Positions 1 to 64,000 of a DNA stretch of 64,000 nt are shown in pieces; position 1 is the stretch's first letter; each line of letters opens with the position of its first letter. Source of the stretch: Sphaerisporangium album. Its GTDB lineage: Bacteria; Actinomycetota; Actinomycetes; Streptosporangiales; Streptosporangiaceae. The position numbers were made by a program, and so were the translations under genes. Location of the stretch: assembly GCF_003323745.1 (NCBI RefSeq), contig NZ_QOIL01000001.1, positions 124,001-188,000 on the forward strand, written 5' to 3'. Below the pieces are notes generated by a model, which worked only from the letters and a program-made list of their open reading frames with translations, had not been told where the DNA came from and did not search any database.

Positions 1-1675
1 ACTGGCCGGGGTAGGACTGCTCGAAGACGTCCTTGTTGACGTGCGGCGCGCCCCACTGCGCGAACGGCATGGACCCGGAGTCGTACCAGGCGTCGATCAC
101 GTCCGGCACGCGGCGGGCCTCGGCGCCGCAGTCGGGGCAGGGGAAGGCGACGTCGTCCACGAACGGCCGGTGCGGGTCGAGGGCCGACAGGTCGCGCCCG
201 GCGTGCTCGCCGAGCTCCTTCAGCGAGCCGACGCAGGTGACGTGCGACTCGTCGGCCGTGCAGACCCACAGCGGCAGCGGCGTGCCCCAGTACCTTGACC
301 GCGACAGCGCCCAGTCGACGTTGTTGCGCAGCCACTCGCCGTAGCGGCCCTCCTTGATCGTGGCCGGGAACCAGTTCGTCCGCTCGTTCTCGGCGAGCAG
401 CCGGTCCTTGATCGCGGTGGTGCGGATGTACCACGAGGGGAGCGCGTAGTAGAGCAGCGCGGTGTGGCAGCGCCAGCAGTGCGGGTAGCTGTGGTCGAAG
501 TGGGTGCCACGGAACAGCAGGCCCCGGGCGCGCAGGTCCTCGGTCAGGCCCTCGTCGGCGTCCTTGAAGAACTTCCCGCCGACCTGCGGGACGCCCGGCA
601 GGAAGCGCCCGTCGGGGCCGATCGGGTTGACCACCGGCAGGCCGTACCGCTTGCAGGTCGTCATGTCGTCCGCGCCGAACGCGGGGGCCTGGTGGACGAG
701 GCCGGTGCCGTCCTCGACCGTGACGTAGTCGGCGAGCACGACGTAGTGGGCGCCGGGGATGTCGACCAGGTCGAACGGCCGGGAGTACGGCGTGTGCTCC
801 AGCTCGGCGCCCGGGACGCGCTCGGTGACCGTCCAGCCCTCGCCGAGGGCGGCGTCCACCAGCGGCTCGGCGACGATCACCGGCTTCTCGCCCTCACGGG
901 ACGCCACGACGTAGGTCACGTCGGGGTGGACGGCGACGGCGGTGTTGGACACCAGCGTCCAGGGCGTGGTGGTCCAGATGAGCAGGTCGGAGCCCTCGAA
1001 GCGGCCGGAGGTCACCGGCATCCGCACGTACACCGACGGGCTGGAGACGGTCTCGTACCCGCCGGGCTGCCCGAGCTCGTGGTCGGACAGGCCGGTGCCG
1101 CAGCGCGGGCAGTACGGCGTGATGCGGAAGTCGCGGAACAGCAGGCCCTTGTCCCAGATGACCTTCAGCGACCACCAGACGGCCTCGACGTACGAGGGGT
1201 CCATCGTCCGGTACGCCTGGGACATGTCGACCCAGTAGCCCATGCGCTCGGTCATCGCCTCGAACGCGTCGACGTGGCGCTCCACCGACTCGCGGCAGCG
1301 CTGGTTGAACTCGGCGATGCCGTACGCCTCGATCTCGGGCTTGCCGGACAGGCCGAGCTCGCGCTCGACGGCGACCTCGACGGGCAGGCCGTGGCAGTCC
1401 CAGCCGGCCTTGCGGGCGACGTGGTAGCCGCGCATCGACTTGTAGCGCGGGAAGACGTCCTTGAAGACGCGGGCCTCGACGTGGTGGACGCCGGGCATGC
1501 CGTTGGCGGTGGGCGGACCCTCGAAGAACACCCAGGACGGGCCGCCGGCGTTCTGCTCCAGCGAGCGCTCGAACACCTTGCCGTCACGCCAGCGGTCGAG
1601 CACCTCGGCCTCGAAGGCGGGCAGGTCGGCCTGCGGCGGGAGGGACCGGAAGTACGGTGAGGACGAAGCTGACAT
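1..1675 (-). CDS. ileS: Isoleucyl-tRNA synthetase, N-terminal part (cut by window edge)
   Basis: Charges tRNA-Ile with isoleucine in the cytoplasm. The minus-strand reading starts at ATG 1675-1673 (MSASSSPYFRSLPP) and stays open to base 1, giving about 558 residues of a protein usually just over 1000 aa. The class I HIGH-type motif appears as PPTANGMPGVHH (residues 54-65), as in the eukaryote-like type 2 IleRS found in actinomycetes. WTTTPWTLVSNTAVAV marks the editing (CP1) domain. The KMSKS loop and C-terminus lie outside the window. The gene sits directly behind a T-box leader whose stem masks its ribosome-binding site, so its translation should respond to uncharged tRNA-Ile. Confidence 0.97.
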   Translation of the reverse strand, partial: MSASSSPYFRSLPPQADLPAFEAEVLDRWRDGKVFERSLEQNAGGPSWVFFEGPPTANGMPGVHHVEARVFKDVFPRYKSMRGYHVARKAGWDCHGLPVEVAVERELGLSGKPEIEAYGIAEFNQRCRESVERHVDAFEAMTERMGYWVDMSQAYRTMDPSYVEAVWWSLKVIWDKGLLFRDFRITPYCPRCGTGLSDHELGQPGGYETVSSPSVYVRMPVTSGRFEGSDLLIWTTTPWTLVSNTAVAVHPDVTYVVASREGEKPVIVAEPLVDAALGEGWTVTERVPGAELEHTPYSRPFDLVDIPGAHYVVLADYVTVEDGTGLVHQAPAFGADDMTTCKRYGLPVVNPIGPDGRFLPGVPQVGGKFFKDADEGLTEDLRARGLLFRGTHFDHSYPHCWRCHTALLYYALPSWYIRTTAIKDRLLAENERTNWFPATIKEGRYGEWLRNNVDWALSRSRYWGTPLPLWVCTADESHVTCVGSLKELGEHAGRDLSALDPHRPFVDDVAFPCPDCGAEARRVPDVIDAWYDSGSMPFAQWGAPHVNKDVFEQSYPGQ

Positions 1676-1679
1676 CGTA

Positions 1680-1936
1680 GGGGTGGACCTCCACGCGAGT
1701 GATTTCTCCATGGCGTGGAGGGACGAGGCCGGGAGCCCCGCGGTACCACCCTCCTTGACCCCTTCCGAGAATCTCCCGAAAAGAGGCCCACTCTTGTCTG
1801 CGCTGCCGGTTCTACTGGGCTCCGCCCGGCGCTGGGCCGGTCCGGGCCGTTCTTCCGGCGGCTCCGGGGTGATCTTCCCTCCGGCTCTCGCCCCGGGCTC
1901 GCACCGTCCCCGGGTCGCTCCTGCGAGGTGGGCACG
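1680..1936 (-). promoter_or_regulatory. Translational T-box riboswitch of ileS
   Basis: The minus strand carries the T-box core AGGGTGGTACCGCGG at 1752-1738. Downstream is a perfect 9-bp hairpin (1713-1721 pairing with 1688-1696) that buries the GGAGG ribosome-binding site of ileS; this is the sequestrator of translational T-boxes typical of actinobacterial ileS. A plausible ATC (Ile) specifier lies at 1873-1871 in a GAAGATCACC context within the upstream stem region. Binding of uncharged tRNA-Ile should favour the antisequestrator and expose the site. Core and sequestrator are read directly; the specifier position and the upstream limit are inferred. Confidence 0.9.
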
Positions 1937-2007
1937 GAGGTACTCGTCCCATCGACGCCTTGCAAACTAAAACGATATCCCACCCCAGGCAGAGGACGGA
2001 CCCATTT

Positions 2008-2277
2008 ATGAGGCTGGCGATCAGGGTACGGCCGGGCGCCGCCCGCGAATCCGTCGGCGGCGCCTACGGCGAGGGCGCGGTCGTGGTGAAGGTGAACGCC
2101 CGCGCGGTCGACGGCCGGGCCACCGAGGCGGCGCTGCGGGCGGTCGCCGAGGCCTTCGGCGTGCGCCGCTCCGATGTGCGTCTGGTAACCGGAGCGACAA
2201 GCAGGGATAAGGTCGTGGAGATCCTCGGCAACGACCAGGAATTGACCGAAAGGGCCACGGCGTTACGGATGGCGTAA
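2008..2277 (+). CDS. DUF167 (YggU-like) protein; host gene of the element insertion
   Basis: An 89-aa protein starting MRLAIRVRPGAARESV, with the usual small alpha/beta DUF167 pattern: KVNARAVDGRATEAALRAVAE, VRLVTGATSRDKVVEI. The cellular function of the family is not settled. ATG 2008 is preferred over an upstream ATG at 1960 because family homology begins there and a purine-rich GAGGACGGA precedes it. The last codons and stop (LRMA-stop) are exactly the 15-bp left att core, so the integrated element leaves the protein intact. In the uninterrupted chromosome the next gene would be the TraR/DksA-like gene now at 21002. Confidence 0.85.
   Translation: MRLAIRVRPGAARESVGGAYGEGAVVVKVNARAVDGRATEAALRAVAEAFGVRRSDVRLVTGATSRDKVVEILGNDQELTERATALRMA
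2263..2277 (+). other. attL core (15-bp direct repeat)
   Basis: The sequence ttacggatggcgtaa forms the final codons and stop of the DUF167 gene and is repeated exactly at 20902-20916. The core is itself an inverted repeat, ttacg and cgtaa around the 5-bp centre gatgg, the layout expected where two tyrosine-recombinase monomers bind around an overlap region. The flanking bases differ between the copies, which sets the core at 15 bp. Confidence 0.88.
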
Positions 2278-2356
2278 GCCAAGCCTGAGCCGTCTCGGCG
2301 CATAACGCGAGGTCGGGAGCCACTTCCGACGACCGGAAGGGCTTCACCAACCTCGC

Positions 2357-2378
2357 GAGTGACTAACTGGGTGACTAC
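2357..2378 (+). repeat. Left arm-type repeat, candidate integrase binding site
   Basis: This 22-bp sequence begins gagtgactaactgggtga and matches 20790-20811 at 20 of 22 positions in the same orientation. It contains the hexamer gtgact twice. It lies 80 bp inside the left core and overlaps the integrase stop codon. The symmetric placement at both ends suggests arm-type sites for the integrase or excisionase; function is inferred. Confidence 0.6.
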
Positions 2379-3541
2379 GCTCCCGCAGAGTCCTGCGGGA
2401 AGATCCGATCCATTGCCTCAGCACCTTCGAGCAGCATTGGCCGGATCTGCTTCCGGTAGACCTTCTCCGTGATCGCGGACCCATTGTGCCCGACCAGGCG
2501 AGAGATGTTCTCCAAGGGGACACCCGAGTCGGAGAGCAGAGAGACGAAGCTGTGGCGCATCTCCCGCGGTGTCCACTTCTTGGGGTCGAGCCCGGCCGCC
2601 GAGAGGATCCGCCGGAAGTCCCGCCGGACGTTGGCCGCGTCGAGCGGGGTGCCGGCGCTGCTCGTGAACACCAGCTTGCTGTCCGGCCAGGCTTCGCCGG
2701 CGGCTTTGCGGGCGGCGGCTTGCCGCTCCTGGTGGGCCGAGAGCGCGCGAACGCAGCGCTGCGGAAGGGCCAGCGTCCGGCGGGACTTCCGCGTCTTGGT
2801 ATCGCCTCCCGCTCGTACAGAGCGCCAGACCATGATGGATGGAGGGACCGGCGGGTCATCGTCGGGCTTGCCTACCAGGTCCACGAGGGGCCAGACGAGC
2901 GCGCGGAGCTCTTCGGTGCGGGCGCCGATCAGCAGCGAGAGCACGATGTACGCCTCCAGGGGCGTGCCTTCCGCTGACTTCAGGACGGCCTCAGCCTGCA
3001 TCAGGGTGAAGGCTTTCGACGGGCGCCCCGCGAGACCGGTGGGCACATCGCAGAGTGCGACGACGTTCCGTTTCACTTTGTCGCGCGCCTGCGCCATCCG
3101 CACCGCTCGATTCAGGATGGAATGGCACCTACGAAGTGCCTCCGTGCTGAGCGCGGTGGATTTCTCTTTCAGCCACTTGTCCACATCTTCGGCGGAAAGC
3201 TCTTTCAGCTTTCGCGCTCCGAGGGATGGGATGATGTGATTATCGGCCAGAGACGTATAGGTCCTGAGGCTACTCGGGGACTTGTCGCTCAGGCCGTATG
3301 TGAGCCAGTACCTCACGGCATCGGCCACGGTGTAGCCCTTCGACGCGACGATGAGGCCGTCTTCGTGGTCGCGTACGAGCTTCTTGAGCTTGGCTCGCGC
3401 CTTGGTCTTGTCCTTGTCGCTGGCCTTTCTGACGATTCGCTTTCCGGCAGGCGTGTAGCCCACCGTTATGGACGCGATCCAGCGATTGCGGGACTCGTCC
3501 CAGTGAAGGCCGCCGTCTCCGCGGCTCCTGCGCTTGATCAT
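2375..3541 (-). CDS. int: Tyrosine-family site-specific integrase
   Basis: A 388-aa recombinase that should catalyse integration and excision at the 15-bp core. The N-terminus (RWIASITVGYTPAGKRIVRK) resembles the arm-binding domain of phage and AICE integrases, followed by a SAM-like core-binding domain (YWLTYGLSDKSPSSLRTYTS). The catalytic domain shows the first Arg in LLIGARTEELRALVW, the HxxR-type box in PREMRHSFVSLLSDSG, RLVGHNGS, and the Tyr nucleophile in TEKVYRKQIRP. ATG 3541 is chosen because GGAGAA lies 7 bp upstream and similarity begins there; the open frame further upstream has no family features. Its leader repeat is shared with xis. Confidence 0.95.
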   Translation of the reverse strand: MIKRRSRGDGGLHWDESRNRWIASITVGYTPAGKRIVRKASDKDKTKARAKLKKLVRDHEDGLIVASKGYTVADAVRYWLTYGLSDKSPSSLRTYTSLADNHIIPSLGARKLKELSAEDVDKWLKEKSTALSTEALRRCHSILNRAVRMAQARDKVKRNVVALCDVPTGLAGRPSKAFTLMQAEAVLKSAEGTPLEAYIVLSLLIGARTEELRALVWPLVDLVGKPDDDPPVPPSIMVWRSVRAGGDTKTRKSRRTLALPQRCVRALSAHQERQAAARKAAGEAWPDSKLVFTSSAGTPLDAANVRRDFRRILSAAGLDPKKWTPREMRHSFVSLLSDSGVPLENISRLVGHNGSAITEKVYRKQIRPMLLEGAEAMDRIFPQDSAGA

Positions 3542-3570
3542 TTGGTGGTTCTCCGATTGAGATTCTCGGT

Positions 3571-3620
3571 GGGGTGCGGCTCCGACGCCGCTTTGGTCGG
3601 TGAGGCCGGGGCCGCTTTGA
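3571..3620 (-). repeat. Leader repeat upstream of int (copy 1), hairpin-forming
   Basis: About 50 bp nearly identical to 16322-16370 upstream of xis. Both contain ctttggtcggtgaggycgg between complementary arms (gcggctccgac / gccggggccgc here). It sits between the stop of the 50-aa gene and the int ribosome-binding site. The arms can form a GC-rich stem resembling a terminator or attenuator. Confidence 0.65.
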
Positions 3621-3627
3621 AGGTGGG

Positions 3628-3780
3628 TCAGGGAAGCCGTACTTCGGCGTAGATCCGAACGTTGCGGGTGGTGCCGCGGCAGGGGTAGGGCGCGGAGATC
3701 TCGATGACGTCGAAGGTGGTGGCGATGATGTCGGCGGCCTGGGTGACTTCGTCGGGCAGGCCAGTGATGCGGATCTTCAT
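3628..3780 (-). CDS. 50-aa protein resembling DUF3970-type small proteins
   Basis: The peptide begins MKIRITGLPDEVTQAADII, contains ISAPYPCRGTTRNVRIY and ends EVRLP. The pattern (MKIRITG, then S-x-PYPxRG, then VRxYxEV) resembles the tiny DUF3970-like proteins seen next to replication genes of mobile elements; the function is unknown. ATG 3780 has GGAGG 5 bp upstream. It lies between the iteron array and int on the same strand, so it probably belongs to the replication/integration operon. Confidence 0.7.
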   Translation of the reverse strand: MKIRITGLPDEVTQAADIIATTFDVIEISAPYPCRGTTRNVRIYAEVRLP

Positions 3781-3872
3781 GGGTCCTCCATGGTTTTCGG
3801 TCGCGGGATGGAAGGGTTTGGGGCTGGGGTGGGGGGCTTGGTGCGGTGCGGCTCTGGCGTTGAGGGCTGAAA

Positions 3873-4089
3873 CATCTCCGCATCTCCGCATCTCCGCAAA
3901 AGTGCCTTTGAGCTGGGAAGACGGTTGCGGAGATAGCTGCGGGGTTCCGGTGTCCATCTCCGCAACCGGGGGTTCATCTCCGCAGAAAGTGCGGAGATGC
4001 GGAGATGAACTCTGGGGAGGGAAGTTCATCTCCGCAGATGTTTGCGCTGGTAAGACGGGGTGTTGCGGCGTTGCGGAGATGCGGAGATG
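3873..4089. repeat. Iteron-like array, candidate replication origin of the element
   Basis: In 217 bp there are six copies of catctccgc (3873, 3881, 3889, 3955, 3975, 4027) and five of its complement gcggagatg (3927 with one mismatch, 3991, 3999, 4073, 4081). Several are exact tandems at 8-bp spacing; others form inverted pairs (3975/3991). The array occupies the 331-bp gap immediately downstream of the rep helicase gene. Multiple direct and inverted iterons beside rep are what an initiator-bound oriV looks like; activity is inferred. Confidence 0.75.
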
Positions 4090-4111
4090 TTTCAGCGGTT
4101 CTCCGACCGGG

Positions 4112-5692
4112 TCAGGCATGGTGCTCGACCCAGAAGACGTTTCGGTCTCCCCGGTCGTTCTTGGCCGCGCGGATCACGTAGTCGCCGCGCCACCGTCCGG
4201 TCTGCCCGGTCAGCAGGCGGCCCAGGGCCAGCGCGTTGGGCAGGCGCCCGGACGGGGTGGTGATGAACTGGCCGTCCCACCGGTCGTGTTCCTCACCGGC
4301 GGACCCTTGGCCGACCCAGACCGGTTCACCCGAGCGGCGTAGCTCGGCGGCGGTCATGCGGTCTTGGCCGTGCAGGTCGTGCCAGCAGGCCAGGAAGCCG
4401 CGCCAGCGGGTTTCGTCCTCGTCGATGTCGCGGATGCCGGCGGCGTTGGCCAGGAACCCGTCGATGTGGTGGTGGGCGAGGAACCCGCCCAGGGATTGGG
4501 CCCAGGGGGTGAACTGGCGCATGGACAGCCCGGCCGCGCGGGGCGCGCCCGCAGCGGTCCAGTCCAGGACCAGGACCAGCAGGTGCCACAGCACGGTGTG
4601 CTGGTTGGCCGGGACGGTGATCCACTGGTCAAGGTGCGGGATGCCGAACCGGCTCTGGTCGCGCTGTTCGGGCCGGGGCATGTCGGGGTCAAGGTGGACG
4701 CGGACGGTGCGGGAGGCCATGTCTCCGCCGACCTGGAGGTTGTTGCCGGTGGCCATCCACAGCCGGTCGTTGACGGTGGCGATGTTGCGCGAGGCGCCGA
4801 GCTGGCGGTCCGACCACACCCCGGCCGTGACCAGCAGGGCGAGGTTTGCGGAGTCGATGACGGTTCCTTCGGCCAGGTTGTCCCACACCACCACGCCGAC
4901 CTGTTCGGCCATGACCGCGGTGATGCTCTTGCGCAGTTCCTCTTCGGTGTAGGCCCAGGGCATGACCCGCTGGCCGTAGAGCATGCCCGGCCCGCCGGTC
5001 AGGATCGACTTGCCCGAGGCGGGCATGGTGGCGTCGATCAGCGCGAACGGGGTGAGGCTGCGGGTGTAGTGCCGCAGGATCGGTGTCGCGAGCAGGGCGA
5101 TGTAGTTGGCACGGTCGGCCGGTGTGGCCCAGGGGAAGTCCCGCAGGAACCGGTTGAGCAGGAAGTCCCGCGCGGCGTGCACCTGCTCGGCCGTGGGCCG
5201 GTCGGGGACCGGCGGCAGCGCGACCTTGGCCGCGAGGTACAGGCCTGTGGCGGCGTCGTACCCGGGGGCCTGGAGCAGGGTGCCGTCCCGGCGCAGTACC
5301 GGCGCGCCGATCACCCCGCGCAGCGCGGGCACGGTGGGCCAGGTCTTGCCGGCCAGCACCGAGGCCAGGATGTCCCGGGGCGGGGTGACCTCCTCCTCGT
5401 AGAGATCAACCTCCTTGCCCTTGCCTTCCTTGCGGGAGCGCAGCCGGTAGACGTAGGCGTGCTCGGCCAGCAGCCCGGCCAGGGTGGCCGGAGTGATCGT
5501 GCTCGCGGTGACCGGCAGGGGCGAGTCCTCGTCGGCGGCCGGGCTGGCCTGCCCGCCTGAGATGGTCTCCATGTGCACCAGTGCGCCGCCCGACACGTAG
5601 GTGTCGGGCAGCAACTGGTCGGCCAGGGCGGCCTTGAGCACCCGGATCGTTTCGGGCCCGGAGCCCACGTGCACGTGCTTGGTGCTGGTCAC
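4112..5692 (-). CDS. Replication protein with AAA+/SF3-like ATPase core
   Basis: A 526-aa protein from GTG 5692, which overlaps the prim-pol stop as GTGA. A P-loop-like ATMPASGKSILTG is followed by a hydrophobic strand and acidic residue (VGVVVWDNLAEG, Walker B-like), a sensor-like MATGNNLQVGG, and basic residues ASRTVRVHLD. This order fits a hexameric helicase or initiator ATPase working with the adjacent primase-polymerase, as in prim-pol type AICEs. The N-terminal 150 residues have no recognisable motif. The iteron array starts just past the stop codon. Exact initiator or helicase activity is inferred from context. Confidence 0.78.
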   Translation of the reverse strand: MTSTKHVHVGSGPETIRVLKAALADQLLPDTYVSGGALVHMETISGGQASPAADEDSPLPVTASTITPATLAGLLAEHAYVYRLRSRKEGKGKEVDLYEEEVTPPRDILASVLAGKTWPTVPALRGVIGAPVLRRDGTLLQAPGYDAATGLYLAAKVALPPVPDRPTAEQVHAARDFLLNRFLRDFPWATPADRANYIALLATPILRHYTRSLTPFALIDATMPASGKSILTGGPGMLYGQRVMPWAYTEEELRKSITAVMAEQVGVVVWDNLAEGTVIDSANLALLVTAGVWSDRQLGASRNIATVNDRLWMATGNNLQVGGDMASRTVRVHLDPDMPRPEQRDQSRFGIPHLDQWITVPANQHTVLWHLLVLVLDWTAAGAPRAAGLSMRQFTPWAQSLGGFLAHHHIDGFLANAAGIRDIDEDETRWRGFLACWHDLHGQDRMTAAELRRSGEPVWVGQGSAGEEHDRWDGQFITTPSGRLPNALALGRLLTGQTGRWRGDYVIRAAKNDRGDRNVFWVEHHA

Positions 5693-6588
5693 GCGGCCAC
5701 CTGGCGGGGTCGCTTGGCTCCGGCGCGCAGGCCGGATGCGATGGTACGGTGCGCCTCCCCGGCGCCCTGCCCGACCTGCGCGGCGGCGTCGGCGAGCCAG
5801 GCGGTCACCTCGGCCTCGGCCAGCGCGCCGCCGGCCACCAGCTGGCCGAGCGCGATCGACGCGTGGTACAGGGCGTTGTTGTGGCCGTCCGGGGGCGAAC
5901 CGGTGACGCGCGCCAGCTCGGCGACCACGGCCGCGCGCAGGTAGGCGCCGTGCCGGTCGGTGGCCACCGGCACCGCCACCGGCTTCTGTGGCGGACGGGG
6001 GGCCGGGCGTAGCCGCTCGGCGAGCCATCCCGGCAGCGGGGCCGGGACGGCGCGGTGCAGCACCTGGTAGGTGCCGGTGCCGTCAGGGAGGTCGACGTGG
6101 CTGCCGGGGCCGACGACGTACCCGCCGCGGGCGCGGGTGTCGACCTTCCAGCCCAGGCCGTTGCCGTCCTCGCCGCGGGTGTTGCCCAACTCCACCCCGG
6201 CCGGGGCCGCGTAGTACAGGTGGCAGCCGCCGAGCCGGGTCCGGACCTGGAAGGTCTCCAGCGGCACCAGGTGCCCGGCACGCTGGCAGACCAGGGCGAA
6301 CACGTCGGCGCCGCCGGTCACGCCGGGCAGGTCCCATTCGGGCGGGGGCTGGTCGCCGGACTTGGCAACGTCCAGGTCGACCACGACCAGCTCGGACGGA
6401 CCGCAGGCGATGCCGATGTTGAAGGGGTGGCGCCTCCACCAGCGGTGGATCACGTCGGGGTCGGTGGTGGCCTTGCGGGTCCAGCTCCACCCCTCCAATG
6501 GGACCTTGTCCCTGGGGGCGAGCGGGAAGACGTGCCAGCCGCGCGCGGCGGCGGCTAGCGCGTAGCTGGTGAGGTCAGTCCTCGGCAT
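5689..6588 (-). CDS. Bifunctional DNA primase/polymerase (prim-pol)
   Basis: 299 aa. The archaeo-eukaryotic primase fold of the plasmid/AICE prim-pol family is visible: N-terminal YALAAAARGWHVFPLAPRDKVP, the region IHRWWRRHPFNIGIACG, the metal-binding VVVDLDVAK, and GGCHLYYAAPAG plus KVDTRARGGYVVGPGS in the catalytic core. The C-terminal 100 residues (primase C-terminal-like) end in a helical AEAEVTAWLADAA segment. It should prime and extend DNA for element replication. AAGGAG precedes ATG 6588. It is translationally coupled to the downstream ATPase by a 4-base overlap. Confidence 0.9.
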   Translation of the reverse strand: MPRTDLTSYALAAAARGWHVFPLAPRDKVPLEGWSWTRKATTDPDVIHRWWRRHPFNIGIACGPSELVVVDLDVAKSGDQPPPEWDLPGVTGGADVFALVCQRAGHLVPLETFQVRTRLGGCHLYYAAPAGVELGNTRGEDGNGLGWKVDTRARGGYVVGPGSHVDLPDGTGTYQVLHRAVPAPLPGWLAERLRPAPRPPQKPVAVPVATDRHGAYLRAAVVAELARVTGSPPDGHNNALYHASIALGQLVAGGALAEAEVTAWLADAAAQVGQGAGEAHRTIASGLRAGAKRPRQVAA

Positions 6589-6640
6589 CGGTGGTGTTCT
6601 CCTTGGGACGTCGCAGGCCGTGGAACGGTGTGAGCGCTGG

Positions 6641-7144
6641 TCAGATGAGGGCCCCGATGGGCAGGGTGGCGATCAGGACGGCCAGGGCTGCGTACATGAG
6701 GCAGGCTGCGGTGCGCAGCCGCCGGTACTTGGCCATGGCGATGGTCGACAGGCGGATAACGTCGGAGGCGCGTCGGCGTGGGGCGTCGGCGTCGTCGGCG
6801 AGCACGGCCAGGAACTGGCCGACGTCGCATCCGGCGTGGGCGGTGAATCCGGTTCCCTGCCTGGGGCGTGGTAGCGCGGGCAGGATGACGCCGAGCAGGA
6901 CCGCGACGGAGGCGGCCAGCAGCACCACCGTGGCCCACAGCCCGGCCTGGACCGGCAGGGGCAGGTGCGCGGCGGCGGTGGTGCCGACGGCCAGGGCGGC
7001 CAGCAGCGAGAACGCGGTGCCGGCGAAGGCGAGCAGCGTGCCCGCCTTGCCGTCGCAGCGGGCCAGCTCGGCGCGCACGGCGGCGGCCTCGACGTCGAGC
7101 GTGGCCACGACAGCGGCCGCCGCGAGGTCGGGGAGAGTCGTCAT
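6641..7144 (-). CDS. Pycsar-effector-like (PycTM-type) membrane protein
   Basis: 167 aa. The region CDGKAGTLLAFAGTAFSLLAAL matches the N-terminal helix plus first membrane segment typical of PycTM-family proteins, which in Pycsar antiphage systems damage the membrane after sensing a cyclic pyrimidine nucleotide. Two more hydrophobic segments follow (LWATVVLLAASVAVLLGVI and ACLMYAALAVLIATLPIGAL), with a cytoplasmic loop ending AMAKYRRLR. No cyclase gene is recognisable within the element. It lies 52 bp upstream of prim-pol in the same direction. Family membership is judged by eye; the defence role is inference and other AICE membrane functions remain possible. Confidence 0.65.
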   Translation of the reverse strand: MTTLPDLAAAAVVATLDVEAAAVRAELARCDGKAGTLLAFAGTAFSLLAALAVGTTAAAHLPLPVQAGLWATVVLLAASVAVLLGVILPALPRPRQGTGFTAHAGCDVGQFLAVLADDADAPRRRASDVIRLSTIAMAKYRRLRTAACLMYAALAVLIATLPIGALI

Positions 7145-7176
7145 GATGGGAGGTACCTCCTGGTCTCGCTGTTTGT

Positions 7177-7292
7177 TGGATCGGGGATGGTGCGGGCGCG
7201 TCCGGCGTGGACGTTCTTGGCGGAAGGCCACGCCGGTACGCGCCCGTCGTGCTCGGGGGGACGGTCAGGCGAGTAGCTCGGCGAGCATCGCC
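7177..7292 (-). repeat. 116-bp direct repeat, left copy (gene-junction cassette with hairpin)
   Basis: Nearly identical, over 116 bp, to 8285-8400. It contains a long hairpin at 7194-7245 (gggcgcgtccggcgtgg pairing with ccacgccggtacgcgccc with one bulged base) and a copy of the last codons of the NUDIX gene (AMLAELLA-stop) that here belong to no gene. The hairpin may be a terminator or mRNA-processing element between operon modules. The orphan gene end indicates a duplication scar. Confidence 0.85.
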
Positions 7293-7312
7293 GCGGGGGC
7301 GCGGAAGGCCGG

Positions 7313-8260
7313 TTATCGCGCTCGTGCCGCCTGGCGCACGTAGGGCGAGCGGTCCGTGGTGCGCAGCCGGATGCGGGTGTCCTCGGGGCAGCGGGGGTTC
7401 ATGGCCGCGTTCTGGCGGATCTGCACCGGCTGCCGGTAGTGGGTGAGCGCGGTGAGCGTGGCGGGCGGGCAGGCCGGGTTGACCGCCAGGCGCGCGCGCA
7501 CTCGCGGTTCGGGGTCGGTGGCCAGCCACGCGGCCACGACCGGCGGGAGCGCGGGGTTGCCGGCGGCGCCGAGCCGGACGTCGAGGCAGTCGTCGCGCAT
7601 CAGCGCCGTCAAGGCCGGTTCGGGAGCGGCCGGGTTTTGCGCGACGCAGGCGCGGACCAGCGGCTCGGGGTCGGCCGCCAGGACGGTCAGGACGCCGGGG
7701 CCGGCCATCGCCGACTGGGCGGCGCGGCAGCGTACCCCGGGCGCCTGGTCGCGGGCGGCTGCCTGGACCATCTGCTGGGTGAGGTTCGGGTTGAACATGG
7801 CGCCCATGCGCTGCCAGTCGCTGCCCAGTACCGCGAGGGTCTCCAGGTGCTCCTGCGGCAGCGCGGGGTTGCCGGTGGCGGCCTTGCTGATGATGGCGTA
7901 CGGGCTGTAGGCCAGATCGAGCAGCACGTCCGCGGGCGTGGCCCGGTTCTTGGCGACGTAGGTGCGCACGGTGATGAACCGGCTTTCGGCCAGGACGCGC
8001 AGGGTGTGCTCGTCGGTGCCGGCCGTGGCCAAAAGCGCCTCGGCCAGCGACCGCAGGTGCTCGGCGAACGTCTGCTCGCCATCCCCGAGCAGTTCCTGCG
8101 GGTCGCGGTCGCGCGCGGTCTGCTCCTCGGCCCCGCGGGCGAAGCTGGCCAGCTTTTCGGCCACGGGGGAGGCCACCAGCAGCACCGTGAGGTAGTCGAG
8201 GTTGTCGATGGTGTACGGGCCGGGCCAGTCGAAATGCGGAAGGAACCGTCGAAGGGTCAT
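7313..8260 (-). CDS. Leucine-rich-repeat-variant (LRV/HEAT-like) helical repeat protein
   Basis: 315 aa. The C-terminal two thirds are about seven imperfect 24-25-residue repeats built on VR-x-x-(V/A)-AxNPALPPxxLxxLxxD: ATGNPALPQEHLETLAV, AQNPAAPEPALTALMRD, AAGNPALPPVVAAWLAT, AVNPACPPATLTAL, AAMNPRCPEDTR. Such solenoids usually bind protein or nucleic acid and have no enzymatic motif. The N-terminus (FLPHFDWPGPYTIDNLDYLTVLL) is unassigned. AGGAGGT precedes ATG 8260. The gene lies exactly between two copies of a 116-bp junction repeat, which marks it as an inserted module. Function unknown. Confidence 0.75.
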   Translation of the reverse strand: MTLRRFLPHFDWPGPYTIDNLDYLTVLLVASPVAEKLASFARGAEEQTARDRDPQELLGDGEQTFAEHLRSLAEALLATAGTDEHTLRVLAESRFITVRTYVAKNRATPADVLLDLAYSPYAIISKAATGNPALPQEHLETLAVLGSDWQRMGAMFNPNLTQQMVQAAARDQAPGVRCRAAQSAMAGPGVLTVLAADPEPLVRACVAQNPAAPEPALTALMRDDCLDVRLGAAGNPALPPVVAAWLATDPEPRVRARLAVNPACPPATLTALTHYRQPVQIRQNAAMNPRCPEDTRIRLRTTDRSPYVRQAARAR

Positions 8261-8284
8261 GATGGGGGTTACCTCCTGATCTGG

Positions 8285-8400
8285 TGGATCGGGGATGGTG
8301 CGGGCGCGTCCGGCGTGGACGTTCTTGGCGGAGTGGCGACGCCGGTACGCGCCCGTCGTGCTCGGGGGACGGTCAGGCGAGTAGCTCGGCGAGCATCGCC
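8285..8400 (-). repeat. 116-bp direct repeat, right copy
   Basis: Covers the last codons of the NUDIX-fusion gene, its stop codon at 8373 and the following hairpin (8302-8354). It differs from the left copy by a few substitutions and compensating single-base indels. Here it occupies its presumed original position. Confidence 0.85.
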
Positions 8401-9497
8401 TGGTGCGCGGCGAACACGGTGCCGCCGAGGGCGGCGAGGTGGTCGACGAGCTGCTCGTAGGTGTCGGAGGGGATCCATTCGGCGCGGTCGGCGTCGTCGG
8501 CGCCGGTCAGCGTGGGGAACTGGTCGCGGGGCCGGGTGCCCATGTGGGCGCGGACGGGCACGGTGACCATCCATGCCTCGTCCGAGGCGCGCGGGTCGGG
8601 GACGACGCGGGCCGGGAGCGCGATCAGAATGGCGTCGTTCTCCCCCAGGGCGAGCCCGGTCTCCTCGGCGAGCTCGCGGATCGCGGCGTGGGTGGGCTCC
8701 TCGCCGGTGTCGACCTTGCCGCCGGGCAGGGCGCATCCGTGGCCGTCTCCGCGCCAGATCATGGCGATGTACCGGTGGCCGTCCTGGTCGTGGAGGGTGG
8801 CGATGGCGTCGGCGCAGACCTGCTCTCCCCAGTGCCCGAGCTCGTTACGTCCGTAGCGGATGCCGGTCGGCGCGCAGGGGTTGAGCGGGCGGCCGGCCAC
8901 GACCTGGAACGGCACCAGGGCGGCGGCCTGCCGGGCCTCCCAGTCGATCTGCGAGGGGTCGGTGATCGGGTCGGCCCATCCCTCGGTGACGCCCCGGCTC
9001 AGCACGTCGGGGTCGGTGTGGGTCACGGGCTGGTCGTCTGCGTGGTGGGCCAGCGTGAGGAGAGGCTTGTCGACGTCGCGGTGTTCGACGGTGACGTCGA
9101 TGCCGAGCAGGGCCAGCTCGTTGGCCAACGCTTCGGTCAGGGCTACCGAGCGGTGGCGGCCGCCGGCGCATCCGATGGCCACGCGCACCAGGTGTTGGGG
9201 GCGGCCCGTGGCGTCGTGCAGCATGTCGGCGGTCATCGTGGTCAGGTTGCGCACCAGACCACGCGCGCCCGGAGTGATCATCACGTGCAGGTACACGTCC
9301 GCGGCCAGGCCGGTCTTGTCGCGCATGGCCGCGTCGTGGTGCGGGTTGCGCAGGTACCGGCGCGCGTCGATGGTCAGTTCGGCCTCGGGGGCCGGGGCGT
9401 GGCCGTAGCCGAACGAGGTGACCGTGACCGCCTTGGCGGCCGCCGTCGTCGCCGTGGCCGTGGCGGTGGAGCTGGGGGCGGTGGAGTTGAGGGCCAT
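8373..9497 (-). CDS. RapZ C-terminal-like domain fused to a NUDIX hydrolase
   Basis: 374 aa. Residues about 20-145 resemble the C-terminal domain of RapZ/YvcJ proteins (SFGYGHAPAPEAELTIDAR near the start, then VAIGCAGGRHRSVALTEALA). In RapZ this half binds RNA and amino-sugar phosphate, but the P-loop kinase half is absent. Residues about 225-374 are a NUDIX hydrolase with a complete box (GKVDTGEEPTHAAIRELAEETGL). pSAM2 encodes a NUDIX-motif immunity protein, Pif, that blocks transfer between element-carrying cells, so a Pif-like role is possible. ATG 9497 has GAGAGGAAC upstream. Substrate unknown; the domain fusion is the notable point. Confidence 0.85.
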   Translation of the reverse strand: MALNSTAPSSTATATATTAAAKAVTVTSFGYGHAPAPEAELTIDARRYLRNPHHDAAMRDKTGLAADVYLHVMITPGARGLVRNLTTMTADMLHDATGRPQHLVRVAIGCAGGRHRSVALTEALANELALLGIDVTVEHRDVDKPLLTLAHHADDQPVTHTDPDVLSRGVTEGWADPITDPSQIDWEARQAAALVPFQVVAGRPLNPCAPTGIRYGRNELGHWGEQVCADAIATLHDQDGHRYIAMIWRGDGHGCALPGGKVDTGEEPTHAAIRELAEETGLALGENDAILIALPARVVPDPRASDEAWMVTVPVRAHMGTRPRDQFPTLTGADDADRAEWIPSDTYEQLVDHLAALGGTVFAAHQAMLAELLA

Positions 9498-9541
9498 GAG
9501 GTTCCTCTCCTGACGGTGGGGGCGGGGGAGCCGGTCCGCTC

Positions 9542-9606
9542 CTCCGGGCACCCGCCCGGCCCCTTGGAGAAAGGGCAGGGCCGGGCGGGCACCCGCAACA
9601 GCGACG
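9542..9606 (-). repeat. Intergenic hairpin cassette, copy A
   Basis: A perfect 12-bp stem (9551-9562 with 9578-9589) flanked on both sides by gggcaccc and ending gcacccgcaacagc. Related cassettes lie at 16395-16446 and 17192-17252. Each starts within about 6-17 bp after a minus-strand stop codon and precedes the next gene. It may act as a terminator, attenuator or mRNA-stabilising stem. Confidence 0.7.
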
Positions 9607-9622
9607 GGCCGAGGGGCCGGGG

Positions 9623-10015
9623 TCAGACGTTCCACTCGTGCGTGGCCGGGGCGTCGCCGGCCCGGCCGGTGCTGAGGTAGTGGTGGAGCCTTTCGACCCC
9701 GGCCAGGAACTCCTCCGCGGTCGGGGGCAGGGTGTGGCGGTGGGTGAGGTGGGCGGCCGTCACGTTCCTGTGGTGGCGCTGGATGGCCTCGGTGCGTGCC
9801 TCGATGTCGCGCAGGCCATCGGCGGCCTCGGCCCACCGGGCCAGCGGGTCGACGGCCCGCAGGACCTTGCCGGCGTCGGCGAGGTCGGCTGGGACCAGGA
9901 GGACGGCGGCGGTGCTCAGCACCGCGCGGCGTAGCTGGTCGCAGGCGTAGGCCGCCCGGCCCGAGATGGGCGTGGTCGGCGTGGTCGGCGTGGTCGGCGT
10001 GGTCGGTGTGGTCAT
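9623..10015 (-). CDS. Hypothetical 130-aa AICE protein
   Basis: A soluble, mostly helical protein with no recognised domain. The N-terminus is a low-complexity (TTP)5 tract encoded by five 9-bp tandem repeats (ggcgtggtc units at about 9970-10014), so its length may vary between strains. The centre (CDQLRRAVLSTAAVLLVPADLADAGKVLRAVDPL) is followed by a His-rich helix ending THEWNV. That C-terminus resembles the end of the 117-aa domain at 12671 (EEKWNVG). Gene 3 of a run downstream of the translocase; function unknown. Confidence 0.65.
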   Translation of the reverse strand: MTTPTTPTTPTTPTTPISGRAAYACDQLRRAVLSTAAVLLVPADLADAGKVLRAVDPLARWAEAADGLRDIEARTEAIQRHHRNVTAAHLTHRHTLPPTAEEFLAGVERLHHYLSTGRAGDAPATHEWNV

Positions 10016-10284
10016 TGCGGTTCTCCCTTGGTTGCGGTGAGTGATGGCGAATGGTGATGGCGGCAGGCGGTGGGCGGTGCCGGGGAGGGCGAAGGCGTGG
10101 GGGTCGTGGGGGTGTGCGGGTGCTCCGGGGAGGGGGGGTCCGGGGCGTTCCGAGGCTCTCGGGAGGGGGGCTGGTTCGCCCCGCACACCCCGCACACCCC
10201 GCCGTTTGAGCTGGTCAGGCGGGTGTGTGGGGTACACGTGGGGGGTCGTGCATGGTGTGGGGGGTACACGTGTACCCCCCACGG
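10016..10284. promoter_or_regulatory. Non-coding gap after the translocase gene; 26-bp palindrome and repeats (candidate clt/terminator)
   Basis: A perfect 26-bp palindrome at 10257-10282 (arms gtggggggtacac) ends 3 bp from the translocase stop codon. The motif ggggtacacgtg recurs at 10229 and 10261, and the motif ccccgcacacccc occurs in tandem near 10181-10203. In Streptomyces elements the TraB recognition locus (clt) lies next to the translocase gene and contains short repeats, so this is the best clt candidate. The palindrome could equally be a terminator. No gene is supported here. Confidence 0.55.
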
Positions 10285-12615
10285 TCAGGCGGTGGCCCAG
10301 TTGGCGACCTCGCGCGGCACGTCGATCTCGCCTCGGGCGATACGCTGCGCAACCGCGACGAGGTCGCCGCGCTCGTAGCCGCGGCCGCGCTGGCCGCCCC
10401 GGGAGAACGGGTTGGGCAGCGGAGCGACGCCCAGGGGGCGCAGCAGCGCGGCCAGGGCCAGGACGTCGCCGCGCTCGCCGTCGTGGTCGACGGCGAGGAT
10501 GCCGAGCGCGGCGGCCAGCTCCTCGCTGTGCAGCCGGGTCGTGCGCGCGGCGTCGAACACCTCCAGGGCGCGGCGCAGGATCTGGGGGACGGGACGGGCT
10601 GGGGCGGCGGGGAGCTGGTCGAGCTGGGGACGCTGCGCGGCGCCGTGCCCGTCGCCGGGCGCGGTGGTCTGCTCGGCGTGCAGGCGGCGGGGACGGGGCG
10701 GGTCGGGCCAGGCCGCCGCCCGCGAGACGCGCTCCCCGCTGGCGGCCGCGGCGCGGTTGCGGAGCAGCTCGTGCGGGGCGGGCCAGGCCGAGGCCGACCC
10801 GGTGACCTGGGCGACCGGCGCAGCAGGCCGGGGCACCGGGTGCGCGGCGCGAGGCTGGCTGTAGGGCTGACGGCGCATCGGCACCACGGGGGCGATCTCG
10901 GCGCCCTGGCCGCCGTGCTCCTGGCCATGCTGGTAGCCGTCGAAGTCCTCGTCTTGGTCGCCGAGGTCGGCGAACGCGGCGCGCATCCGCTGGTAGCGGG
11001 TGGCGTAGGCGTGGCCGGCGACACGGGCGCTGGCCTCGTCCAGCTCGGGGCGGCGGCGGCTGATCTCCAGTGAGGCGGCGACGATCTGGGCGGGGTTGAT
11101 CTCGGCGACCTTCAGCGCCCGCGGGGTGGTGGTGCCGTCGCGGCCGAACGCGCACCCGGGGCCGGCCAGCTCCTCGGGGTCGATCGCCCGGTACATCTGC
11201 GCGGTCATGCCGAACAGGTAGGTCAGCTCGGCGGGGTCGGAGACCAGCATGCCGACCGCCCACGCGCACTGGGTGATCACGTCCCGGGAGATCAGCCCCT
11301 GGGTCGCCCGCAGGCTGGACAGCACGACGTTGACGCCCTCGTTGCGGGCGATCCGGATGACCTCCTCCAGGCCGTCGCGCAGCTTGCCCTTGGGACTCTT
11401 TGGCTGGTGGCGGGGGTTCATCACCTCGGCGCCCTCGTCCAGCATGATCAGGATCTCGGGCAGGGCGGAGGACACCGGCAGCAGGTTGCTGTTGGCCTGG
11501 ATCTTCAGCTTGCGGTAGGAGCGCTTGCGGTCCTTGGCGATGCGGATCGCGGCGTCCACCATGACCTGCGCGTCCTCGATGGTGCAGGCGGCCCAGTCGA
11601 TCGCCGGGCGGCCGGTCTGGCCCTCCAGCCAGGCGTGCAGCCACGGCTGGGACATGCCGCCGCCGTTGAGGTCGATGTGCCAGACCAGGGTGTCCACCGC
11701 CCGGCCGTTCTCGCCGGTCACCACGTGCAGCAGGTTCGTCTTACCCGAGCCCTTCTGCCCGACGATGAGCCCCGAATGCTGGCGCAGCTCAGCTTGGGCG
11801 GGGGCGCCGTCCTTGTGGAACCCGTAGGTCATCGGCTCGTTGACCGACCGGGGCGACAGCTCCCCGGAGTACGGGATGGACTCGTGCAGCCGGTTCTTGG
11901 TCGCGACCTTGAGCAGGAACTCCCCGCGATGGGCACCGGGGAGCACTTCGACGCCGCACCCGGCCGGGAGCTGGGCGTCGGTGGCCAGCGCGTCGGCGCG
12001 CATGGCGACAAGGCTTCGGGTCGGGGTCTGCCCGCCCGCCCCCTGCAGGGGCAGCAGGCAGGTCAGAGTGAGTCCGCCGCCGCCGGGCCAGTGCTTGACG
12101 TCGGTGACCTCGATCCGGGCCTTGCAGACCCGGAAGAACCGGGCCTGCCACTGCTCGGCGATGACCGCGTCCCGGCGCAGCAGCACACCCGTGCGCGTCT
12201 GGCCGCCGGCCACCGAGGGCCGGGGCCGGGTGCGGTGGGCCAGGGAGTGGAACACCACCGACCCCAGCGCCCCGACCCCGAGCGTGAGCATGCTCTCCCG
12301 GGTCCACGGGGTCGAAGCGGTCAGGCCCCAGGTCAGCCAGCCGCCCGCCCCGGCCCAGCAGCCCAGCCGGTAGAACAGCGCCGAGGGGGCGAGGTTGCGC
12401 TTGTGGGCCTGCACGATCGCTCCGGCGCATCCCACGGTGGCCGCCGCGACCGGCCAGAACGGCGCGACGTCGGCCACATCGCCGAACGCGGCCGCCGCGG
12501 CCAGGGCCAGCGTGCCCATACCGGCGGCGCTGACCGGGCCGCGCGGGGCGAGCGACCAGTCCAGCCGCCCGGCCCCCGATGTCGAGGTCTTCTTGCTGTG
12601 CTTGGCGGTGGTCAC
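10285..12615 (-). CDS. FtsK/SpoIIIE (TraB-type) conjugative DNA translocase
   Basis: 776 aa, GTG start with AAGGGA upstream. The N-terminus has two pairs of hydrophobic segments (about residues 30-70 and 85-125) for membrane anchoring. The motor domain shows Walker A LIVGQKGSGKTNLLH, Walker B EILIMLDEGAEVMNP, and VVLSSLRATQGL. The C-terminal 250 residues are Pro/Arg-rich and end in a winged-helix-like region (HSEELAAALGIL...). In actinomycetes one such hexameric motor moves double-stranded element DNA to the recipient mycelium. It follows the spread genes and precedes the candidate clt region. Strongest transfer marker of the element. Confidence 0.93.
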   Translation of the reverse strand: MTTAKHSKKTSTSGAGRLDWSLAPRGPVSAAGMGTLALAAAAAFGDVADVAPFWPVAAATVGCAGAIVQAHKRNLAPSALFYRLGCWAGAGGWLTWGLTASTPWTRESMLTLGVGALGSVVFHSLAHRTRPRPSVAGGQTRTGVLLRRDAVIAEQWQARFFRVCKARIEVTDVKHWPGGGGLTLTCLLPLQGAGGQTPTRSLVAMRADALATDAQLPAGCGVEVLPGAHRGEFLLKVATKNRLHESIPYSGELSPRSVNEPMTYGFHKDGAPAQAELRQHSGLIVGQKGSGKTNLLHVVTGENGRAVDTLVWHIDLNGGGMSQPWLHAWLEGQTGRPAIDWAACTIEDAQVMVDAAIRIAKDRKRSYRKLKIQANSNLLPVSSALPEILIMLDEGAEVMNPRHQPKSPKGKLRDGLEEVIRIARNEGVNVVLSSLRATQGLISRDVITQCAWAVGMLVSDPAELTYLFGMTAQMYRAIDPEELAGPGCAFGRDGTTTPRALKVAEINPAQIVAASLEISRRRPELDEASARVAGHAYATRYQRMRAAFADLGDQDEDFDGYQHGQEHGGQGAEIAPVVPMRRQPYSQPRAAHPVPRPAAPVAQVTGSASAWPAPHELLRNRAAAASGERVSRAAAWPDPPRPRRLHAEQTTAPGDGHGAAQRPQLDQLPAAPARPVPQILRRALEVFDAARTTRLHSEELAAALGILAVDHDGERGDVLALAALLRPLGVAPLPNPFSRGGQRGRGYERGDLVAVAQRIARGEIDVPREVANWATA

Positions 12616-12670
12616 CGTGGGATGTCCCTTCTGGATGTGCGGGTGGATCAGGAGCGCGCGCCGGGCCGGG

Positions 12671-13024
12671 TCAGCCGACGTTCCACTTCTCCTCGCCGGT
12701 ACGCGGCGCCTCGTGGCGGGCCATGTCGGCCTCGTGCACGGTGCGGAAGTGCGGGCCTACCTGCTCAGCGATCTCGACCAGCGAGATCAGCCCCGTGTAG
12801 AGCTGGCCCAGCAGCTCGATCACGCTGGGGTCGATCGGGTACTCGCTCTCCCACCGGGTGGTGATCGTGCGGATGGCCAGCGCGACGTTGGCCGGGACCT
12901 CGCCGAGCATGTCCATGTGCATGGCCACCTCGGTCATCTCGTCGGTGCCGTAGGACGCGGCGGCCGCGTGCATCTCGGCCGACAGCGTCACCAGCGGAAA
13001 CCCAGAGCTGCTGGACTCGGACAT
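12671..13024 (-). CDS. Probable internally initiated 117-aa protein (C-terminal part of the preceding frame)
   Basis: MSESSSSGFPLVTL begins at ATG 13024 with a strong AAGGAG ribosome-binding site 8 bp upstream, embedded in frame in the larger reading frame. The domain is acidic and helical (HMDMLGEVPANVALAIRTI, SVIELLGQLYTGLISLVEIAEQVG) and ends EEKWNVG. Independent small genes of this kind commonly stand just upstream of the FtsK-like gene in actinomycete elements. Either two products come from one frame, or a stop codon between formerly separate genes was lost. Confidence 0.6.
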   Translation of the reverse strand: MSESSSSGFPLVTLSAEMHAAAASYGTDEMTEVAMHMDMLGEVPANVALAIRTITTRWESEYPIDPSVIELLGQLYTGLISLVEIAEQVGPHFRTVHEADMARHEAPRTGEEKWNVG

Positions 13025-14425
13025 ACGTGATCTCCTTGGTTGGTCCGACGACCGGGGCCGGGGCTGTCCCGGGCGGCCGGCGGGGGTGGATGCATCGGCC
13101 GTGCCGGTCTGCTCCGGCTCGGCGCTCTTGCGGATGAACAGCAGTTCCTGGCCGCACTCGCAGGTCAGGGCGCGGGCGGTTTCCCCGGCGGCGAGCGTGA
13201 CCGTGTGCGTGGCGCCGCACCGGGCGCACGTGGCGCTCACCGTGGTACCGGAAGGGGTGGCCTCGGGAGCGGCGTCCGGGGCGGCCGTCTGCGAGCTGGT
13301 CTCCTGGCCGGTCTGCGTCTCGGCCTCGCGGCGGGCCTTGCGCTCGGCCAGACGGCGCCGGATCGGGCCGCTCAGCCACGCCACCAGCGCCACCAGCTCG
13401 GCGACCAGCCGCACCCGGCCCCGCCCCCACGCCTTGCGGGACGCCGCGCGGGACGCCTTCCAGCCCTTGGCGCCGGCGGCCGCCCGCCAGCTCGCCGACG
13501 CCCGGCCGCCGGTCACCCGGTCGGCTAGCGCGGCCGCGCGCCGCCCGGTGGCGCGGGCGGCCTTGCCGGTCCAGCTCGCGCCTTTCCCGGCCGCCCACTT
13601 GGCCGCCCGCCCGGTACGGGCCCCGGCCCGGCCCACAGCGTGCGCGGCCCGCACCGCCGGACCGCCCGCGCGCCGTCTCCCGCCGCTGGTCGCACGCGGC
13701 ACGCCCCCACCTCCACGAGTACGGGACCGGCCTCCACCGCCGCCCCCAGAGCCTGATGAGCGGCCGGACGAACCACGACCGCGGGAACCACCACCGCCGC
13801 CCAGGGCCGAGGCCAGACGGCCGAACGCCCGCCGCGCCCCGCCACCAGCACCGCCGCCGCCACGGCCGCCGCCCGGCGTGCCCAGACGCGACCCGGTACG
13901 CCCGGCCCGGCCGCCCCCGCCAGTGCCCGGCCGGCGGCCACCGGCCGACCCGCCGCCACCCGCGTGGCCGCCACGGCCGCCGCCCATCAGCGAGCCCAAC
14001 CGCGGCCACGACGACGAACCGCCCAGCCCGGACGCGCTCCCGCCTCCGGACCGGCCTTCACGCCCCTCGCGGCCCCGGCGGAACCGGGTATAGGCCGCCC
14101 CACCGGCAGCGGCGGCACCGGCGGCCAGGCCCCACGGCCCCGCCACCTCGAACAACCCGTAACCGCCCAGCCCGGTGGCCAGCACCCCGGCGGCCAGCAA
14201 CTGCCCGGCCGCGATCCCCGGCCGCTCCTGCTCCTCGTCCTGGTCGCCCTCGTCCTCTTCGCCGTCCTCCTCGGCAGGCAGGCGGGGGTCGGGCGCCTCC
14301 TGGAGCAGCTCGGCGTCCTCGCCCTCGGGCACGTCGACCGGAACGGCCGGGGTGGCGGCATCGCCGGGGCCAGCGGTCGCGGTATCGGTCCGGGTGCCGG
14401 TCGTGGTGTCGGTCTCGGTGGTCAT
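12671..14425 (-). CDS. SpdB-like Gly/Arg-rich membrane protein reading in frame into a 117-aa domain
   Basis: 584 aa if translated as one protein. From the N-terminus: an acidic region (EGEDAELLQEAPDPRLPAEED), two hydrophobic segments (about 75-115, LAAGVLATGLGGYGLFEV), then about 230 residues of Gly-, Arg- and Ala-rich sequence. A hydrophobic stretch (LVAELVALVAWLSG) and a zinc-ribbon-like CARCGATH...CECGQ follow, then the MSESSSSG domain with no stop between. Its ATG overlaps the upstream stop as ATGA. Membrane and low-complexity features suit plasmid-spread (Spd) proteins. The last 117 aa probably also start on their own (separate entry). Confidence 0.65.
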   Translation of the reverse strand: MTTETDTTTGTRTDTATAGPGDAATPAVPVDVPEGEDAELLQEAPDPRLPAEEDGEEDEGDQDEEQERPGIAAGQLLAAGVLATGLGGYGLFEVAGPWGLAAGAAAAGGAAYTRFRRGREGREGRSGGGSASGLGGSSSWPRLGSLMGGGRGGHAGGGGSAGGRRPGTGGGGRAGRTGSRLGTPGGGRGGGGAGGGARRAFGRLASALGGGGGSRGRGSSGRSSGSGGGGGGRSRTRGGGGVPRATSGGRRRAGGPAVRAAHAVGRAGARTGRAAKWAAGKGASWTGKAARATGRRAAALADRVTGGRASASWRAAAGAKGWKASRAASRKAWGRGRVRLVAELVALVAWLSGPIRRRLAERKARREAETQTGQETSSQTAAPDAAPEATPSGTTVSATCARCGATHTVTLAAGETARALTCECGQELLFIRKSAEPEQTGTADASTPAGRPGQPRPRSSDQPRRSRMSESSSSGFPLVTLSAEMHAAAASYGTDEMTEVAMHMDMLGEVPANVALAIRTITTRWESEYPIDPSVIELLGQLYTGLISLVEIAEQVGPHFRTVHEADMARHEAPRTGEEKWNVG

Positions 14426-14703
14426 GGCATCGCTCCGCAGTCGAACAGCGGCTCCTGTAGCTCGCACACCTCGCACGGCTCCCACACGCGGCGGTCGTGG
14501 CGCCCGGGGTCGTTGCACTGCTTCGCTGCCGGGACCTTCGGCAGGCCCGCCACGTGCTCGTTCAGGTCCCACTCGGCCAGACGCCGCGCCGGGTGTTCCT
14601 GGCCGGTCGCCCCGCACGTGCAGGCCAGGCGGTAGAACCGGTGGCCGGTCTCGTCCCTGTGGCGCTCGATGGCCGGGAGGTGCCGGACGACGGCGGGCGT
14701 CAT
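14422..14703 (-). CDS. 93-aa cysteine-rich (zinc-ribbon-like) protein
   Basis: Contains CTCGATG, a central QCNDPGRH, and CEVCELQEPLFDC, i.e. two CxC/CxxC pairs likely to hold a metal ion. Basic and soluble. Both ends overlap neighbours by ATGA, so it is translationally coupled between the DUF2637 protein and the Spd-like protein. No family assigned; nucleic-acid or membrane-complex adaptor is a guess. Confidence 0.7.
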   Translation of the reverse strand: MTPAVVRHLPAIERHRDETGHRFYRLACTCGATGQEHPARRLAEWDLNEHVAGLPKVPAAKQCNDPGRHDRRVWEPCEVCELQEPLFDCGAMP

Positions 14704-15821
14704 ACCGCCACCTCCCGGCCCCGGTCCTCAGTCGCGCCCTGGTCCCCGGTCGCCTCGTTGCGGACCTTGGAGACCCAGCCGATCGACCAGCCGGTCTTGT
14801 CCGCCAGGTCGCGCACGCTCGCACCGGGGGTGTTCACAACGAGGCTGCGCGCCTCGGCCTCCAGTAGCCGCGGGGCGTTCACCGCGGGCGTCTTGCGGGT
14901 GTTCGCCAAAGCGTTCACGCCGCCGCGCGCAGCGTTCAGGGCCTGACGTTCGCGGCGTTCACGGGCGAGCGCCTCAGCCCGTTCACGGGCCTGCCGCTCC
15001 TGTTGTTCACGCGCCTGACGTTCACGCTCGGCGTGCTCGCGCTGCTCGCGTTCACGGCGCTCCCGCTCAGCCTGTTCGGCCTGCTGGCGCTCGGCCCGCT
15101 GCTGGCGCTCCCGCTCCTGCCTGCGCTCCTCCCGTTCGGCCTCCTCGCGGCGCAGGGCGGCCTCGGCCTCGCGCTGCTCACGGGCCGTGCGTGCCTCGTG
15201 CTCGCGCCGCTGCTGCTCCAAGGTGGCGGCGTGTTCACGGGCTTCACGCTCACGCCGCTCGGCCCGCTCCTGCTCGCGTTCACGCTCGGCACGCTCGCGC
15301 TGTTCACGCTCACGCTCGGCCCGTTCACGGGCCTCACGCTCGGCCCGCTCGTGAACACGCTGCCGCTCGGCCTCCGCCTGCTGTTCACGCTCGATCCGAT
15401 CCAGCGCCCTGGCGATGGCCCGCCGATAGGCCAAACCGGCCTCAGCGGTCACGATCAACAGCAACGGGGCGACCGCGTGGACAGCGACCCCGGCAAGATC
15501 CTTCTTCCACGCCGACTCGCCGACGTTCAGCGCCACCGTGAACAGGCCGGTGAGCCAGCGCAGCACCACCGGCCAGGCCCCGCCGCTGCCCCCGAGCCGG
15601 GACACCGTCGAGTCCAGCCGGATCACGATCACCACGGCCGCGTCGACGACGACCGGCAGGATCGGCGCCGTCCAGTCCCACCCATCCGGGGTGACCCGCA
15701 CGACAAGCGGCGTCACCGTCAAGACGCTGAACAAGATGGCGCCCGCGGTGATGGCCCACGTGCCGACGTTCAGCGTCCTCTCGGCCGCCACGATCTGCTT
15801 CTGCGACAAGGGCGCCTTCAT
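14700..15821 (-). CDS. DUF2637 membrane protein with long coiled coil and C-terminal HTH
   Basis: 373 aa. Residues about 15-140 carry four hydrophobic segments typical of DUF2637 (ITAGAILFSVLTVTPLVV, LPVVVDAAVVIVIR, VVLRWLTGLFTVALNV, VAVHAVAPLLLIVTAEAGL). Then come about 165 residues of almost pure Arg/Glu/Gln coiled coil (RAEREREQRERAERERE type). The C-terminus is a helix-turn-helix (ASVRDLADKTGWSIGWVSKVRNE). DUF2637 proteins are regular AICE components linked to intramycelial spread or replication control. The layout suggests a membrane-anchored DNA-binding protein. Overlaps both neighbours by 4 bases. Confidence 0.85.
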   Translation of the reverse strand: MKAPLSQKQIVAAERTLNVGTWAITAGAILFSVLTVTPLVVRVTPDGWDWTAPILPVVVDAAVVIVIRLDSTVSRLGGSGGAWPVVLRWLTGLFTVALNVGESAWKKDLAGVAVHAVAPLLLIVTAEAGLAYRRAIARALDRIEREQQAEAERQRVHERAEREARERAEREREQRERAEREREQERAERREREAREHAATLEQQRREHEARTAREQREAEAALRREEAEREERRQERERQQRAERQQAEQAERERREREQREHAERERQAREQQERQARERAEALARERRERQALNAARGGVNALANTRKTPAVNAPRLLEAEARSLVVNTPGASVRDLADKTGWSIGWVSKVRNEATGDQGATEDRGREVAV

Positions 15822-16075
15822 CGGCCGGCCTCAGTCCTGCGCGAGAACCAGCGACGGCGGGGCTGCTCGCGCACCGCGGCGGCCAGCTCCCGCACGGCGG
15901 CGGCGACGTCAACCAGCCAGGTACGGACCCCGGCGAGGGTGATACCGATGCCGGCCAGCTCGTCGCGCACCTCGGTCAGCTCCTGACGGGGCTCGGCCGC
16001 CCGCTCCATCTGGTCGCGAATCTCGGCCAGCGTCCGGAGCGCCTGGCTGGCCTCGTAGCCGTATTCCCTGCTCAT
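15818..16075 (-). CDS. 85-aa helical hypothetical protein
   Basis: Starts MSREYGYEASQALRTLAEI at ATG 16075, sharing one base with the xis stop. Predicted as two amphipathic helices (LRTLAEIRDQMERAAEPRQELTEVRDELAGIGI, then TWLVDVAAAVRELAAAV) and a basic tail RRRWFSRR. It looks like a small coiled-coil partner protein. No family recognised. Part of the coupled xis-DUF2637 run. Confidence 0.65.
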   Translation of the reverse strand: MSREYGYEASQALRTLAEIRDQMERAAEPRQELTEVRDELAGIGITLAGVRTWLVDVAAAVRELAAAVREQPRRRWFSRRTEAGR

Positions 16076-16299
16076 CAGGCACCGCCCTCCCCGGCCTCGC
16101 GCTCCAGCAGCGCGACGTAGTCGCGGATGGCGGTGGCGGGGATGAGCCGGGCGCGGCCCTCGCGGACCGAGCGCAGCCGCCCCGAGCGCAGCAGCTCGTA
16201 GATGACGCTGCGGCCCAGCCCGAGAACCTTCATCGCGTCCGGGATGCGGTAGAGCTGGATGTCGTCGGCGATTTTGGTGACGACGAACGCGGTCGCCAT
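16075..16299 (-). CDS. xis: Excisionase-like MerR/HTH_17 DNA-binding protein
   Basis: 74 aa. DDIQLYRIPDAMKVLGLGRSVIYELLRSGRLRSVREGRARLIPATAIRDYVALLE is a canonical excisionase-type winged helix (HTH_17): helix, turn, recognition helix RSVIYELL, then a GRLRSV wing. It should bend the attachment DNA to allow excision by the integrase, and may also regulate. ATG 16299 has CGGAGGTAC upstream. Unlike in pSAM2, where xis and int are adjacent, xis here lies about 12.5 kb from int, but its leader (16322-16370) repeats the int leader. Confidence 0.88.
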   Translation of the reverse strand: MATAFVVTKIADDIQLYRIPDAMKVLGLGRSVIYELLRSGRLRSVREGRARLIPATAIRDYVALLEREAGEGGA

Positions 16300-16321
16300 G
16301 ATGGATGTACCTCCGTTGGTG

Positions 16322-16370
16322 GGGGCGCGGCCCCGACGCTGCTTTGGTCGGTGAGGTCGGGGCCGCTTGA
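16322..16370 (-). repeat. Leader repeat upstream of xis (copy 2), hairpin-forming
   Basis: Nearly identical to 3571-3620 in front of int. Here the arms are perfect: gcggccccgac pairs with gtcggggccgc around a loop with tttggtcggtga. It lies 23 bp before the xis start and 3' of hairpin cassette B. Confidence 0.7.
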
Positions 16371-16394
16371 ACTTCCGGTGGTGCTGGAGCAGGC

Positions 16395-16446
16395 GCTCCG
16401 GGCACCCGTCCGGCCGGGGCAGACCGGATGGGCACCCGCAACAACA
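16395..16446 (-). repeat. Intergenic hairpin cassette, copy B
   Basis: Shares the ctccgggcacccg left flank and ggcacccgcaacaac right flank with copies A and C. The stem (16405-16413 with 16424-16432) has 8 of 9 pairs on the transcribed strand. It begins about 9 bp after the stop of the 56-aa gene. Confidence 0.65.
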
Positions 16447-16454
16447 GCTCGCGG

Positions 16455-16625
16455 TCAGATCCGGCCAAGGCGCTCTTGCTCGTCCAGCCACGCCTCTTCG
16501 CGCTGGTGGATGCGCTCGCGCGCCTCGTTCATCGCCGTGCACAGCGCCTCCACCGGCCCCACGCCCTGCGCGCGTAGCTCGGCCTGACGCTCGCGGTAGA
16601 TCTCCAGATCGCTCTCGCCGCCCAT
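16455..16625 (-). CDS. 56-aa charged hypothetical protein
   Basis: Begins MGGESDLEIYRERQAEL and contains AMNEARERIHQREEAWLDE; highly charged and probably a single long helix pair. ATG 16625 lies 1 base after the upstream stop, with GGGGGGAT as ribosome-binding site. An alternative ATG 18 bases earlier is possible. No family recognised. Confidence 0.55.
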   Translation of the reverse strand: MGGESDLEIYRERQAELRAQGVGPVEALCTAMNEARERIHQREEAWLDEQERLGRI

Positions 16626-16626
16626 C

Positions 16627-17111
16627 TCAGATCCCCCCGGCACTCGGGGTGTAGGGCGCGCAGCGCGGGCACACGTGCGGCATCGCGGTCAGCGGCACGC
16701 CCGGCAGGGCGAACATCTCGACCTGGCAACCGGAGCACGCCACCCGCTCACCGAGCGTCCCGGCGAGCTCGGGGCCGTCCAGGGCGGCCAGTTCGTCGGC
16801 GTCCACGGCGGTCCACACGTCCACCGCGACGCCGTGCAAGGCGCCCCGCGCGTGCAGGGATCCGCCCTTCTCGCGCGGGATCCAGCGGCGCAGGATCACC
16901 GGGACGCCCAGCAGCGCGGCGTAGACGCTCAACGCCTTCAGCCGGGCGGCCAGATCGCCGGAGTAGTGGCTGATCTGCCCCGCTAGGTCGCCGGGGCTGA
17001 TCGCGTACACGTTCCATTGGACCGGCGGCAGATCGCCCCGCTCCAGCAGGTCCACCAGCAGCCGCGCCGCGGCAAGCTGCCCGGTCGCGTCCATGACGGC
17101 GGCGCTCATCG
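16627..17111 (-). CDS. 161-aa hypothetical protein with C-terminal zinc-ribbon-like Cys pairs
   Basis: Begins MSAAVMDATGQLAAARLLVDLLERGDL. The middle (VYAISPGDLAGQISHYSGDLAARLKALSVYAALLGVPV, then WIPREKGGSLHARGALHGVAVDVWTAV) resembles small uncharacterised proteins repeatedly seen in actinomycete elements. The end has CSGCQVEMFALPG and HVCPRCAPY, likely one metal site. Its ATG overlaps the stop of the 14-codon reading frame upstream, which implies coupled translation. Function unknown. Confidence 0.7.
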
Positions 17112-17152
17112 GCCACCACCAGCCGCGGCAATGCGATAGGTGAAGGGCATGG
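17108..17152 (-). CDS. 14-aa leader-like peptide coupled to the next gene
   Basis: MPFTYRIAAAGGGR starts at ATG 17152 behind a very good ribosome-binding site (AAGGAG, 6 bp spacing). Its TGA overlaps the next ATG (ATGA). The next gene has no site of its own outside this frame, so the peptide probably delivers ribosomes to it. Whether the peptide has a function is unknown. Confidence 0.5.
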
Positions 17153-17191
17153 TTGGGCTCCTTTGCAGAGAGGGAGGTGGGCGGAGCGGCT

Positions 17192-17252
17192 GCTCCGGGC
17201 ACCCGCCCGAACCCCGAGAGAACCGAGGACCGGGCGAGCACCCGCAACAGCG
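17192..17252 (-). repeat. Intergenic hairpin cassette, copy C
   Basis: Same flanks as copies A and B (ctccgggcacccg ... gagcacccgcaacag), with a weaker 6-bp stem (17204-17209 with 17231-17236). It begins about 4 bp after the stop of the 49-aa gene and precedes the 14-aa leader frame. Confidence 0.6.
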
Positions 17253-17255
17253 GCG

Positions 17256-17405
17256 CTACCGGCGCGGCGGCCGGGACGCCGCAGGGGGAATCCGCACCGG
17301 CCCCGGAAGCGCCGGCGGCCTGTCCTTGCCGGACTTGCCGGACTGCTGGGACTCCGACAGCGCGACCAGGTCGAGGGCGTAGCCCTGCACATCCCGGCGT
17401 GTCAC
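17256..17405 (-). CDS. 49-aa hypothetical protein
   Basis: GTG start at 17405, overlapping the upstream stop as GTGA. Contains GYALDLVALSESQQSGKSGK followed by a Pro/Arg-rich tail (IPPAASRPPRR). Basic, probably disordered. Supported mainly by coupling and by a stop placed just before a cassette; function unknown. Confidence 0.5.
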   Translation of the reverse strand: MTRRDVQGYALDLVALSESQQSGKSGKDRPPALPGPVRIPPAASRPPRR

Positions 17406-17560
17406 CGGCGGCCGCCCTTGCGGTCGTGGTCGTGGTTGATCGGGTCGGAGCTGACCGCACCGCACGAACAGGTGTGCAGCGGGCGCGTCGGGCCGGAGTT
17501 CGCGCCCGCCGGCCACTGCTGACCGCGGGCGGTCTGCTGGGTCTGCTTGGCGTCGCTCAT
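17402..17560 (-). CDS. 52-aa hypothetical protein with CxC motif
   Basis: Begins MSDAKQTQQTARGQQWPAG and has LHTCSCGAVSSDPINHDH, a single CxC-His cluster that may bind metal or simply be structural. ATG overlaps the stop of the 54-aa gene as ATGA, and its own stop overlaps the next GTG. Second gene of the operon. No family recognised. Confidence 0.6.
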   Translation of the reverse strand: MSDAKQTQQTARGQQWPAGANSGPTRPLHTCSCGAVSSDPINHDHDRKGGRR

Positions 17561-17721
17561 CGGGTCGCCTGCCCCGCCTGCTGGCCCTTCTTGGCCTGCT
17601 GCTTGTCGTACTCGTCGCGGACGTTGCGGCCCGGGTTGGTGCCGGGCCACCCCGAGGGACGCTCACCGTCGGGCCAACCCGCGTGGAGGGGGATGTGGTC
17701 AACCGTCGTCTGTCGTGCCAT
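17557..17721 (-). CDS. 54-aa hypothetical protein, first gene of the main AICE operon
   Basis: Begins MARQTTVDHIPLHAGWPDGE, with NPGRNVRDEYDKQQAKKGQQAGQ at the end. ATG 17721 follows AAGGAG. Being the promoter-proximal gene under the double-palindrome promoter, it will be the first expressed when transfer is derepressed. No domain recognised. Confidence 0.65.
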   Translation of the reverse strand: MARQTTVDHIPLHAGWPDGERPSGWPGTNPGRNVRDEYDKQQAKKGQQAGQATR

Positions 17722-17851
17722 CCTGGGAACTCCTTGTTTGAAGACCTGGGGCGACGTCTTGGTCGATGGGCGCCCCAGGTCAAGGGACAGGGATCGATTG
17801 ATCAGGCCCTGGCGGGCAGCCACCCGCCGGGGCCTTCTTTGCGCCTCCTCA

Positions 17852-17897
17852 ACTGGTGCGCACCAGTAGTAGAGCAACTGGTGCGCACCAGTGTCAA
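17852..17897 (-). promoter_or_regulatory. Promoter with two perfect 16-bp operators (GntR/KorSA-like control)
   Basis: On the minus strand a consensus -35 TTGACA at 17897-17892 is followed after 18 bp by TCTACT (17873-17868) as a weak -10. Two identical palindromes, actggtgcgcaccagt, occupy 17877-17892 (touching -35 and spacer) and 17852-17867 (just past -10). Their spacing of 25 bp between starts would block polymerase if bound. The core ggtgcgcacc recurs at 20607-20616 before the GntR gene. Confidence 0.85.
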
Positions 17898-18048
17898 GCG
17901 CTTCTGGATGTTGGCGTTTCCTTGCGTACTCAAGTGAACGTCTATGGACCCACTCCAGGCCATGCACAAGCAGTGCATCGACCCTGCATTTGTGATGCAC
18001 TTGCCATGTAGGCATGCAGGTGGAGGACCGAACCCGGGGAGATCCGTA

Positions 18049-19338
18049 GTGGTTATCGATCTTTGGACGGGGCGAAAGGCGGGCGTTCTTAGAGCGGCCC
18101 TACGGCTGAGCGTTGAGGCGTTTGCGCATCATCTGGGTATCGCGGTTCGGACGGTGGCAAAGTGGGATGCGGAGCCCGAAATCATTCCGCAACCGTCCAT
18201 GCAGCAACTATTAGACGTCGCACTTGAAAAAGCGCCGGAGACGGTGAAGGCTCGATTCGGACTGCTAATGGAGGCAGGGGCAAAGCAGTCAAGCGACGTG
18301 CAGCGTCCCGAACCGCGAGAGGTGATGATGGCTGCTGCGCAAGAGTCGGCGGAAGATGCGGCATTGAGGGCTGTACGGTGCGACGTCGATTCCATCAATG
18401 ACCTTCACGACCGAGTCGTCAGTGTGGCCCGTGCCTACTCGTCTCGGCCGCCCATGACCGTGTTCGCTGATGCGCGAGCAACGCGCGATCTCACTCGCTC
18501 CCTGGTGGAGCAGACGCGCCGGCCCTCCGAGTTGATTGACCTCTACTTTGTAATGGGCAAGACCAATGCCTTGATGGCGTCTATCGCCTTTGATCTAGGT
18601 AACTGGCAGGCTGCGGGAACGCTGGCGAACTCCGCCACCACGTACGCTGATCTCGCCGGACATAGGTCATTGCAGGCATGGGCTCTCGGTTTGCAGGGCA
18701 CTCTGGCGTTCTGGCGTGAAGAGCCAACACGCTCGCTTAACTTCATCGCCCGTGGACTCGCAGTCGCTCCTGAGGGGGCCTCGCGGTATCGATTGCGGTA
18801 CATCGCTAGCCGTGCTCATGCAGTCAACGGCGACGCCGGAGCGGCGGCTGAGGTGCTAGCGGCGGCGGAACGGGATCGAGAGGCAGCTCAAAAATACCCC
18901 GATGAACTGCACGATGAGATTCGTGGAGAGTTCACGTTTGATGATGCTCGTGCGGCCGCGTGCGCGGCCGCCGCGTGGCTTCATCTCGGGGATGGGAAGC
19001 AAGCGGCTCGTCACGCCCAGCTGGCGCTTGACGCCTACGCTGTGGTCCCAGAAGCGCAGCGTCCCTTCTCTCCGGTTACGGGAGCCCGGATTGACTTGGC
19101 GGCAGCTCAACTGCTGTTGAGGGACCGAGACGCGGCCGAGGATGAGCTGAGCACGGTTTTTGCCCTTCCATCCGTGCTACGCAATGCCTCCCTGACTGGC
19201 CGAATCGGGAGAGTTAAGTCTCTGCTGGATGCCCCACGATGGAGAACGGACCCCGGTGCCAAGGAATTGGCTGATCGAATCACTGATTGGCTAGGGGATA
19301 CGGCATCCAGGCCAGAATCAGTTGAAGGGGTCATCTAG
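18049..19338 (+). CDS. XRE-type HTH regulator with TPR-like helical repeats
   Basis: 429 aa from GTG 18049 (VVIDLWTGRKAGVLRAAL) with GGGGAGAT upstream; an ATG at 17944 in the same frame is less likely. The N-terminal HTH is LRLSVEAFAHHLGIAVRTVAKWDAEP. The rest is helical TPR-like sequence (ALGLQGTLAFWREEPTRSLNFIARGLAVAP, AAWLHLGDGKQAARHAQLALDAY), as in NsdA-like actinomycete regulators. It is the only plus-strand gene of the element and diverges from the operator-controlled operon, so it might share that control region. Codon use is visibly less GC-rich than its neighbours, suggesting later acquisition. Its end overlaps the convergent epimerase gene by 8 bp. Confidence 0.8.
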   Translation: MVIDLWTGRKAGVLRAALRLSVEAFAHHLGIAVRTVAKWDAEPEIIPQPSMQQLLDVALEKAPETVKARFGLLMEAGAKQSSDVQRPEPREVMMAAAQESAEDAALRAVRCDVDSINDLHDRVVSVARAYSSRPPMTVFADARATRDLTRSLVEQTRRPSELIDLYFVMGKTNALMASIAFDLGNWQAAGTLANSATTYADLAGHRSLQAWALGLQGTLAFWREEPTRSLNFIARGLAVAPEGASRYRLRYIASRAHAVNGDAGAAAEVLAAAERDREAAQKYPDELHDEIRGEFTFDDARAAACAAAAWLHLGDGKQAARHAQLALDAYAVVPEAQRPFSPVTGARIDLAAAQLLLRDRDAAEDELSTVFALPSVLRNASLTGRIGRVKSLLDAPRWRTDPGAKELADRITDWLGDTASRPESVEGVI

Positions 19339-20350
19339 TCAAAGCTGCGAGAATCGCCTGCTCTCGGCTGAGATCCAGGCCAATCTCGCTAGAGCGAACG
19401 TTTATTTGAGCCATGGGGGAGTTGAGCAGCCATTCCCAGGTGTCCTGAATGGTCCTGCTCAACGGTCGGCATGTCAGGCCGTGCGCGAGAGCGCTACTGG
19501 AGTCCACTTGCCACACGCCGGGGAATGTGCGCCAAAGTGGTAGCTCGGACCATTGGCGCACTCCACTCCTGAGCAGAATGTCATCTGGCACCCATACGAA
19601 TTCCGGCTCGGCCTCTGTGGCCTTGGCGCAAAAGTTTAGAAATCCGCCGAACGTCTCGCCGTCGACGGGAGCTGTGACATTGAAGGCTCCAGAGGTGCCC
19701 TCGGTAATACAACGGAGAGCGAACAGTGCGACGTCTCTGACATCAACCGGCTGAATCGTTCGCTCCGGCTTCCCCGGCGCTAGCGTGCGGCCTCCCTGGG
19801 CGATACGTCGCAACCACCATGGAAGCCTGCCGACGTACTCGTGTGGTCCTAGTACGACGCCGGGCCGGAGCACGGTAGTGCGCTCGTCGCCAAGGCTGAT
19901 ACGCACGGCCATTTCACAGCCGGACTTCTGATAGCCGTATCTGGTTGGACCGTCCTCGACGTCTACGCCGTAATTCTCGTCCGCGTCCGGAGGGCATTCC
20001 AGCAGAGACGATTCCGTTGTGAGCGGCTTAATCGGCCAGTCAGCGTAAACGCTCACCGAGGACATGAACAGGTAGCGACTGGTGAGGGGGGCAAGGGTAC
20101 GGGTAACGCTCAACACGTTTCGGGGCACGTAGCCGGAGGTGTCAATCACCGCGTCCCATGACCCGGATTGCGTCAGTCTCACGACGTCTTTCGGCGCGTA
20201 GCGGTCGCCGCGAATCGCGGTTACTCCGCTTACGTCTTCACCAGTATGGCCGCGATTGAAAGTTGTAACCTCGAAACCTTGGGCGATTGCCTCGGCAGCT
20301 ATAGCACGGCCGATGAAGGCAGTACCGCCGAGAATGAGCAGCCGCGTCAT
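19331..20350 (-). CDS. NAD-dependent epimerase/dehydratase family protein (cargo)
   Basis: 339 aa, extended SDR fold: LLILGGTAFIGRAIAAEA (GxxGxxG nucleotide motif), then FMSSVSVYADW (Ser), and YGYQKSGCEMAVR (YxxxK catalytic pair). Later TTVLRPGVVLGPHEYVGRLPWWLRRIAQGG is typical of sugar-nucleotide or isoflavone-type reductases. The substrate cannot be read. ATG 20350 overlaps the GntR stop, so the two form an operon. Codon use is less GC-rich than the element core. Not a known conjugation function; probably cargo. Confidence 0.85.
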   Translation of the reverse strand: MTRLLILGGTAFIGRAIAAEAIAQGFEVTTFNRGHTGEDVSGVTAIRGDRYAPKDVVRLTQSGSWDAVIDTSGYVPRNVLSVTRTLAPLTSRYLFMSSVSVYADWPIKPLTTESSLLECPPDADENYGVDVEDGPTRYGYQKSGCEMAVRISLGDERTTVLRPGVVLGPHEYVGRLPWWLRRIAQGGRTLAPGKPERTIQPVDVRDVALFALRCITEGTSGAFNVTAPVDGETFGGFLNFCAKATEAEPEFVWVPDDILLRSGVRQWSELPLWRTFPGVWQVDSSSALAHGLTCRPLSRTIQDTWEWLLNSPMAQINVRSSEIGLDLSREQAILAALTR

Positions 20351-20574
20351 TTCGTCTCGTCGTTCGCAGCGTTGGCGAAGTATCCGCGGCCATGTTCGCT
20401 GCGAACGATCCCCTCAGCGGCCAGCTTCATCAGGACTAGCCGCACGGTCGTGCGGCCGGCCTCAAGCTCTGCTGCAAGGGTGCGTTCGGAGGGGAGCCGA
20501 CCGCCCGGGCCCAGGTCTCCTGACGTGATCAGCTCTCGTATCGAGCGCTCGACGCGCTCTGTCACTTCCCCCAT
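20347..20574 (-). CDS. Minimal GntR-family HTH regulator, candidate element repressor
   Basis: 75 aa, essentially only the winged helix: ERSIRELITSGDLGPGGRLPSERTLAAELEAGRTTVRLVLMKLAAEGIVRSEHGRGYFA. The effector domain of normal GntR proteins (about 240 aa) is missing. ATG 20574 is preferred; the frame is open further upstream but would run over the operator-like palindrome at 20605-20618. The same palindrome core is duplicated at the main operon promoter, so it may autoregulate and repress the transfer operon like KorSA of pSAM2. Repressor role is inference. Confidence 0.8.
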   Translation of the reverse strand: MGEVTERVERSIRELITSGDLGPGGRLPSERTLAAELEAGRTTVRLVLMKLAAEGIVRSEHGRGYFANAANDETK

Positions 20575-20604
20575 GCTCGACGGGACTCCTCGACTGAGTG
20601 CGTG

Positions 20605-20618
20605 GTGGTGCGCACCAC
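20605..20618. promoter_or_regulatory. GntR operator-like palindrome
   Basis: Perfect palindrome gtggtgcgcaccac, sharing the 10-bp core ggtgcgcacc and the outer tggt/acca with the two operators at 17852-17892. It lies 31 bp before the GntR start codon, the expected position for autoregulation. Confidence 0.75.
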
Positions 20619-20789
20619 TGTAGTGCGGCCGCAGTGCCGGGTGACGCGATGCCCTCCTGGGGAGGCGCTCTGGCCGTGAGGGCTGCCCCGGGCATGGAAG
20701 GAGCGTCGACAGGGGACACATATGTGGTGGATCGGCAAGCGTGACGTACGTCTCAGGTATGGAGCACTTCCGGTTTGCGGAGATCTCTG

Positions 20790-20811
20790 GAGTGACTACC
20801 TGGGTGACAAC
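20790..20811 (+). repeat. Right arm-type repeat
   Basis: Twenty of 22 bases agree with 2357-2378 in the same orientation; starts gagtgactacctgggtga. It is 90 bp inside the right core. The stretch 20620-20901 otherwise holds no supported gene. Confidence 0.6.
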
Positions 20812-20901
20812 GACCCCGGACCTAGCCGCACGCTGGCGAACTTTGGCGTACAGCGCACCAGGTCGCGCGGGAAAGGCCACGCTGACCAGGTAGATCCAGG
20901 A

Positions 20902-20916
20902 TTACGGATGGCGTAA
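20902..20916 (+). other. attR core (15-bp direct repeat)
   Basis: Exact copy of ttacggatggcgtaa at 2263-2277. Beyond it the chromosome resumes (TraR/DksA-like gene at 21002), while sequence to the left is unrelated to the DUF167 gene. Excision between the two cores would rejoin the DUF167 gene to its original downstream sequence. Confidence 0.88.
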
Positions 20917-21001
20917 ACGGTCGGCGCGTCGTTTGTTCTTCCGAAATGGCCGACCTATGCTTCCCGCACTGTTCATCTGGTCGATCGGCGAGGAGACCTT
21001 C

Positions 21002-21412
21002 ATGGCGGGTATGACGCGGGCGGCCAAGACCGCCACCGAGACGAGCGGCGACGCCGTATGGACCGATCGGGAACTGTCGGAGGTGCGCGCCCGCCTGCAC
21101 GGGGAGACCGAGGAGCTCGGCGCCGAGGTCGCCAGGGCCGAGTCACAGATCGCCTCCGGCGACATCAGCGACAGCGCCGGGGACGACCAGGCGGACGCGG
21201 GCGCCAAGACCTATGAGCGCGAACGTGAGATCGCCCTTACCCTGAATGCGCGCGACCTCATCGCGCAGAACGAGCGGGCGATCGCCCGCATCGACGCGGG
21301 AACATACGGAGTGTGCGAATCGTGCCACAAGCCGATCGGCAAGGAGCGCCTGCAGGCGTTCCCGAGGGCGACGCTGTGCGTGTCGTGCAAGCAGCGGGAG
21401 GAGCGCCGCTGA
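21002..21412 (+). CDS. TraR/DksA-family zinc-finger protein
   Basis: 136 aa. A helical coiled region (ELSEVRARLHGETEELGAEVARAESQI ... LTLNARDLIAQNERAIARIDAGTYG) precedes a C4 zinc finger, CESCHKPIGKERLQAFPRATLCVSCKQ. Family members act on the RNA polymerase secondary channel; in actinomycetes this particular gene regularly precedes lspA. ATG 21002 has GGCGAGGAGACC just upstream. Upstream in-frame starts lie in non-conserved sequence near attR. The stop overlaps the proposed lspA start. Confidence 0.88.
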   Translation: MAGMTRAAKTATETSGDAVWTDRELSEVRARLHGETEELGAEVARAESQIASGDISDSAGDDQADAGAKTYEREREIALTLNARDLIAQNERAIARIDAGTYGVCESCHKPIGKERLQAFPRATLCVSCKQREERR

Positions 21413-22032
21413 ACACCCCGCCGGACGCCTCGGGCCGCCCTCCCGGTGGCCCCGGGCCCGCGCGCGCCCGGCGGATCGGCGGCCTCGTCGTCGTCGCGGT
21501 CCTCGTCTACGTGCTCGACCTGATCAGCAAGACCATCGTGGTACGGGAGCTGGAGGGCAAGGACCCGCTCCGCCTGGTCGGCGACCTGCTCCAGCTCCGC
21601 GTCATCCGCAACTCGGGGGCGGCGTTCAGCATCGGCACCGGCATGACGGTCGTCTTCACCGTCATCGCCCTCGGCGTGGTGATCGCGATCCTCCGCACGG
21701 CGCGGCGGCTGCGCAGCGTCCCGTGGGCGATCACCCTCGGCCTGCTGCTCGGCGGCGCCCTCGGCAACCTCACCGACCGCCTCTTCCGCGCTCCCGCCCC
21801 CCTGCAGGGACACGTCGTCGACTGGATCGAGGCGTTCCCCGGGCGCTTCCCCGTCTTCAACGTCGCCGACTCCGCGATCGTCTGCGGCGGCATCCTCGCC
21901 GTGCTGCTCGCCTGGCGAGGGCACCAGCTCGACGGGTCCCGCGCGGGCGACGGGCCCGCGGCCCCCGCCGAGGACGCCGCCACCGAGCCCTCCCAGGAAT
22001 CCCCGGAGCGGGGAGGCGAGCGGCATGGGTGA
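21409..22032 (+). CDS. lspA: Lipoprotein signal peptidase (signal peptidase II)
   Basis: Cleaves signal peptides from prolipoproteins in the membrane. Four membrane segments and the family motifs are present: [33 protein letters not shown] (catalytic Asp) and [15 protein letters not shown] (second Asp). The start is unusual: no ATG, GTG or TTG follows the upstream stop before the first helix. A CTG at 21409 has a strong GGGAGGAG site 5 bp upstream and overlaps the TraR/DksA stop (CTGA). The alternative, ATG 21313, lies deep inside the upstream gene. The C-terminus is a polar tail. Confidence 0.92.
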
Positions 22033-22954
22033 GCAGCGCAGTCTCCCGGTGCCCGACGGGCTGGAGGGCGAGCGCCTCGACGCCGCGCTGGCCCGCCTCT
22101 TCGGCTTCTCGCGCACCCTGGCCGCCGAGCTGATCTCCGCGGGGGACGTCCAGGTCGACGGCGCTCCCGCCGCCAAGTCCGACCGCGTGCACGCCGGCGC
22201 GTGGCTGGACGTCGTGATCCCCCCGCCGCCCACCACGCCGATGCCCGTCGCCGAGCCCGTCCCCGGCATGCGCGTCCTGTACGAGGACGACGACATCGTC
22301 GTGGTGAACAAGCCGATCGGCGTGGCGGCGCACCCTACGGTGGGCTGGACCGGCCCGACCGTCATCGGCGGCCTGCTGGGCGCCGGGCACAGGGTCGCCA
22401 CCAGCGGCGCGGCCGAGCGGCAGGGCATCGTCCACCGCCTGGACGCCAACACGACCGGCGTCATGGTCGTGGCCAAGAGCGAGGTCGCCTACTCGCGGCT
22501 GAAGCGGGCCTTCAAGGAGCGCACGGTCGAGAAGCGCTACCACGCGCTGGTCCAGGGGCACCCTGACCCGCTGCGCGGCACCATCGACGCGCCCATCGAC
22601 CGGCATCCGGCGGGGGACGGCAGGTTCGCCGTGGTCGCCGGCGGCAAGCCGTCGATCACCCACTACGACACGATCGAGGCGTTCCGGGCGGCGTCGCTGC
22701 TGGACATCAGGCTGGAGACCGGTCGCACCCACCAGATCCGCGTCCACATGGCGGCCACCCGCCACCCCTGTGTGGGCGACCTCGCCTACGGCGCCGATCC
22801 GACGCTCGCGGCCCGCCTCGGCGTGACCCGCCAGTGGCTGCACGCGGTCTCGCTCGCCTTCGACCACCCGGTCACCGGCGAGTGGGTGACCTTCACCAGC
22901 GACTACCCCGCCGAGCTGGCCCGCGCCCTCGACGTGGTCCGCGCGGAGTCCTGA
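22025..22954 (+). CDS. rluD: RluA-family pseudouridine synthase (RluD-like)
   Basis: 309 aa. An S4 RNA-binding domain (residues 10-65, [29 protein letters not shown]) precedes the synthase domain. The catalytic motif [20 protein letters not shown] contains the active Asp; [10 protein letters not shown] and [15 protein letters not shown] are further family motifs. It should isomerise uridines in 23S rRNA. Its start overlaps the lspA end by 8 bp, the usual actinomycete lspA-rluD pair. Confidence 0.95.
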
Positions 22955-22990
22955 CCGGCGGCGGCCCCGAGGGCCGTCTCACACCCGGCC

Positions 22991-24535
22991 TCACACCCCG
23001 GGCAGCGGGACGTTCCCGCCATCGTGGCGGTCGCTCAGCGCGCCCTGGTCGTTCTGATCGCCGGAACCGTCGTGCGGCGCGCCGATGCCGTCACCGGGCG
23101 GCACGGTGTTCTGGCCGCCCTGGTCGGTGTCGCGCTGGTCGCCCGCGTCGTTGCCGTCGCCCTGGTCGTCGGAGGTGCCCGACTCCTTGGTCTTGGTGGG
23201 CTTCGGCTTCGGCGTGGGGTCGCCGGTGGGGCGGTCCTTGTTCTTGTCCTTCTTCTTGTTCCTGTCCTTGTCCTTGTTCTCGTCCGGCTTGCCGGTCCCG
23301 TCCTGGCTGGGCTCGGGGGACGAGCGCCGCGGCTGGGGCACCGGGTTCACCTGCCGGGGCGAGGTGTTCTCCGGGGTCCGGCGGGTCACCGGCTCGGCCG
23401 TGGTCGGCTCGGCCGTCGGCGTGACGGAGACGGTCACCCGCACCGTGGGGGAGACCATCGGGGTCAGGTTCGTCCCCTCCGACCTGGCCGTCACCCAGGC
23501 CAGCCCCCCCGCGACCAGGCCCACCGCCAGGACCAGCGAGGTGACCCCCGCGACCGCGATGCCGCGCCCGCCCGAACCCGGCTGCCGCCCTTTCCGAGGC
23601 ACAGGGGCCGTCATCGGAGGGACGGGGGTGGCGGGATGGGTGTCGGACGCGGGCCTGGGCGCCGGGACGGGCACGGCGGCGGGCGCCGTCGGCTCGGGGT
23701 GGATGCCCGCCGCGACCATGCGCAGGCTCCGCTCCGCCGCCTCGGCGGTGAGCCGCCGCGCCGGGTCCTTCTGGAGCAGGCCGGCGAGGACGGGGGCCAT
23801 CGGGCCCGCCAGCCGCATCGCCGCGGGCGGGTCGTGCATCACGGCGCCCAGCGTCGCCAGGGGGTTGCCGCGCTGGAAGGGCGAGCGGCCCTCCACCGCG
23901 ACGTACAGTGTCACGCCGAGCGACCACAGGTCGGAGGCGCGGGTGGCCTGCCCGCCCGCCGCCCGTTCCGGGGCGATGAACGCGGGCGTGCCGATCAGCG
24001 TGCCGGTGCGGGTCACGGGGGAGTCGTCGTCGAGCATGGCGATGCCGAAGTCCGTCAGCACCGCGCGCCCGTCGCGCTTGTCCAGCAGGACGTTGTCGGG
24101 CTTGACGTCGCGGTGCAGCACCCCGGCGTCGTGCGCGGCGCGCAGCGCGGCCAGCACCTCCAGGCCGATCGTCGCCGCGCGGGCCGGGGGGAGCGGCCCC
24201 TGGTCGCGGACGACCGCGCCGAGGGTGTCGGAGGGGACCAACTGGAGGACGATCCACGGGTGGCCGTTCTCCTCGAAGACGTCGTAGACGGTGGCGACGC
24301 CCGCGTGGCTGACCCGTCCCGCGGCCCGCGCCTCCCTGAAGGTCCGCGCGGTGAAGATCTCGCGCTCGGGGCCGGTCAGCTCCGGCGGCGCGATCAGTTC
24401 CTTGACGGCGATGTCGCGGCCGAGTATCTCGTCGCGGGCCCGCCAGACGGTGCCCATTCCGCCGCGTCCGATCGGCTCCAGCAGACGGTACCTGCCTGCC
24501 ACGACTCGGTCTGTGACCTGGGAGGATTCCGGCAT
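22991..24535 (-). CDS. Receptor-type Ser/Thr protein kinase 1 with charged extracellular tail
   Basis: 514 aa from ATG 24535 (MPESSQVTDRVVAGRYRLLEPIG); an in-frame ATG 26 codons upstream is possible. The Hanks kinase is complete: Gly loop IGRGGMGTVWRA, VK Lys, HRDVKPDNVLL, DFGIAML, APE in IAPERAAG. One membrane segment, GIAVAGVTSLVLAVGLVAGGL, separates it from about 170 extracellular residues. These are Thr/Pro-rich, then extremely Lys/Asp/Asn-rich (DENKDKDRNKKKDKNKD), then Gly/Asp. The tail differs from kinases 2 and 3 and could bind anionic wall polymers. First of three tandem paralogues. Confidence 0.9.
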   Translation of the reverse strand: MPESSQVTDRVVAGRYRLLEPIGRGGMGTVWRARDEILGRDIAVKELIAPPELTGPEREIFTARTFREARAAGRVSHAGVATVYDVFEENGHPWIVLQLVPSDTLGAVVRDQGPLPPARAATIGLEVLAALRAAHDAGVLHRDVKPDNVLLDKRDGRAVLTDFGIAMLDDDSPVTRTGTLIGTPAFIAPERAAGGQATRASDLWSLGVTLYVAVEGRSPFQRGNPLATLGAVMHDPPAAMRLAGPMAPVLAGLLQKDPARRLTAEAAERSLRMVAAGIHPEPTAPAAVPVPAPRPASDTHPATPVPPMTAPVPRKGRQPGSGGRGIAVAGVTSLVLAVGLVAGGLAWVTARSEGTNLTPMVSPTVRVTVSVTPTAEPTTAEPVTRRTPENTSPRQVNPVPQPRRSSPEPSQDGTGKPDENKDKDRNKKKDKNKDRPTGDPTPKPKPTKTKESGTSDDQGDGNDAGDQRDTDQGGQNTVPPGDGIGAPHDGSGDQNDQGALSDRHDGGNVPLPGV

Positions 24536-24578
24536 AATCGCCGAGCTACCCGAAAAAGCCGGGCACATGCCCTCGGAG

Positions 24579-26198
24579 TCAAGTAGGTCGGAAACTCCTC
24601 GCAAACGTATCAAAATAGGCAGATTGTGCTGCCCATTGCCCGTCCGGGGTGTGCAGGTAGATCGCGAAGTGCCGCCCGTCGGCCGAGGTGAACGCGCGAT
24701 CCCGGACGTGGGCCCGGCCCGAGTCCATCTGCCAGGTGAACTCCCAGTCGGCCGCCGGCCGCCCCTTGTACGTGAGCGACCGTAACCAGACCAGCCGGTA
24801 GCCGGGCAGCCGGCCCTCGGCCAGCGACTGCCTCTCGACCGTGCGCAGCGCCGTCAGCGGATCGCCGTCGGCCCAGCGGGTCAGGTCGACCAGCAGGTAG
24901 CTCCCCGAGCCGGGAGGCCGGTACCAGACGCGGGCCGGCTCGCGGTCGACCTCCTTCCAGCCGGGCGGGAGCGCGATGGTGAACCCCAGGCGGTCGGGCT
25001 GGGTGCGCCACCCGCGCGGCACGCCCGTCCGGGTGGGCGACGGCGACGCGGCCGACGGCTCGGCGGAGGTGGCCGACGGCTCGGCGGTCGGCGGCTCCGG
25101 GCCCGTGGGCACGCCCGCCGAGGCCGTCAGGGTCGGCGCGTTGGGCGGGTCCGGCGTGGCGCCGTCCACGAGCCTGGCGAAGCCGTACCACCCGGCGGCG
25201 ACCACCACGAGCGTCAAAGGGACGGCGACGAGCACCCCGGCCAGGCCCGGCCGGCGCCGCGGCTTCGGCACGGGAGCGGACGGGCTCGTGGACCACGGGA
25301 TCGGCATCTCGGGCGAGGTGGCCGCCGGCGCGCCCGCGGGCTCGGCGCGCCGGCGCGCCTGCCTGCCCCCGCGCGGCGCCTCGCCCGCCGCCACCCGGCC
25401 CAGGGCCTCGGCGGTGTCCGCGGCGGACATGCGCCGGGCCGGGTCCTTGCGCAGCAGGCCGTCGAGCACCGGCGCGAGCGGCCCGGCGTGGCGGGCGGGC
25501 TCCGGCTCGTCGTGGAGGACGGCGGCCATCGTCGGCACGGGCGCGCCCCGGTCGAACGGCGGCCTGCCCTCCACGGCGGCGTACAGCGTCGCGCCGAGGG
25601 ACCACAGGTCCGACTCCGGCACCGCGGGAAGGCCCCGCAGGCGCTCCGGCGGCAGGAAGGCGGGGGTGCCCGTCAGGCCGCCGGTGGTGGTCAGCGCGGT
25701 CTCCATGGGCATCGTGGCGATGCCGAAGTCGGTCAGCACGACCCGGCCGGCGTCGGTGAGCAGGACGTTCTCCGGCTTCACGTCACGGTGGAGCACCCCG
25801 GCGGCGTGCGCGGCGCGCAGGGCCCCGAGCACCTGGACGCCGATCTCGGCGACCCGGCGCGGAGGCTGCGGCCCCTCCTCGCGCAGCACCTGGCCGAGCG
25901 AGCGGGACCGCACGAGCTGCATGACGATCCAGGGCCGGCCGTCCTCCTCGATGACGTCGTGCACCACGACCACCGACGGATGGTCGAGCCGCCCCGCCGC
26001 CCGCGCCTCGCGGATGGTGCGCATGTTGAACGCCGCGCGCTCCTGCTCGCTCACCGCGTGGTGCAGGACCTCCTTGACCGCCACCGGCCGGTCCAGCAGC
26101 TCGTCGTGGGCGCGCCAGACCACCCCCATGCCGCCCTGGCCGATGGGCTCCAGGAGCCGGTACCGTCCCGCCACCCGCCGCCGCGTCTCCGCCGTCAC
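24579..26198 (-). CDS. Receptor-type Ser/Thr protein kinase 2 with globular extracellular domain
   Basis: 539 aa, GTG start behind GAAGGGGGCGAG. Kinase motifs: IGQGGMGVVWRAHDE, AVKEV, HRDVKPENVLL, DFGIATM, LPPERLRG. Membrane segment GLAGVLVAVPLTLVVVAAGWYGF, then a Ser/Pro/Thr linker. The extracellular domain of about 150 residues begins RLGFTIALPPGWKEV and includes LPGYRLVWLRSLTYKGRPAADWEFTW. The same domain type occurs in kinase 3, so both may sense related ligands. The stop is 44 bp before kinase 1. Confidence 0.9.
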   Translation of the reverse strand: MTAETRRRVAGRYRLLEPIGQGGMGVVWRAHDELLDRPVAVKEVLHHAVSEQERAAFNMRTIREARAAGRLDHPSVVVVHDVIEEDGRPWIVMQLVRSRSLGQVLREEGPQPPRRVAEIGVQVLGALRAAHAAGVLHRDVKPENVLLTDAGRVVLTDFGIATMPMETALTTTGGLTGTPAFLPPERLRGLPAVPESDLWSLGATLYAAVEGRPPFDRGAPVPTMAAVLHDEPEPARHAGPLAPVLDGLLRKDPARRMSAADTAEALGRVAAGEAPRGGRQARRRAEPAGAPAATSPEMPIPWSTSPSAPVPKPRRRPGLAGVLVAVPLTLVVVAAGWYGFARLVDGATPDPPNAPTLTASAGVPTGPEPPTAEPSATSAEPSAASPSPTRTGVPRGWRTQPDRLGFTIALPPGWKEVDREPARVWYRPPGSGSYLLVDLTRWADGDPLTALRTVERQSLAEGRLPGYRLVWLRSLTYKGRPAADWEFTWQMDSGRAHVRDRAFTSADGRHFAIYLHTPDGQWAAQSAYFDTFARSFRPT

Positions 26199-26429
26199 CT
26201 CGCCCCCTTCGCTTCGGTTTCCGATCGTCCCACAGTGTGCGGGGCCGGGACACCCGGCGAGGGCGCGCCGGTCGTACTCGGAGGGCGTGCGGTTCGAGCG
26301 GATCAGGCGCGAAGGGCTGAGCGTGTGAGGGACGCCGGCGCGATCGTCACCGGGGGCCGGGCGTCACGGGCCTGACCCCCGGCACTCCCCGAGCCGCCGG
26401 ACGTCCGGGGAACGGCGCGGCGGCGTCCG

Positions 26430-28814
26430 TCACTTGGCGGGCTTGAAGGTGGCCGCGAGGGTCTCGAAGAGCTTCTTCTTCTGCTTCCAGTCCTTGTCGT
26501 CGGTCTTGTACAGCAGCGCGTAGCCGTTGTTCTTGTCGGTGACGAAGCCGCGGTCGATCACATGGGACCGGAACCGGCTGTCGCCGAAGGTGAACTCCCA
26601 GTCGGCCGCGGTCTGCCAGTACCCCTTGACCTCCCGGATCGCGACGAGCCTGTAGCCGGGGAAGTTCCGGCTCATGCCCGGCACGTCGCGGTGCCAGACC
26701 TTCAGCGCGTCCTTCTCCGGGCTGGAGGTGTGGTGGACCTCCAGGTAGGTGTGCGAGTCCCCGCGGAAGCGGACCAGGCCGTTGCCCCTGCCGTCCTCGC
26801 TCCACCCCTTCGGCAGCGCGACGGAGAACCCGCTGGAATGCTTGTACTTACGCCAGCCTTCCGGGACGTCACCCGGGCCGATCTCGGTCGGCTTGGGGCT
26901 CGAGGACGGCTTCGGCGACTTGCTGGGCGTCGCCGCCGGGGAGGACGCCGGCGTCGAGGGCTCTCCGGACGGCGAGGATGTCGCGCTGGAGGGCGGGCCG
27001 GTGGCCGGGGAAGTGGCGTCGCCTCCGGACGCCGACGCGCCCGCTCCGGGCGACCGGGGGTCGGAGGCGTCGCGCGCGCCCAGCCACAGCGCGACCCCGG
27101 CGACGACCAGCACGATGGGGATGATCACCAGGGCGAGGCGCGGTATCGGCAGTGACCGCCGGGGGTGGCTCCCCGCCTCGCCGGGCGGAGGCCCGACGGT
27201 CGTCGGCGAGACGCGCGAGGTCTCCCAGAAGCCGGAGAAGGCCGAGGACTCGGGAGCCTCCGCGGAGACGGCCACGGGGCGCTCGGCGGCGAGGGGGCCC
27301 GGCGCCGCGGGGGCCTCCTGCCGGGTGTCCCCGTACGGACGCCGCCGCGTCTCCTGTCGCGTCTCGGGCTCGACGTGGCCCTCCTGCCGGAGCGTCCGCG
27401 CCGGGTGCCGCACGTCCTCGGCGTCGCCCGCCCGCGCCTGCGCGGGAACGGTGGGCTTGACCGGCTGGACGGGCGCGATCCTCGCGGAGGCGTTCCCGGA
27501 ACCCGCCTCGGTCGCCTGGGACGACGCCGGGGTCGTGCTCTCCGGCGGTCCCTCGCCGGACTCGTCGTCCTCGTCCGGCGTCTCCTGCGCCGGGGCGGGC
27601 ACCTCGGCGTGCGCCGCCTCCTCGTAGGCCTTCGCGTCCTCCTCTACGGGGGCGACCTCCGAGCCGTCCTCCGCCTCCTGAGGCACGCCGGCCGCCTCGG
27701 ACGAGCCGTCCGCGGGCACGTCGCCGCCGGGTGCGTTCGGGGCCGGCACGGGGGCCTTGAGGGACTGCGGGGGCGTGGAGACCCCGGTGGCAGGGATGAA
27801 GGACGCGGCCTCCTCGGCCGAAGTGGAGGCCGGAGGCGGGACCGCCGCCGGGGATGCCTCCTCGGCCGGAAGGGGGACCGCGCCCTCGGGCCGGGGCCGC
27901 TTGCGCGGGGGGCTCGTCGCGGGGATCGGATGCGGGGCGGCGGGCAGCGTCTGCATGCTGGACCGCGGCGTGGCGGAGCGGTCCTCGGCGATGGCACGCA
28001 GCATGCGCTCGGCCTGGTCGAAGGTCAGGCGGCGCTGCGGGTTCTTTTCCAGCAGGCCCATCAGCACGGCGCCGAGCCGCCCGGCGCGCGGCGCGGGCTC
28101 GGGCTCGTCGTTCAGCACGGCGTGCATCGTGGCCATCGCCATGCCCTTGTCGTGCGGTGGGCGTCCCTCGACGGCGGCGTACAGCGTGGCGCCGAGCGAC
28201 CACAGGTCCGACTCGCGCTGGGCCGGGTACCCGCGCAGCCGTTCGGGCGCGATGAAGGCGGGCGTGCCGACGAGACCCGTGCGGGTCATCGTGGTGTCGG
28301 TCTCCATGCGGGCGATGCCGAAGTCCGTCAGCACGACGCGGCCGTCGTCGGTGAGCAGGACGTTCTCGGGCTTGACGTCGCGGTGGAGCACCCCGGCGGC
28401 GTGCGCGGTGCGCAGGGCCTCCAGCAGGCGCAGCCCGATCTCGGCCACCATGCGGGCCGGCAGCGGCCCCTCCTCGCGCAGCACCTGGCCGAGGGACCGG
28501 CTGTCGACGAGTTGCATGACGATCCAGGGGCGGCCGTTCTCCTCGATGACGTCGTGCACCACGACGACGTTCGGATGGCTGAGCCTGCCGGCCGCGCGGG
28601 CCTCGCGCAGCGTGCGGCGGTTGAGCTCGGCGACCTCGTCGTCATCGGGGTCGCCGGGGTAGCGGACTTCCTTCACCGCCACGACCCGGTCGAGCAGCTC
28701 GTCGTGGGCGCGCCAGACGACGCCCATGCCACCGCGGCCGATCGGTTCCAAGAGCTGGTAGCGGTCGGCTACGCGGCGTCCCTGCTGCCGTCCACCCGGC
28801 CGTGCTTCCGACAT
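26430..28814 (-). CDS. Receptor-type Ser/Thr protein kinase 3 with long linker and extracellular domain
   Basis: 794 aa; ATG 28814 or the adjacent in-frame GTG 28817. Kinase motifs: IGRGGMGVVWRAHDE, AVKEVRYPG, HRDVKPENVLL, DFGIARM, IAPERLRG. About 270 residues of acidic Pro/Ala/Glu-rich cytoplasmic linker follow, then membrane segment LALVIIPIVLVVAGVALWLGA, a Ser/Pro/Thr stretch and a domain (GFSVALPKGWSED ... FPGYRLVAIREV ... AADWEFTFG) homologous to that of kinase 2. The tandem arrangement indicates local duplication with divergence of sensors. Confidence 0.9.
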   Translation of the reverse strand: MSEARPGGRQQGRRVADRYQLLEPIGRGGMGVVWRAHDELLDRVVAVKEVRYPGDPDDDEVAELNRRTLREARAAGRLSHPNVVVVHDVIEENGRPWIVMQLVDSRSLGQVLREEGPLPARMVAEIGLRLLEALRTAHAAGVLHRDVKPENVLLTDDGRVVLTDFGIARMETDTTMTRTGLVGTPAFIAPERLRGYPAQRESDLWSLGATLYAAVEGRPPHDKGMAMATMHAVLNDEPEPAPRAGRLGAVLMGLLEKNPQRRLTFDQAERMLRAIAEDRSATPRSSMQTLPAAPHPIPATSPPRKRPRPEGAVPLPAEEASPAAVPPPASTSAEEAASFIPATGVSTPPQSLKAPVPAPNAPGGDVPADGSSEAAGVPQEAEDGSEVAPVEEDAKAYEEAAHAEVPAPAQETPDEDDESGEGPPESTTPASSQATEAGSGNASARIAPVQPVKPTVPAQARAGDAEDVRHPARTLRQEGHVEPETRQETRRRPYGDTRQEAPAAPGPLAAERPVAVSAEAPESSAFSGFWETSRVSPTTVGPPPGEAGSHPRRSLPIPRLALVIIPIVLVVAGVALWLGARDASDPRSPGAGASASGGDATSPATGPPSSATSSPSGEPSTPASSPAATPSKSPKPSSSPKPTEIGPGDVPEGWRKYKHSSGFSVALPKGWSEDGRGNGLVRFRGDSHTYLEVHHTSSPEKDALKVWHRDVPGMSRNFPGYRLVAIREVKGYWQTAADWEFTFGDSRFRSHVIDRGFVTDKNNGYALLYKTDDKDWKQKKKLFETLAATFKPAK

Positions 28815-29128
28815 CACCCGCCGCTACCCCCTTTCAGGCGACTGAATCGTCCCATAGCGGTGCGCACGTGCAAACGCGGATCCAGCGAAAGCGTCCGGTA
28901 TCTGAGATATCGTGTCCGCCTGGTGGCCGTCGCTGCTAACCTCGATGCCGTGACTTGCCGTTTCGTGTTTACGAGGCCGGTTTCGGGAGAGCCGGTCGCC
29001 GTCGACATGATCTAGCGACCAACCGGAGCCGGCACAGGCGGAGACGGCGGCGTCTTCGCCTTCCGTCGTTTCAGACCCCCGCCGGCTCGCGGACATCGAC
29101 GCGGCCGGCGCCCAGCCAGGGAGCCGAC
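28815..29128. other. Divergent intergenic region without a supported gene
   Basis: 314 bp between kinase 3 (minus) and the chorismate-mutase fusion (plus). Reading frames here have no family features or codon bias of their own. It must hold the promoters of both genes; no clear consensus pair could be fixed by eye. Confidence 0.5.
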
Positions 29129-30193
29129 ATGTCATCGACCGGGCAGCCGGGTACGCGCGCCGTGCGCATCGGAAGCCTCATCGTGGGGGAAGGTCCCGCC
29201 GTGGTGTTCGCGGGGCGTCCGAGTCCCGCGCCGCAGGCGGACGGGCGCGTGGACGCGCCGCCGGACGGGTGCCGCGTGAGCCTCGCCCGCCTGCGCCCCG
29301 AGGACCGCCACGACGCGGTGGCCGCCGCCCGGGCCGTGTGGGACGGCCCGCTGCTCGTCGAGCCCGGGTCCGCGGACGATCTGCCCGCCGTCGCGGCGCA
29401 CGCCGACGGCGTGATCGTTTCGGCCGGAGACGCCGGAGACGCCGGAGACGCCGGAGACAAGGCTCTCGTACGGACGGCCGCGCGCCTGGGCCTGCCCCTG
29501 GTCGTGCGGCGCGGCCCGGCGTCCGTCGATGAGTGGCTGGCCGCCGCGGCGGCGTGCCTGGACGCGGGCGCGGCCGGGGTGGTGCTCTGCGAGGACGGCG
29601 TGCGGGCGGCGGACGGCCACCTGTCCGTCGATCTGGGACTGGCCCGCGCGGCCCGCGAGCGCGGAGGGCATCCCGTCCTCGTCTCGCCCGGGGACGACGC
29701 CGGGCTCGCGGCGGCCGTGGTGGCGGCGGGCGCGGACGGCCTGTGGCTGGACGAGGACGCCCCCGCCGGGCACGCCGAGGCGGCGCGCGAGGCCGTCGTA
29801 GTGGTCGGCGCGCTCGTCCGCGAGGAGCGCCCCGCCGGCATTCCCGCGGCCCGTGGGGCGATCGACCGGGCCGACGCGGCGCTCGCCGTGATCCTCGAAC
29901 GCCGGGCCGCCCTGGCCGGGGTCGTGCAACGTCTGAAGCCCGTCGGCGGGTTCGCCGGGCGCGATCTCGAACGCGAGCGGCGGATCGTCGCCGCGATGGC
30001 CCGCCGTGCGCCCCGCCTGGGCGAGGCACGGCTGGCGCCGATCATGAAGGCGGTGATCGAAAGCGGTCTCCACCTGGCCGAGGAGGCGAGGTCCGCTTCG
30101 GGGGAGAATGGCCGGGAGCACTCGCCGGAGGACCGCCCGGCGGGCACGGCCGGCGCGCAGGCGCTCGCCGGCGGGCGCCAGGATCACGATTGA
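29129..30193 (+). CDS. Degenerate DAHP-synthase-like barrel fused to an AroQ-type chorismate mutase
   Basis: 354 aa; ATG 29129 with GGGAG upstream. The C-terminal 90 residues fit AroQ chorismate mutase: ARGAIDRADAALAVILERRAALAGVVQRLKPVGG, DLERERRIVAAMA and IMKAVIESGLHLAEE. The first 240 residues read as a TIM-barrel like the DAHP synthase/NeuB class (HADGVIVSAGD, LGLPLVVRRG, DAGAAGVVLCEDG), but the GPCS-type and metal-site motifs are not visible. That half may therefore be catalytically dead or regulatory. A 9-bp tandem repeat encodes GDAGDAGDAGD near residue 105. It lies just upstream of dnaE with no obvious functional link. Confidence 0.7.
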   Translation: MSSTGQPGTRAVRIGSLIVGEGPAVVFAGRPSPAPQADGRVDAPPDGCRVSLARLRPEDRHDAVAAARAVWDGPLLVEPGSADDLPAVAAHADGVIVSAGDAGDAGDAGDKALVRTAARLGLPLVVRRGPASVDEWLAAAAACLDAGAAGVVLCEDGVRAADGHLSVDLGLARAARERGGHPVLVSPGDDAGLAAAVVAAGADGLWLDEDAPAGHAEAAREAVVVVGALVREERPAGIPAARGAIDRADAALAVILERRAALAGVVQRLKPVGGFAGRDLERERRIVAAMARRAPRLGEARLAPIMKAVIESGLHLAEEARSASGENGREHSPEDRPAGTAGAQALAGGRQDHD

Positions 30194-30283
30194 GACCGCG
30201 GGGCCCGGTGTGCTCCGGGAGGCGGCGGCGACGGCGTAGGCTCTGATCCGCCGCACCGGATCGAGGGGAGAGGGACGGCCCGC

Positions 30284-33200
30284 ATGGCTGATTCGTTTGT
30301 GCATCTGCACGTTCACACCGAGTACTCCATGCTCGACGGAGCGGCGCGCCTGAAGCAGATGTTCAAACAGGTCGGCGATCTGGGCATGCCCGCCATCGCG
30401 ATCACCGACCACGGCAACATGCACGGCGCCTACGACTTCTACAAGCAGGCGACCGGCGCCGGCATCAAGCCGATCCTCGGCATCGAGGCCTACGTCGCGC
30501 CCGAGTCGCGGCTGCACAAGAAGCCCGTCCTGTGGGGCGAGCCGCACCAGAAGAGCGACGACGTCTCGGCGGGTGGCTACTACACCCACATGACCATCTG
30601 GGCGCGCAACGCCAGGGGCCTCGGCAACCTGATGAAGCTCTCCTCGCGCGCCTACACCGAGGGCTTCGTGCGCAAGTGGGCGCGCATGGACGCGGAGCTG
30701 CTCGCCGAGCACTCCGAGGGCCTCATGGCCACCACGGGCTGCCCGTCGGGCGAGGTGCAGACGCGCCTGCGCCTCGGCCAGTACGACCAGGCGGTCGCGG
30801 CGGCGGCCCGCTATCAGGAGCTCTTCGGCAAGGAGAACTACTTCCTGGAGATCATGGACCACGGGCTCGACATCGAGCGCCGCGTCCGCGACGGGCTCAC
30901 CCGCATCTCCAAGGAGCTCGGCATCCCGCCGCTGGTCACCAACGACTCGCACTACACCTACGAGTCCGACTCCAAGTCCCACGACGCGCTCCTGTGCATC
31001 CAGACGGGCAAGCAGCTCTCCGACCCCGACCGGTTCCGGTTCGACGGCAGCGGCTACTACATCAAAACGGCCGACGAGATGCGCGCGGTCGACTCCTCCG
31101 AGCTGTGGGCCGAGGGCTGCCGCAACACGCTGCTGGTCGCCGAGCGGGTCGACCCGGAGGGCATGTTCGGCTTCAAGAACCTGATGCCGACCTACCCGGT
31201 GCCCGACGGCCACACCGAAGAGAGCTGGTTCCGCGAGGAGATCGCCCGGGGCATGGCGCGCCGCTTCCCCGACGGCGTCGACGAGGAGCACCAGCGCCAG
31301 ATCGAGTATGAGATGTCCGTCATCCTCCAGATGGGCTTCCCCTCGTACTTCCTCGTCGTCGCCGACTTCATCATGTGGGCGAAGAACAACGGCATCCGCG
31401 TCGGCCCCGGCCGTGGATCGGCCGCGGGCTCGCTGGCGGCGTACGCGCTCGGCATCACCGACCTCGACCCGCTCCCGCACGGCCTGATCTTCGAGCGGTT
31501 CCTGAACCCCGACCGCGTCTCCATGCCGGACGTCGACATCGACTTCGACGAACGCCGGCGGGCCGACGTGATCCGCTACGTCACCGAGAAGTACGGCGCC
31601 GACAAGGTCGCCATGATCGCCACCTTCGGCACCATCAAGGCGAAAGCGGCCATCAAGGACGCCGCCCGCGTCCTCGGCTATCCGTACGCCCTCGGCGACA
31701 AGGTGTCCAAGGCGTTCCCGCCCGCGGTGATGGGCAAGGACATCCCGCTGTCCGGCATCTTCGAGAGCGACCACCCGCGCTACAACGAGGCCGGCGAGCT
31801 GCGCAAGCTGTACGAGGAGGACGTCGACGTCAAGGCGGCGATCGACCTCGGCAGGGGCCTCGAGGGGCTGATCCGGCAGACCGGCGTCCACGCCGCCGGC
31901 GTCATCATGTCGTCGGAGGTGCTGACCGACTACATCCCGATCATGCGCCGCGACTCCGACGGCGCGATCATCACGCAGTTCGACTACCCGACCTGCGAGA
32001 CGCTCGGCCTGCTGAAGATGGACTTCCTGGGCCTGCGCAACCTCACGATCATCGACGACTGCCTGAAGATGATCGAGTCCAACACCGGGTCCATGATCGA
32101 CCTGCTCCGGCTTCCGCTGGACGACCCGAAGACGTACGAGCTGCTCGGGCGGGGCGACACCCTGGGAGTGTTCCAGCTCGATGGCGGCGGCATGCGCTCG
32201 CTGCTGCGGCTGATGAAGCCCGACAACTTCGAGGACATCTCCGCCGTCGGCGCGCTGTACCGGCCCGGCCCCATGGGCGCGAACTCCCACACCAACTACG
32301 CGCTGCGCAAGAACGGCCAGCAGGAGATCGCGCCCATCCACGAGGAGTTCCGCGAGTCCCTGGCCGAGATCCTGGGCACCACCTACGGCCTGATCGTCTA
32401 CCAGGAGCAGGTCATGGCCATCGCGCAGAAGGTCGCCGGGTTCTCGCTCGGCAAAGCGGACCTTCTGCGCCGCGCGATGGGCAAGAAGAAGAAGGCCGAG
32501 CTGGACAAACAGTTCGAGTCCTTCGAGAAGGGCATGAAGGACAACGGCTACTCGGCCGCGGCGGTCAAGACGCTGTGGGACATCCTGCTCCCCTTCTCCG
32601 ACTACGCCTTCAACAAGGCGCACAGCGCCGCGTACGGCCTGGTCTCCTACTGGACCGCCTACCTCAAGGCCAACTACCCGGCCGAGTACATGGCCGCCCT
32701 GCTCACCTCGGTCAAGGACGACAAGGACAAGTCGGCCCTCTACCTCAACGAGTGCCGCCGCATGGGCATCAAGGTGCTCCTGCCGGACGTCAACGACTCC
32801 GACTTCGACTTCACGCCGCGCGGCACCGACATCCGCTTCGGCCTGTCGGCGATCCGCAACGTCGGCGGCAACGTCGTCGACGGCATCATCTCCGCGCGCC
32901 GCGAGAAGGGCCGCTTCGCCGACTTCAAGGACTTCCTGCGCAAGGTGCCCGCGCTGGTCTGCAACAAGCGGGTCATCGAGTCGCTGATCAAGGCGGGCGC
33001 GTTCGACTCGCTCGGCCACGTCCGCAAGGGCCTGGTAATGGTGCACGAGCAGGCCGTCGACGCGATCATCGACATCAAGAAGAACGAGGCCATCGGCCAG
33101 GACTCGCTGTTCGGCGCGATCGAGGGCGCCGAGGACCAGACGTTCGACGTGCAGATCCCGGCGGGGGAGTGGGACAAGTCCACCCTGCTGGTGTTCGAGC

Positions 33201-33805
33201 GCGAGATGCTCGGCCTGTACGTCTCCGACCACCCGCTGTTCGGCGTCGAGCACATCCTGTCCGCCGGGGCCGACTGCTCGATCGCGGCCCTCCAGGACGA
33301 ACAGCGCCCGGACGGCCAGGTGGTCACGGTCGGCGGCATCCTCACCGGCCTCCAGCGCAAGGTCACCAAGAAGGGCGACACCTGGGTCCTCACCACCCTG
33401 GAGGACCTGGAAGGCGCCATCGAGGTCATGATCTTCCCGTCGGCCTACCAGCTCTGCGCGACCGTCCTCGCCGAGGACGCGATCGTCTTCGTCAAGGGCA
33501 GGCTCGACAAGCGCGAGGACGTCGCGAAGATCGTCGCGATGGAGGTCACCCAGCCCGACCTCACCCAGGAGGCCGGCGGCCCGCTCGTGGTCAGCCTCGC
33601 CCTCACCCGCTGCACGCCCCCCGTGATCGCCGGCCTGAAGGAGGTCCTCACCACCCACCGAGGCACCACCGAGGTGCACCTCCAGCTGCACAACGGCCCC
33701 AAGACCACCATCATGCGCCTGGACGACCGCCTCCGGGTCACCCCGTCCCCGGCCCTGATGGGCGACCTGAAACAACTCCTCGGCCCCGCCTGCGTGGGCG
33801 CCTGA
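30284..33805 (+). CDS. dnaE: DNA polymerase III alpha subunit
   Basis: 1173 aa, normal length for actinobacterial DnaE1. N-terminal PHP domain FVHLHVHTEYSMLDGAARL with further His residues (DHGNMHGAYDF). The polymerase active site is PDVDIDFDERRRADVI with FGTIKAKAAIKDAARVLG; RPGPMGANSHTNY and VYQEQVMAIAQKVAGFS are conserved palm/fingers motifs. A C-terminal OB-fold (VVTVGGILTGLQRKVTKKGD) binds template. Replicative polymerase of the chromosome. Start ATG 30284 follows GAGGGGAGAGGGA. Confidence 0.98.
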   Translation: MADSFVHLHVHTEYSMLDGAARLKQMFKQVGDLGMPAIAITDHGNMHGAYDFYKQATGAGIKPILGIEAYVAPESRLHKKPVLWGEPHQKSDDVSAGGYYTHMTIWARNARGLGNLMKLSSRAYTEGFVRKWARMDAELLAEHSEGLMATTGCPSGEVQTRLRLGQYDQAVAAAARYQELFGKENYFLEIMDHGLDIERRVRDGLTRISKELGIPPLVTNDSHYTYESDSKSHDALLCIQTGKQLSDPDRFRFDGSGYYIKTADEMRAVDSSELWAEGCRNTLLVAERVDPEGMFGFKNLMPTYPVPDGHTEESWFREEIARGMARRFPDGVDEEHQRQIEYEMSVILQMGFPSYFLVVADFIMWAKNNGIRVGPGRGSAAGSLAAYALGITDLDPLPHGLIFERFLNPDRVSMPDVDIDFDERRRADVIRYVTEKYGADKVAMIATFGTIKAKAAIKDAARVLGYPYALGDKVSKAFPPAVMGKDIPLSGIFESDHPRYNEAGELRKLYEEDVDVKAAIDLGRGLEGLIRQTGVHAAGVIMSSEVLTDYIPIMRRDSDGAIITQFDYPTCETLGLLKMDFLGLRNLTIIDDCLKMIESNTGSMIDLLRLPLDDPKTYELLGRGDTLGVFQLDGGGMRSLLRLMKPDNFEDISAVGALYRPGPMGANSHTNYALRKNGQQEIAPIHEEFRESLAEILGTTYGLIVYQEQVMAIAQKVAGFSLGKADLLRRAMGKKKKAELDKQFESFEKGMKDNGYSAAAVKTLWDILLPFSDYAFNKAHSAAYGLVSYWTAYLKANYPAEYMAALLTSVKDDKDKSALYLNECRRMGIKVLLPDVNDSDFDFTPRGTDIRFGLSAIRNVGGNVVDGIISARREKGRFADFKDFLRKVPALVCNKRVIESLIKAGAFDSLGHVRKGLVMVHEQAVDAIIDIKKNEAIGQDSLFGAIEGAEDQTFDVQIPAGEWDKSTLLVFEREMLGLYVSDHPLFGVEHILSAGADCSIAALQDEQRPDGQVVTVGGILTGLQRKVTKKGDTWVLTTLEDLEGAIEVMIFPSAYQLCATVLAEDAIVFVKGRLDKREDVAKIVAMEVTQPDLTQEAGGPLVVSLALTRCTPPVIAGLKEVLTTHRGTTEVHLQLHNGPKTTIMRLDDRLRVTPSPALMGDLKQLLGPACVGA

Positions 33806-33895
33806 CGGGTGCGGTCCGGCCGGCGGGCGATTCTGTCGGTGGCGGCGGCTAGCGTGTTCGGGACACAGGAGCCCGGCGCGAGCCAAGGGGAGATC

Positions 33896-34456
33896 ATGAC
33901 CACACTGGAGAGTCGGCCGAACACGGCCCTGCTCGTCGTCGACGTGCAGAAGGGCGTCGTCGCGCAGGCGTACGAGCGTGACGTGGTCGTCGCGAACATC
34001 GGTGCCCTCGTCGAGAAGGCTCGGGCGGAAGGGGTCCCCGTCGTCTGGGTGCAGCACTCGGACGAGCACCTGGTGCGGGGCGGCGACGAGTGGCGGATCA
34101 CCCCCGAGCTGAGGCCGGGCGACGCCGAGCCACTGGTCGAGAAGAACTACGGCGACTCCTTCGAGGACACGACCCTGGAGACCGTGCTGTCGGGCCTCGG
34201 CGTCGGGCGGCTCATCGTGGTCGGCGCGGAGACGGACGCGTGCGTCCGCTCCACGCTCCACGGCGCGCTCGTCCGGGGGTACGACGCGACCCTGGTCAGC
34301 GACGCCCACACAACGAACGACCAGACGGAATGGGGCGCGCCCCCGCCGGACCAGGTCATCGCCCACACGAACCTGTACTGGACCTACCAGACGGCTCCCG
34401 GCCGCACGGCCGGCACGGTCGAGACCAAGAACGTCGACTTCCGCGTCACGTCCTGA
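33896..34456 (+). CDS. Isochorismatase-family cysteine hydrolase
   Basis: 186 aa. The catalytic triad of the family is visible: Asp in TALLVVDVQKGVV, Lys in PLVEKNYGDSFEDT and Cys in VVGAETDACVRSTLHGALVRGYD. Members hydrolyse isochorismate, nicotinamide or other amide/enol-ether substrates; the motif pattern does not identify which. ATG 33896 follows AAGGGGAGATC. Stands alone after dnaE, convergent with the VOC gene. Confidence 0.88.
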   Translation: MTTLESRPNTALLVVDVQKGVVAQAYERDVVVANIGALVEKARAEGVPVVWVQHSDEHLVRGGDEWRITPELRPGDAEPLVEKNYGDSFEDTTLETVLSGLGVGRLIVVGAETDACVRSTLHGALVRGYDATLVSDAHTTNDQTEWGAPPPDQVIAHTNLYWTYQTAPGRTAGTVETKNVDFRVTS

Positions 34457-34526
34457 AGCGAGCGGTCATCGACCGCGCCCCCGAGCCCGAACGAGACGGA
34501 GTCGCTGCCCGGAGCGATTGTGCGTA

Positions 34527-35276
34527 TCACCGGCTACCCGGGATCCGGTCGCGCTGTTTCGGCGGCAACACACAGAACTCATGACCATCGGGATCGGCCA
34601 TGACCACCCAGTCGGCCTCGCCCTGGCCGATGTCGATGCGTGTCGCCCCGAGGGAGACCAGACGGTCGACCTCCGCCTGCTGATCACCATGGGCGGGGGG
34701 AGCGAGGTCGAAATGCAGCCGGTACTTGCCGGTCTTCGGCCTCAGCGGCGGACCACCCCAGGTGATCTTCGGACCGCCGTGCGGCGAGCGGATCGCGGTC
34801 TCCTGGTCCTGATCCCAGACCAGCGGCCAGCCCAGCGCTTCGCTCCAGAAGTACCCGGCCTCCTGTGAACCGTCGCCCGCGAGCGCTCCGATGAATCCGC
34901 AGTCGGCCAGGAAGTTGTTGCCCGGCTCGATGACGCAGAACTCGTTGTCTTCGGGATCTGCGAGCACGACATGACGCTCCTCCGGGCGTTGACCGATGTC
35001 GATGTGCCGGGCGCCGAGTTCGAGCGACCTCGCCACCGTTCGCCGCTGGTCTTCGAGGGACGTGCTCGTCAGATCGAAGTGCATCTGGTTCTGGCCGACC
35101 TTCTGCTCATGAGTCTGAAGAAACCGGATCCGAAACCCGGTGTCATCGCTCGGCAGGAGCGCGATGCCGTCTTGGGAATTGTCGGCCATCTCCCAGCCCA
35201 GGACGCCGGCCCAGAAACGCGCGAGACGGAGCGGGTCGTTCGCATCGAAGCAGAGCGCGTGGAGGTGACTGGTCAT
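34527..35276 (-). CDS. Two-domain VOC (glyoxalase/bleomycin-resistance-like) protein
   Basis: 249 aa; ATG 35276 (MTSHLHALCFDANDPLRLARFWAGVLGW). Two tandem VOC repeats each open with a His/aromatic strand and close with VVLADPEDNEFCVIEPG and VVMADPDGHEFCVLPPK; the His and terminal Glu fit metal binding. Each half folds with the other into one metal or ligand cup. Actual substrate (dioxygenase, glyoxalase or antibiotic sequestration) is unknown. Confidence 0.85.
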   Translation of the reverse strand: MTSHLHALCFDANDPLRLARFWAGVLGWEMADNSQDGIALLPSDDTGFRIRFLQTHEQKVGQNQMHFDLTSTSLEDQRRTVARSLELGARHIDIGQRPEERHVVLADPEDNEFCVIEPGNNFLADCGFIGALAGDGSQEAGYFWSEALGWPLVWDQDQETAIRSPHGGPKITWGGPPLRPKTGKYRLHFDLAPPAHGDQQAEVDRLVSLGATRIDIGQGEADWVVMADPDGHEFCVLPPKQRDRIPGSR

Positions 35277-35509
35277 TCCGCTCCGCACCTCCGATCTTCC
35301 GGCTCAAAGCCGCGGACAGGGCACCCTTCGCGCCCATGGACAAAGAACGCTAGGCGGTCGGGGACCCGTCACGCAAAGGAATTAGTCAGAGGCGACATTC
35401 GCACGCGCGATCGTGTGCGTGTCACCGGCCGAGACCTGTCGGCGAACGCCACCGGCGAGAAAGATCTCGCCGGTGGCAGGGTGGGCGTACGCGAATGGTG
35501 GCGCCTCTT

Positions 35510-36040
35510 CTACAACTTGCGGATCGAGATGGCGTTGTTGCCGAGGCCGCCCGACCGCGGGTAGATGCACAGGTAGGACTGGACGACGGCGACGGTGGTC
35601 CAGCCCGGCGGGGACGACTGGAGGCCGCAGATGATCGCGGTGGATCCCGAGGGGCGCCCGTTGAGGTTGGTCAGCGTGTGCTGGTCGTTGAAGATGCCGT
35701 TGGGCGTCTTCGTCATCTCACAGGAGAACGAGTACGAGAACGAGGTGGCGTAGAAGCCGGCGGGGGGCGGGGTGATGCAGGCGGTCACCGTACCGCCCGA
35801 GGGAGTGTCGGTGACGTCCTTGATGGTCTTGGCGTTGTAGTAGACGGAGCCCGGCGTGCCGCAGGTGTACCAGTCGAAGTACGCGGTCTGCACCCAGCCG
35901 GTGGGTGTCGTGGCGCTCTGGCAGACGGTCTGGCTCACGCCGAGCAGACGCGCCGGAGACGCTTGGGCGGCGGTCGCCGCCGTCGCCGAGACGGCCAGGA
36001 AGGCGGCCACCCCCAGGACGAATGTGGTCGGCAGTCTCAT
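35510..36040 (-). CDS. Secreted protein of unknown function
   Basis: 176 aa. MRLPTTFVLGVAAFLAVSATAATAAQASPA is a clear Sec signal peptide with an AxA cleavage site near residue 27. The mature part is Tyr/Thr-rich with six Cys residues (TVCQSA, WYTCG, TACITP, FSCEMT, IICGLQ, YLCIYP), probably three disulfides in a small beta-rich domain. ATG 36040 has GAGGAG upstream. No family recognised. Exported, perhaps to the cell surface. Confidence 0.75.
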   Translation of the reverse strand: MRLPTTFVLGVAAFLAVSATAATAAQASPARLLGVSQTVCQSATTPTGWVQTAYFDWYTCGTPGSVYYNAKTIKDVTDTPSGGTVTACITPPPAGFYATSFSYSFSCEMTKTPNGIFNDQHTLTNLNGRPSGSTAIICGLQSSPPGWTTVAVVQSYLCIYPRSGGLGNNAISIRKL

Positions 36041-36598
36041 GTGCCACTCCTCGTGGAATCGGGCAGCAGAGAGGTCAGGTTTCCGGGCCTGGGAACCTGA
36101 CCGATCGCGATCGCCTGAATGATGGCAGTGCCCGCGGCACGCGAGAACGGCCGTCCCGGACCCAACGCGCATTCCTCTGGGGCCATGCGACGCCCGGACG
36201 TAGGGGTTGCGCTTTATGGCCCGTCACCTGCGCGGATACGGTCATCGAGCATCGGCTCCCGGCAGGCGAGCCGGCCGCGTGGCTGCGGCCGGGCACGTTG
36301 CTCCCGGCCGGTCGGCCGGACGCGGACCCGAACCCCGGCCGGCGATTCACGACCTTCGCGGGCCGGAAGCGTAAACCAAAAGCAGGGGCATGCGCGTCAT
36401 TCTTCAGGAACGAATGTTCAGTCATCCTTTCCGTACGTGCCGGGCGAAGGGTGCACTCGGCCCGGAGGGTTCGAGACGATCACTTTCGCCATTGTCGATC
36501 GCGCGCGCTCGATTTCTCACCACCGGGCCGGGTGGCGGCGGAAGAAACGTTGACGAGGCCGGGGCCGATACCCAAGGGATATCCGAGGGGGGATTCAC
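36041..36598. other. 558-bp region without a supported gene
   Basis: Lies between divergent genes at 36040 (minus) and 36599 (plus). Open frames exist on both strands but show no family similarity, no good start sites and overlapping contradictory frames. A slightly less GC-rich stretch around 36370-36430 may carry a promoter; nothing definite is seen. Confidence 0.4.
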
Positions 36599-37843
36599 AT
36601 GGCCATCGAGCTGGCGATCGCTCTGGGGGTCATCGTGGCGCGGACGGCCGTCGCCGAGCTGATCCGCGGCGTTCACATGAGCAATGACGACTGGGCGGGT
36701 GTGGCGGGCCAGGTGGTGGACGCGCTCGTCACCACCGCGACCGGGCAGCAGTCCGGATTCCAGCAGATGGGCCAGAGACTGGACCAGTTCGGGCACCAGA
36801 TCGACCAGCTCGGGCGGCGGATCGACGCCCTTCCCGCCCGGGAGTTCGACAATCACATGGCAGCGGGCCGCAGATATGTGCGCGATTTCCCCGACTTGTG
36901 GCGCACCCCGCAGGACCGCCGCGAGCTGATCCGCGACGCCCGCCACGAATTCGTCCGCGCCTTCGGCGTCGCCGAGCGAATGAAGGACGCCCACCGGCAG
37001 GCGGTGGCCGACGTCGCGATCGCCGGCTGCTGGTTATGGGTGCCCTCGCTGAACGACGTGACCAAGACCGTGGGGGCGGCCCGCCGGATCCTGGAAAAGG
37101 AGATCCTTTTCGGCACGGCCCCCCTCGCGGCCTCGTACAAGGACGTGCTTTCCCTGTGCAAGGCGCTGGGGGAACGGCCGGCCTCGACGGGCGTTCCCAT
37201 CATTCCCAGAAGCGGGCAGGCGCCGACCCCCGGGGCGCGTCTCGCCGTCCCGGCGGTCCAGGGGCACTGGATCGGCTGCGTGGACGTCGAGGTGAACGTG
37301 GAGGCCGTGACGTCCCCGAGCCCGCCCGCCGCCACCCCGCCCGCCCGGCGCCCCGGCGAAGAGTTCGGCCTGCCGGCGACCATGTTCCCACGTACGCGTC
37401 GCCCGGCTCTACCGCCCGAGCGGTTGCTGCCCCGGACGCCCGGTCGGCGTCCGCTCTGGGGGACGGCGTCCGGCGGGACGGTGAAGTTCCACGTCCGCAA
37501 CAACAGCGCCGGGTGGATCTCCGTGTCACTGACGCAGGCCGCGGTGATCGTCGAGCTTCCCGTGAACAACACCTTGCCCGGCGAGAACCGGGTGGGCCCC
37601 GGCAAGACCGGTACGTTCGCGCTGACGCGCCCGAGCCTCGCGACGCCGGGCCAGGCCATCCCGGCGAAGCCCCGGGTGGGTTTCGTCCTCCCGCGCCCAC
37701 CCCGGCAGGCCGCCCCCGGCACGCCCGCGCTCGGCCGCCAGACCCCCAACCCGGCACTTCCGGCGATCCGCCGAACACCCGCGCGCAAACCCCAGGCCCC
37801 GATCATCCCATTCCCGCCCGTCAACCCATTCGGAAACCGCTGA
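36599..37843 (+). CDS. Hypothetical protein with N-terminal hydrophobic helix, coiled coil and Pro-rich tail
   Basis: 414 aa. A hydrophobic helix (AIELAIALGVIVARTAVAELI) is followed by a heptad-like coiled coil (QQMGQRLDQFGHQIDQLGRRIDAL), a helical region of about 110 residues (RRYVRDFPDLWRTPQDRRELIRDARHEFVRAFGVAERM), and a beta-like domain (GTVKFHVRNNSAGWISVSLTQAAVIVELP). The last 90 residues are Pro/Arg-rich. Start follows a purine-rich GAGGGGGG. No family recognised; membrane association is possible. Confidence 0.65.
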   Translation: MAIELAIALGVIVARTAVAELIRGVHMSNDDWAGVAGQVVDALVTTATGQQSGFQQMGQRLDQFGHQIDQLGRRIDALPAREFDNHMAAGRRYVRDFPDLWRTPQDRRELIRDARHEFVRAFGVAERMKDAHRQAVADVAIAGCWLWVPSLNDVTKTVGAARRILEKEILFGTAPLAASYKDVLSLCKALGERPASTGVPIIPRSGQAPTPGARLAVPAVQGHWIGCVDVEVNVEAVTSPSPPAATPPARRPGEEFGLPATMFPRTRRPALPPERLLPRTPGRRPLWGTASGGTVKFHVRNNSAGWISVSLTQAAVIVELPVNNTLPGENRVGPGKTGTFALTRPSLATPGQAIPAKPRVGFVLPRPPRQAAPGTPALGRQTPNPALPAIRRTPARKPQAPIIPFPPVNPFGNR

Positions 37844-38139
37844 CCTCATGACGAGGGCCCGCGCCTCGCCGGCAGGGCCGCCGTTGGGCGTCGTGGCGGG
37901 GACGGGCGGCCCGCCGCGTGTGCGGCGAGCATGCCGGCGGCCGAGCAGATCTGCCAGGGGTGCGGGACGGCCTGGCCAGGGTCCACGGTCAGATGGCGGA
38001 GCCCTTGACACTCCCGACGAACCGGGCCGACGCGTGTGGCCCGAGGTCTCAATCCGGAACGGTCGGCACAAGCTAGGCACGACAAGCTTTGGACAAGCCG
38101 GCGTGGCTAGCGTGCACCGTAGCCAAGTCGGGAGTCGCC

Positions 38140-39402
38140 ATGCCCTCTTCAGTGTCAGCCGGTCCGCGAATTCGTTCGGGCAGGAGAGACGGCGGCTCTT
38201 TCCAAATAGCATGCGGAGTATTGATCGCGTTGAGTGGCGCGCTGACAGCCTTCGTCTTCAACGCGATCTATGCGGAGGGCTGGATTGATCTGGAGGTTTA
38301 CCGGGAAGGTGGAGCGGCGGTACTGCGGCATACCTCTGTCTATAACTTGATCGTAGGTGAAAATTGGCTGAAGTTCACCTATTCGCCGTTCGCGGCGATG
38401 CTGTTCACGCCTTTCGCCTTGGTTGGAATGGAGACTGCCGTCGCCCTCTGGGTGCTGATCTCCATACTCGCCCTTGAGGTCGTAATATGGATTCTCGTCG
38501 GCCGTACCGCAGTGAAGCGCCGTGGTCGCCGGGCAACTCACACGTTGGTGGGTGTTATCGCGATACTTCCCTTGTACCCGGTGGCGCTAACGCTGTGGAA
38601 CGGGCAAGTAGGTATTATTCTGCTACTGGTGATAATTGTAGATCTGACGCACGGCAAAGAAAAGTGGCGTGGCCTGGGAACAGGCATTGCCGCCGGTATC
38701 AAACTCACCCCGCTGATATTCATCCCCTATCTTCTCGTCACGCGTCGTTTCCGGGCCGCCCTGATGGCCGGCCTTGGTTTTCTCGGCACAGTGATCCTTG
38801 GATTTCTGGTGCTGCCGGCCGATTCGCGTGACTACTGGGGTGGTGCGTTTTTCGACACGCAACGGGTGGTCACCGGGCAGGGCGCGGATTCTTTCAATCA
38901 ATCGCTTCGCGGCGTGCTTATGATCATGCCCGGCTCTTGGCCCACCGTGCCTCTCTGGCTCGCCCTGTGCGCGGTGGTCGGCACGGGTGGACTACTGGTC
39001 GCCGCATGGACCGCGAAGAAGGTGGGCGAGCTCGCCGGAATCACCGTCTGCGCCATCGTGGGGCTGCTTGTCTCACCCGTTTCTTGGCCGCACCATTGGG
39101 TCTGGTGCATACCGCTCCTGGTGCTCTGGGCACAGCGCGCTCAGCGCGTAGACGCTACGCTTGAGAAGGCGGGCGTGGGGTTCTTGTGGTTAATCTTTCT
39201 ACTGCCTGGATATATCACCCTGGCGACGGTTCAAATATATCCATCCCACGCCGGAACGTGGCTGATGTTGCTGATGGGTAGTTATGTGCTCAGCGGATTG
39301 TCGACGTTGCTGGCGCTTGCGATCTATTTTGGCCGGAGCGATTGGCGGCAAAGAAGGCGCGGGTCAGGCGACGATCTTCCGTTTTCTGTCGTCGCGGGAT
39401 AG
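38140..39402 (+). CDS. GT87-type polyprenyl-phosphate-mannose mannosyltransferase
   Basis: 420 aa integral membrane glycosyltransferase of the GT-C fold. About ten membrane helices; the first extracellular loop carries the acidic motif GWIDLEVYREGGAAV, matching the D-x-x-VY signature of alpha-(1,2)-mannosyltransferases, followed by LKFTYSPFAAMLFTPF. Later KLTPLIFIPYLL and LVSPVSWPHHWVW are typical. It should transfer mannose from polyprenyl-phosphomannose to a cell-envelope glycan. ATG 38140 is chosen because GGGAG stands 5 bp upstream; an ATG 17 codons earlier lacks a site. Somewhat less GC-rich than its neighbours. Confidence 0.87.
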   Translation: MPSSVSAGPRIRSGRRDGGSFQIACGVLIALSGALTAFVFNAIYAEGWIDLEVYREGGAAVLRHTSVYNLIVGENWLKFTYSPFAAMLFTPFALVGMETAVALWVLISILALEVVIWILVGRTAVKRRGRRATHTLVGVIAILPLYPVALTLWNGQVGIILLLVIIVDLTHGKEKWRGLGTGIAAGIKLTPLIFIPYLLVTRRFRAALMAGLGFLGTVILGFLVLPADSRDYWGGAFFDTQRVVTGQGADSFNQSLRGVLMIMPGSWPTVPLWLALCAVVGTGGLLVAAWTAKKVGELAGITVCAIVGLLVSPVSWPHHWVWCIPLLVLWAQRAQRVDATLEKAGVGFLWLIFLLPGYITLATVQIYPSHAGTWLMLLMGSYVLSGLSTLLALAIYFGRSDWRQRRRGSGDDLPFSVVAG

Positions 39403-39600
39403 CTGCTGGGCATGGCGCTCCGCTTTTGTCCGTGGCGGGCGATCGAGGCGGTGATCCTCGCCCGCAACCGGCGAGGAGACGCCTTCAACTGATCACACCA
39501 GACATCTGACCTGCGACTTCAGGATGAAACGATCTCAGTGTGGTGAGGCTGGAGACGGTGAGGGTCGCCTCCGCGCCGACCCTCGATCGTGGCGCGGCCG

Positions 39601-40506
39601 TCATACCAGGGCCGCCGCGGTGCCGGGTGTCGCGTCGCGGAGGCGGGCGGCGTCCTGGCTGGGTGGTGCGCCGAACTGGCGGCGGTATTCGCGGCTGAAT
39701 TGGGAGGGGCTGTCGTAGCCGACGCGGCGGCTGATTCCGGTGACGTCGTTGGGGGCGGTGGCGAGCAGGAGCCGGGCCTGCTGTAGCCGGATCTGTTTCT
39801 GGAACTGGATCGGGCTCATCGCGGTGACCGCCTGGAAGTTGCGGTAGAAGGCGGACACGCTCATACCGGACAGTCGCGCCACCTCCTCCACGCGGAAAGA
39901 CCGCATGTAGTGGTCGCGGATCCACCGGACCCCGCGGGCGATGTGGCTGAGGCCGCTGTCGGCCAGGCCGAGCTGGCGGACGACGGCGCCTTGTTCTCCG
40001 GTGATGAGCCGCCAGAGGATCTCGCGTTTGATCAGGGGCGCGAGCACGTTGATGTCGCGTGGCCGGTCGAGCAGGCGTACCAGTCTGATCACCGCGTCGA
40101 GGAGCTCGGCGGAGGCGGTGCTGACCGCGAGGCCCGAAGGTGCGCCTCCGGCGGCGGGGGAGAGGTCTCCGGGGGCCGCCTCCAGCAGCACCTCGGCGAC
40201 CGCGGCCGGGTGCAGGGTCAGGCCGACGCCGAGTGCCGGCCGCTCAGGGTCGGCCTCGGTGAAATGGCCGGTGATCGGCAGGTCCACGGAGGCGATGAGG
40301 TACTGCCCGGCGTGGTACTCGTACACGCGGTCGCCCAACGCGATCCGTTTCGCGCCCTGGGCGATGAGCGCCAGCAGCGTGCCGGACATCGACGGCGACG
40401 GCGGAGCCCGCCGCTCGACCTTCGAGATCAGGACACCGTCGATGGCGGTGGTCGTGTCGGGCCGGGCGTGGCGCGCGAGTAAGGAGCGCAGCTCGTCAAG
40501 GTTCAT
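39601..40506 (-). CDS. AraC-family transcriptional regulator
   Basis: 301 aa from MNLDELRSLLARHARPD. The N-terminal AraC_N cupin (GTLLALIAQGAKRIALGDRVYEYHAGQYLIASVDLPITGHF) precedes two HTH motifs in the last 100 residues (FRVEEVARLSGMSVSAFYRNFQAVTAMSPIQFQKQIRLQQARLLL and VTGISRRVGYDSPSQFSREYRRQFG). It is divergent from the ABM-hydrolase-SDR set and probably controls it from 40507-40663, where no clear operator was identified. Confidence 0.92.
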   Translation of the reverse strand: MNLDELRSLLARHARPDTTTAIDGVLISKVERRAPPSPSMSGTLLALIAQGAKRIALGDRVYEYHAGQYLIASVDLPITGHFTEADPERPALGVGLTLHPAAVAEVLLEAAPGDLSPAAGGAPSGLAVSTASAELLDAVIRLVRLLDRPRDINVLAPLIKREILWRLITGEQGAVVRQLGLADSGLSHIARGVRWIRDHYMRSFRVEEVARLSGMSVSAFYRNFQAVTAMSPIQFQKQIRLQQARLLLATAPNDVTGISRRVGYDSPSQFSREYRRQFGAPPSQDAARLRDATPGTAAALV

Positions 40507-40663
40507 GAACCGAGTGAAGCACGAACCGATACTCGCTGCAACGATAGGATCAGGCAAGTGGCCAGTAGCATCGGTCTAACGTTTCCGCTGGTAGTGGTGT
40601 TTTCATGGGTTTGTCGATATCTCAGGAGCGCACGACCGCTCCACGAATGAGGAGATAGCCCCC

Positions 40664-40969
40664 ATGGCCGTCAACCACGGTTTCCACGCCACCATGACCG
40701 CGCAGCCCGGCAAGGGTGACGAACTGGTCGAGTTCCTGCTCGACGCGCCGTCCCTGTCGAGCGAGGACTGTGTCGTCTTCCTGGTCGGCCGCTCGGCCGG
40801 CGACCCGGACACCGTCCACGTCACCGAGGGCTGGACCAGCCAGGAGGCCCACGCCAGGTTCTTCGCCTCCGAGCAGGCGCAGGCACTGGTCGCGAAGCTG
40901 CAGCCGCTGCTCGCCGGCGACTCCCAGTACACCGACGAGGTGCCCGTCGGCGGCAAGGCCGCCTTCTGA
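40664..40969 (+). CDS. ABM-domain (quinol monooxygenase-like) protein
   Basis: 101 aa single ferredoxin-like ABM fold: HGFHATMTAQPGKGDELVEFLL, CVVFLVGRSAGDPDTVHVTEGWTSQEAHARFFAS. Homologues oxidise quinols or aromatic polyketide intermediates without cofactor, or are binding proteins. GAGGAGATAG precedes ATG 40664. First gene of a short operon opposite the AraC regulator. Confidence 0.85.
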   Translation: MAVNHGFHATMTAQPGKGDELVEFLLDAPSLSSEDCVVFLVGRSAGDPDTVHVTEGWTSQEAHARFFASEQAQALVAKLQPLLAGDSQYTDEVPVGGKAAF

Positions 40970-41001
40970 AACCCCGGCCGACCCAGCGAAAGGACAACGC
41001 C

Positions 41002-42024
41002 ATGGCACCGGCACGCCCCGAAATCGACCCCGAGCTGCGCGCACTGCTCGACGACCTCCCTCTCATGTCCGAGCTCAGCCCCGAGGCGGTCGAGCAGATG
41101 CGCCGGCTCCCGTCGGCACCGCTCGACGCCTTGCTCGTCGGCCGCGCGGTCGACCGCAGGGAGCTCACGATCCCCACCCCGGACGGTGCACGGCTCCCGA
41201 TGTCGATCTTCAGCCCCGGCGGGGCCGATCGCTCCACGGCGGCGCCGTGCGTCTACTGGATCCACGGTGGCGGCATGGTCATGGGTGATCGCTTCTCGCA
41301 GATCGACATCCCGCTGGAGTGGCTCGACCTTCTCGGCGCCGTCGTCGTCTCGGTGGACTACCGGCTGGCGCCTGAGGTCACCGGGACGACCCTCGTCGAC
41401 GACTGCTACCAGGGCCTTCTCTGGGTCGCCGGGCACGCCGGCGAACTGGGCGTCGACCCCGCCCGCATCGTGGTCGCGGGCGCCAGCGCCGGCGGTGGCC
41501 TCGCCGCCGGAGTGACCCTGATGGCACGCGACCGCGGCACCCCGGTGATCGCCGCCCAGATGCTGATCTGCCCCATGCTCGACCATCGCAACGTCACCAC
41601 CTCCAGCCGGCAGTACTCCGGCGGCCCGGGTGTCTGGACCCGCGAGATGAACGAGTACGGATGGCGGTCGGTGCTCGGCGATCTCGCCGGCGAGGACGTG
41701 CCCGTCTACGTCTCACCGGCGGCGGCCGGTGACCTGTCGGGCCTGCCGACCACCTACATCGACGCGGGCTCGGCCGAGGTCTTCCGCGACGAGGACGTCG
41801 ACTACGCCACCAGGATCTGGGCGGCCGGCGGGCAGGCGGAACTGCATGTCTGGGCGGGGGGCTTCCACGGATTCGACGCGCTGTATCCGGAGGTGAGGAT
41901 CTCGGCCGCGGCGCGCCGGACCCGTAAGGACTGGCTCGCCCGCGTCCTGAACCCCGCCTCCGGCACGCAGGCGCCGCCGCCGTCCGCGGTCGTACCGGAG
42001 CAGGCGATCAACTCGCCGCGTTGA
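41002..42024 (+). CDS. Alpha/beta hydrolase of the HSL/acetyl-esterase family
   Basis: 340 aa. Oxyanion-hole motif VYWIHGGGMVMGD, nucleophile elbow VVAGASAGGGLAAG, Asp in YIDAGSAEVFRDEDVDYA and His in WAGGFHGFDALYP complete the hormone-sensitive-lipase triad. Soluble carboxylesterase; natural ester unknown. It lies 32 bp after the ABM gene with AAGGA upstream, so probably co-transcribed. A strong hairpin follows 45 bp after the stop. Confidence 0.92.
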   Translation: MAPARPEIDPELRALLDDLPLMSELSPEAVEQMRRLPSAPLDALLVGRAVDRRELTIPTPDGARLPMSIFSPGGADRSTAAPCVYWIHGGGMVMGDRFSQIDIPLEWLDLLGAVVVSVDYRLAPEVTGTTLVDDCYQGLLWVAGHAGELGVDPARIVVAGASAGGGLAAGVTLMARDRGTPVIAAQMLICPMLDHRNVTTSSRQYSGGPGVWTREMNEYGWRSVLGDLAGEDVPVYVSPAAAGDLSGLPTTYIDAGSAEVFRDEDVDYATRIWAAGGQAELHVWAGGFHGFDALYPEVRISAAARRTRKDWLARVLNPASGTQAPPPSAVVPEQAINSPR

Positions 42025-42068
42025 GCGCGCGAGCGGCCGGCCGCCCCAGCGACGGTCAGCCGCGGGAC

Positions 42069-42100
42069 GGGTGTGCCGGACGTCGGAGTCCGGCACACCC
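42069..42100 (+). terminator. Hairpin terminator after the hydrolase gene
   Basis: A perfect 13-bp stem, gggtgtgccggac (42069-42081) with its complement at 42088-42100, and a 6-base loop. No T tract follows, as is common in high-GC actinomycetes. The rest of the 320-bp gap to the SDR gene holds no supported gene. Confidence 0.75.
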
Positions 42101-42344
42101 CGTGTCCGGAAGGGGCACGGTCACGGCGTGGCGGTGTGTGCTCAGGTCGGGCCGGGCAGGGCCGCGACTCGTCAAGAGGCCCGGCCTCGATTGCTCCATT
42201 CAATCAAAGTTACCGGCGATAAGAGAATCGTTTAAGGGCCGGAGAGCATCGTTCTGTCATTCGCGCACGTCGGAATGGCGGGATGGAAGAACTGAAATCC
42301 CACGGAGCACAGATCGGCTCCACGAACGAACAGGCAGGAAGATA

Positions 42345-43103
42345 ATGCAGGTCGCCATTGTCACCGGTGCCAGCTCCGGTATCGGCCAGAGCGCCGCCAT
42401 CCAGATCGCCAGGCGCGGGACGGGAGTGATCCTGACCTACCAGAACAACGAGGCCGGAGCGCTGGACACGGTCGCGATGATCGAGAAGGACGGCGGCACG
42501 GCCGTCGCGCTGCCGCTGGCCGTTGGCCGCTCGGAGACGTTTCCGGCCTTCCGCGAGTCCGTCGTCGCGGTGCTGCGCGACATCTGGCAGCGGGACACGT
42601 TCGACTTCCTGGTCAACAATGCCGGATTCGGCCAGATGGCGATGTTCGACGACACGACCGAGGAAATGTTCGACACGCTCATGCGGGTGCTGCTCAAAGG
42701 GCCGTATTTCCTGACCCAGACCCTGCTGCCGTTGCTGGCCGACGGCGGCGCGATCGTCAACACCACGAGCAACGCGGCCCTGCCCTCCGGCTTGGAACCC
42801 GGCTACTCGGCCTATGGCGCCATGAAAGGCGGCCTGGTCGTGCTGACCCGCTACATGGCCAAGGAATTCAGCGTACGTGGTATCCGCGTCAACTCCATCT
42901 CTCCCGGGTCCACCCGCACCCGCATCGCCGACAACGCGTTCGAACGCTTTCCCGAAGTGATCCCCGCGATGGCGGCCAGGACCGCCCTCGGCCGACTCGG
43001 CGAACCCGACGACATCGGCATGGTGATCGCGGCACTGCTGGCCGAGGAATGCCGCTGGATCACCGCGCAGGACATCGAAGTCTCCGGCGGCTACAACCTT
43101 TAG
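42345..43103 (+). CDS. Short-chain dehydrogenase/reductase
   Basis: 252 aa classical SDR. VAIVTGASSGIGQSAA binds NAD(P); NNAGFGQMAMFD, active Ser region TTSNAALPSG, and YSAYGAMKGGLVVLTRYMAKE gives the Tyr-x-x-x-Lys pair; ISPGSTRTRIAD follows. Substrate unknown. ATG 42345 follows GGCAGGAAG; the frame is open 108 codons upstream but without similarity. It has its own region after the terminator but may belong functionally to the AraC-linked set. Confidence 0.92.
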   Translation: MQVAIVTGASSGIGQSAAIQIARRGTGVILTYQNNEAGALDTVAMIEKDGGTAVALPLAVGRSETFPAFRESVVAVLRDIWQRDTFDFLVNNAGFGQMAMFDDTTEEMFDTLMRVLLKGPYFLTQTLLPLLADGGAIVNTTSNAALPSGLEPGYSAYGAMKGGLVVLTRYMAKEFSVRGIRVNSISPGSTRTRIADNAFERFPEVIPAMAARTALGRLGEPDDIGMVIAALLAEECRWITAQDIEVSGGYNL

Positions 43104-43177
43104 CCGGCCGACTTCGATCCGCAGGTCAGACCGTGCCCGGTCCCGCGAGCCGTGCCTCGGGGACCGCTGATCTTCCC

Positions 43178-43445
43178 TCAGGGGTAGGGAAGGCCGGGGC
43201 CGAGGGGGGTTTCGGCGGCCGGGCGGGCTGACGGAACCGGTTCCTTGAGTTCGATGAAAAGGGTTTCGGTGTCGCCGATGTTCTCGCCGGCGTGCTCCTG
43301 CGCGTCGAGCCAGCGTGCCTGCCCTGCCGCCAGTTCGACGTCGACCTGCCGGTCACCGGAGGTGAGGCGGCGGGTGAAGGACGCCAGCGTGACCATGACG
43401 CTGTCGGGATGCCGGTGGGGTGTGGTCCTGTTCCCGGGCCGCAAC
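43178..43445 (-). pseudogene. Cupin-domain gene remnant, 5' end missing
   Basis: The fragment LRPGNRTTPHRHPDSVMVTL, then VDVELAAGQARWLDAQEHAGENIGDTETLFIELKEP, is the second half of a small single-domain cupin with the metal-ligand HRHP. Only a TTG at the junction could start it, and the first half of the fold is absent upstream, where sequence turns into an opposite-strand TetR gene end. Read as truncated at about 43445. Confidence 0.6.
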
Positions 43446-43735
43446 TGCGCGCCTCGCTACGGCTGTCGCTGGAACCGGACGCCGATCAACCGATGCTGCG
43501 CGGCGGGCGGGCCATCGGCTGGATCGAGGAGGCCCTCGCCCCGCTCTCCCGCACCCACCCGGGCCTGGACATCCGCGCTCTCGCCGTGGCCATACGGTCG
43601 GCCACCGGCATCGAGTCACTGATCTGGCTCACCGACATCGCCGGCCTCACCCGCCGCCAGGCGGTCGAGACCATGCGCTGGTCGGCGCGTGCGCTGCTCA
43701 CCGCGGCCCTGAACGAACACCGCGCCACGGCCTGA
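43446..43735 (+). pseudogene. TetR-family regulator remnant, DNA-binding half missing
   Basis: LRASLRLSLEPDAD, then RAIGWIEEALAPL and ATGIESLIWLTDIAGLTRRQAVETMRWSARALLTAAL, is a typical TetR C-terminal ligand domain. No N-terminal HTH exists upstream: the sequence switches directly to the cupin remnant on the other strand. The two probably once formed a divergent regulator-target pair that lost its middle. Confidence 0.65.
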
Positions 43736-43796
43736 CACCACGGTTCCCTGTCCCGGTCCGGGCGACGGCCCCACGGCCTGGGCTGCGGTGATGGGG

Positions 43797-44285
43797 TCAT
43801 GCCCCAGGGCGTCGGGCGGCGTCGAGATGGTTTCCGGAATCATTCCGGAAACCATCGTCGCCGTCGTCGTGCTTGCCGGCCGTCATCTCGACCTCGAACC
43901 AGACCGTTCGGCCGGCCGGGTCCTGGGTCCAGCCCCACGTTGAGGACAGCTCGCGGACCAGCCACAGGCCGCGCCCGCTTTCGCTGAGGGGGTCCACCTG
44001 AGCCGGGATCTGGGGAATGGTGCCGGGCGAGCCGTCGTCGGTCACGTCGACGCGTACCTTCTCGCCGTCGTCGTACACCTTCAACTTGACCGTTCCGCCG
44101 GTGACGCGGCCGGAGTTCGAGTGCTTCACGGCGTTGGCGACGAGTTCGCCGACCAGCAGTTCGATGTCGTCCGTTTCCCGGCGCCCGGCGGTCAGGAGCA
44201 GGCCGCGTACATAGGCCCGTGCGAGGGTGACCGAACTGCTCCTTCCGAGAAGTTCGACGGAGCCGAGAGGGTCCGTGGGCCTCAC
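43797..44285 (-). CDS. ATP-binding (HATPase_c_2, anti-sigma-factor-like) protein
   Basis: 162 aa from GTG 44285, overlapping the upstream stop as GTGA. GHKL fold: N box DDIELLVGELVANAVKHS, G1 region VRVDVTDDGSPG, G2 ESGRGLWLVRELSSTWGW and FEVEMTAG. These RsbW-like ATPases of actinomycetes often partner with Scr1-type regulators and DUF397 proteins, as in this locus. Kinase or anti-sigma activity not established. Confidence 0.85.
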   Translation of the reverse strand: MRPTDPLGSVELLGRSSSVTLARAYVRGLLLTAGRRETDDIELLVGELVANAVKHSNSGRVTGGTVKLKVYDDGEKVRVDVTDDGSPGTIPQIPAQVDPLSESGRGLWLVRELSSTWGWTQDPAGRTVWFEVEMTAGKHDDGDDGFRNDSGNHLDAARRPGA

Positions 44286-44614
44286 TGCGCGACCTCCCAG
44301 ATGCGGTCGGCCGCCTCGTCCGCCGGTGCCGCCACTCTCTGGTCCCGGCCTCGCCCCCAGGTGAAGGTCCACGTTCCCCTGCGTGCGAGGGCCATGACCC
44401 TCAGCGGGCTCCCGGTCCGGGGGAGCAGCAGAACCGGGTCCGACTTCAGCGGCAGGTCCACCACCGCGCGCAGCCCCCGCTTGTTGAGGCTCCACGCGAG
44501 CCGGACCAGATGGCGGTACTGCTCCTCCCTCACCGTCCGAGAAGCCTGTGCGGTGCTCGCGGATGAGCCCCCATTCGTGCTGGAGCGGCGGCGGGATGGG
44601 TTCTCGCCTTTCAT
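44282..44614 (-). CDS. 110-aa hypothetical protein upstream of the ATPase
   Basis: Begins MKGENPSRRRSSTNGG; then EEQYRHLVRLAWSLNKRGLRAVVDLPLKSDPVLLLPRTGSPLRVMALARRGTWTFTWGRGR. Small alpha/beta protein regularly encoded before RsbW-like ATPases in actinomycetes; function unknown. Divergent from the Scr1-type regulator across about 285 bp. Confidence 0.75.
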   Translation of the reverse strand: MKGENPSRRRSSTNGGSSASTAQASRTVREEQYRHLVRLAWSLNKRGLRAVVDLPLKSDPVLLLPRTGSPLRVMALARRGTWTFTWGRGRDQRVAAPADEAADRIWEVAQ

Positions 44615-44900
44615 TCGAACTCCATTCGCTGTGGCGAAGCCGATTGTCCGAATTGCGGATCTCGGTCCAATTTTTATGCCTGGAGTTCCAGGCATAAGCC
44701 CAGGTTGGGCGTACGTGCCGGAAATTGCACCGCAACGCGGAGCGATACGTGATTAGACTGCCTGCGTGGCACGGTGTTTTGCGGACAGATCTCCAGTCCG
44801 TGGAAGGTCAAAGAATGTCCGGCGCTTGGACTATTGAGGGCTGAGTAGGGCATGTAGCGCCCGCTCGCCGAAATGTCCTGCCCGCTGTCGGGGAGGAAGC

Positions 44901-45740
44901 ATGAGAGATGGGGAGATGCCCGAGCCCGAGTCGCCGGGAGCGCGGTTCGGGGCCGAACTGCGTCGGCTGCGCGAGGAGGCCGGGCTGTCCCAGGAGGCGG
45001 TGGCGACGCGGTTGCAGGTCACCCAAACTCACGTGTCCCGCTTGGAGAAGGGGAAGCGGACGCCGCAACCGGGTCAGGCCGAGATTCTGGATCGGCTCTT
45101 CGGGCTGACCGACAAGGAGTATTTCGTAGGGCTGCGCCAGCGGATAACCGCACGTCCGAGCGGGCCTGGCTGGTATCTGCGCTGGGTCGAGGAGATAGAG
45201 CCGGAGGCCACGGTTCTGCGGAGCTGGGATCCGCTCCTCATTCCGGGCTTGCTGCAGACCGAGGCGTACGCCCGGGTCATCATGTCGGGGGCGGCGTGTA
45301 CGACCCCTGACGACGTCGTCAGCCGAGTCGAGACCCGTATGCAGAGGAAGGGCATCCTGGACCGCGAGAGACCGCCGACGATCTGGGCTCTCGTAGACGA
45401 CTGGGTGCTACGCAGGCCCATAGGCGGCGAAGCGGTTATGCGAGAGCAACTGGACTACCTGCTGGAGATGTCCGGACGACATAACATCAGCGTCCAGCTC
45501 GTGCCCGGAGAAGCATGTTGCACGGCGGGACTGACATCGGGCTTCGTGCTCGCGCAGCTTCCCGATGGAGCTGTGGTCGTGTCCGTGGAGTCCGCAGGCA
45601 GGGGCGAGGTAAGTGTGGATCGCGAGCTAGTGGCCCATGTATGGGGCGCGTATGAGAAAATTCGGGCCGAAGCGTATCCGACCGGCATATCCCTCAAGAT
45701 GATTAAGGACGCACGAGATCGATGGAATCCATCAAGCTGA
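44901..45740 (+). CDS. XRE-family regulator, Scr1/DUF5753 type
   Basis: 279 aa. N-terminal HTH FGAELRRLREEAGLSQEAVATRLQVTQTHVSRLEKGKRTP, then a DUF5753 domain (EATVLRSWDPLLIPGLLQTEAYARVIM, VETRMQRKGILDRERPPTIWALVDDWVLRR, GFVLAQLPDGAVVVSVES). Genes of this type pair with DUF397 genes as putative toxin-antitoxin-like or developmental regulators. GGGGAGGAAGC precedes ATG 44901. Overlaps the DUF397 gene by 19 bp. Confidence 0.92.
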   Translation: MRDGEMPEPESPGARFGAELRRLREEAGLSQEAVATRLQVTQTHVSRLEKGKRTPQPGQAEILDRLFGLTDKEYFVGLRQRITARPSGPGWYLRWVEEIEPEATVLRSWDPLLIPGLLQTEAYARVIMSGAACTTPDDVVSRVETRMQRKGILDRERPPTIWALVDDWVLRRPIGGEAVMREQLDYLLEMSGRHNISVQLVPGEACCTAGLTSGFVLAQLPDGAVVVSVESAGRGEVSVDRELVAHVWGAYEKIRAEAYPTGISLKMIKDARDRWNPSS

Positions 45741-45937
45741 AAATCGACATGTCCAAGGCCGAATGGCGTAAGTCGCGTAGATCGGGTGCAGAGGGCGGGA
45801 ACTGCGTCGAGACTGCGCGTAACCTCCCGGGCCTGGTGGCGGTGCGGGACAGCAAGGTCCCAAGTGGGCCTGTTCTGGTCTTCGCGGCCGATGAATGGAA
45901 TGAGTTCCTCAGCAGCGTGAAGAGCTACGGCATCTGA
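45722..45937 (+). CDS. DUF397 protein
   Basis: 71 aa: AEWRKSRRSGAEGGNCVETARNLPGLVAVRDSKVPSGPVLVFAADEWNEFL matches the DUF397 signature throughout. Partner of the preceding regulator, with overlapping reading frames. Small acidic protein; a role as toxin or partner of the regulator has been proposed for the family but is not shown here. Confidence 0.92.
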   Translation: MESIKLKIDMSKAEWRKSRRSGAEGGNCVETARNLPGLVAVRDSKVPSGPVLVFAADEWNEFLSSVKSYGI

Positions 45938-46067
45938 GCCTGGGTCCGCGCTCGCGTCTTCCTCGGCGCGACGTGGAAATCCTTTTCATCGGCGCCTGGA
46001 CGGCTCCGCCCGGCGGCGATCGTAAGGATGCGAGATCGGCGAGCCCCGAGCCGCGCCGGGCGTGGGG

Positions 46068-48500
46068 TCACCAGCCGTCGCGGTGGCGGGGGCGATGCCA
46101 GGGATGGCGAGGCTGGTCGTCCAGGTAGTCCTGGTACCACGGGCGGTGGCGCGGAGTGCGGTCGTCGTACAGGTCGCGGTCGTCGTACGGGTCCCAGCGG
46201 TACCAGCGGGGGGTGTCGTGCATGTGGCGCCAGCGTGGGCGGGGGCCGCGGCCGCGGCGGTCTTCGCCGTCCTCGGGGTATGGGGCGCCGTCGTCGTAGT
46301 ACTCGCCGCGGCCGTCGTCGCGGCGTTTGCGGGGGTCGGCGGCGGCCAGGTCCTCGGGTTTCAGGCCGGGGGTGGTGCCGCCGCCGAATCGGCTCGTGTT
46401 CGGCGGGGTGAACGAGGTCGCGGGGACGTCGCGCAGGGCCTCGCCCATGGACTGGACCCAGATCGGGCCGGGCAGCGTCGCGCCCTGGACGCCGCCGTAC
46501 GATCGGCCGCCGATCTCCACGCCGTCCAGCGGATGCTTGTAGGCGCCTCGGATGTCGCCGAGGCTGACGGCGGCGGCGAGGTCGGGGGTGTACCCGGCGA
46601 ACCAGGCCGAGGTGTACCCGTTGTTCGTCCCGGTCTTGCCCGCCGCCGGGCGGCCGATGCCCTGGCCCTTCATCGTGCCCCGGGTGAAGACCCCGGACAG
46701 GATGTGGTTGACCGCGTCGGCGACCTCCTCCTCGACGGCGGGCGAGCAGCTCGGCGCGACGGACGTGCGCCGGCCGCGCCGCTCGGTGATCTCCAGGATG
46801 GCCATCGGCCGGCAGTAGCGCCCGCGCGCCCCGAAGGCGGCGAACGCGCTCGCGACGGTCACCGGGTCCATCTCGTTGACCCCTAGGGTGAAGGTGGGCA
46901 CCTCCTTGAGCGGCTTGCCGTCCGCGCGCACGATGCCGAGCGACCGCGCGGTGCGCACCACGTCGCACAGGCCGACCTCGCGCTCCAGCATCATGTAGAA
47001 GATGTTCACCGACTGCCAGGTGCCGGTGGCCAGGCTGTGCGGGCCGCCGCGGCCCTCGCCGCCGGCGTTGTGGATGACGGTGCCCGGCGCGTTGACCCGC
47101 TTGCCCGAGCAGTCGCGGTACCCGGAGGACGGGACGAAGCTGCCGGGCGTGTCGAAGCCCTGGTCGAACCGCCAGCCCTTGGCCAGCGCGGTGGCCAGCG
47201 TGAACACCTTGAACGTCGACCCGGCCTGGAACCCCTGCCCGCCGCCGTGCGCGGTGTCGGCGGGCAGGTTGAAGGTCGTCTTCGGGCCGTCGGCGACGTC
47301 GCCGGGGTTGACGCCGTACTTCTTGCTCGCCGCCAGCGCGCGGATGCGCCCGGTCCCGGGCTCCACCATGGCCTCGGCGGCGACCTCGTGGTCCTTGGGG
47401 TTCACGTAGGCGGCGATGGCCTGCTCGGCGGCCCGCTGCGCCGTGCGGTCAAGCGTCGTCTTGATGACGAGCCCGTCGCGGTACAGGCGGCGCTCGCGCT
47501 CGGCCCTGGTCTGGCCGAAGGCCGGGTTGGCGGTGACGTCCCGCTGGACGTACAGGCAGAAGTACGGGAAGTCGCTCTCCGAGCAGCCCCCGGGCTCGGG
47601 CCGCATGCTCAGCGCGAGCGGCTCGGCCTTGGCGGCCTCGGCCTGGGCGCGCGGCACCACGCCGAGCTGCGTCATGCGGTCGAGGACGAGCCCGCGCCGC
47701 TCCAGCAGCGCCTCCTGGTGCTCGGGCCCGAGGGTGGGGTCGGTGCGGTACGGCGTGCGCACGGCCCCCGCCAGGGTCGCGGCCTGCGCCAGCGTCAGCG
47801 CGGACGCCGAGGTGCCGAAGAACCGCTGCGCCGCGGCCTCCACGCCGAACGCGCCGCCGCCGAAGTAGGCGATGTTGAGGTAGCGCAGCAGGATCTGGTC
47901 CTTGGTGTACTTGCGCTCCAGCCCCATGGCGTACCGCAGCTCCTGGAGCTTCCTGCGGACGCTCGGCGCGCGGGCCAGGTCGCGCTCGCCCTCGGAGCGG
48001 GCGTTCTGCAGCAGGATGTTCTTGACGAGCTGCTGGGTCAGCGAGGACCCGCCCTGGCGGATGCTGCCCGCCCGCGCGTTGGCGATCAGCGCGCGCACCG
48101 TGCCCTTCAGATCCAGCCCGGCGTGCTCGTAGAACCGCGCGTCCTCGATGGCGACGATCGCCTTCTGCATCATCGGCGCGATCCTGGCCAGGTCCACCGA
48201 CTGCCGGTTCTGCACGTAGAACTGGGCGAACTGCTTGCCGTCCTTGTCCAGCAGGCGGGTGCGCTCGGGCAGCGGGATCTCGCGCAGCATCGCCGGGACC
48301 TCGAAGAAGTCGTGCGCGGCGTCCCGCGTGAGGACGCCCGCGCCGCCGACGGCCGGGAGCGCGATCGCCGCGACCAGCAGCCCGCCGACCACGCCCGCGA
48401 GGCCCAGGGTGGCGACGGCGACGGGCACCGCCGACTCACGCCGGCGGTGCCGTACGGGCTCGCCGCCCGGTGGGCGGCTGCCGTCGGATCCCGAGGTCAC
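46068..48500 (-). CDS. Class A penicillin-binding protein (transglycosylase/transpeptidase)
   Basis: About 810 aa from GTG 48500; earlier in-frame starts overlap murA. Signal anchor VPVAVATLGLAGVVGGLLVAAIALPAV. Glycosyltransferase GT51 motifs EDARFYEHAGLDLKGTVRA, GGSSLTQQLVKNILL, YLNIAYFGGGAFG. Transpeptidase motifs: SxxK in AGSTFKVFT, SxN in WQSVNIFYM, KTG in AAGKTGTNNGY. The C-terminal 100 residues are Asp/Arg/Pro/Tyr-rich. It builds and cross-links peptidoglycan outside the membrane. Convergent with DUF397; lies 53 bp after murA in the same direction, a logical cell-wall pair. Confidence 0.94.
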   Translation of the reverse strand: MTSGSDGSRPPGGEPVRHRRRESAVPVAVATLGLAGVVGGLLVAAIALPAVGGAGVLTRDAAHDFFEVPAMLREIPLPERTRLLDKDGKQFAQFYVQNRQSVDLARIAPMMQKAIVAIEDARFYEHAGLDLKGTVRALIANARAGSIRQGGSSLTQQLVKNILLQNARSEGERDLARAPSVRRKLQELRYAMGLERKYTKDQILLRYLNIAYFGGGAFGVEAAAQRFFGTSASALTLAQAATLAGAVRTPYRTDPTLGPEHQEALLERRGLVLDRMTQLGVVPRAQAEAAKAEPLALSMRPEPGGCSESDFPYFCLYVQRDVTANPAFGQTRAERERRLYRDGLVIKTTLDRTAQRAAEQAIAAYVNPKDHEVAAEAMVEPGTGRIRALAASKKYGVNPGDVADGPKTTFNLPADTAHGGGQGFQAGSTFKVFTLATALAKGWRFDQGFDTPGSFVPSSGYRDCSGKRVNAPGTVIHNAGGEGRGGPHSLATGTWQSVNIFYMMLEREVGLCDVVRTARSLGIVRADGKPLKEVPTFTLGVNEMDPVTVASAFAAFGARGRYCRPMAILEITERRGRRTSVAPSCSPAVEEEVADAVNHILSGVFTRGTMKGQGIGRPAAGKTGTNNGYTSAWFAGYTPDLAAAVSLGDIRGAYKHPLDGVEIGGRSYGGVQGATLPGPIWVQSMGEALRDVPATSFTPPNTSRFGGGTTPGLKPEDLAAADPRKRRDDGRGEYYDDGAPYPEDGEDRRGRGPRPRWRHMHDTPRWYRWDPYDDRDLYDDRTPRHRPWYQDYLDDQPRHPWHRPRHRDGW

Positions 48501-48553
48501 GGGGATAGAAGTACGACCGCGGGAACGTCCGCAAACGCCCTCGCCGGAAAGCT

Positions 48554-49859
48554 TTACGCTTCCCGGCTGATCTTCAGTCCAAGTGAGGTGAACTGGTCGA
48601 AAACGCGATGATAACCGCGCTCGATGTGGTTGACACCGCGCAGCGTCGAGGTGCCCTCGGCCACCGCGGCGGCGAGCACCGCCGAGAACCCGGCCCGGAT
48701 GTCGGGCAGGGTGACGTCCGCGCCGCGCAGCTTGGACACGCCCCGGACGACCGCCGAGTGCTTGGCGTTGGTGTCGTGGTAGCGGCACGCGGGCCCGCCC
48801 AGGCACACGTCGAAGATCTCGATCTCGCAGCCCATCTTCTGCAGCGCCGGCACGTACACCAGCCGGTTCTCGAAGACGGTCTCGTGCAGCACCGACATGC
48901 CCTCGGCCTGCGTGAACAGCACCATCAGCGGGGTCTGCCAGTCGGTCATGAACCCGGGGTGGGTGTCGGTCTGGACGGCGGCGGCGCGCAGGCCGCCGGG
49001 CGCGGAGGCGGTCAGCCAGTCGTCGGTGATGTCGAACTGCGCGCCCATGCGGGCCAGGGTGGTGATCGCGGTCACCAGCCGGTCCTGCGGGCAGCCGTGC
49101 ACGCGCACCTCGCCCCCGGTGATCAGACCGGCCACCAGGTACGAGAACGCCTCTATACGGTCGCCCGCCAGCCACGTCGAGGCGCCGCGCAGCCTCTCGA
49201 CGCCCTCGATGACGATGCGGCGGTCCGGGCTGAGCTCGATGCGCGCGCCCATGCGCTGCAGGAACAGCGCCAGCTCGACCACCTCGGGCTCGGTGGCCGC
49301 TCCCTTGATGACCGTCTTGCCCTCGGCGAGCACCGCGGACAGCAGGATCGTCTCGGTCGCGCCCACGCTGGGGTAGGGCAGCTCGATGCGCGCGCCGCGC
49401 AGCCGGCTCGCCTTGGCGAAGATGCCCGTGTCGCGCACCTCGACCTCCGCGCCGAGCGCGCGCAGCGCCTCGACGTGGAAGTTGACCGGACGCCGCCCGA
49501 TGGGGTCGCCGCCGACCAGCGGCACGTACGCCTCGCCCGCCAGATGAAGCAGCGGGCCGAGCATCAGGATCGGGATGCGGTTGAGGCCGGTGAACGCCTC
49601 GGGCACCCGGGGGCGGATCTCGGGGCCGCGCTCCAGGGTTATCTCACGCTGGTCGATGTCGACCTCGATGCCGAGGGCCGACAGCATCGCCGCGGTGATG
49701 CCGACCTCGCCCACCTCGGGGGCGTTGTGCAGCGTGCTCGGCCCGATGCCCAGCATGGCCGCGACCATGTGCTTGGACACCGCGTTCTTCGATCCCCGTA
49801 CTTCGACGTCCCCCCGCAGAGGTCCGCTCGGTTCGATCAGCCATACCTCTTCGCTCACG
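48554..49859 (-). CDS. murA: UDP-N-acetylglucosamine 1-carboxyvinyltransferase (MurA), Asp variant
   Basis: Adds enolpyruvate from PEP to UDP-GlcNAc, the first committed step of peptidoglycan synthesis. The product is about 434 aa from GTG 49859 (VSEEVWLIEPSGPLRGDVEVRGSKNAVSKHM); an ATG at 49876 is possible. The GTG lies 7 bp after a TAGGCT -10-like hexamer, suggesting a leaderless transcript. Repeated EPT-fold motifs include GATETILLSAVLAEG and DIRAGFSAVLAAAVAEG. In the catalytic loop VPLVGGDPIGRRPVNFH the usual Cys is Asp, the change known to make mycobacterial MurA insensitive to fosfomycin. Confidence 0.92.
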
Positions 49860-49974
49860 GGGGACAGCCTAACCATGCGGGCCCGCGTGGCCGAAGGTGC
49901 GGGGGCGACCCGCGTGGGTAACATATGCGGATCCGCCGGTGGTCCAGGGGCGCGAGACGGGACGAGGTGATCGG

Positions 49975-50502
49975 GTGCGGCACGTGCGCGATTTCGGACT
50001 GACCGTCGTCGTCCTCGCCGCGATGGGCGTCGCCGCCGGGTTCGCCTGGTCGGCCCTGTCGCCGCGCACGCCGTACGTGATCACCAGGACGGGTCCGGTG
50101 CTCACCGACCCGACCACCCAGTCGCTGATCGCGGCCGACGGCTGGTTCGCCGTGATCACGGCGTCGGCCGGGCTGGTCTGCGGCATCGTCGCCTACCTGG
50201 CGTCGCGCGAGGGCCGTCCGGTGGCGCTGCTCGCGGGGCTGGCGGCGGGCGGCCTGCTGGCCGGGTTCCTGACGCTCAGCGTCGGCATGTCGCTCGGCGG
50301 CCCGACGATCCGCGCGGCCTCGGCCGCGGCGGCGGCCGTCGGATCGACGGTGGACGTCCTCACCGTCACCGCCTCCGGCGTGTTACTGAGCTGGCCGCTG
50401 GTGGCCGTGGCGGTCTTCGGCATCATGGAGTCCGTCGACGGCTACCGCGAGTCGCCCCTGCGCAAGCCGTACGCCGGCGAGCCGCACGACGCCGGGGCCT
50501 AG
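49975..50502 (+). CDS. Four-helix membrane protein (DUF2567-like)
   Basis: 175 aa from GTG 49975 (VRHVRDFGLTVVVLAAMGVAAGFAWSALSPR) with GACGAGG upstream. Four membrane segments: LTVVVLAAMGVAAGFAWSAL, WFAVITASAGLVCGIVAYL, ALLAGLAAGGLLAGFLTLSVG, and SGVLLSWPLVAVAVFGIM. Overall layout resembles actinobacterial DUF2567 proteins. Function unknown. Divergent from murA. Confidence 0.7.
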   Translation: MRHVRDFGLTVVVLAAMGVAAGFAWSALSPRTPYVITRTGPVLTDPTTQSLIAADGWFAVITASAGLVCGIVAYLASREGRPVALLAGLAAGGLLAGFLTLSVGMSLGGPTIRAASAAAAAVGSTVDVLTVTASGVLLSWPLVAVAVFGIMESVDGYRESPLRKPYAGEPHDAGA

Positions 50503-50527
50503 CGCGGGTTGACCGTGGTCACGCCCC

Positions 50528-51619
50528 TCAGAGGGACGCCTTGAGACCCGAGCCGCAGAGCGGCGCCACGACCGGCCCCTCGGCGACCAGAGGGGAGCCT
50601 TCGGCGCGGAGCCGCCGCACGGCCGCGTAGGACACCGCGCCGGTGGGCTCAACCCACAGGCCCCGGGCGGCGAGCGCGGCGTGCGCCTCGGCGATCTCTT
50701 CCTCGCCGACGGTCACGAACGCGCCGCCGGTGTCCGCGACGGCCTCCAGGATGCGCGAACCCCTGGCCGGGTCGGCGATGGCGATGCCCTCGGCGATGGT
50801 GCCGCCCGGCCGCACCGCCTCCGGCTCCTTGGCGCCCGCAGCCCAGGCGGCGGCCAGCGGCGCGCACCGCTCCGCTTGGACGGCGACGATGCGCGGCACG
50901 CGGTCGATCACGCCGGCGGCGCGCAGCCCGGCGAAGCCGCGGTGCGCGCCGAGCACGAGGGTGCCGTTGCCCGCGGGCAGCACGAGCGTCTCGGGCACGA
51001 CGCCGCCGAGCTGCTCGAAGATCTCCAGCGAGTAGGTCTTGGTGCCCTCGTGGAAGTAGGGGTTGTACACATGGCTGGCGTAGAACGCGCCGGTCTCCTC
51101 CACGCGGGCGATGGCGGCGGCGGCCGTGTCCTCGCGCGAGCCCTCGACCACGACGACCTCGGCGCCGTGTCCCCTGATCTGGCGCAGCTTCTTCTCGCTG
51201 GTCCCGGCGGGGACGAAGATCTCCGCGGGGACGCCCGCGCGCGCCGCGTAGGCGGCCACGGCGGTCCCGGCGTTGCCGCTGCTGTCGGCCACCAGCCGGG
51301 TCGCGCCGAGCGCCCGGGCGAGCGCCACGAGCACGACGGCGCCCCGGTCCTTGAAGGAGCCGGTGGGGGAGGCGTACTCCACCTTGAGGTACAGCGCCCC
51401 GTCCTCCTCGACCAGCGGGGTGCCGCCCTCGCCGAGGGAGACCTCCCGCCAGGGCACGTCGCCGCCGTCCAGGTAGCGCCACAGGGACGGCACCTCGGCG
51501 GGCGCCGGCCACCGGACCGGGGTGAGCGGCAGGTCCAGCAGCCCGCCGCAGTCGCACCGCCAGCGGCCGGCCGTCGGAAGGTGCGACCGTCCGCAGCGGC
51601 ATTCGTAGGGAGTCAGCAT
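50528..51619 (-). CDS. Threonine synthase-like PLP-dependent enzyme
   Basis: 363 aa. N-terminal Cys-rich lead typical of bacterial threonine synthases (CRCGRSHLPTAGRWRCDCGG). Fold type II motifs: PLP Lys in SPTGSFKDRGAVVL, SSGNAGTAVAAYAARAG, glycine loop LPAGNGTLVLGA, and C-terminal PLCGSGLKASL. Likely converts O-phosphohomoserine to threonine, but related threonine dehydratase or cysteate-synthase-like roles cannot be excluded, and no hom/thrB is nearby. Confidence 0.82.
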   Translation of the reverse strand: MLTPYECRCGRSHLPTAGRWRCDCGGLLDLPLTPVRWPAPAEVPSLWRYLDGGDVPWREVSLGEGGTPLVEEDGALYLKVEYASPTGSFKDRGAVVLVALARALGATRLVADSSGNAGTAVAAYAARAGVPAEIFVPAGTSEKKLRQIRGHGAEVVVVEGSREDTAAAAIARVEETGAFYASHVYNPYFHEGTKTYSLEIFEQLGGVVPETLVLPAGNGTLVLGAHRGFAGLRAAGVIDRVPRIVAVQAERCAPLAAAWAAGAKEPEAVRPGGTIAEGIAIADPARGSRILEAVADTGGAFVTVGEEEIAEAHAALAARGLWVEPTGAVSYAAVRRLRAEGSPLVAEGPVVAPLCGSGLKASL

Positions 51620-51648
51620 GAGACCTCGCTAGAACAATGGTCACTACT

Positions 51649-51858
51649 TCACCTGCGCACGTCCACGATCATGCTCACGGTGAAGAACACGAACAGCGCG
51701 ACGGCGCTCACGATCACCAGGGCCGTGCCGGACAGGACGCCCGCCGTCATCGCCGGCACGGTGAGCGCCAGCGCGGCGACGACCGCCGCGGCGATCTTCC
51801 AGTCGTCCCCGATGATGAAGTCGTACCAGAACATTGCGAAGCCCTTGAGGAACTTCAT
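51649..51858 (-). CDS. 69-aa two-helix membrane protein
   Basis: MKFLKGFAMFWYDFIIGDDWKI then two hydrophobic segments (AAAVVAALALTVPAMTAGVL and ALVIVSAVALFVFFTVSMIV) and VDVRR. The ATG overlaps the stop of the FTR1-like gene (ATGA), so the two are co-translated; it may be an accessory subunit of that membrane protein. Confidence 0.75.
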   Translation of the reverse strand: MKFLKGFAMFWYDFIIGDDWKIAAAVVAALALTVPAMTAGVLSGTALVIVSAVALFVFFTVSMIVDVRR

Positions 51859-52652
51859 CGGGCCATCTCCTCTCCGAGCGCCCGGACCGGGGTGGGGCGC
51901 TTCAGCCTGGGCAACACGATGACGAGGACGCGGGAGAGCAGGAGCCAGCCGGCCAGCAGGACCAGGATCGCCAGGTCGCCGCCGGGCCACTCCAGGCTCT
52001 CGTGGCCGATGCCGAACACGCCCAGGCCCTCGACGGCCCAGTAGGTGCCGAACGAGGCCAGGAGCAGGCCCACGCCGTACTTGAGGGTGTTCTCCGGGAT
52101 CATCGACAGCGGGCGGTGCAGCGCCGCGCCGAGCAGGAGCACGATGGCTCCGGCCGCGACCGCCCCCCACACCGCGGCGGGCACGTCGCCGGCGCTGAGG
52201 CCGAAGGTGATGACGATGAAGACCACCTCGACGCCCTCCAGGAAGACGCCCTTGAACGAGACGACGAAGGCGAAGGAGTCGATGCCGAAGCGCCGGCGGG
52301 AGTGCGCGGCCTTGGCGGCGGCGGTCTGGCCTGCGTACTCCTCGGTCTCGTCGTGCATCGCCTTGAGGCCGCTGGAGCGGAGGGTGGCCTTGCGCAGCCA
52401 CTGCAGGCCGAAGATCAGCAGCAGGGTGCCGACGGTGAGCTGGAGCGCGGCCTGCGGGAGCCAGGTGCTCAGCGCGTAGCCGGCCGCCATGGTGAAGGCG
52501 GCCAGGGCCACCAGCGCGGCGGCGGTGCCCGCGAGGGCGGATCGCCAGCTACGGGTGAATCCCATGGCCAGCACGATGGTCAGTGCCTCGACGAACTCGA
52601 CGAACGAGGCGAGGAAGGTGGAGCCGACCAGACCCAGGGTCGTCCCTTGCAC
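51855..52652 (-). CDS. FTR1/COG4280-like polytopic membrane protein
   Basis: 265 aa from GTG 52652 with AGGGAGGTCA upstream; an ATG 7 codons earlier lacks a site. Seven or so membrane helices. Two symmetrical acidic motifs, SFVEFVEALTIVLAMGFTRSW and FKGVFLEGVEVVFIVITFG, recall the REGLEA motifs of the iron permease FTR1 and suggest cation transport. Divergent from a ChrB-N-like gene with a palindrome between. Substrate unknown; metal export or import is inferred from motifs and neighbours. Confidence 0.75.
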   Translation of the reverse strand: MQGTTLGLVGSTFLASFVEFVEALTIVLAMGFTRSWRSALAGTAAALVALAAFTMAAGYALSTWLPQAALQLTVGTLLLIFGLQWLRKATLRSSGLKAMHDETEEYAGQTAAAKAAHSRRRFGIDSFAFVVSFKGVFLEGVEVVFIVITFGLSAGDVPAAVWGAVAAGAIVLLLGAALHRPLSMIPENTLKYGVGLLLASFGTYWAVEGLGVFGIGHESLEWPGGDLAILVLLAGWLLLSRVLVIVLPRLKRPTPVRALGEEMAR

Positions 52653-52682
52653 CGGATGACCTCCCTTGCGCATGTAGCAATT

Positions 52683-52695
52683 GTTTCATTGAAAC
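52683..52695. promoter_or_regulatory. Operator-like palindrome between divergent membrane operon and ChrB-like gene
   Basis: gtttca-t-tgaaac is a perfect 6-bp inverted repeat with one central base, in an unusually AT-rich 50-bp stretch. It sits about 50 bp before the GTG of the ChrB-like gene, near its -35 region, and about 30 bp before the FTR1-like start, a position to control both. Confidence 0.6.
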
Positions 52696-52742
52696 GATAG
52701 TTATTTTGTTCTCGGGATGTCAACGGCTGATAATCTGGGCCG

Positions 52743-53303
52743 GTGGCGAAGGAACCCGAGATCGGGCGGCGCTGGCTCCTGCTGATCTACCGTGTGCCGT
52801 CCCAGTCCTCGAAGGCGCGCGTCGCCGTCTGGCGTGATCTCAAGCGGCTCGGCGCGCTCTACCTCCAGCAGGCCGTCTGCGTGCTGCCCGACCGTGACGA
52901 TCTGCGGGCGGCCCTGGAGCGGGTGTGCGAGCGCATCGCCGAGTTGGAAGGTTCCAGCCACTTCTTCGTCCTCGACAACGTGGACGACCGCGAGCAGGAG
53001 CGGATCGTCGACGGCTTCCGCGCCAACTCCGCCAAGGAGTACGAGGAGATCGTCGAGGAGTGCGAGACGAAGTTCTTCAAGGAGATCGAGTTCGAGCGCT
53101 TCCGCGAGAACTACACGTTCGAGGAGGCCGAGGAGATCCGGCAGGATCTCGAGAAGCTGCGCCGCTGGCTGCGCAAGGTCGAGGGCCGCGACTGGATCGG
53201 CGTGCCCAGCCGCGACAAGGCCCGGGAGCGGGTCGCCGAGTGCGAGCGGCTCCTGGAGGAGTTCGAGGCCGACGTCGCGGAGCGCGTCGGCGAGGCGGGC
53301 TGA
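52743..53303 (+). CDS. ChrB N-terminal-domain-like protein
   Basis: 186 aa from GTG 52743. WLLLIYRVPSQSSKARVAVWRDLKRLGALYLQQAVCVLPD matches the N-terminal domain of ChrB, the sensor of chromate resistance operons; the usual C-terminal domain is absent. The remainder is a charged helical segment (EYEEIVEECETKFFKEIEFERFREN). TAATCT lies 6 bp before the GTG with no ribosome-binding site, implying a leaderless mRNA. It may regulate the divergent membrane operon in response to a metal or oxyanion. Confidence 0.82.
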   Translation: MAKEPEIGRRWLLLIYRVPSQSSKARVAVWRDLKRLGALYLQQAVCVLPDRDDLRAALERVCERIAELEGSSHFFVLDNVDDREQERIVDGFRANSAKEYEEIVEECETKFFKEIEFERFRENYTFEEAEEIRQDLEKLRRWLRKVEGRDWIGVPSRDKARERVAECERLLEEFEADVAERVGEAG

Positions 53304-53326
53304 GGCCCGGCTCCGGCCGTGGGCTG

Positions 53327-53350
53327 AGGCCCGGCCGGGAAGCCGGGCCT
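53327..53350. terminator. Bidirectional hairpin terminator
   Basis: Perfect 8-bp stem aggcccgg/ccgggcct around an 8-base loop between the ends of the ChrB-like gene (plus) and the amidase gene (minus). The stem sequence partly repeats an upstream gctgaggcccggc. Confidence 0.7.
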
Positions 53351-53361
53351 GGCCCCCGGCG

Positions 53362-54768
53362 TCAGAGAGGCGGGCGGACGCCGCCGTGGCCGGTGGCCCG
53401 CTCGAAGGCGTGGGCGACGCGCAGCACCGTGAGGTCCGCCCACGGCCGTCCGATGATCTGCACGCCCACCGGCAGCCCCTCCGGGGTGAACCCGCAGGGC
53501 ACCGACGCCGCGGGGGCGTGCAGGACGCTGATCCAGTACGCCGAGCGCATCCACGCCAGGTAGTCCGGCATCCGCGTGCCCGCCACCTCGGTGACGTACG
53601 GCTGGTCGACGGGGAACGGCGGCACCTGGCTCACGGGGGCGACCAGCACGTCATAGCCGTCGAAGAACGCGTTCACGCGCTGGAACAGGGCGCTGCGCAG
53701 CTGTTCGGCGCGGGCGAGGCCGGCGGCCGTGACCGCGCGGCCCTGCTCGACGTTCCAGGCGACGTTGGGGCCGACCATGTCGGCGGGCAGGCCGCCGAAG
53801 GCGTTCAGGTAGTGCCAGGCGCGCAGGGTGCGGAAGGCCTCCTCGGCGGAGGACAGGTCCAGGTCGACCTGCTCGACCTTGGCGCCGAGCCCGGCCAGCA
53901 CCTCGGGGGCGCGCGCCGTGACGGCCGCCGTCCGCGGGTCCACGGGGAGGCCGCCGAGGTCGGGGCTGAAGGCGACCCGCAGCCCGGACACGTCGGGGTC
54001 CAGGGGGGCGGCGAACGCCGAGCCGTCCTCGCGGATGGCGAACGGCGAGGTGGGCGCGAAGCCGGAGATGACGCTCATGAGCAGCGCGGCGTCGCCCACC
54101 GTGCGCGCCATGGGTCCCGCGACGCCGAGCGTGAACCACGCCGAGGTGGGGGAGGCGTCCGGCACCCGGCCGGGGGTGGGGCGCAGGCCGACCACGTTGC
54201 AGAAGGACGCGGGGTTGCGCAGCGACCCGCCCATGTCCGAGCCGTCGGCCAGCGGCACCAGGCCCGAGGCCAGGGCGGCGGCGGCCCCTCCGCTGCTGCC
54301 TCCCGCGCTGCGGGACAGGTCGTAGGGGTTGCGCGTCGCGCCGAACACCTCGTTGACGGTGTGCGAGCCGGTGCCGAACTCGGGCGTGTTGGTCTTGCCG
54401 ACCATCACCGCGCCCGCCGCCCGCGCGCGCCGCACCACCAGGGCGTCCGCGGCGGGCACGTGGTCGGCGAACAGCCGCGAGCCGTACGTCGTGCGGACGC
54501 CGGCGGTGTCGGTCAGGTCCTTGTAGGCGATGGGCAGGCCGTGCAGCGGGCCGTGCCAGTGGCCGCGGGCGGCGTCCTCGTCCAGCTGGCGGGCCTGGGC
54601 GAGCGCCAGGTCGGCGGTCAGCGTGACGATCGCGTTGACCTCGCGGCCCACCTCGTCGATCCGCCGTAGGTGCGCCTCGGCCAGCTCGGTGGCGCTGATC
54701 TGCCTGGATCGCAGCAGCTCGCGCATTTCGAGCGCGGAGAGGTAGAACAACTCGGTCGATTCGCCCAT
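53362..54768 (-). CDS. Amidase-signature family hydrolase
   Basis: 468 aa. Ser-cisSer-Lys triad: Lys in LPIAYKDLTDTAGV; SAGGSSGGAAAALASGLVPLADGSDMGGSLRNPASFCNVVGLRPT carries the Gly/Ser signature. C-terminal NVVGLRPTPGRVP and LPVGVQIIGRPWADLTVLRVAHAFE are typical. It hydrolyses amides or participates in indole-acetamide type reactions; it stands alone, so it is unlikely to be GatA. Substrate unknown. Confidence 0.93.
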   Translation of the reverse strand: MGESTELFYLSALEMRELLRSRQISATELAEAHLRRIDEVGREVNAIVTLTADLALAQARQLDEDAARGHWHGPLHGLPIAYKDLTDTAGVRTTYGSRLFADHVPAADALVVRRARAAGAVMVGKTNTPEFGTGSHTVNEVFGATRNPYDLSRSAGGSSGGAAAALASGLVPLADGSDMGGSLRNPASFCNVVGLRPTPGRVPDASPTSAWFTLGVAGPMARTVGDAALLMSVISGFAPTSPFAIREDGSAFAAPLDPDVSGLRVAFSPDLGGLPVDPRTAAVTARAPEVLAGLGAKVEQVDLDLSSAEEAFRTLRAWHYLNAFGGLPADMVGPNVAWNVEQGRAVTAAGLARAEQLRSALFQRVNAFFDGYDVLVAPVSQVPPFPVDQPYVTEVAGTRMPDYLAWMRSAYWISVLHAPAASVPCGFTPEGLPVGVQIIGRPWADLTVLRVAHAFERATGHGGVRPPL

Positions 54769-54873
54769 CTTGGCCCCTCAGCTCGTCCTCGCCTCATTCT
54801 GATCGCCCTGCCCACGCCAGTCTGTCGGCGGGGCGGCCGCGCGGGCGATGGCAAGACCTGATCAACCGGTGGT

Positions 54874-55374
54874 TCAGGACGGCTTGGCGATGGGGGCGGT
54901 CGCCGCCCGGGTGAGGCGGACCAGCTCGGCGGGCGCGGTCTCGATCTGCAGGCCACGGCGGCCGGCCGAGAAGTAGATCGTCTCGAACTCCAGCGCCGAG
55001 GAGTCGACCACGGTGGGCAGGGCCTTGCGCTGCCCGAGCGGGCTGATGCCGCCCACGACGTAGCCGGTGACCCGCTCGACCTTGGCGGCGTCGGCCATCG
55101 CCGCGCGCTTGCCGCCCAGGGCGGCGGCGAACGCCTTCAGGTCCAGCTTGCCCGAGACCGGGACGACGGCGACGGCGAGCCCGGACTCGACCTCGGCCAC
55201 GAGGGTCTTGAAGATGCGGTCGTAGGACACGCCGAGCGCGTCGGCGGCCTCCTCGCCGTACGCCTGGGCGTTCGGGTCGTGGTCGTAGGGGTGGAGGCTG
55301 AAGGCGGCGCCCGCCTGGGTCAGGGCGACGGTCGCGGGAGTGCCCTGGCCTCCCTTGCTCTTCGTCTTGCTCAC
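54874..55374 (-). CDS. ybaK: YbaK-type Cys-tRNA(Pro) deacylase
   Basis: 166 aa. YbaK/ProX-like editing fold: TPATVALTQAGAAFSLHPYDHD, YGEEAADALGVSYDRIFKTLV with the conserved Lys, VVPVSGKLDLKAFAAALG and VGGISPLGQRKALPTVVDSSAL. Clears Cys mischarged on tRNA-Pro (trans-editing). GTG start at 55374. Divergent from hisD. Confidence 0.92.
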   Translation of the reverse strand: MSKTKSKGGQGTPATVALTQAGAAFSLHPYDHDPNAQAYGEEAADALGVSYDRIFKTLVAEVESGLAVAVVPVSGKLDLKAFAAALGGKRAAMADAAKVERVTGYVVGGISPLGQRKALPTVVDSSALEFETIYFSAGRRGLQIETAPAELVRLTRAATAPIAKPS

Positions 55375-55475
55375 GGCCCTCAGCTTAACGCGAAGTTAAA
55401 ATCTACAATGTAAAGGCGCCGTCCGAATGGCGGACCAAGACCGGATCGGGGCGTCGCCCTCCGTAGACTGGACCG

Positions 55476-56780
55476 GTGATATCCCGTATCGACCTGCGCG
55501 GGTCCCTTCCGGAGAACCTGCGCGACGTGCTGCCCCGCGCCGAGCTCGACGTCGAGGCCGCCCTGGAGAAGGTGCGGCCCCTGTGCGAGGACGTGCGCCA
55601 TAGGGGCCTCGCGGCCGTGCGGGAGCTGACGGCCCGCTTCGACGGCGTCGAGCTGGAGTCCACCCGCGTGCCGGCCGAGGCGATCGCCGGGGCGGCCGCC
55701 GGGCTCGGCCCCGCCGTGCGCGCCGCCCTGGAGGAGTCGATCCGCCGCGCCCGGCTGGTCCACCGCGACCAGCGCCGCACGGACGTGACCACGCAGGTCG
55801 TGCCGGGCGGGACGGTCACCGAGCGCTGGGTACCCGTCGACAGGGTGGGCCTGTACGTGCCCGGGGGGCGCGCGGTGTACCCCTCCAGCGTCGTCATGAA
55901 CGTCGTGCCCGCCCAGGAGGCCGGGGTGCCGTCCCTGGCGGTGACGTCCCCGCCGCAGGCCGAGTTCGGCGGCCTGCCCCACCCGACCATCCTCGCGGCG
56001 TGCGCGCTGCTCGGCGTCGACGAGGTCTACGCCGTGGGCGGCGCCCAGGCCGTGGCGATGTTCGCCTACGGCACCGAGGAATGCGCGCCGGTCAACATGG
56101 TCACCGGTCCCGGCAACATCTGGGTCGCCGCCGCCAAGCGCCTGCTCAAGGGCCGCATCGGCATCGACTCCGAGGCCGGCCCGACCGAGATCGCCGTCCT
56201 GGCCGACGACACCGCCGACCCGGCCCACGTCGCGGCCGACCTGATCAGCCAGGCCGAGCACGACGTGATCGCCGCCGCGGTGCTCGTGACCACCAGCGAG
56301 AAGCTCGCCGAGGCCGTCGAGAAGGAACTGCCCGGCCAGGTCGCCGCCACGCGCCACTCCGAGCGCATCGCCGAGGCCCTGGCGGGCCGCCAGTCGGGCA
56401 TCGTGCTCGTCTCCGGCCTGGAGGACGGGCTGAGGGTCGTCGACGCCTACGCCGCCGAGCACCTGGAGATCCAGACCGCCGGCGCGCGCGAGGTCGCCGC
56501 CCGGGTGCGCAATGCGGGCGCGGTCTTCGTCGGCCCCTACTCCCCGGTGTCGCTCGGCGACTACCTCGCCGGGTCCAACCACGTGCTGCCGACCGGCGGC
56601 TGCGCCTGCCACTCCTCGGGGCTGTCGGTGCAGACGTTCCTGCGCGGCGTCCACGTCGTGGACTACACCCGCGAGGCGCTGGCCGAGGCCGCCGCGCACG
56701 TGTACGCGCTGTCGGAGGCCGAGGACCTCCCCGCCCACGGCGCCGCCGTCCGGGCCAGGTTCGGCGGGGGCACGCGATGA
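55476..56780 (+). CDS. hisD: Histidinol dehydrogenase
   Basis: 434 aa; catalyses the last two steps of histidine synthesis. GTG 55476 is only 6 bp after TAGACT, a good -10, and no ribosome-binding site exists, so the his operon mRNA is probably leaderless. Motifs: [56 protein letters not shown], and [14 protein letters not shown]; zinc-ligand and catalytic region [23 protein letters not shown] and [23 protein letters not shown]. Stop overlaps hisC. Confidence 0.97.
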
Positions 56781-57997
56781 CCGCGGAAAGGGCGTCGGAC
56801 GGAGCGGCCCGAAGGGTCACGCTGGCCGACCTGCCGATCCGCGACGACCTGCGCGGGCGCTCGGCGTACGGCGCGCCGCAGATCGACGTGCCGGTGCGGC
56901 TGAACACCAACGAGAACCCCTACCCGCCGTCGCCCGGCCTGGTCGCCGACCTCGCCGAGGCCGTGCGGCGCGACGCCGCCGAGCTCAACCGCTACCCCGA
57001 CCGCGACGCCGTCGCGCTGCGCGAGGACCTCGCGGCCTACCTCGGCCACGGGCTGGGCGTCGAGCGGGTGTGGGCCGCCAACGGGTCCAACGAGGTGCTC
57101 CAGCAGATCCTGCAGGCGTTCGGCGGGCCGGGCCGCTCCGCCATGGGGTTCGAGCCGTCCTACTCCATGCACCCGATCATCACGACCGGCGCCGCCACCC
57201 GGTGGATCTCCGGCGCGCGGGAGGACGACTTCGGCATCGACCCCGGCAAGGCCGTGGCCGCCGTCGAGGAGCACCGTCCCGACATCGTGTTCCTGACCAG
57301 CCCGAACAACCCCACCGGCACGGCGCTGCCGCTGGAGGTCATCCGGCGGGTGGCCGAGGCCGCGCCCGGCATGGTCATCGTGGACGAGGCGTACTTCGAG
57401 TTCGCCCGCACCGGCACGCCGAGCGCGCTCGGCCTGCTGCCGGGCAACCCCCGGCTGATCGTCACCCGCACGATGTCCAAGGCGTTCGCCATGGCCGGCA
57501 CCCGGCTCGGCTACCTCGCCGCCGACCCTGCCGTGATCGAGGCGCTGCTGCTGGTGCGCCTGCCCTACCACCTGTCCACGCTGACGCAGGCGGCGGCGCG
57601 GGTCGCGCTCGCGCACCGCGGCGAGCTGCTCGGCACGGTCGACCGGCTGCGCGCCGAGCGCGACGCGTGCGTGCGGTGGCTGCGCGGGCAGGGCCTGTCG
57701 GTGGCCGACTCCGACGCCAACTTCGTGCTGTTCGGGCGTTTCCCCGACCGGCGGGCGGTGTGGCAGGGGCTGCTGGAGCGGGGCGTGCTGATCCGCGAGG
57801 TCGGGCCGCCGCAGTGGCTGCGCGTCTCGGTCGGCACCTCCGGCGAGATGGCGGCGTTCCGCGAGGCGATGGCGGCCGTGCTGGCGGAGCTCCCGGCGTC
57901 CGCGGCCTCCTCCGGGCCCGGTTCGCCCGCCGGCTCTTCCCGATCAACCCCCGCGGCCGGAACGTCCGGACGTGACGACCTGGAGGCGATCCTGTGA
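56777..57997 (+). CDS. hisC: Histidinol-phosphate aminotransferase
   Basis: 406 aa, fold type I PLP enzyme. [14 protein letters not shown] at the N-terminus, [37 protein letters not shown], and the PLP Lys in [20 protein letters not shown]. Makes histidinol phosphate from imidazole-acetol phosphate. A disordered 35-residue Ser/Pro/Gly tail extends the usual length. ATG overlaps the hisD stop; stop overlaps the hisB GTG. Confidence 0.97.
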
Positions 57998-58614
57998 CCA
58001 GTCCCGCCGTACGCGAGCCGAGGCCGCGCACCGGCCGCGTGGAGCGTACGACCAAGGAGACCTCGGTGCTGGTGGAGGTCGACCTCGACGGCACCGGCCG
58101 GGTCGAGGTGGCCACCGGCGTCGGCTTCTTCGACCACATGCTCGCCCAGCTCGGCAAGCACGGCCTGTTCGACCTGACCGTCAAGACCGACGGCGACTTG
58201 CACATCGACTCCCACCACACCATCGAGGACACCGCGCTCGCGCTGGGCGCCGCCTTCCGCGAGGCGCTTGGCGACAAGTCCGGCATCCGGCGGTTCGGCA
58301 GCGCGTCCTGCCCGCTGGACGAGGCGCTGGCCGAGGTCACCGTCGACCTGTCCGGCCGTCCCTACCTCGTGCACTCCGAGCCCGAGGGCATGGCCCCGAT
58401 GATCGGCCCTGAGTACGACACCACCCTCACCCGGCACATCCTGGAGTCGTTCGTCGCCCAGGCCGCGGTGTGCCTGCACGTCCGCGTGCCGTACGGGCGC
58501 AACGCCCACCACATCGTCGAGGCGCAGTTCAAGGCGCTGGCCCGCGCGCTGCGCGAGGCCACCGAGCGCGACCCCCGCGCGACGGGGGTGCCCAGCACCA
58601 AGGGCGTGTTGTGA
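57994..58614 (+). CDS. hisB: Imidazoleglycerol-phosphate dehydratase
   Basis: 206 aa monofunctional His[21 protein letters not shown] and [18 protein letters not shown], then [22 protein letters not shown], give the two manganese-binding His clusters. Dehydrates imidazole-glycerol phosphate. GTG start coupled to hisC. Confidence 0.97.
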
Positions 58615-58766
58615 CCTCCAACTGGACCGCCATCGCCATGATCTTCGTCGGTCTCTTCCTGATCGGCGGGGCGTACTCCTTCGCCCGGCAGGGCATCAAG
58701 GTGGGCGCCGTCCTGGTCGGCGCCGGCGCCGTTCTGGCTCTCGTCGCGGGGGTGTTGTGGTGGTGA
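58611..58766 (+). CDS. 51-aa membrane protein within the his operon
   Basis: [24 protein letters not shown] ... [22 protein letters not shown]: two membrane helices, almost nothing else. GTG overlaps the hisB stop and its own stop overlaps the hisH start. A small membrane protein at this position recurs in actinomycete his operons; no role in histidine synthesis is known. Confidence 0.8.
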
Positions 58767-59389
58767 ACGTCGTCGTCCTGGACTACGGCTCGGGCAACCT
58801 GCGCTCGGCCGAGCGCGCGCTGGCCCGCGCCGGAGCGGACGTGACCGTGACGGCCGACGCCGACGCCGCGCTCGCGGCCGACGGGCTGGTCGTGCCGGGC
58901 GTCGGCGCGTTCTCCGCCTGCATGGACGGCCTCAAGGCGGTGCGCGGCGACCAGATCATCGGCCGCCGCCTGGCCGGGGGGCGTCCCGTGCTGGGCATCT
59001 GCGTCGGCATGCAGATCCTTTTCGCCGAGGGCGTCGAGCACGGCGAGCGCGCCGAGGGCTGCGGCGAGTGGCCCGGCGTCGTCGAGCGGCTGGACGCGCC
59101 CGTCCTGCCCCATATGGGCTGGAACACCGTGCAGGCGCCCGAGGGCTCGGTGCTGTTCGCCGGGCTGGACCCCGCGACGCGCTTCTACTTCGTGCACTCC
59201 TACGGCGTGCGCAAGTGGGAGCTGGAGGCCGGCCCCGGGTTCGCCCCGCCGCTGGTCACCTGGGCCGAGCACGGCGTGCCGTTCGTCGCGGCCGTCGAGA
59301 ACGGCCCGCTGTCGGCCACGCAGTTCCACCCGGAGAAGTCCGGGGACGCCGGGGCCGCGCTGCTGAAGAACTGGCTGGGCACGCTGTGA
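58757..59389 (+). CDS. hisH: Imidazole glycerol phosphate synthase, glutaminase subunit
   Basis: 210 aa class I glutamine amidotransferase. [19 protein letters not shown], oxyanion [14 protein letters not shown], nucleophile Cys in [16 protein letters not shown], and His/Glu in [13 protein letters not shown]. Supplies ammonia to HisF. Three successive in-frame GTG codons (58757, 58760, 58763) could start it; the last overlaps the previous stop as GTGA. Confidence 0.96.
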
Positions 59390-59462
59390 GCCCGCTCGGC
59401 ACGGCCTTACCGGGCGGGTACGGCCCGCGCGCCGTGGCCCGTACCCTCGGTTAGGGGGCCGC

Positions 59463-59801
59463 GTGAGCAAGGAGCGTGCCCGCCGCCGCGCCGAGCGGGA
59501 GGCCGAGCAGGCCCGGCAGGCCGCAGCCCGCGCCGAGCGCGAGGCCAGGCTCGCCCGGCGGCGTGAGCGCTGGAACCGCCTGACGGGGGTCGTCCCCCGT
59601 CCGATCCGGGTGGCCCGCCAGGGCGGCCTGATCGCCCGGCGCCACCGCGCGCAGAACGCCGTCGTGGCCGTGCTGTTCGTGCTCGTGCAGGCCCTGGCCT
59701 GGATCCTGCTCGACGGGTGGGCCGCCCGGGTGGGCGTCCTGGTGTTGTCCCTTCTGCTCGTCCCTGTGCTCGTCACCGTCGTATTCGACCGGAGGTCGTG
59801 A
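59463..59801 (+). CDS. 112-aa basic membrane protein within the his operon
   Basis: GTG 59463. An Arg/Glu/Ala-rich N-terminal helix (RARRRAEREAEQARQAAARAEREARLARRRERW) is followed by two membrane segments (AVVAVLFVLVQALAWILLDG and ARVGVLVLSLLLVPVLVTVVF). Separated by 74 bp from hisH and 3 bp from priA. Similar proteins occur at this place in related actinomycetes; function unknown. Confidence 0.78.
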   Translation: MSKERARRRAEREAEQARQAAARAEREARLARRRERWNRLTGVVPRPIRVARQGGLIARRHRAQNAVVAVLFVLVQALAWILLDGWAARVGVLVLSLLLVPVLVTVVFDRRS

Positions 59802-59804
59802 ACA

Positions 59805-60527
59805 ATGTCGCTGGTTCTGCTGCCCGCCGTGGACGTCGCCGACGGCCAGGCCGTCCGCCTGGTCCAGGGAGAGGCGGGTACGGAGACCTCCTATGGCGAT
59901 CCGCTCGCCGCCGCGCTCGCCTGGCAGAGCGCGGGCGCCGAGTGGATCCATCTGGTCGACCTCGACGCCGCCTTCGGCCGGGGCTCCAACCGCGAGCTGC
60001 TGGCCTCGGTCGTGGGCGCGCTGGACGTGCGGGTGGAGCTGTCGGGCGGCATCCGCGACGACGCCTCGCTTGAGGCCGCGCTCGCCACGGGGTGCCGCCG
60101 GGTCAACATCGGGACCGCCGCCCTGGAGAACCCCGCCTGGTGTTCCAAGGTGATCGCCGAGCACGGCGACCGCGTGGCCGTCGGCCTGGACGTGCGCGGC
60201 ACCACGCTCGCCGCCCGGGGCTGGACGCAGGAGGGCGGCGACCTGTGGGAGGTGCTGGACCGGCTGGAGTCCGACGGCTGCCCCCGCTACGTGGTCACCG
60301 ACGTGACCAAGGACGGCACGCTGCGCGGGCCGAACCTGGACCTGCTGCGCGAGGTGTGCGCCCGCACCGACAAGCCGGTGATCGCCAGCGGCGGCGTCTC
60401 GTCCCTGGACGACCTGCGCGCGCTGTCCACGCTGGTCCCCGACGGGGTCGAGGGCGCCATCGTCGGCAAGGCGCTGTACGCGCAGGCGTTCACGCTGGAA
60501 GAGGCCCTCGCGGCGGTGCGGTCGTGA
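59805..60527 (+). CDS. hisA: Phosphoribosyl isomerase PriA (HisA, probably also TrpF)
   Basis: 240 aa TIM barrel. [30 protein letters not shown] carries the first catalytic Asp; [55 protein letters not shown] has the second Asp, and [16 protein letters not shown] binds phosphate. In actinobacteria this enzyme usually serves both histidine and tryptophan synthesis; dual activity here is by family knowledge. GGAGG precedes ATG. Confidence 0.95.
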
Positions 60528-60564
60528 CCCCCCGCCTGAACGGCCCGGGGGAGGGGCCGTCGTC

Positions 60565-61335
60565 GTGAGCGTCGCCGTGCGCGTGATCCCCTGCCTGGAC
60601 GTGGACGCGGGGCGGGTGGTCAAGGGCGTCAACTTCGAGAACCTGCGGGACGCGGGCGACCCCGTCGAGCTGGCCCGGCGCTACGACGCCGAGGGCGCCG
60701 ACGAGCTCACGTTCCTGGACATCACCGCCTCCTCGGGCGACCGGCAGACCATGTTCGACGTGGTCCGCCGCACAGCCGAGCAGGTCTTCATCCCGCTGAC
60801 CGTCGGCGGGGGGGTGCGCTCGGTGGACGACGTCGACCGCCTGCTGCGCGCGGGCGCGGACAAGGTGTCGCTGAACACCGCCGCCATCGCCCGGCCCGAG
60901 CTGCTCACCGAGGCGTCGCGCCGGTTCGGCGCGCAGTGCGTCGTGCTGTCGGTCGACGCGCGGCGCGTGGTGGACGGCCCGCCGACGCCCTCGGGGTTCG
61001 AGGTGACGACGCACGGCGGGCGCCGCGGCACGGGCATCGACGCGGTCGAGTGGGCACGCCGCGGCCAGGACCTGGGCGTCGGCGAGATCCTGTTGAACTC
61101 CATGGACGGCGACGGCACCAAGGACGGCTACGACCTGGAGATGATCCGGGCCGTGCGCGCGGCCGTCACCGTCCCGGTCATCGCGAGCGGGGGCGCGGGG
61201 GCGCTGGAGGACTTCCCGCCGGCGGTGGAGGCGGGCGCGGACGCGGTGCTGGCCGCCAGCGTCTTCCACTTCGGCCAGCTCACGATCGGCGACGTCAAGG
61301 GGACGCTGCGCGAGGCGGGGCACCCCGTCCGCTAG
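60565..61335 (+). CDS. hisF: Imidazole glycerol phosphate synthase, cyclase subunit
   Basis: 256 aa TIM barrel. [31 protein letters not shown] has the catalytic Asp; [52 protein letters not shown] with the second Asp, and [13 protein letters not shown]. Pairs with HisH. GTG start 38 bp after priA. A hairpin follows, ending the operon. Confidence 0.97.
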
Positions 61336-61345
61336 GGATCCGGGT

Positions 61346-61371
61346 GGCCGGGAAGAAGTCCGCTCCCGGCC
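61346..61371. terminator. Hairpin after the his operon
   Basis: Perfect 8-bp stem ggccggga/tcccggcc with a 10-base loop, extended by an outer gggatc/gatccc pair (61335-61377). Lies between hisF (plus) and a 53-aa gene (minus), so it may serve both. Confidence 0.7.
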
Positions 61372-61421
61372 TTGATCCCCGCCCGGCCCGGCAGGCATTG
61401 AGCGGGGGCAGCCGAGCAGAG

Positions 61422-61583
61422 TCAGCCGAGCAGGCGCGTGAAGAACAGCGCGAGCTGGGAGGCGCCGGAGCTGACGCCGTTGAAGATGCCCTTCACGGCG
61501 GTCGCGGCCTCGGCGGGCCGGGAGTACATGTAGAAGACCACGAAGGCAACGGCAAGGTACAAGAGCACCTTTTTGGTCTTCAT
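61422..61583 (-). CDS. 53-aa single-helix membrane protein
   Basis: MKTKKVLLYLAVAFVVFYMYSRPAEA followed by KGIFNGVSSGASQLALFFTRLLG. ATG 61583 is preceded by GGGAGG at 6-bp spacing. One N-terminal membrane helix (or uncleaved signal) and a short amphipathic C-terminus. Similar tiny proteins near hisF in other actinomycetes make it credible. Function unknown. Confidence 0.78.
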   Translation of the reverse strand: MKTKKVLLYLAVAFVVFYMYSRPAEAATAVKGIFNGVSSGASQLALFFTRLLG

Positions 61584-61812
61584 CGGTTGCCTCCCGCGGG
61601 TCCGGTGACGAGGTCCTACCCGGGGGCCGAAAGGCCTGATCTCCGCAATCGGTCATGGAACGACCCCACAGTGATCATAACTGCGGCATGTCCGCTGTGG
61701 CCTAAAACCGGTTATTCGCGGGTGCCTATTGCCGCGCCTCAGGCGTGGCGGTGCCTATGGCCGCGCTCCGCTCGGCGGTTCGGGGCGCCTTGGAGTCGGA
61801 GCCCCGAACGGG

Positions 61813-62466
61813 TCAGGCGCCGAGTTGGGCGGCGTTCAGGCGGGCGATGGACATGGGGTCGCCCTCGCAGGTGACGCGGGCGTGGGCCTGGCGGCCGAAG
61901 GCGTACATCAGCAGTTCGGCCGGGTCGCCGGTGACGACCACGTGGGGCTCGGCCATCTTGGCCCCGGCCCGGCGGCCGTCGGTGTGGCGCAGCACCACAC
62001 CGACCGGTGCGCGGCGGAACATGAACCGGCCGCCGCTCGCGAGCCGCTTCCACACGGTCTCGGACAGATCGTCCGGCAGCTCGCGCGGCTCCCAGCCCGG
62101 CTGGGCCCGTCGCACGTCCTCGTGGTGGACCAGGAACTCCAGCGTGTTGACCGTGTTGTCCAGCCCGGGGATGAAGCCGTACGGCGTCCACTTGGGCGGG
62201 CCCTGGCGCACGGCGTCCACCACCTCCCGATAGCTCCTGCCGGACTTGATGCGGTCCTGAACGGACGCGGTGTACCCGGCCAGGGCGGGGATGGCGATGC
62301 CGCCCGCCGCGTCGAGCCGCCGCTCGCGGAGCACGAGGTGGGCGGCGAGGTCGGCGGTGGTCCAGCCCTCGCACAGGGTGGGCGCGTCGGGACCCAGGTC
62401 GTCGAGGAGGTCACAGAGGGCGGCGCGCTCGGCGCGTGCGTGCGTCACCCTGGTCACCCTACTCAT
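61813..62466 (-). CDS. TIGR03085-type (DinB/MDMPI-like) protein
   Basis: 217 aa. RAERAALCDLLDDLGPDAPTLCEGWTTADLAAHLVLRERR is the DinB-like four-helix start with the metal-site His; FLVHHEDVRRAQPGW supplies further His. The C-terminal part (PHVVVTGDPAELLMYAFGRQAHARVTCEGD) resembles SCP2-like folds of mycothiol-dependent maleylpyruvate isomerase relatives. Substrate unknown. Confidence 0.87.
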   Translation of the reverse strand: MSRVTRVTHARAERAALCDLLDDLGPDAPTLCEGWTTADLAAHLVLRERRLDAAGGIAIPALAGYTASVQDRIKSGRSYREVVDAVRQGPPKWTPYGFIPGLDNTVNTLEFLVHHEDVRRAQPGWEPRELPDDLSETVWKRLASGGRFMFRRAPVGVVLRHTDGRRAGAKMAEPHVVVTGDPAELLMYAFGRQAHARVTCEGDPMSIARLNAAQLGA

Positions 62467-62612
62467 CGGCGTGTGCGGCCGGTCGGGCGCGGGAGGGGGG
62501 AATAAACAGGTTGCCGCGGATGATAGGGATTTAGTCAGGCATCTCCCAACGCCTCCCCGTGAAAGCCCCCCGTCTTCCCCAAGGCGGGCCCCCGTTCGAG
62601 AGGACCCCCGGC

Positions 62613-64000
62613 GTGCCGAGCGAGCGCGACTCCACCCCGACCGTCATGCGCCAGGGCTTCCGTGTCCTCGGCCACGCCATCAGGACGGAGCCGCGCGTGT
62701 TCGCGGGCGCTGTGCTCGCCAGCTGCGTCTACGGGATCATGACGGTCGGCTCGTCGTGGGCGCTCGGCCTGGCCACGGAGAACGCCGTGCTCCCCGCCTT
62801 CCGCGACGGCAAGGCGAGCACCGGGGCGCTGCTCACCGCCGCCCTGCTGATCGTCGGCGTGGCCGTCCTGAAGGCGGCGGGCGTGATCGGGCGCAGGCTG
62901 CTCGCGGGCATCATGCAGTACCGCATGCAGGCTTATTCGCGGCGCGCCGTCACCCGCCAGTACCTGCGGCTTCCCCTCGCCTGGCACCATCGCCACCCCA
63001 CCGGCCAGCTGCTGTCGAACGCCAGCTCCGACGTCGAGGCCGCGTGGGCCCCGCTCGCGCCGCTGCCCATGGCCGTCGGCGTGGTGGTCATGCTGGTCAC
63101 CGCCGCGGTCGCGATCCTGCTGGTGGACCCGCTGCTCGCCGTGGTCGGCTTCCTGATCTTCCCGGCCATCGCCGTGCTGAACTTCGTGTACCAGCGCCGG
63201 CTGTCGCCGCTGATGATGCGCTCACAGCAGCTTCGCGCCGAGGTCAGCGAGATCGCGCACGAGAGCTTCGACGGCGCGCTGGTCGTCAAGACGCTGGGCA
63301 GGGAGGACACCGAGGCCGCCCGCTTCCAGGCCAGGGCCGACCGGCTCAGGGACGCCAACATCGCCGTGGGACGGGTGCGCGGCCTGTTCGACCCCCTGCT
63401 GGAGGCGCTGCCCACGCTGGGCGTGCTGGCCGTGCTGCTGTTCGGGTCGGTCCGGCTCCAGGCGGGCGGGGTGTCCCCGGGCGAGCTGATCCAGGTGTCC
63501 TACCTGTTCACGCTGCTGGCCTTCCCGGTCCGCGCGCTCGGCTGGGTGCTGGCAGAGCTGCCCCGCAGCGTCTCGGGCTGGACGCGGGTGCGCGCCGTGC
63601 TGGACGCCACCGGCTCGATGGAGTACGGCCGCGAGCGTCTGCCCGAGACCGGCCCGGCCCGGGTGGAGGTGCGCGACCTGACCTACGGCTACACCCCCGG
63701 CGCGCCGGTGCTGTCCGGGATCGGCTTCGACGTGCGGCCCGGCCGCACGGTCGCGATCGTCGGGCCCACAGGGTCGGGCAAGTCCACGCTCACCCAGCTC
63801 CTGGTCCGGCTGGTCGACCCCGACGAGGGCGCGGTCCGCATCGACGGCGTCGACCTGCGCGACCTCGCGGCGGGGCGGCTGAGCTCCGCCGTCTCGCTGG
63901 TGCCGCAGCAGACGTTCCTGTTCGACGACACCGTCCGCGGCAACCTGACGCTCGGCGAGGACGGCGTGCACGCCGTGCCGGACGAGAAGATCTGGGCGGC
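62613..64000 (+). CDS. ABC exporter, fused permease-ATPase (cut by window edge)
   Basis: 462 residues visible from GTG 62613 (GAGAGGA upstream). Six-helix ABC type 1 exporter domain (residues about 25-310: VFAGAVLASCVYGIMTVG, LLTAALLIVGVAVLKAAG, LPMAVGVVVMLVTAAVAILLVDPLLAVVGFLIF). Then an ATPase with A loop YGYTPGAPVL, Walker A VGPTGSGKSTLTQLL and Q loop SLVPQQTFLFDDTV. Signature, Walker B and H loop lie beyond the window. Probable lipid, peptide or drug exporter; substrate unknown. Confidence 0.93.
   Translation, partial: MPSERDSTPTVMRQGFRVLGHAIRTEPRVFAGAVLASCVYGIMTVGSSWALGLATENAVLPAFRDGKASTGALLTAALLIVGVAVLKAAGVIGRRLLAGIMQYRMQAYSRRAVTRQYLRLPLAWHHRHPTGQLLSNASSDVEAAWAPLAPLPMAVGVVVMLVTAAVAILLVDPLLAVVGFLIFPAIAVLNFVYQRRLSPLMMRSQQLRAEVSEIAHESFDGALVVKTLGREDTEAARFQARADRLRDANIAVGRVRGLFDPLLEALPTLGVLAVLLFGSVRLQAGGVSPGELIQVSYLFTLLAFPVRALGWVLAELPRSVSGWTRVRAVLDATGSMEYGRERLPETGPARVEVRDLTYGYTPGAPVLSGIGFDVRPGRTVAIVGPTGSGKSTLTQLLVRLVDPDEGAVRIDGVDLRDLAAGRLSSAVSLVPQQTFLFDDTVRGNLTLGEDGVHAVPDEKIWA

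Follow-up and report, generated by a model that had tools for sequence, protein, structure and literature searches.

It has long been asked why AICEs so often insert in tRNA genes and how they leave such sites. The 64-kb window analysed here (the whole stretch of DNA under study) holds an element of this type at the end of a small protein-coding gene, and we ask how its integrase could have come to use such a site.

The element and its 15-bp ends

The element spans about 18.6 kb (2263-20916), between and including two exact copies of the 15-bp repeat TTACGGATGGCGTAA at 2263-2277 (attL core) and 20902-20916 (attR core, which opens a conserved block upstream of traR/dksA). The preliminary description of this DNA was right that identical repeats bound the element: no further exact copy occurs in the host genome (9.3 Mb, 62 contigs), and no third copy within 3 mismatches was found in the window. 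Its further statements, that the left copy is the last codons plus stop of the DUF167 gene and that the core is an inverted repeat around 5 bp, hold as well. The left copy forms the final four codons and the stop (L-R-M-A-stop), and the dyad is real, with arms TTACG and CGTAA around GATGG, or, read differently, 4-bp arms TTAC and GTAA around GGATGGC. As a dyad, TTACGNNNNNCGTAA occurs twice in the window against a mean of 0.00 in 100 shuffles. The 15-bp repeat by itself would not be convincing evidence of element ends, since two matches to it within 3 mismatches appear in 8 of 100 shuffles. It goes beyond chance because it lies 97 bp from the integrase stop and because, in ten relatives of the same genus, the counterparts of its flanks meet at a single copy. 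ARAGORN found no tRNA gene in the window, and a T-arm-like motif is absent from both element ends (2200-2500 and 20600-21000); the target is the DUF167/dksA site and not a tRNA gene.

The gene content bears out the earlier assignment to the AICE type, with an integrase and flanking att repeats, a translocase of the FtsK/SpoIIIE type and the element's own replication protein (Prim-Pol, primase-like). Between attL and int lies a hairpin (2306..2357, arms 2306-2316 and 2347-2357) that is terminator-like by position only, followed by the tyrosine integrase (2375..3541, minus strand; 388 aa from the chosen start, the start codon not being settled; Phage_integrase 1.9e-15, SAM_3 5.2e-8, PHROG integrase 9e-53). 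The adjoining 50-aa protein (3628..3780, minus) has no family match in profile and PHROG searches and recurs in some related elements, at 88% identity in L076 and L128 and 51% in L033 and L144. Then come a primase/helicase-like replication protein (4112..5854, minus; PHROG DNA polymerase/primase 1.3e-58; 82% identity to L147) and the Prim-Pol replication protein (5689..6588, minus; PF09250 1.1e-42); the start of the former is not settled, and the two reading frames overlap.

Further along the minus strand lie an LRV/HEAT-repeat protein (7313..8260; PF01816 3.7e-15), a fusion of a RapZ C-terminal domain with NUDIX (8373..9446; PF22740 3.6e-29, PF00293 4.7e-12), the putative Tra, an FtsK/SpoIIIE-like protein of 776 aa (10285..12615; PHROG_31069 1e-116), and a DUF2637-type protein, possibly a spread protein (14700..15821; 70% identity to a product annotated DUF2637 in L156). 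The Pfam FtsK match of the putative Tra is weak (0.097), and the only PDB match with an E value no higher than 1 (0.56) is to a protein other than a translocase. The right end carries an NsdA-family TPR-like regulator on the plus strand (17944..19338; NF053720 3.9e-22, above cut-off) and, on the minus strand, an NAD-dependent epimerase/dehydratase as cargo (19331..20350; PF01370 4.2e-13) and a GntR-family DNA-binding domain (20347..20574; PF00392 5.6e-19). Among the subset of element reading frames scanned, neither a relaxase or type IV secretion system nor a match to a Xis family was found. Kinship with one Streptomyces plasmid was considered and rejected, the DUF2637 protein being the only related one of the four plasmid proteins compared. 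A search of viral contigs gave a single relative of the integrase, located at the edge of its contig.

The insertion locus and the block upstream of traR/dksA

The locus displays what was originally proposed, an element inserted where a protein-coding gene ends and restoring that gene: the 89-aa DUF167 (YggU/COG1872) gene (2008..2277, plus; PF02594, E 1.8e-22) holds attL in its 3' end and ends intact there. Beyond attR lie a traR/dksA-type zinc-finger gene (21002..21412, plus; PF01258 9.1e-14), lspA (Peptidase_A8) and an rluD-type gene (PseudoU_synth_2). Comparison of the DUF167-TraR/DksA interval, suggested in the preliminary description, gave an uninterrupted site in all ten other Sphaerisporangium genomes available for comparison, its right side matching the right flank in the window. 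There the sequences corresponding to the two flanks join at one copy of the 15-mer (exact in 7/10) or at a variant with 1-2 changes (3/10). No integrase relative was found around these ten empty sites (3.3-9 kb of flank per site). The site is occupied in one of these eleven genomes of the genus.

An alignment of the 11 genomes defines the conserved block (20917..20961, plus), which includes a possible -35 (TTGTTC, 20933-20938) and, after 17 bp, a possible -10 (TATGCT, 20956-20961); a sigma-70 scan found no promoter. The 15-mer shares in this conservation. Its third codon positions are invariant in 4/4 cases, against 22/85 in the rest of DUF167, and it comprises 13 invariant columns. Among 15-nt windows, at least 13 invariant columns are reached by 0/241 in the rest of DUF167; stretches in the block and in dksA (23/186 windows) match the 15-mer in conservation. 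Host reading frames chosen by high GC3 use TTA, a codon that the 15-mer contains, for 6 of their 879 leucines. Variants in G005, G007 and G009 alter the protein (Ala to Thr, plus Arg to Leu in G007) and leave every third position of the 15-mer unchanged. G004 has no DUF167 match and retains the 15-mer and the following 25 bp unchanged upstream of traR/dksA, so the conservation is independent of DUF167, even if this retention could stem in part from a recent loss of the gene. From these patterns the 15-mer looks constrained as DNA rather than as DUF167 code. The host seems to retain it as a piece of the following gene's control region, and the block, on the strength of its conservation, is a probable promoter-upstream element of traR/dksA.

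Conservation of the block is limited to the genus. In a sample of 250 genomes of the family, taken from a larger set, 24 had a match within 3 mismatches; 11 of these are the genus itself, and the remaining 13 all carry one different sequence, 2-3 mismatches away. A related TATGCT-type block is present in 6 of 20 loci from other genera, in none of which the dyad occurs. Two other roles for the 15-mer were rejected. As a genome-wide operator it would have no regulon, TTACGNNNNNCGTAA occurring only 1-3 times per genome of the genus (the DUF167/dksA site is among these occurrences in 10/11, and G007 has TTACTGATGACGTAA there); against its belonging to an RNA hairpin or a terminator stand a fold z of -0.37 and a negative scan.

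These data bear on the earlier idea that the element is adapted to the DUF167 3' end, restoring the gene as others restore a tRNA, and that DUF167 is a recurrent hotspot. The exactly preserved gene end and the empty sites in relatives agree with it. Against it, DUF167 appears in the available flanks of 0/80 integrase relatives (the best 80 of 149 found), a single site in the genus is occupied, G004 keeps the 15-mer without the gene, and the protein-altering variants hold third positions fixed. We therefore set aside the hotspot and regard an element adapted to DUF167 as unlikely.

Integrase relatives and the form of the core

Among the same best 80 of 149 relatives, a tRNA gene faces int within 1.5 kb in 67, and a T-arm-like motif lies close to int in 7 of the remaining 13. 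In a tree of 79 of the 81 integrases (2 were dropped), that of the present element sits on a long branch (0.42) nested among tRNA-site users, pairing with a tRNA-Pro-GGG neighbour (99/88) within a group of 31 rows (99/95); the proposal of a family adapted to coding genes is not borne out by this placement in a mainly tRNA-targeting clade. Repeats of 44-60 bp were found in 7 of 11 chosen relatives' loci compared at 20 kb; they begin at the anticodon loop in 5 loci and 1-2 bases ahead of the loop in the other 2, and extend to about the tRNA 3' end. No short core-type repeats were found in 11 relatives without a long repeat or without a tRNA.

The anticodon stem-loops of the targeted tRNAs have the form N-TT-NN-(7-nt loop)-NN-AA-N, i.e. 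TT-N11-AA, in 66 of 67 tRNAs and 8 of 9 distinct 17-mers (relatives from the best 80 of 149), the one departure being Val-TAC; in the element's own genome it is seen in 5/46 distinct stem-loop entries. The binomial probability of 8/9 is 1.6e-7, uncorrected, for a form that was read from the relatives, many of them near copies, after the dyad was known, and with a background rate from the own genome set beside tRNAs of other hosts. The 15-mer fits the form, with TTAC and GTAA on either side of GGATGGC. In the window, 6 of 63,984 positions combine TT-N11-AA with a full 4-bp dyad, attL and attR being two of the six. Two points weigh against the resemblance: a tRNA-arm profile ranks attB only 927th of 127,968 positions (attP 53rd, attR 215th, attL 295th), and tyrosine-recombinase cores commonly have dyads around 7 bp. 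On the shared form the 15-mer is nonetheless best read as a mimic of an anticodon stem-loop.

Our favoured explanation, to which we give a probability of roughly 0.7, is that an AICE-type element from a mainly tRNA-targeting clade used the 15-mer as such a mimic, with GGATGGC as the overlap. The integrase, whose clade mainly recombines within tRNA anticodon loops, would have shifted its target to the DUF167-end site, recombining at the 15-bp core to bring in the element. Crossover would fall inside the 7-bp overlap, the TT- and AA-bearing arms would serve as integrase half-sites, and the attP joint of the excised circle would read GATCCAGGA-15-mer-GCCAAG. Because the 15 bp also open the block upstream of dksA, the duplicated core leaves both sides intact, with DUF167 complete to the left of the element and that block complete to its right. 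A length of 15 bp may suffice, where the seven measured tRNA siblings have their longer repeats, because at the end of a gene nothing beyond the stop codon is needed. The fuller account, in which the mimic is maintained as an upstream element of a traR/dksA-lspA-rluD operon overlapping the DUF167 stop, we offer tentatively, at a little under even odds.

Another possibility is that a tRNA-specific element landed at a secondary site by chance, without a fixed new specificity, which would also suit the clade and the single occupied site. We consider it improbable, since the full 15-bp core is identical at both ends and no tRNA gene in the window or T-arm-like motif at either end is seen, from which it follows that attP already carries the core. 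That the 15-mer is a chance repeat with the true ends elsewhere, as the 293 different 15-mers recurring in this GC-rich window might suggest, has negligible probability, being excluded by the empty sites in which the flanks meet exactly at the 15-mer.

If the fuller account given above is true, one duplication of a 15-bp core spares two genes at once, and a TT-N11-AA half-site rule would predict the usable tRNA genes and rare non-tRNA sites of the clade, a form testable by four base changes. The locus also suggests that what keeps a gene-end site stable can be the control region of the gene next to it. So compact and gene-sparing a site could serve integration vectors in Sphaerisporangium and its kin.

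Comparison with known systems

AICEs in protein-coding genes have been published already (PMC9513070, PMC3218068). AICE03 of Streptomyces RLB3-6 likewise sits in a protein-coding gene, rlmN, with short repeats, 11 bp there; its integrase diverges from its tRNA-Val siblings, and an integrase switch was suggested, with no core rule or link to the anticodon stem in the passages concerned, where integrase sequence and integration site are said not to correlate (PMC9513070). AICEs with pSLS-subfamily tyrosine integrases or serine integrases are likewise exceptions to tRNA integration, one serine-integrase group sitting in protein-encoding genes (PMC3218068); the relatives found for the present integrase are mostly tRNA users. 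In the open-licence literature we found no paper joining AICE with DUF167, or YggU with integration site and integrase, and none combining pSAM2, attB, anticodon and integrase; those naming DUF167 and integrase do not appear, from titles and abstract openings, to concern such an insertion.

Lambda-type att sites share a 15-bp core with a 7-bp overlap, as proposed here, in a different host gene and element type, and the anticodon loop and stem are said to match that layout (PMC8371274). That review, published in 2021 and devoted to archaeal recombinases, raises the question whether the dyads required by tyrosine recombinases also occur in target genes other than those for tRNAs; the present bacterial case shows a dyad at a non-tRNA target. 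Its nearest counterparts for comparison are seven AICE-like siblings in tRNA anticodon loops (L144, L145, L148-L151, L153), whose integrases are 66-72% related and whose int-to-att layout is alike. Three of them (L144, L145, L150) have a Prim-Pol relative, as this element does, and all except L151 have cores of the TT-NN-7-NN-AA form; their repeats of 44-60 bp cover half a tRNA, whereas here 15 bp lie at the stop codon of a protein gene.

The insertion site and its empty counterparts

The 15-mer TTACGGATGGCGTAA occurs exactly at 2263-2277 (attL) and 20902-20916 (attR), and its left copy encodes Leu-Arg-Met-Ala-stop, closing the 89-aa DUF167 gene (2008-2277); identical 15-bp repeats bounding the element, the left one being the end of DUF167, had been proposed from a first look and are confirmed here. 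No third copy was found in the window at up to 3 mismatches, the exact sequence does not recur elsewhere in the own genome (9.3 Mb), and ARAGORN detects no tRNA gene in the window. A T-box leader match upstream of ileS (1716-1964, minus strand; 51.5 bits, E 1.4e-10) does not reach the Rfam gathering score of 93.

The gene content between the two copies is AICE-type: a tyrosine integrase (int) whose stop lies 97 bp from attL, a Prim-Pol and a primase-like protein, an FtsK/SpoIIIE-like protein (PHROG 1e-116; Pfam weak), a DUF2637-type protein, an epimerase, repeat genes, regulator genes, and a fusion of the RapZ C-terminal domain to a NUDIX domain (RapZ_C-NUDIX; 8373-9446, minus strand), of which a 52% identical relative is carried on locus L076. 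No relaxase was seen among the element ORFs scanned, a subset of all ORFs. The element also contains two pairs of 16-base direct repeats (3590-3605 and 16341-16356; 5317-5332 and 16657-16672) and, between attL and int, a second anticodon-stem-like dyad, CTTCC-GACGACC-GGAAG (2323-2339), which lies within a longer hairpin, stands near the top of the window by tRNA arm profile and is possibly a terminator.

The preliminary description called for one-copy empty sites in related genomes, and across a genus sample of 11 genomes, own included, the site is uninterrupted in all 10 relatives. In nine, DUF167 directly abuts the counterpart of the sequence after attR, followed by traR/dksA, lspA and an rluD-type gene; the tenth, G004, has the 15-mer once with the same downstream sequence and gave no DUF167 match (26 of 31 first-look candidates scored). 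The 15-mer is exact in 7/10 relatives, one base off in G005 and G009 and two bases off in G007, and no integrase relative was found in the 3.3-9 kb available around the ten empty sites. Since the counterparts of the left and right flanks meet at the 15-mer, sequence comparison places the insertion point firmly there. In G004 (L143), DUF167 was apparently lost via deletions between ileS and traR/dksA, with the neighbours still in place.

Constraint on the 15-mer

The 15-mer opens a conserved block upstream of traR/dksA that extends beyond a TATGCT motif, with 62 of 75 columns invariant in the 11-genome alignment. Within the 15-mer 13/15 columns are invariant, a level reached by 0/241 15-nt windows in the rest of DUF167, 34/86 from the 15-mer up to the dksA start, and 23/186 in early dksA. 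All four third codon positions in the 15-mer are invariant, whereas elsewhere in DUF167 the figure is 22/85 (chance 0.0045; 0.017 with degenerate codons only), and the variants that do occur change the protein. The 15-mer includes a TTA codon, which is seldom used: it accounts for 6/879 leucine codons across 27 host ORFs from the window, although these were selected for high GC3 and are thereby biased against TTA. G004 agrees with the other genomes at 97% on average over the 15-mer, against 59% over the preceding 90 bases, and its 25 bases after the 15-mer are identical to those of the own genome. With third positions invariant and the 15-mer retained in G004, the constraint looks to act on DNA and to relate to dksA. 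TTGTTC and TATGCT, 17 bp apart, form a possible -35/-10 pair that the consensus scan did not call; a TATGCT-type block recurs in 6/20 other-genus loci, and the dyad of the 15-mer is confined to the genus. Because the 15-mer is duplicated on insertion, neither DUF167 nor the dksA upstream block is disrupted, which may reflect selection for sparing both genes.

Usual targets of related integrases

A scan of genome contigs gave 149 integrase relatives, of which the best 80 (62-72% identity) were kept. The preliminary description holds in part: the AICE-type content, the intact 3' end of DUF167 and the one-copy empty sites agree with it, but DUF167 as a recurrent hotspot is not supported, a DUF167 match (E up to 1e-3) appearing in the available flanks of 0 of these best 80 of 149. 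Instead, 67 of the 80 have a tRNA gene within 1.5 kb, its 3' end toward int, in the same layout as here, some with several hundred extra bases between. Seven of the remaining 13 carry a T-arm-like motif no more than 230 bp from int; L040, L049, L061, L086, L089 and L099 showed neither, and in L086 and L099 the sequence after int stops at 135 and 69 bp. Repeats of 28-60 bp were present in 11 of the 80 loci as first extracted. When 11 loci of our choosing were extended to 20 kb (threshold at least 17 bp, both copies), seven showed both copies. These repeats measure 44-60 bp and reach about the tRNA end; in five loci their first base coincides with that of the anticodon loop, and in two they begin 1-2 bases before it.

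Of 81 integrases, 79 were placed in a tree, two being excluded for internal stops. Our integrase, on a long branch (0.42), pairs there with a neighbour at tRNA-Pro-GGG (99/88); the pair belongs to a group of 31 rows (99/95), 7 of which lack a tRNA call. A shift of target from tRNA to the DUF167 end would be the simplest reading.

The shared core and known AICE sites

An anticodon stem-loop of the form N-TT-NN-[7]-NN-AA-N (TT-N11-AA) is present in 66/67 targeted tRNAs and in 8 of 9 distinct targeted 17-mers, the exception being one Val-TAC. The own genome has it in 5/46 distinct stem-loop entries (Ala-CGC, Ile-GAT, Pro-CGG, Pro-GGG and Val-CAC), all of them among the targets seen in relatives; at that rate, 8/9 has a chance of 1.6e-7, a figure that ignores relatedness and applies the own-genome rate to targets in other hosts. 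The Thr-CGT stem is ATTCA or CTTCA in hosts where it is targeted and ACGCA in the own genome; for Pro-TGG the stems are CTTGC and CCTGC, respectively. Read as TTAC-GGATGGC-GTAA, the 15-mer is exactly TT-N11-AA with a full 4-bp dyad, a combination found at 6 of 63,984 window positions, attL and attR among them. The arm profile is less sharp (attB, the empty target, ranks 927 and attP, the site on the excised element, 53 of 127,968), and no additional core emerged when 11 relatives in which a long repeat or a tRNA was missing were searched for short ones. We infer that the cut positions lie within GGATGGC. The interest of the core rule is that it is simple and testable. In G009, two tRNA-inserted elements with sibling integrases (L149 and L150) sit at Ala-CGC and Val-CAC, and both target tRNAs match TT-N11-AA.

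According to Ghinet et al. 2011 (PMC3218068), tyrosine-integrase AICEs lie in their vast majority in the 3' end of tRNA genes, the pSLS subfamily excepted, and integrases that are close relatives can differ in the tRNA gene they target. A 2022 study describes an AICE bounded by 11-bp repeats in rlmN and a site inside a glycosyltransferase gene, so protein-gene AICEs are already known; its statement that integrase sequence and site are uncorrelated counts against a simple integrase-site rule (PMC9513070). Searches of open-licence papers turned up no account of the DUF167/dksA site, of the TT-N11-AA form of the clade or of the anticodon-mimic reading. Anticodon-centred sites are reported for 2083 islands in Islander (PMC4383910), and the anticodon loop and stem are said to match the layout of the lambda core, whose 15 bp with a 7-bp overlap equal in size the 4+7+4 of the 15-mer here (PMC8371274).
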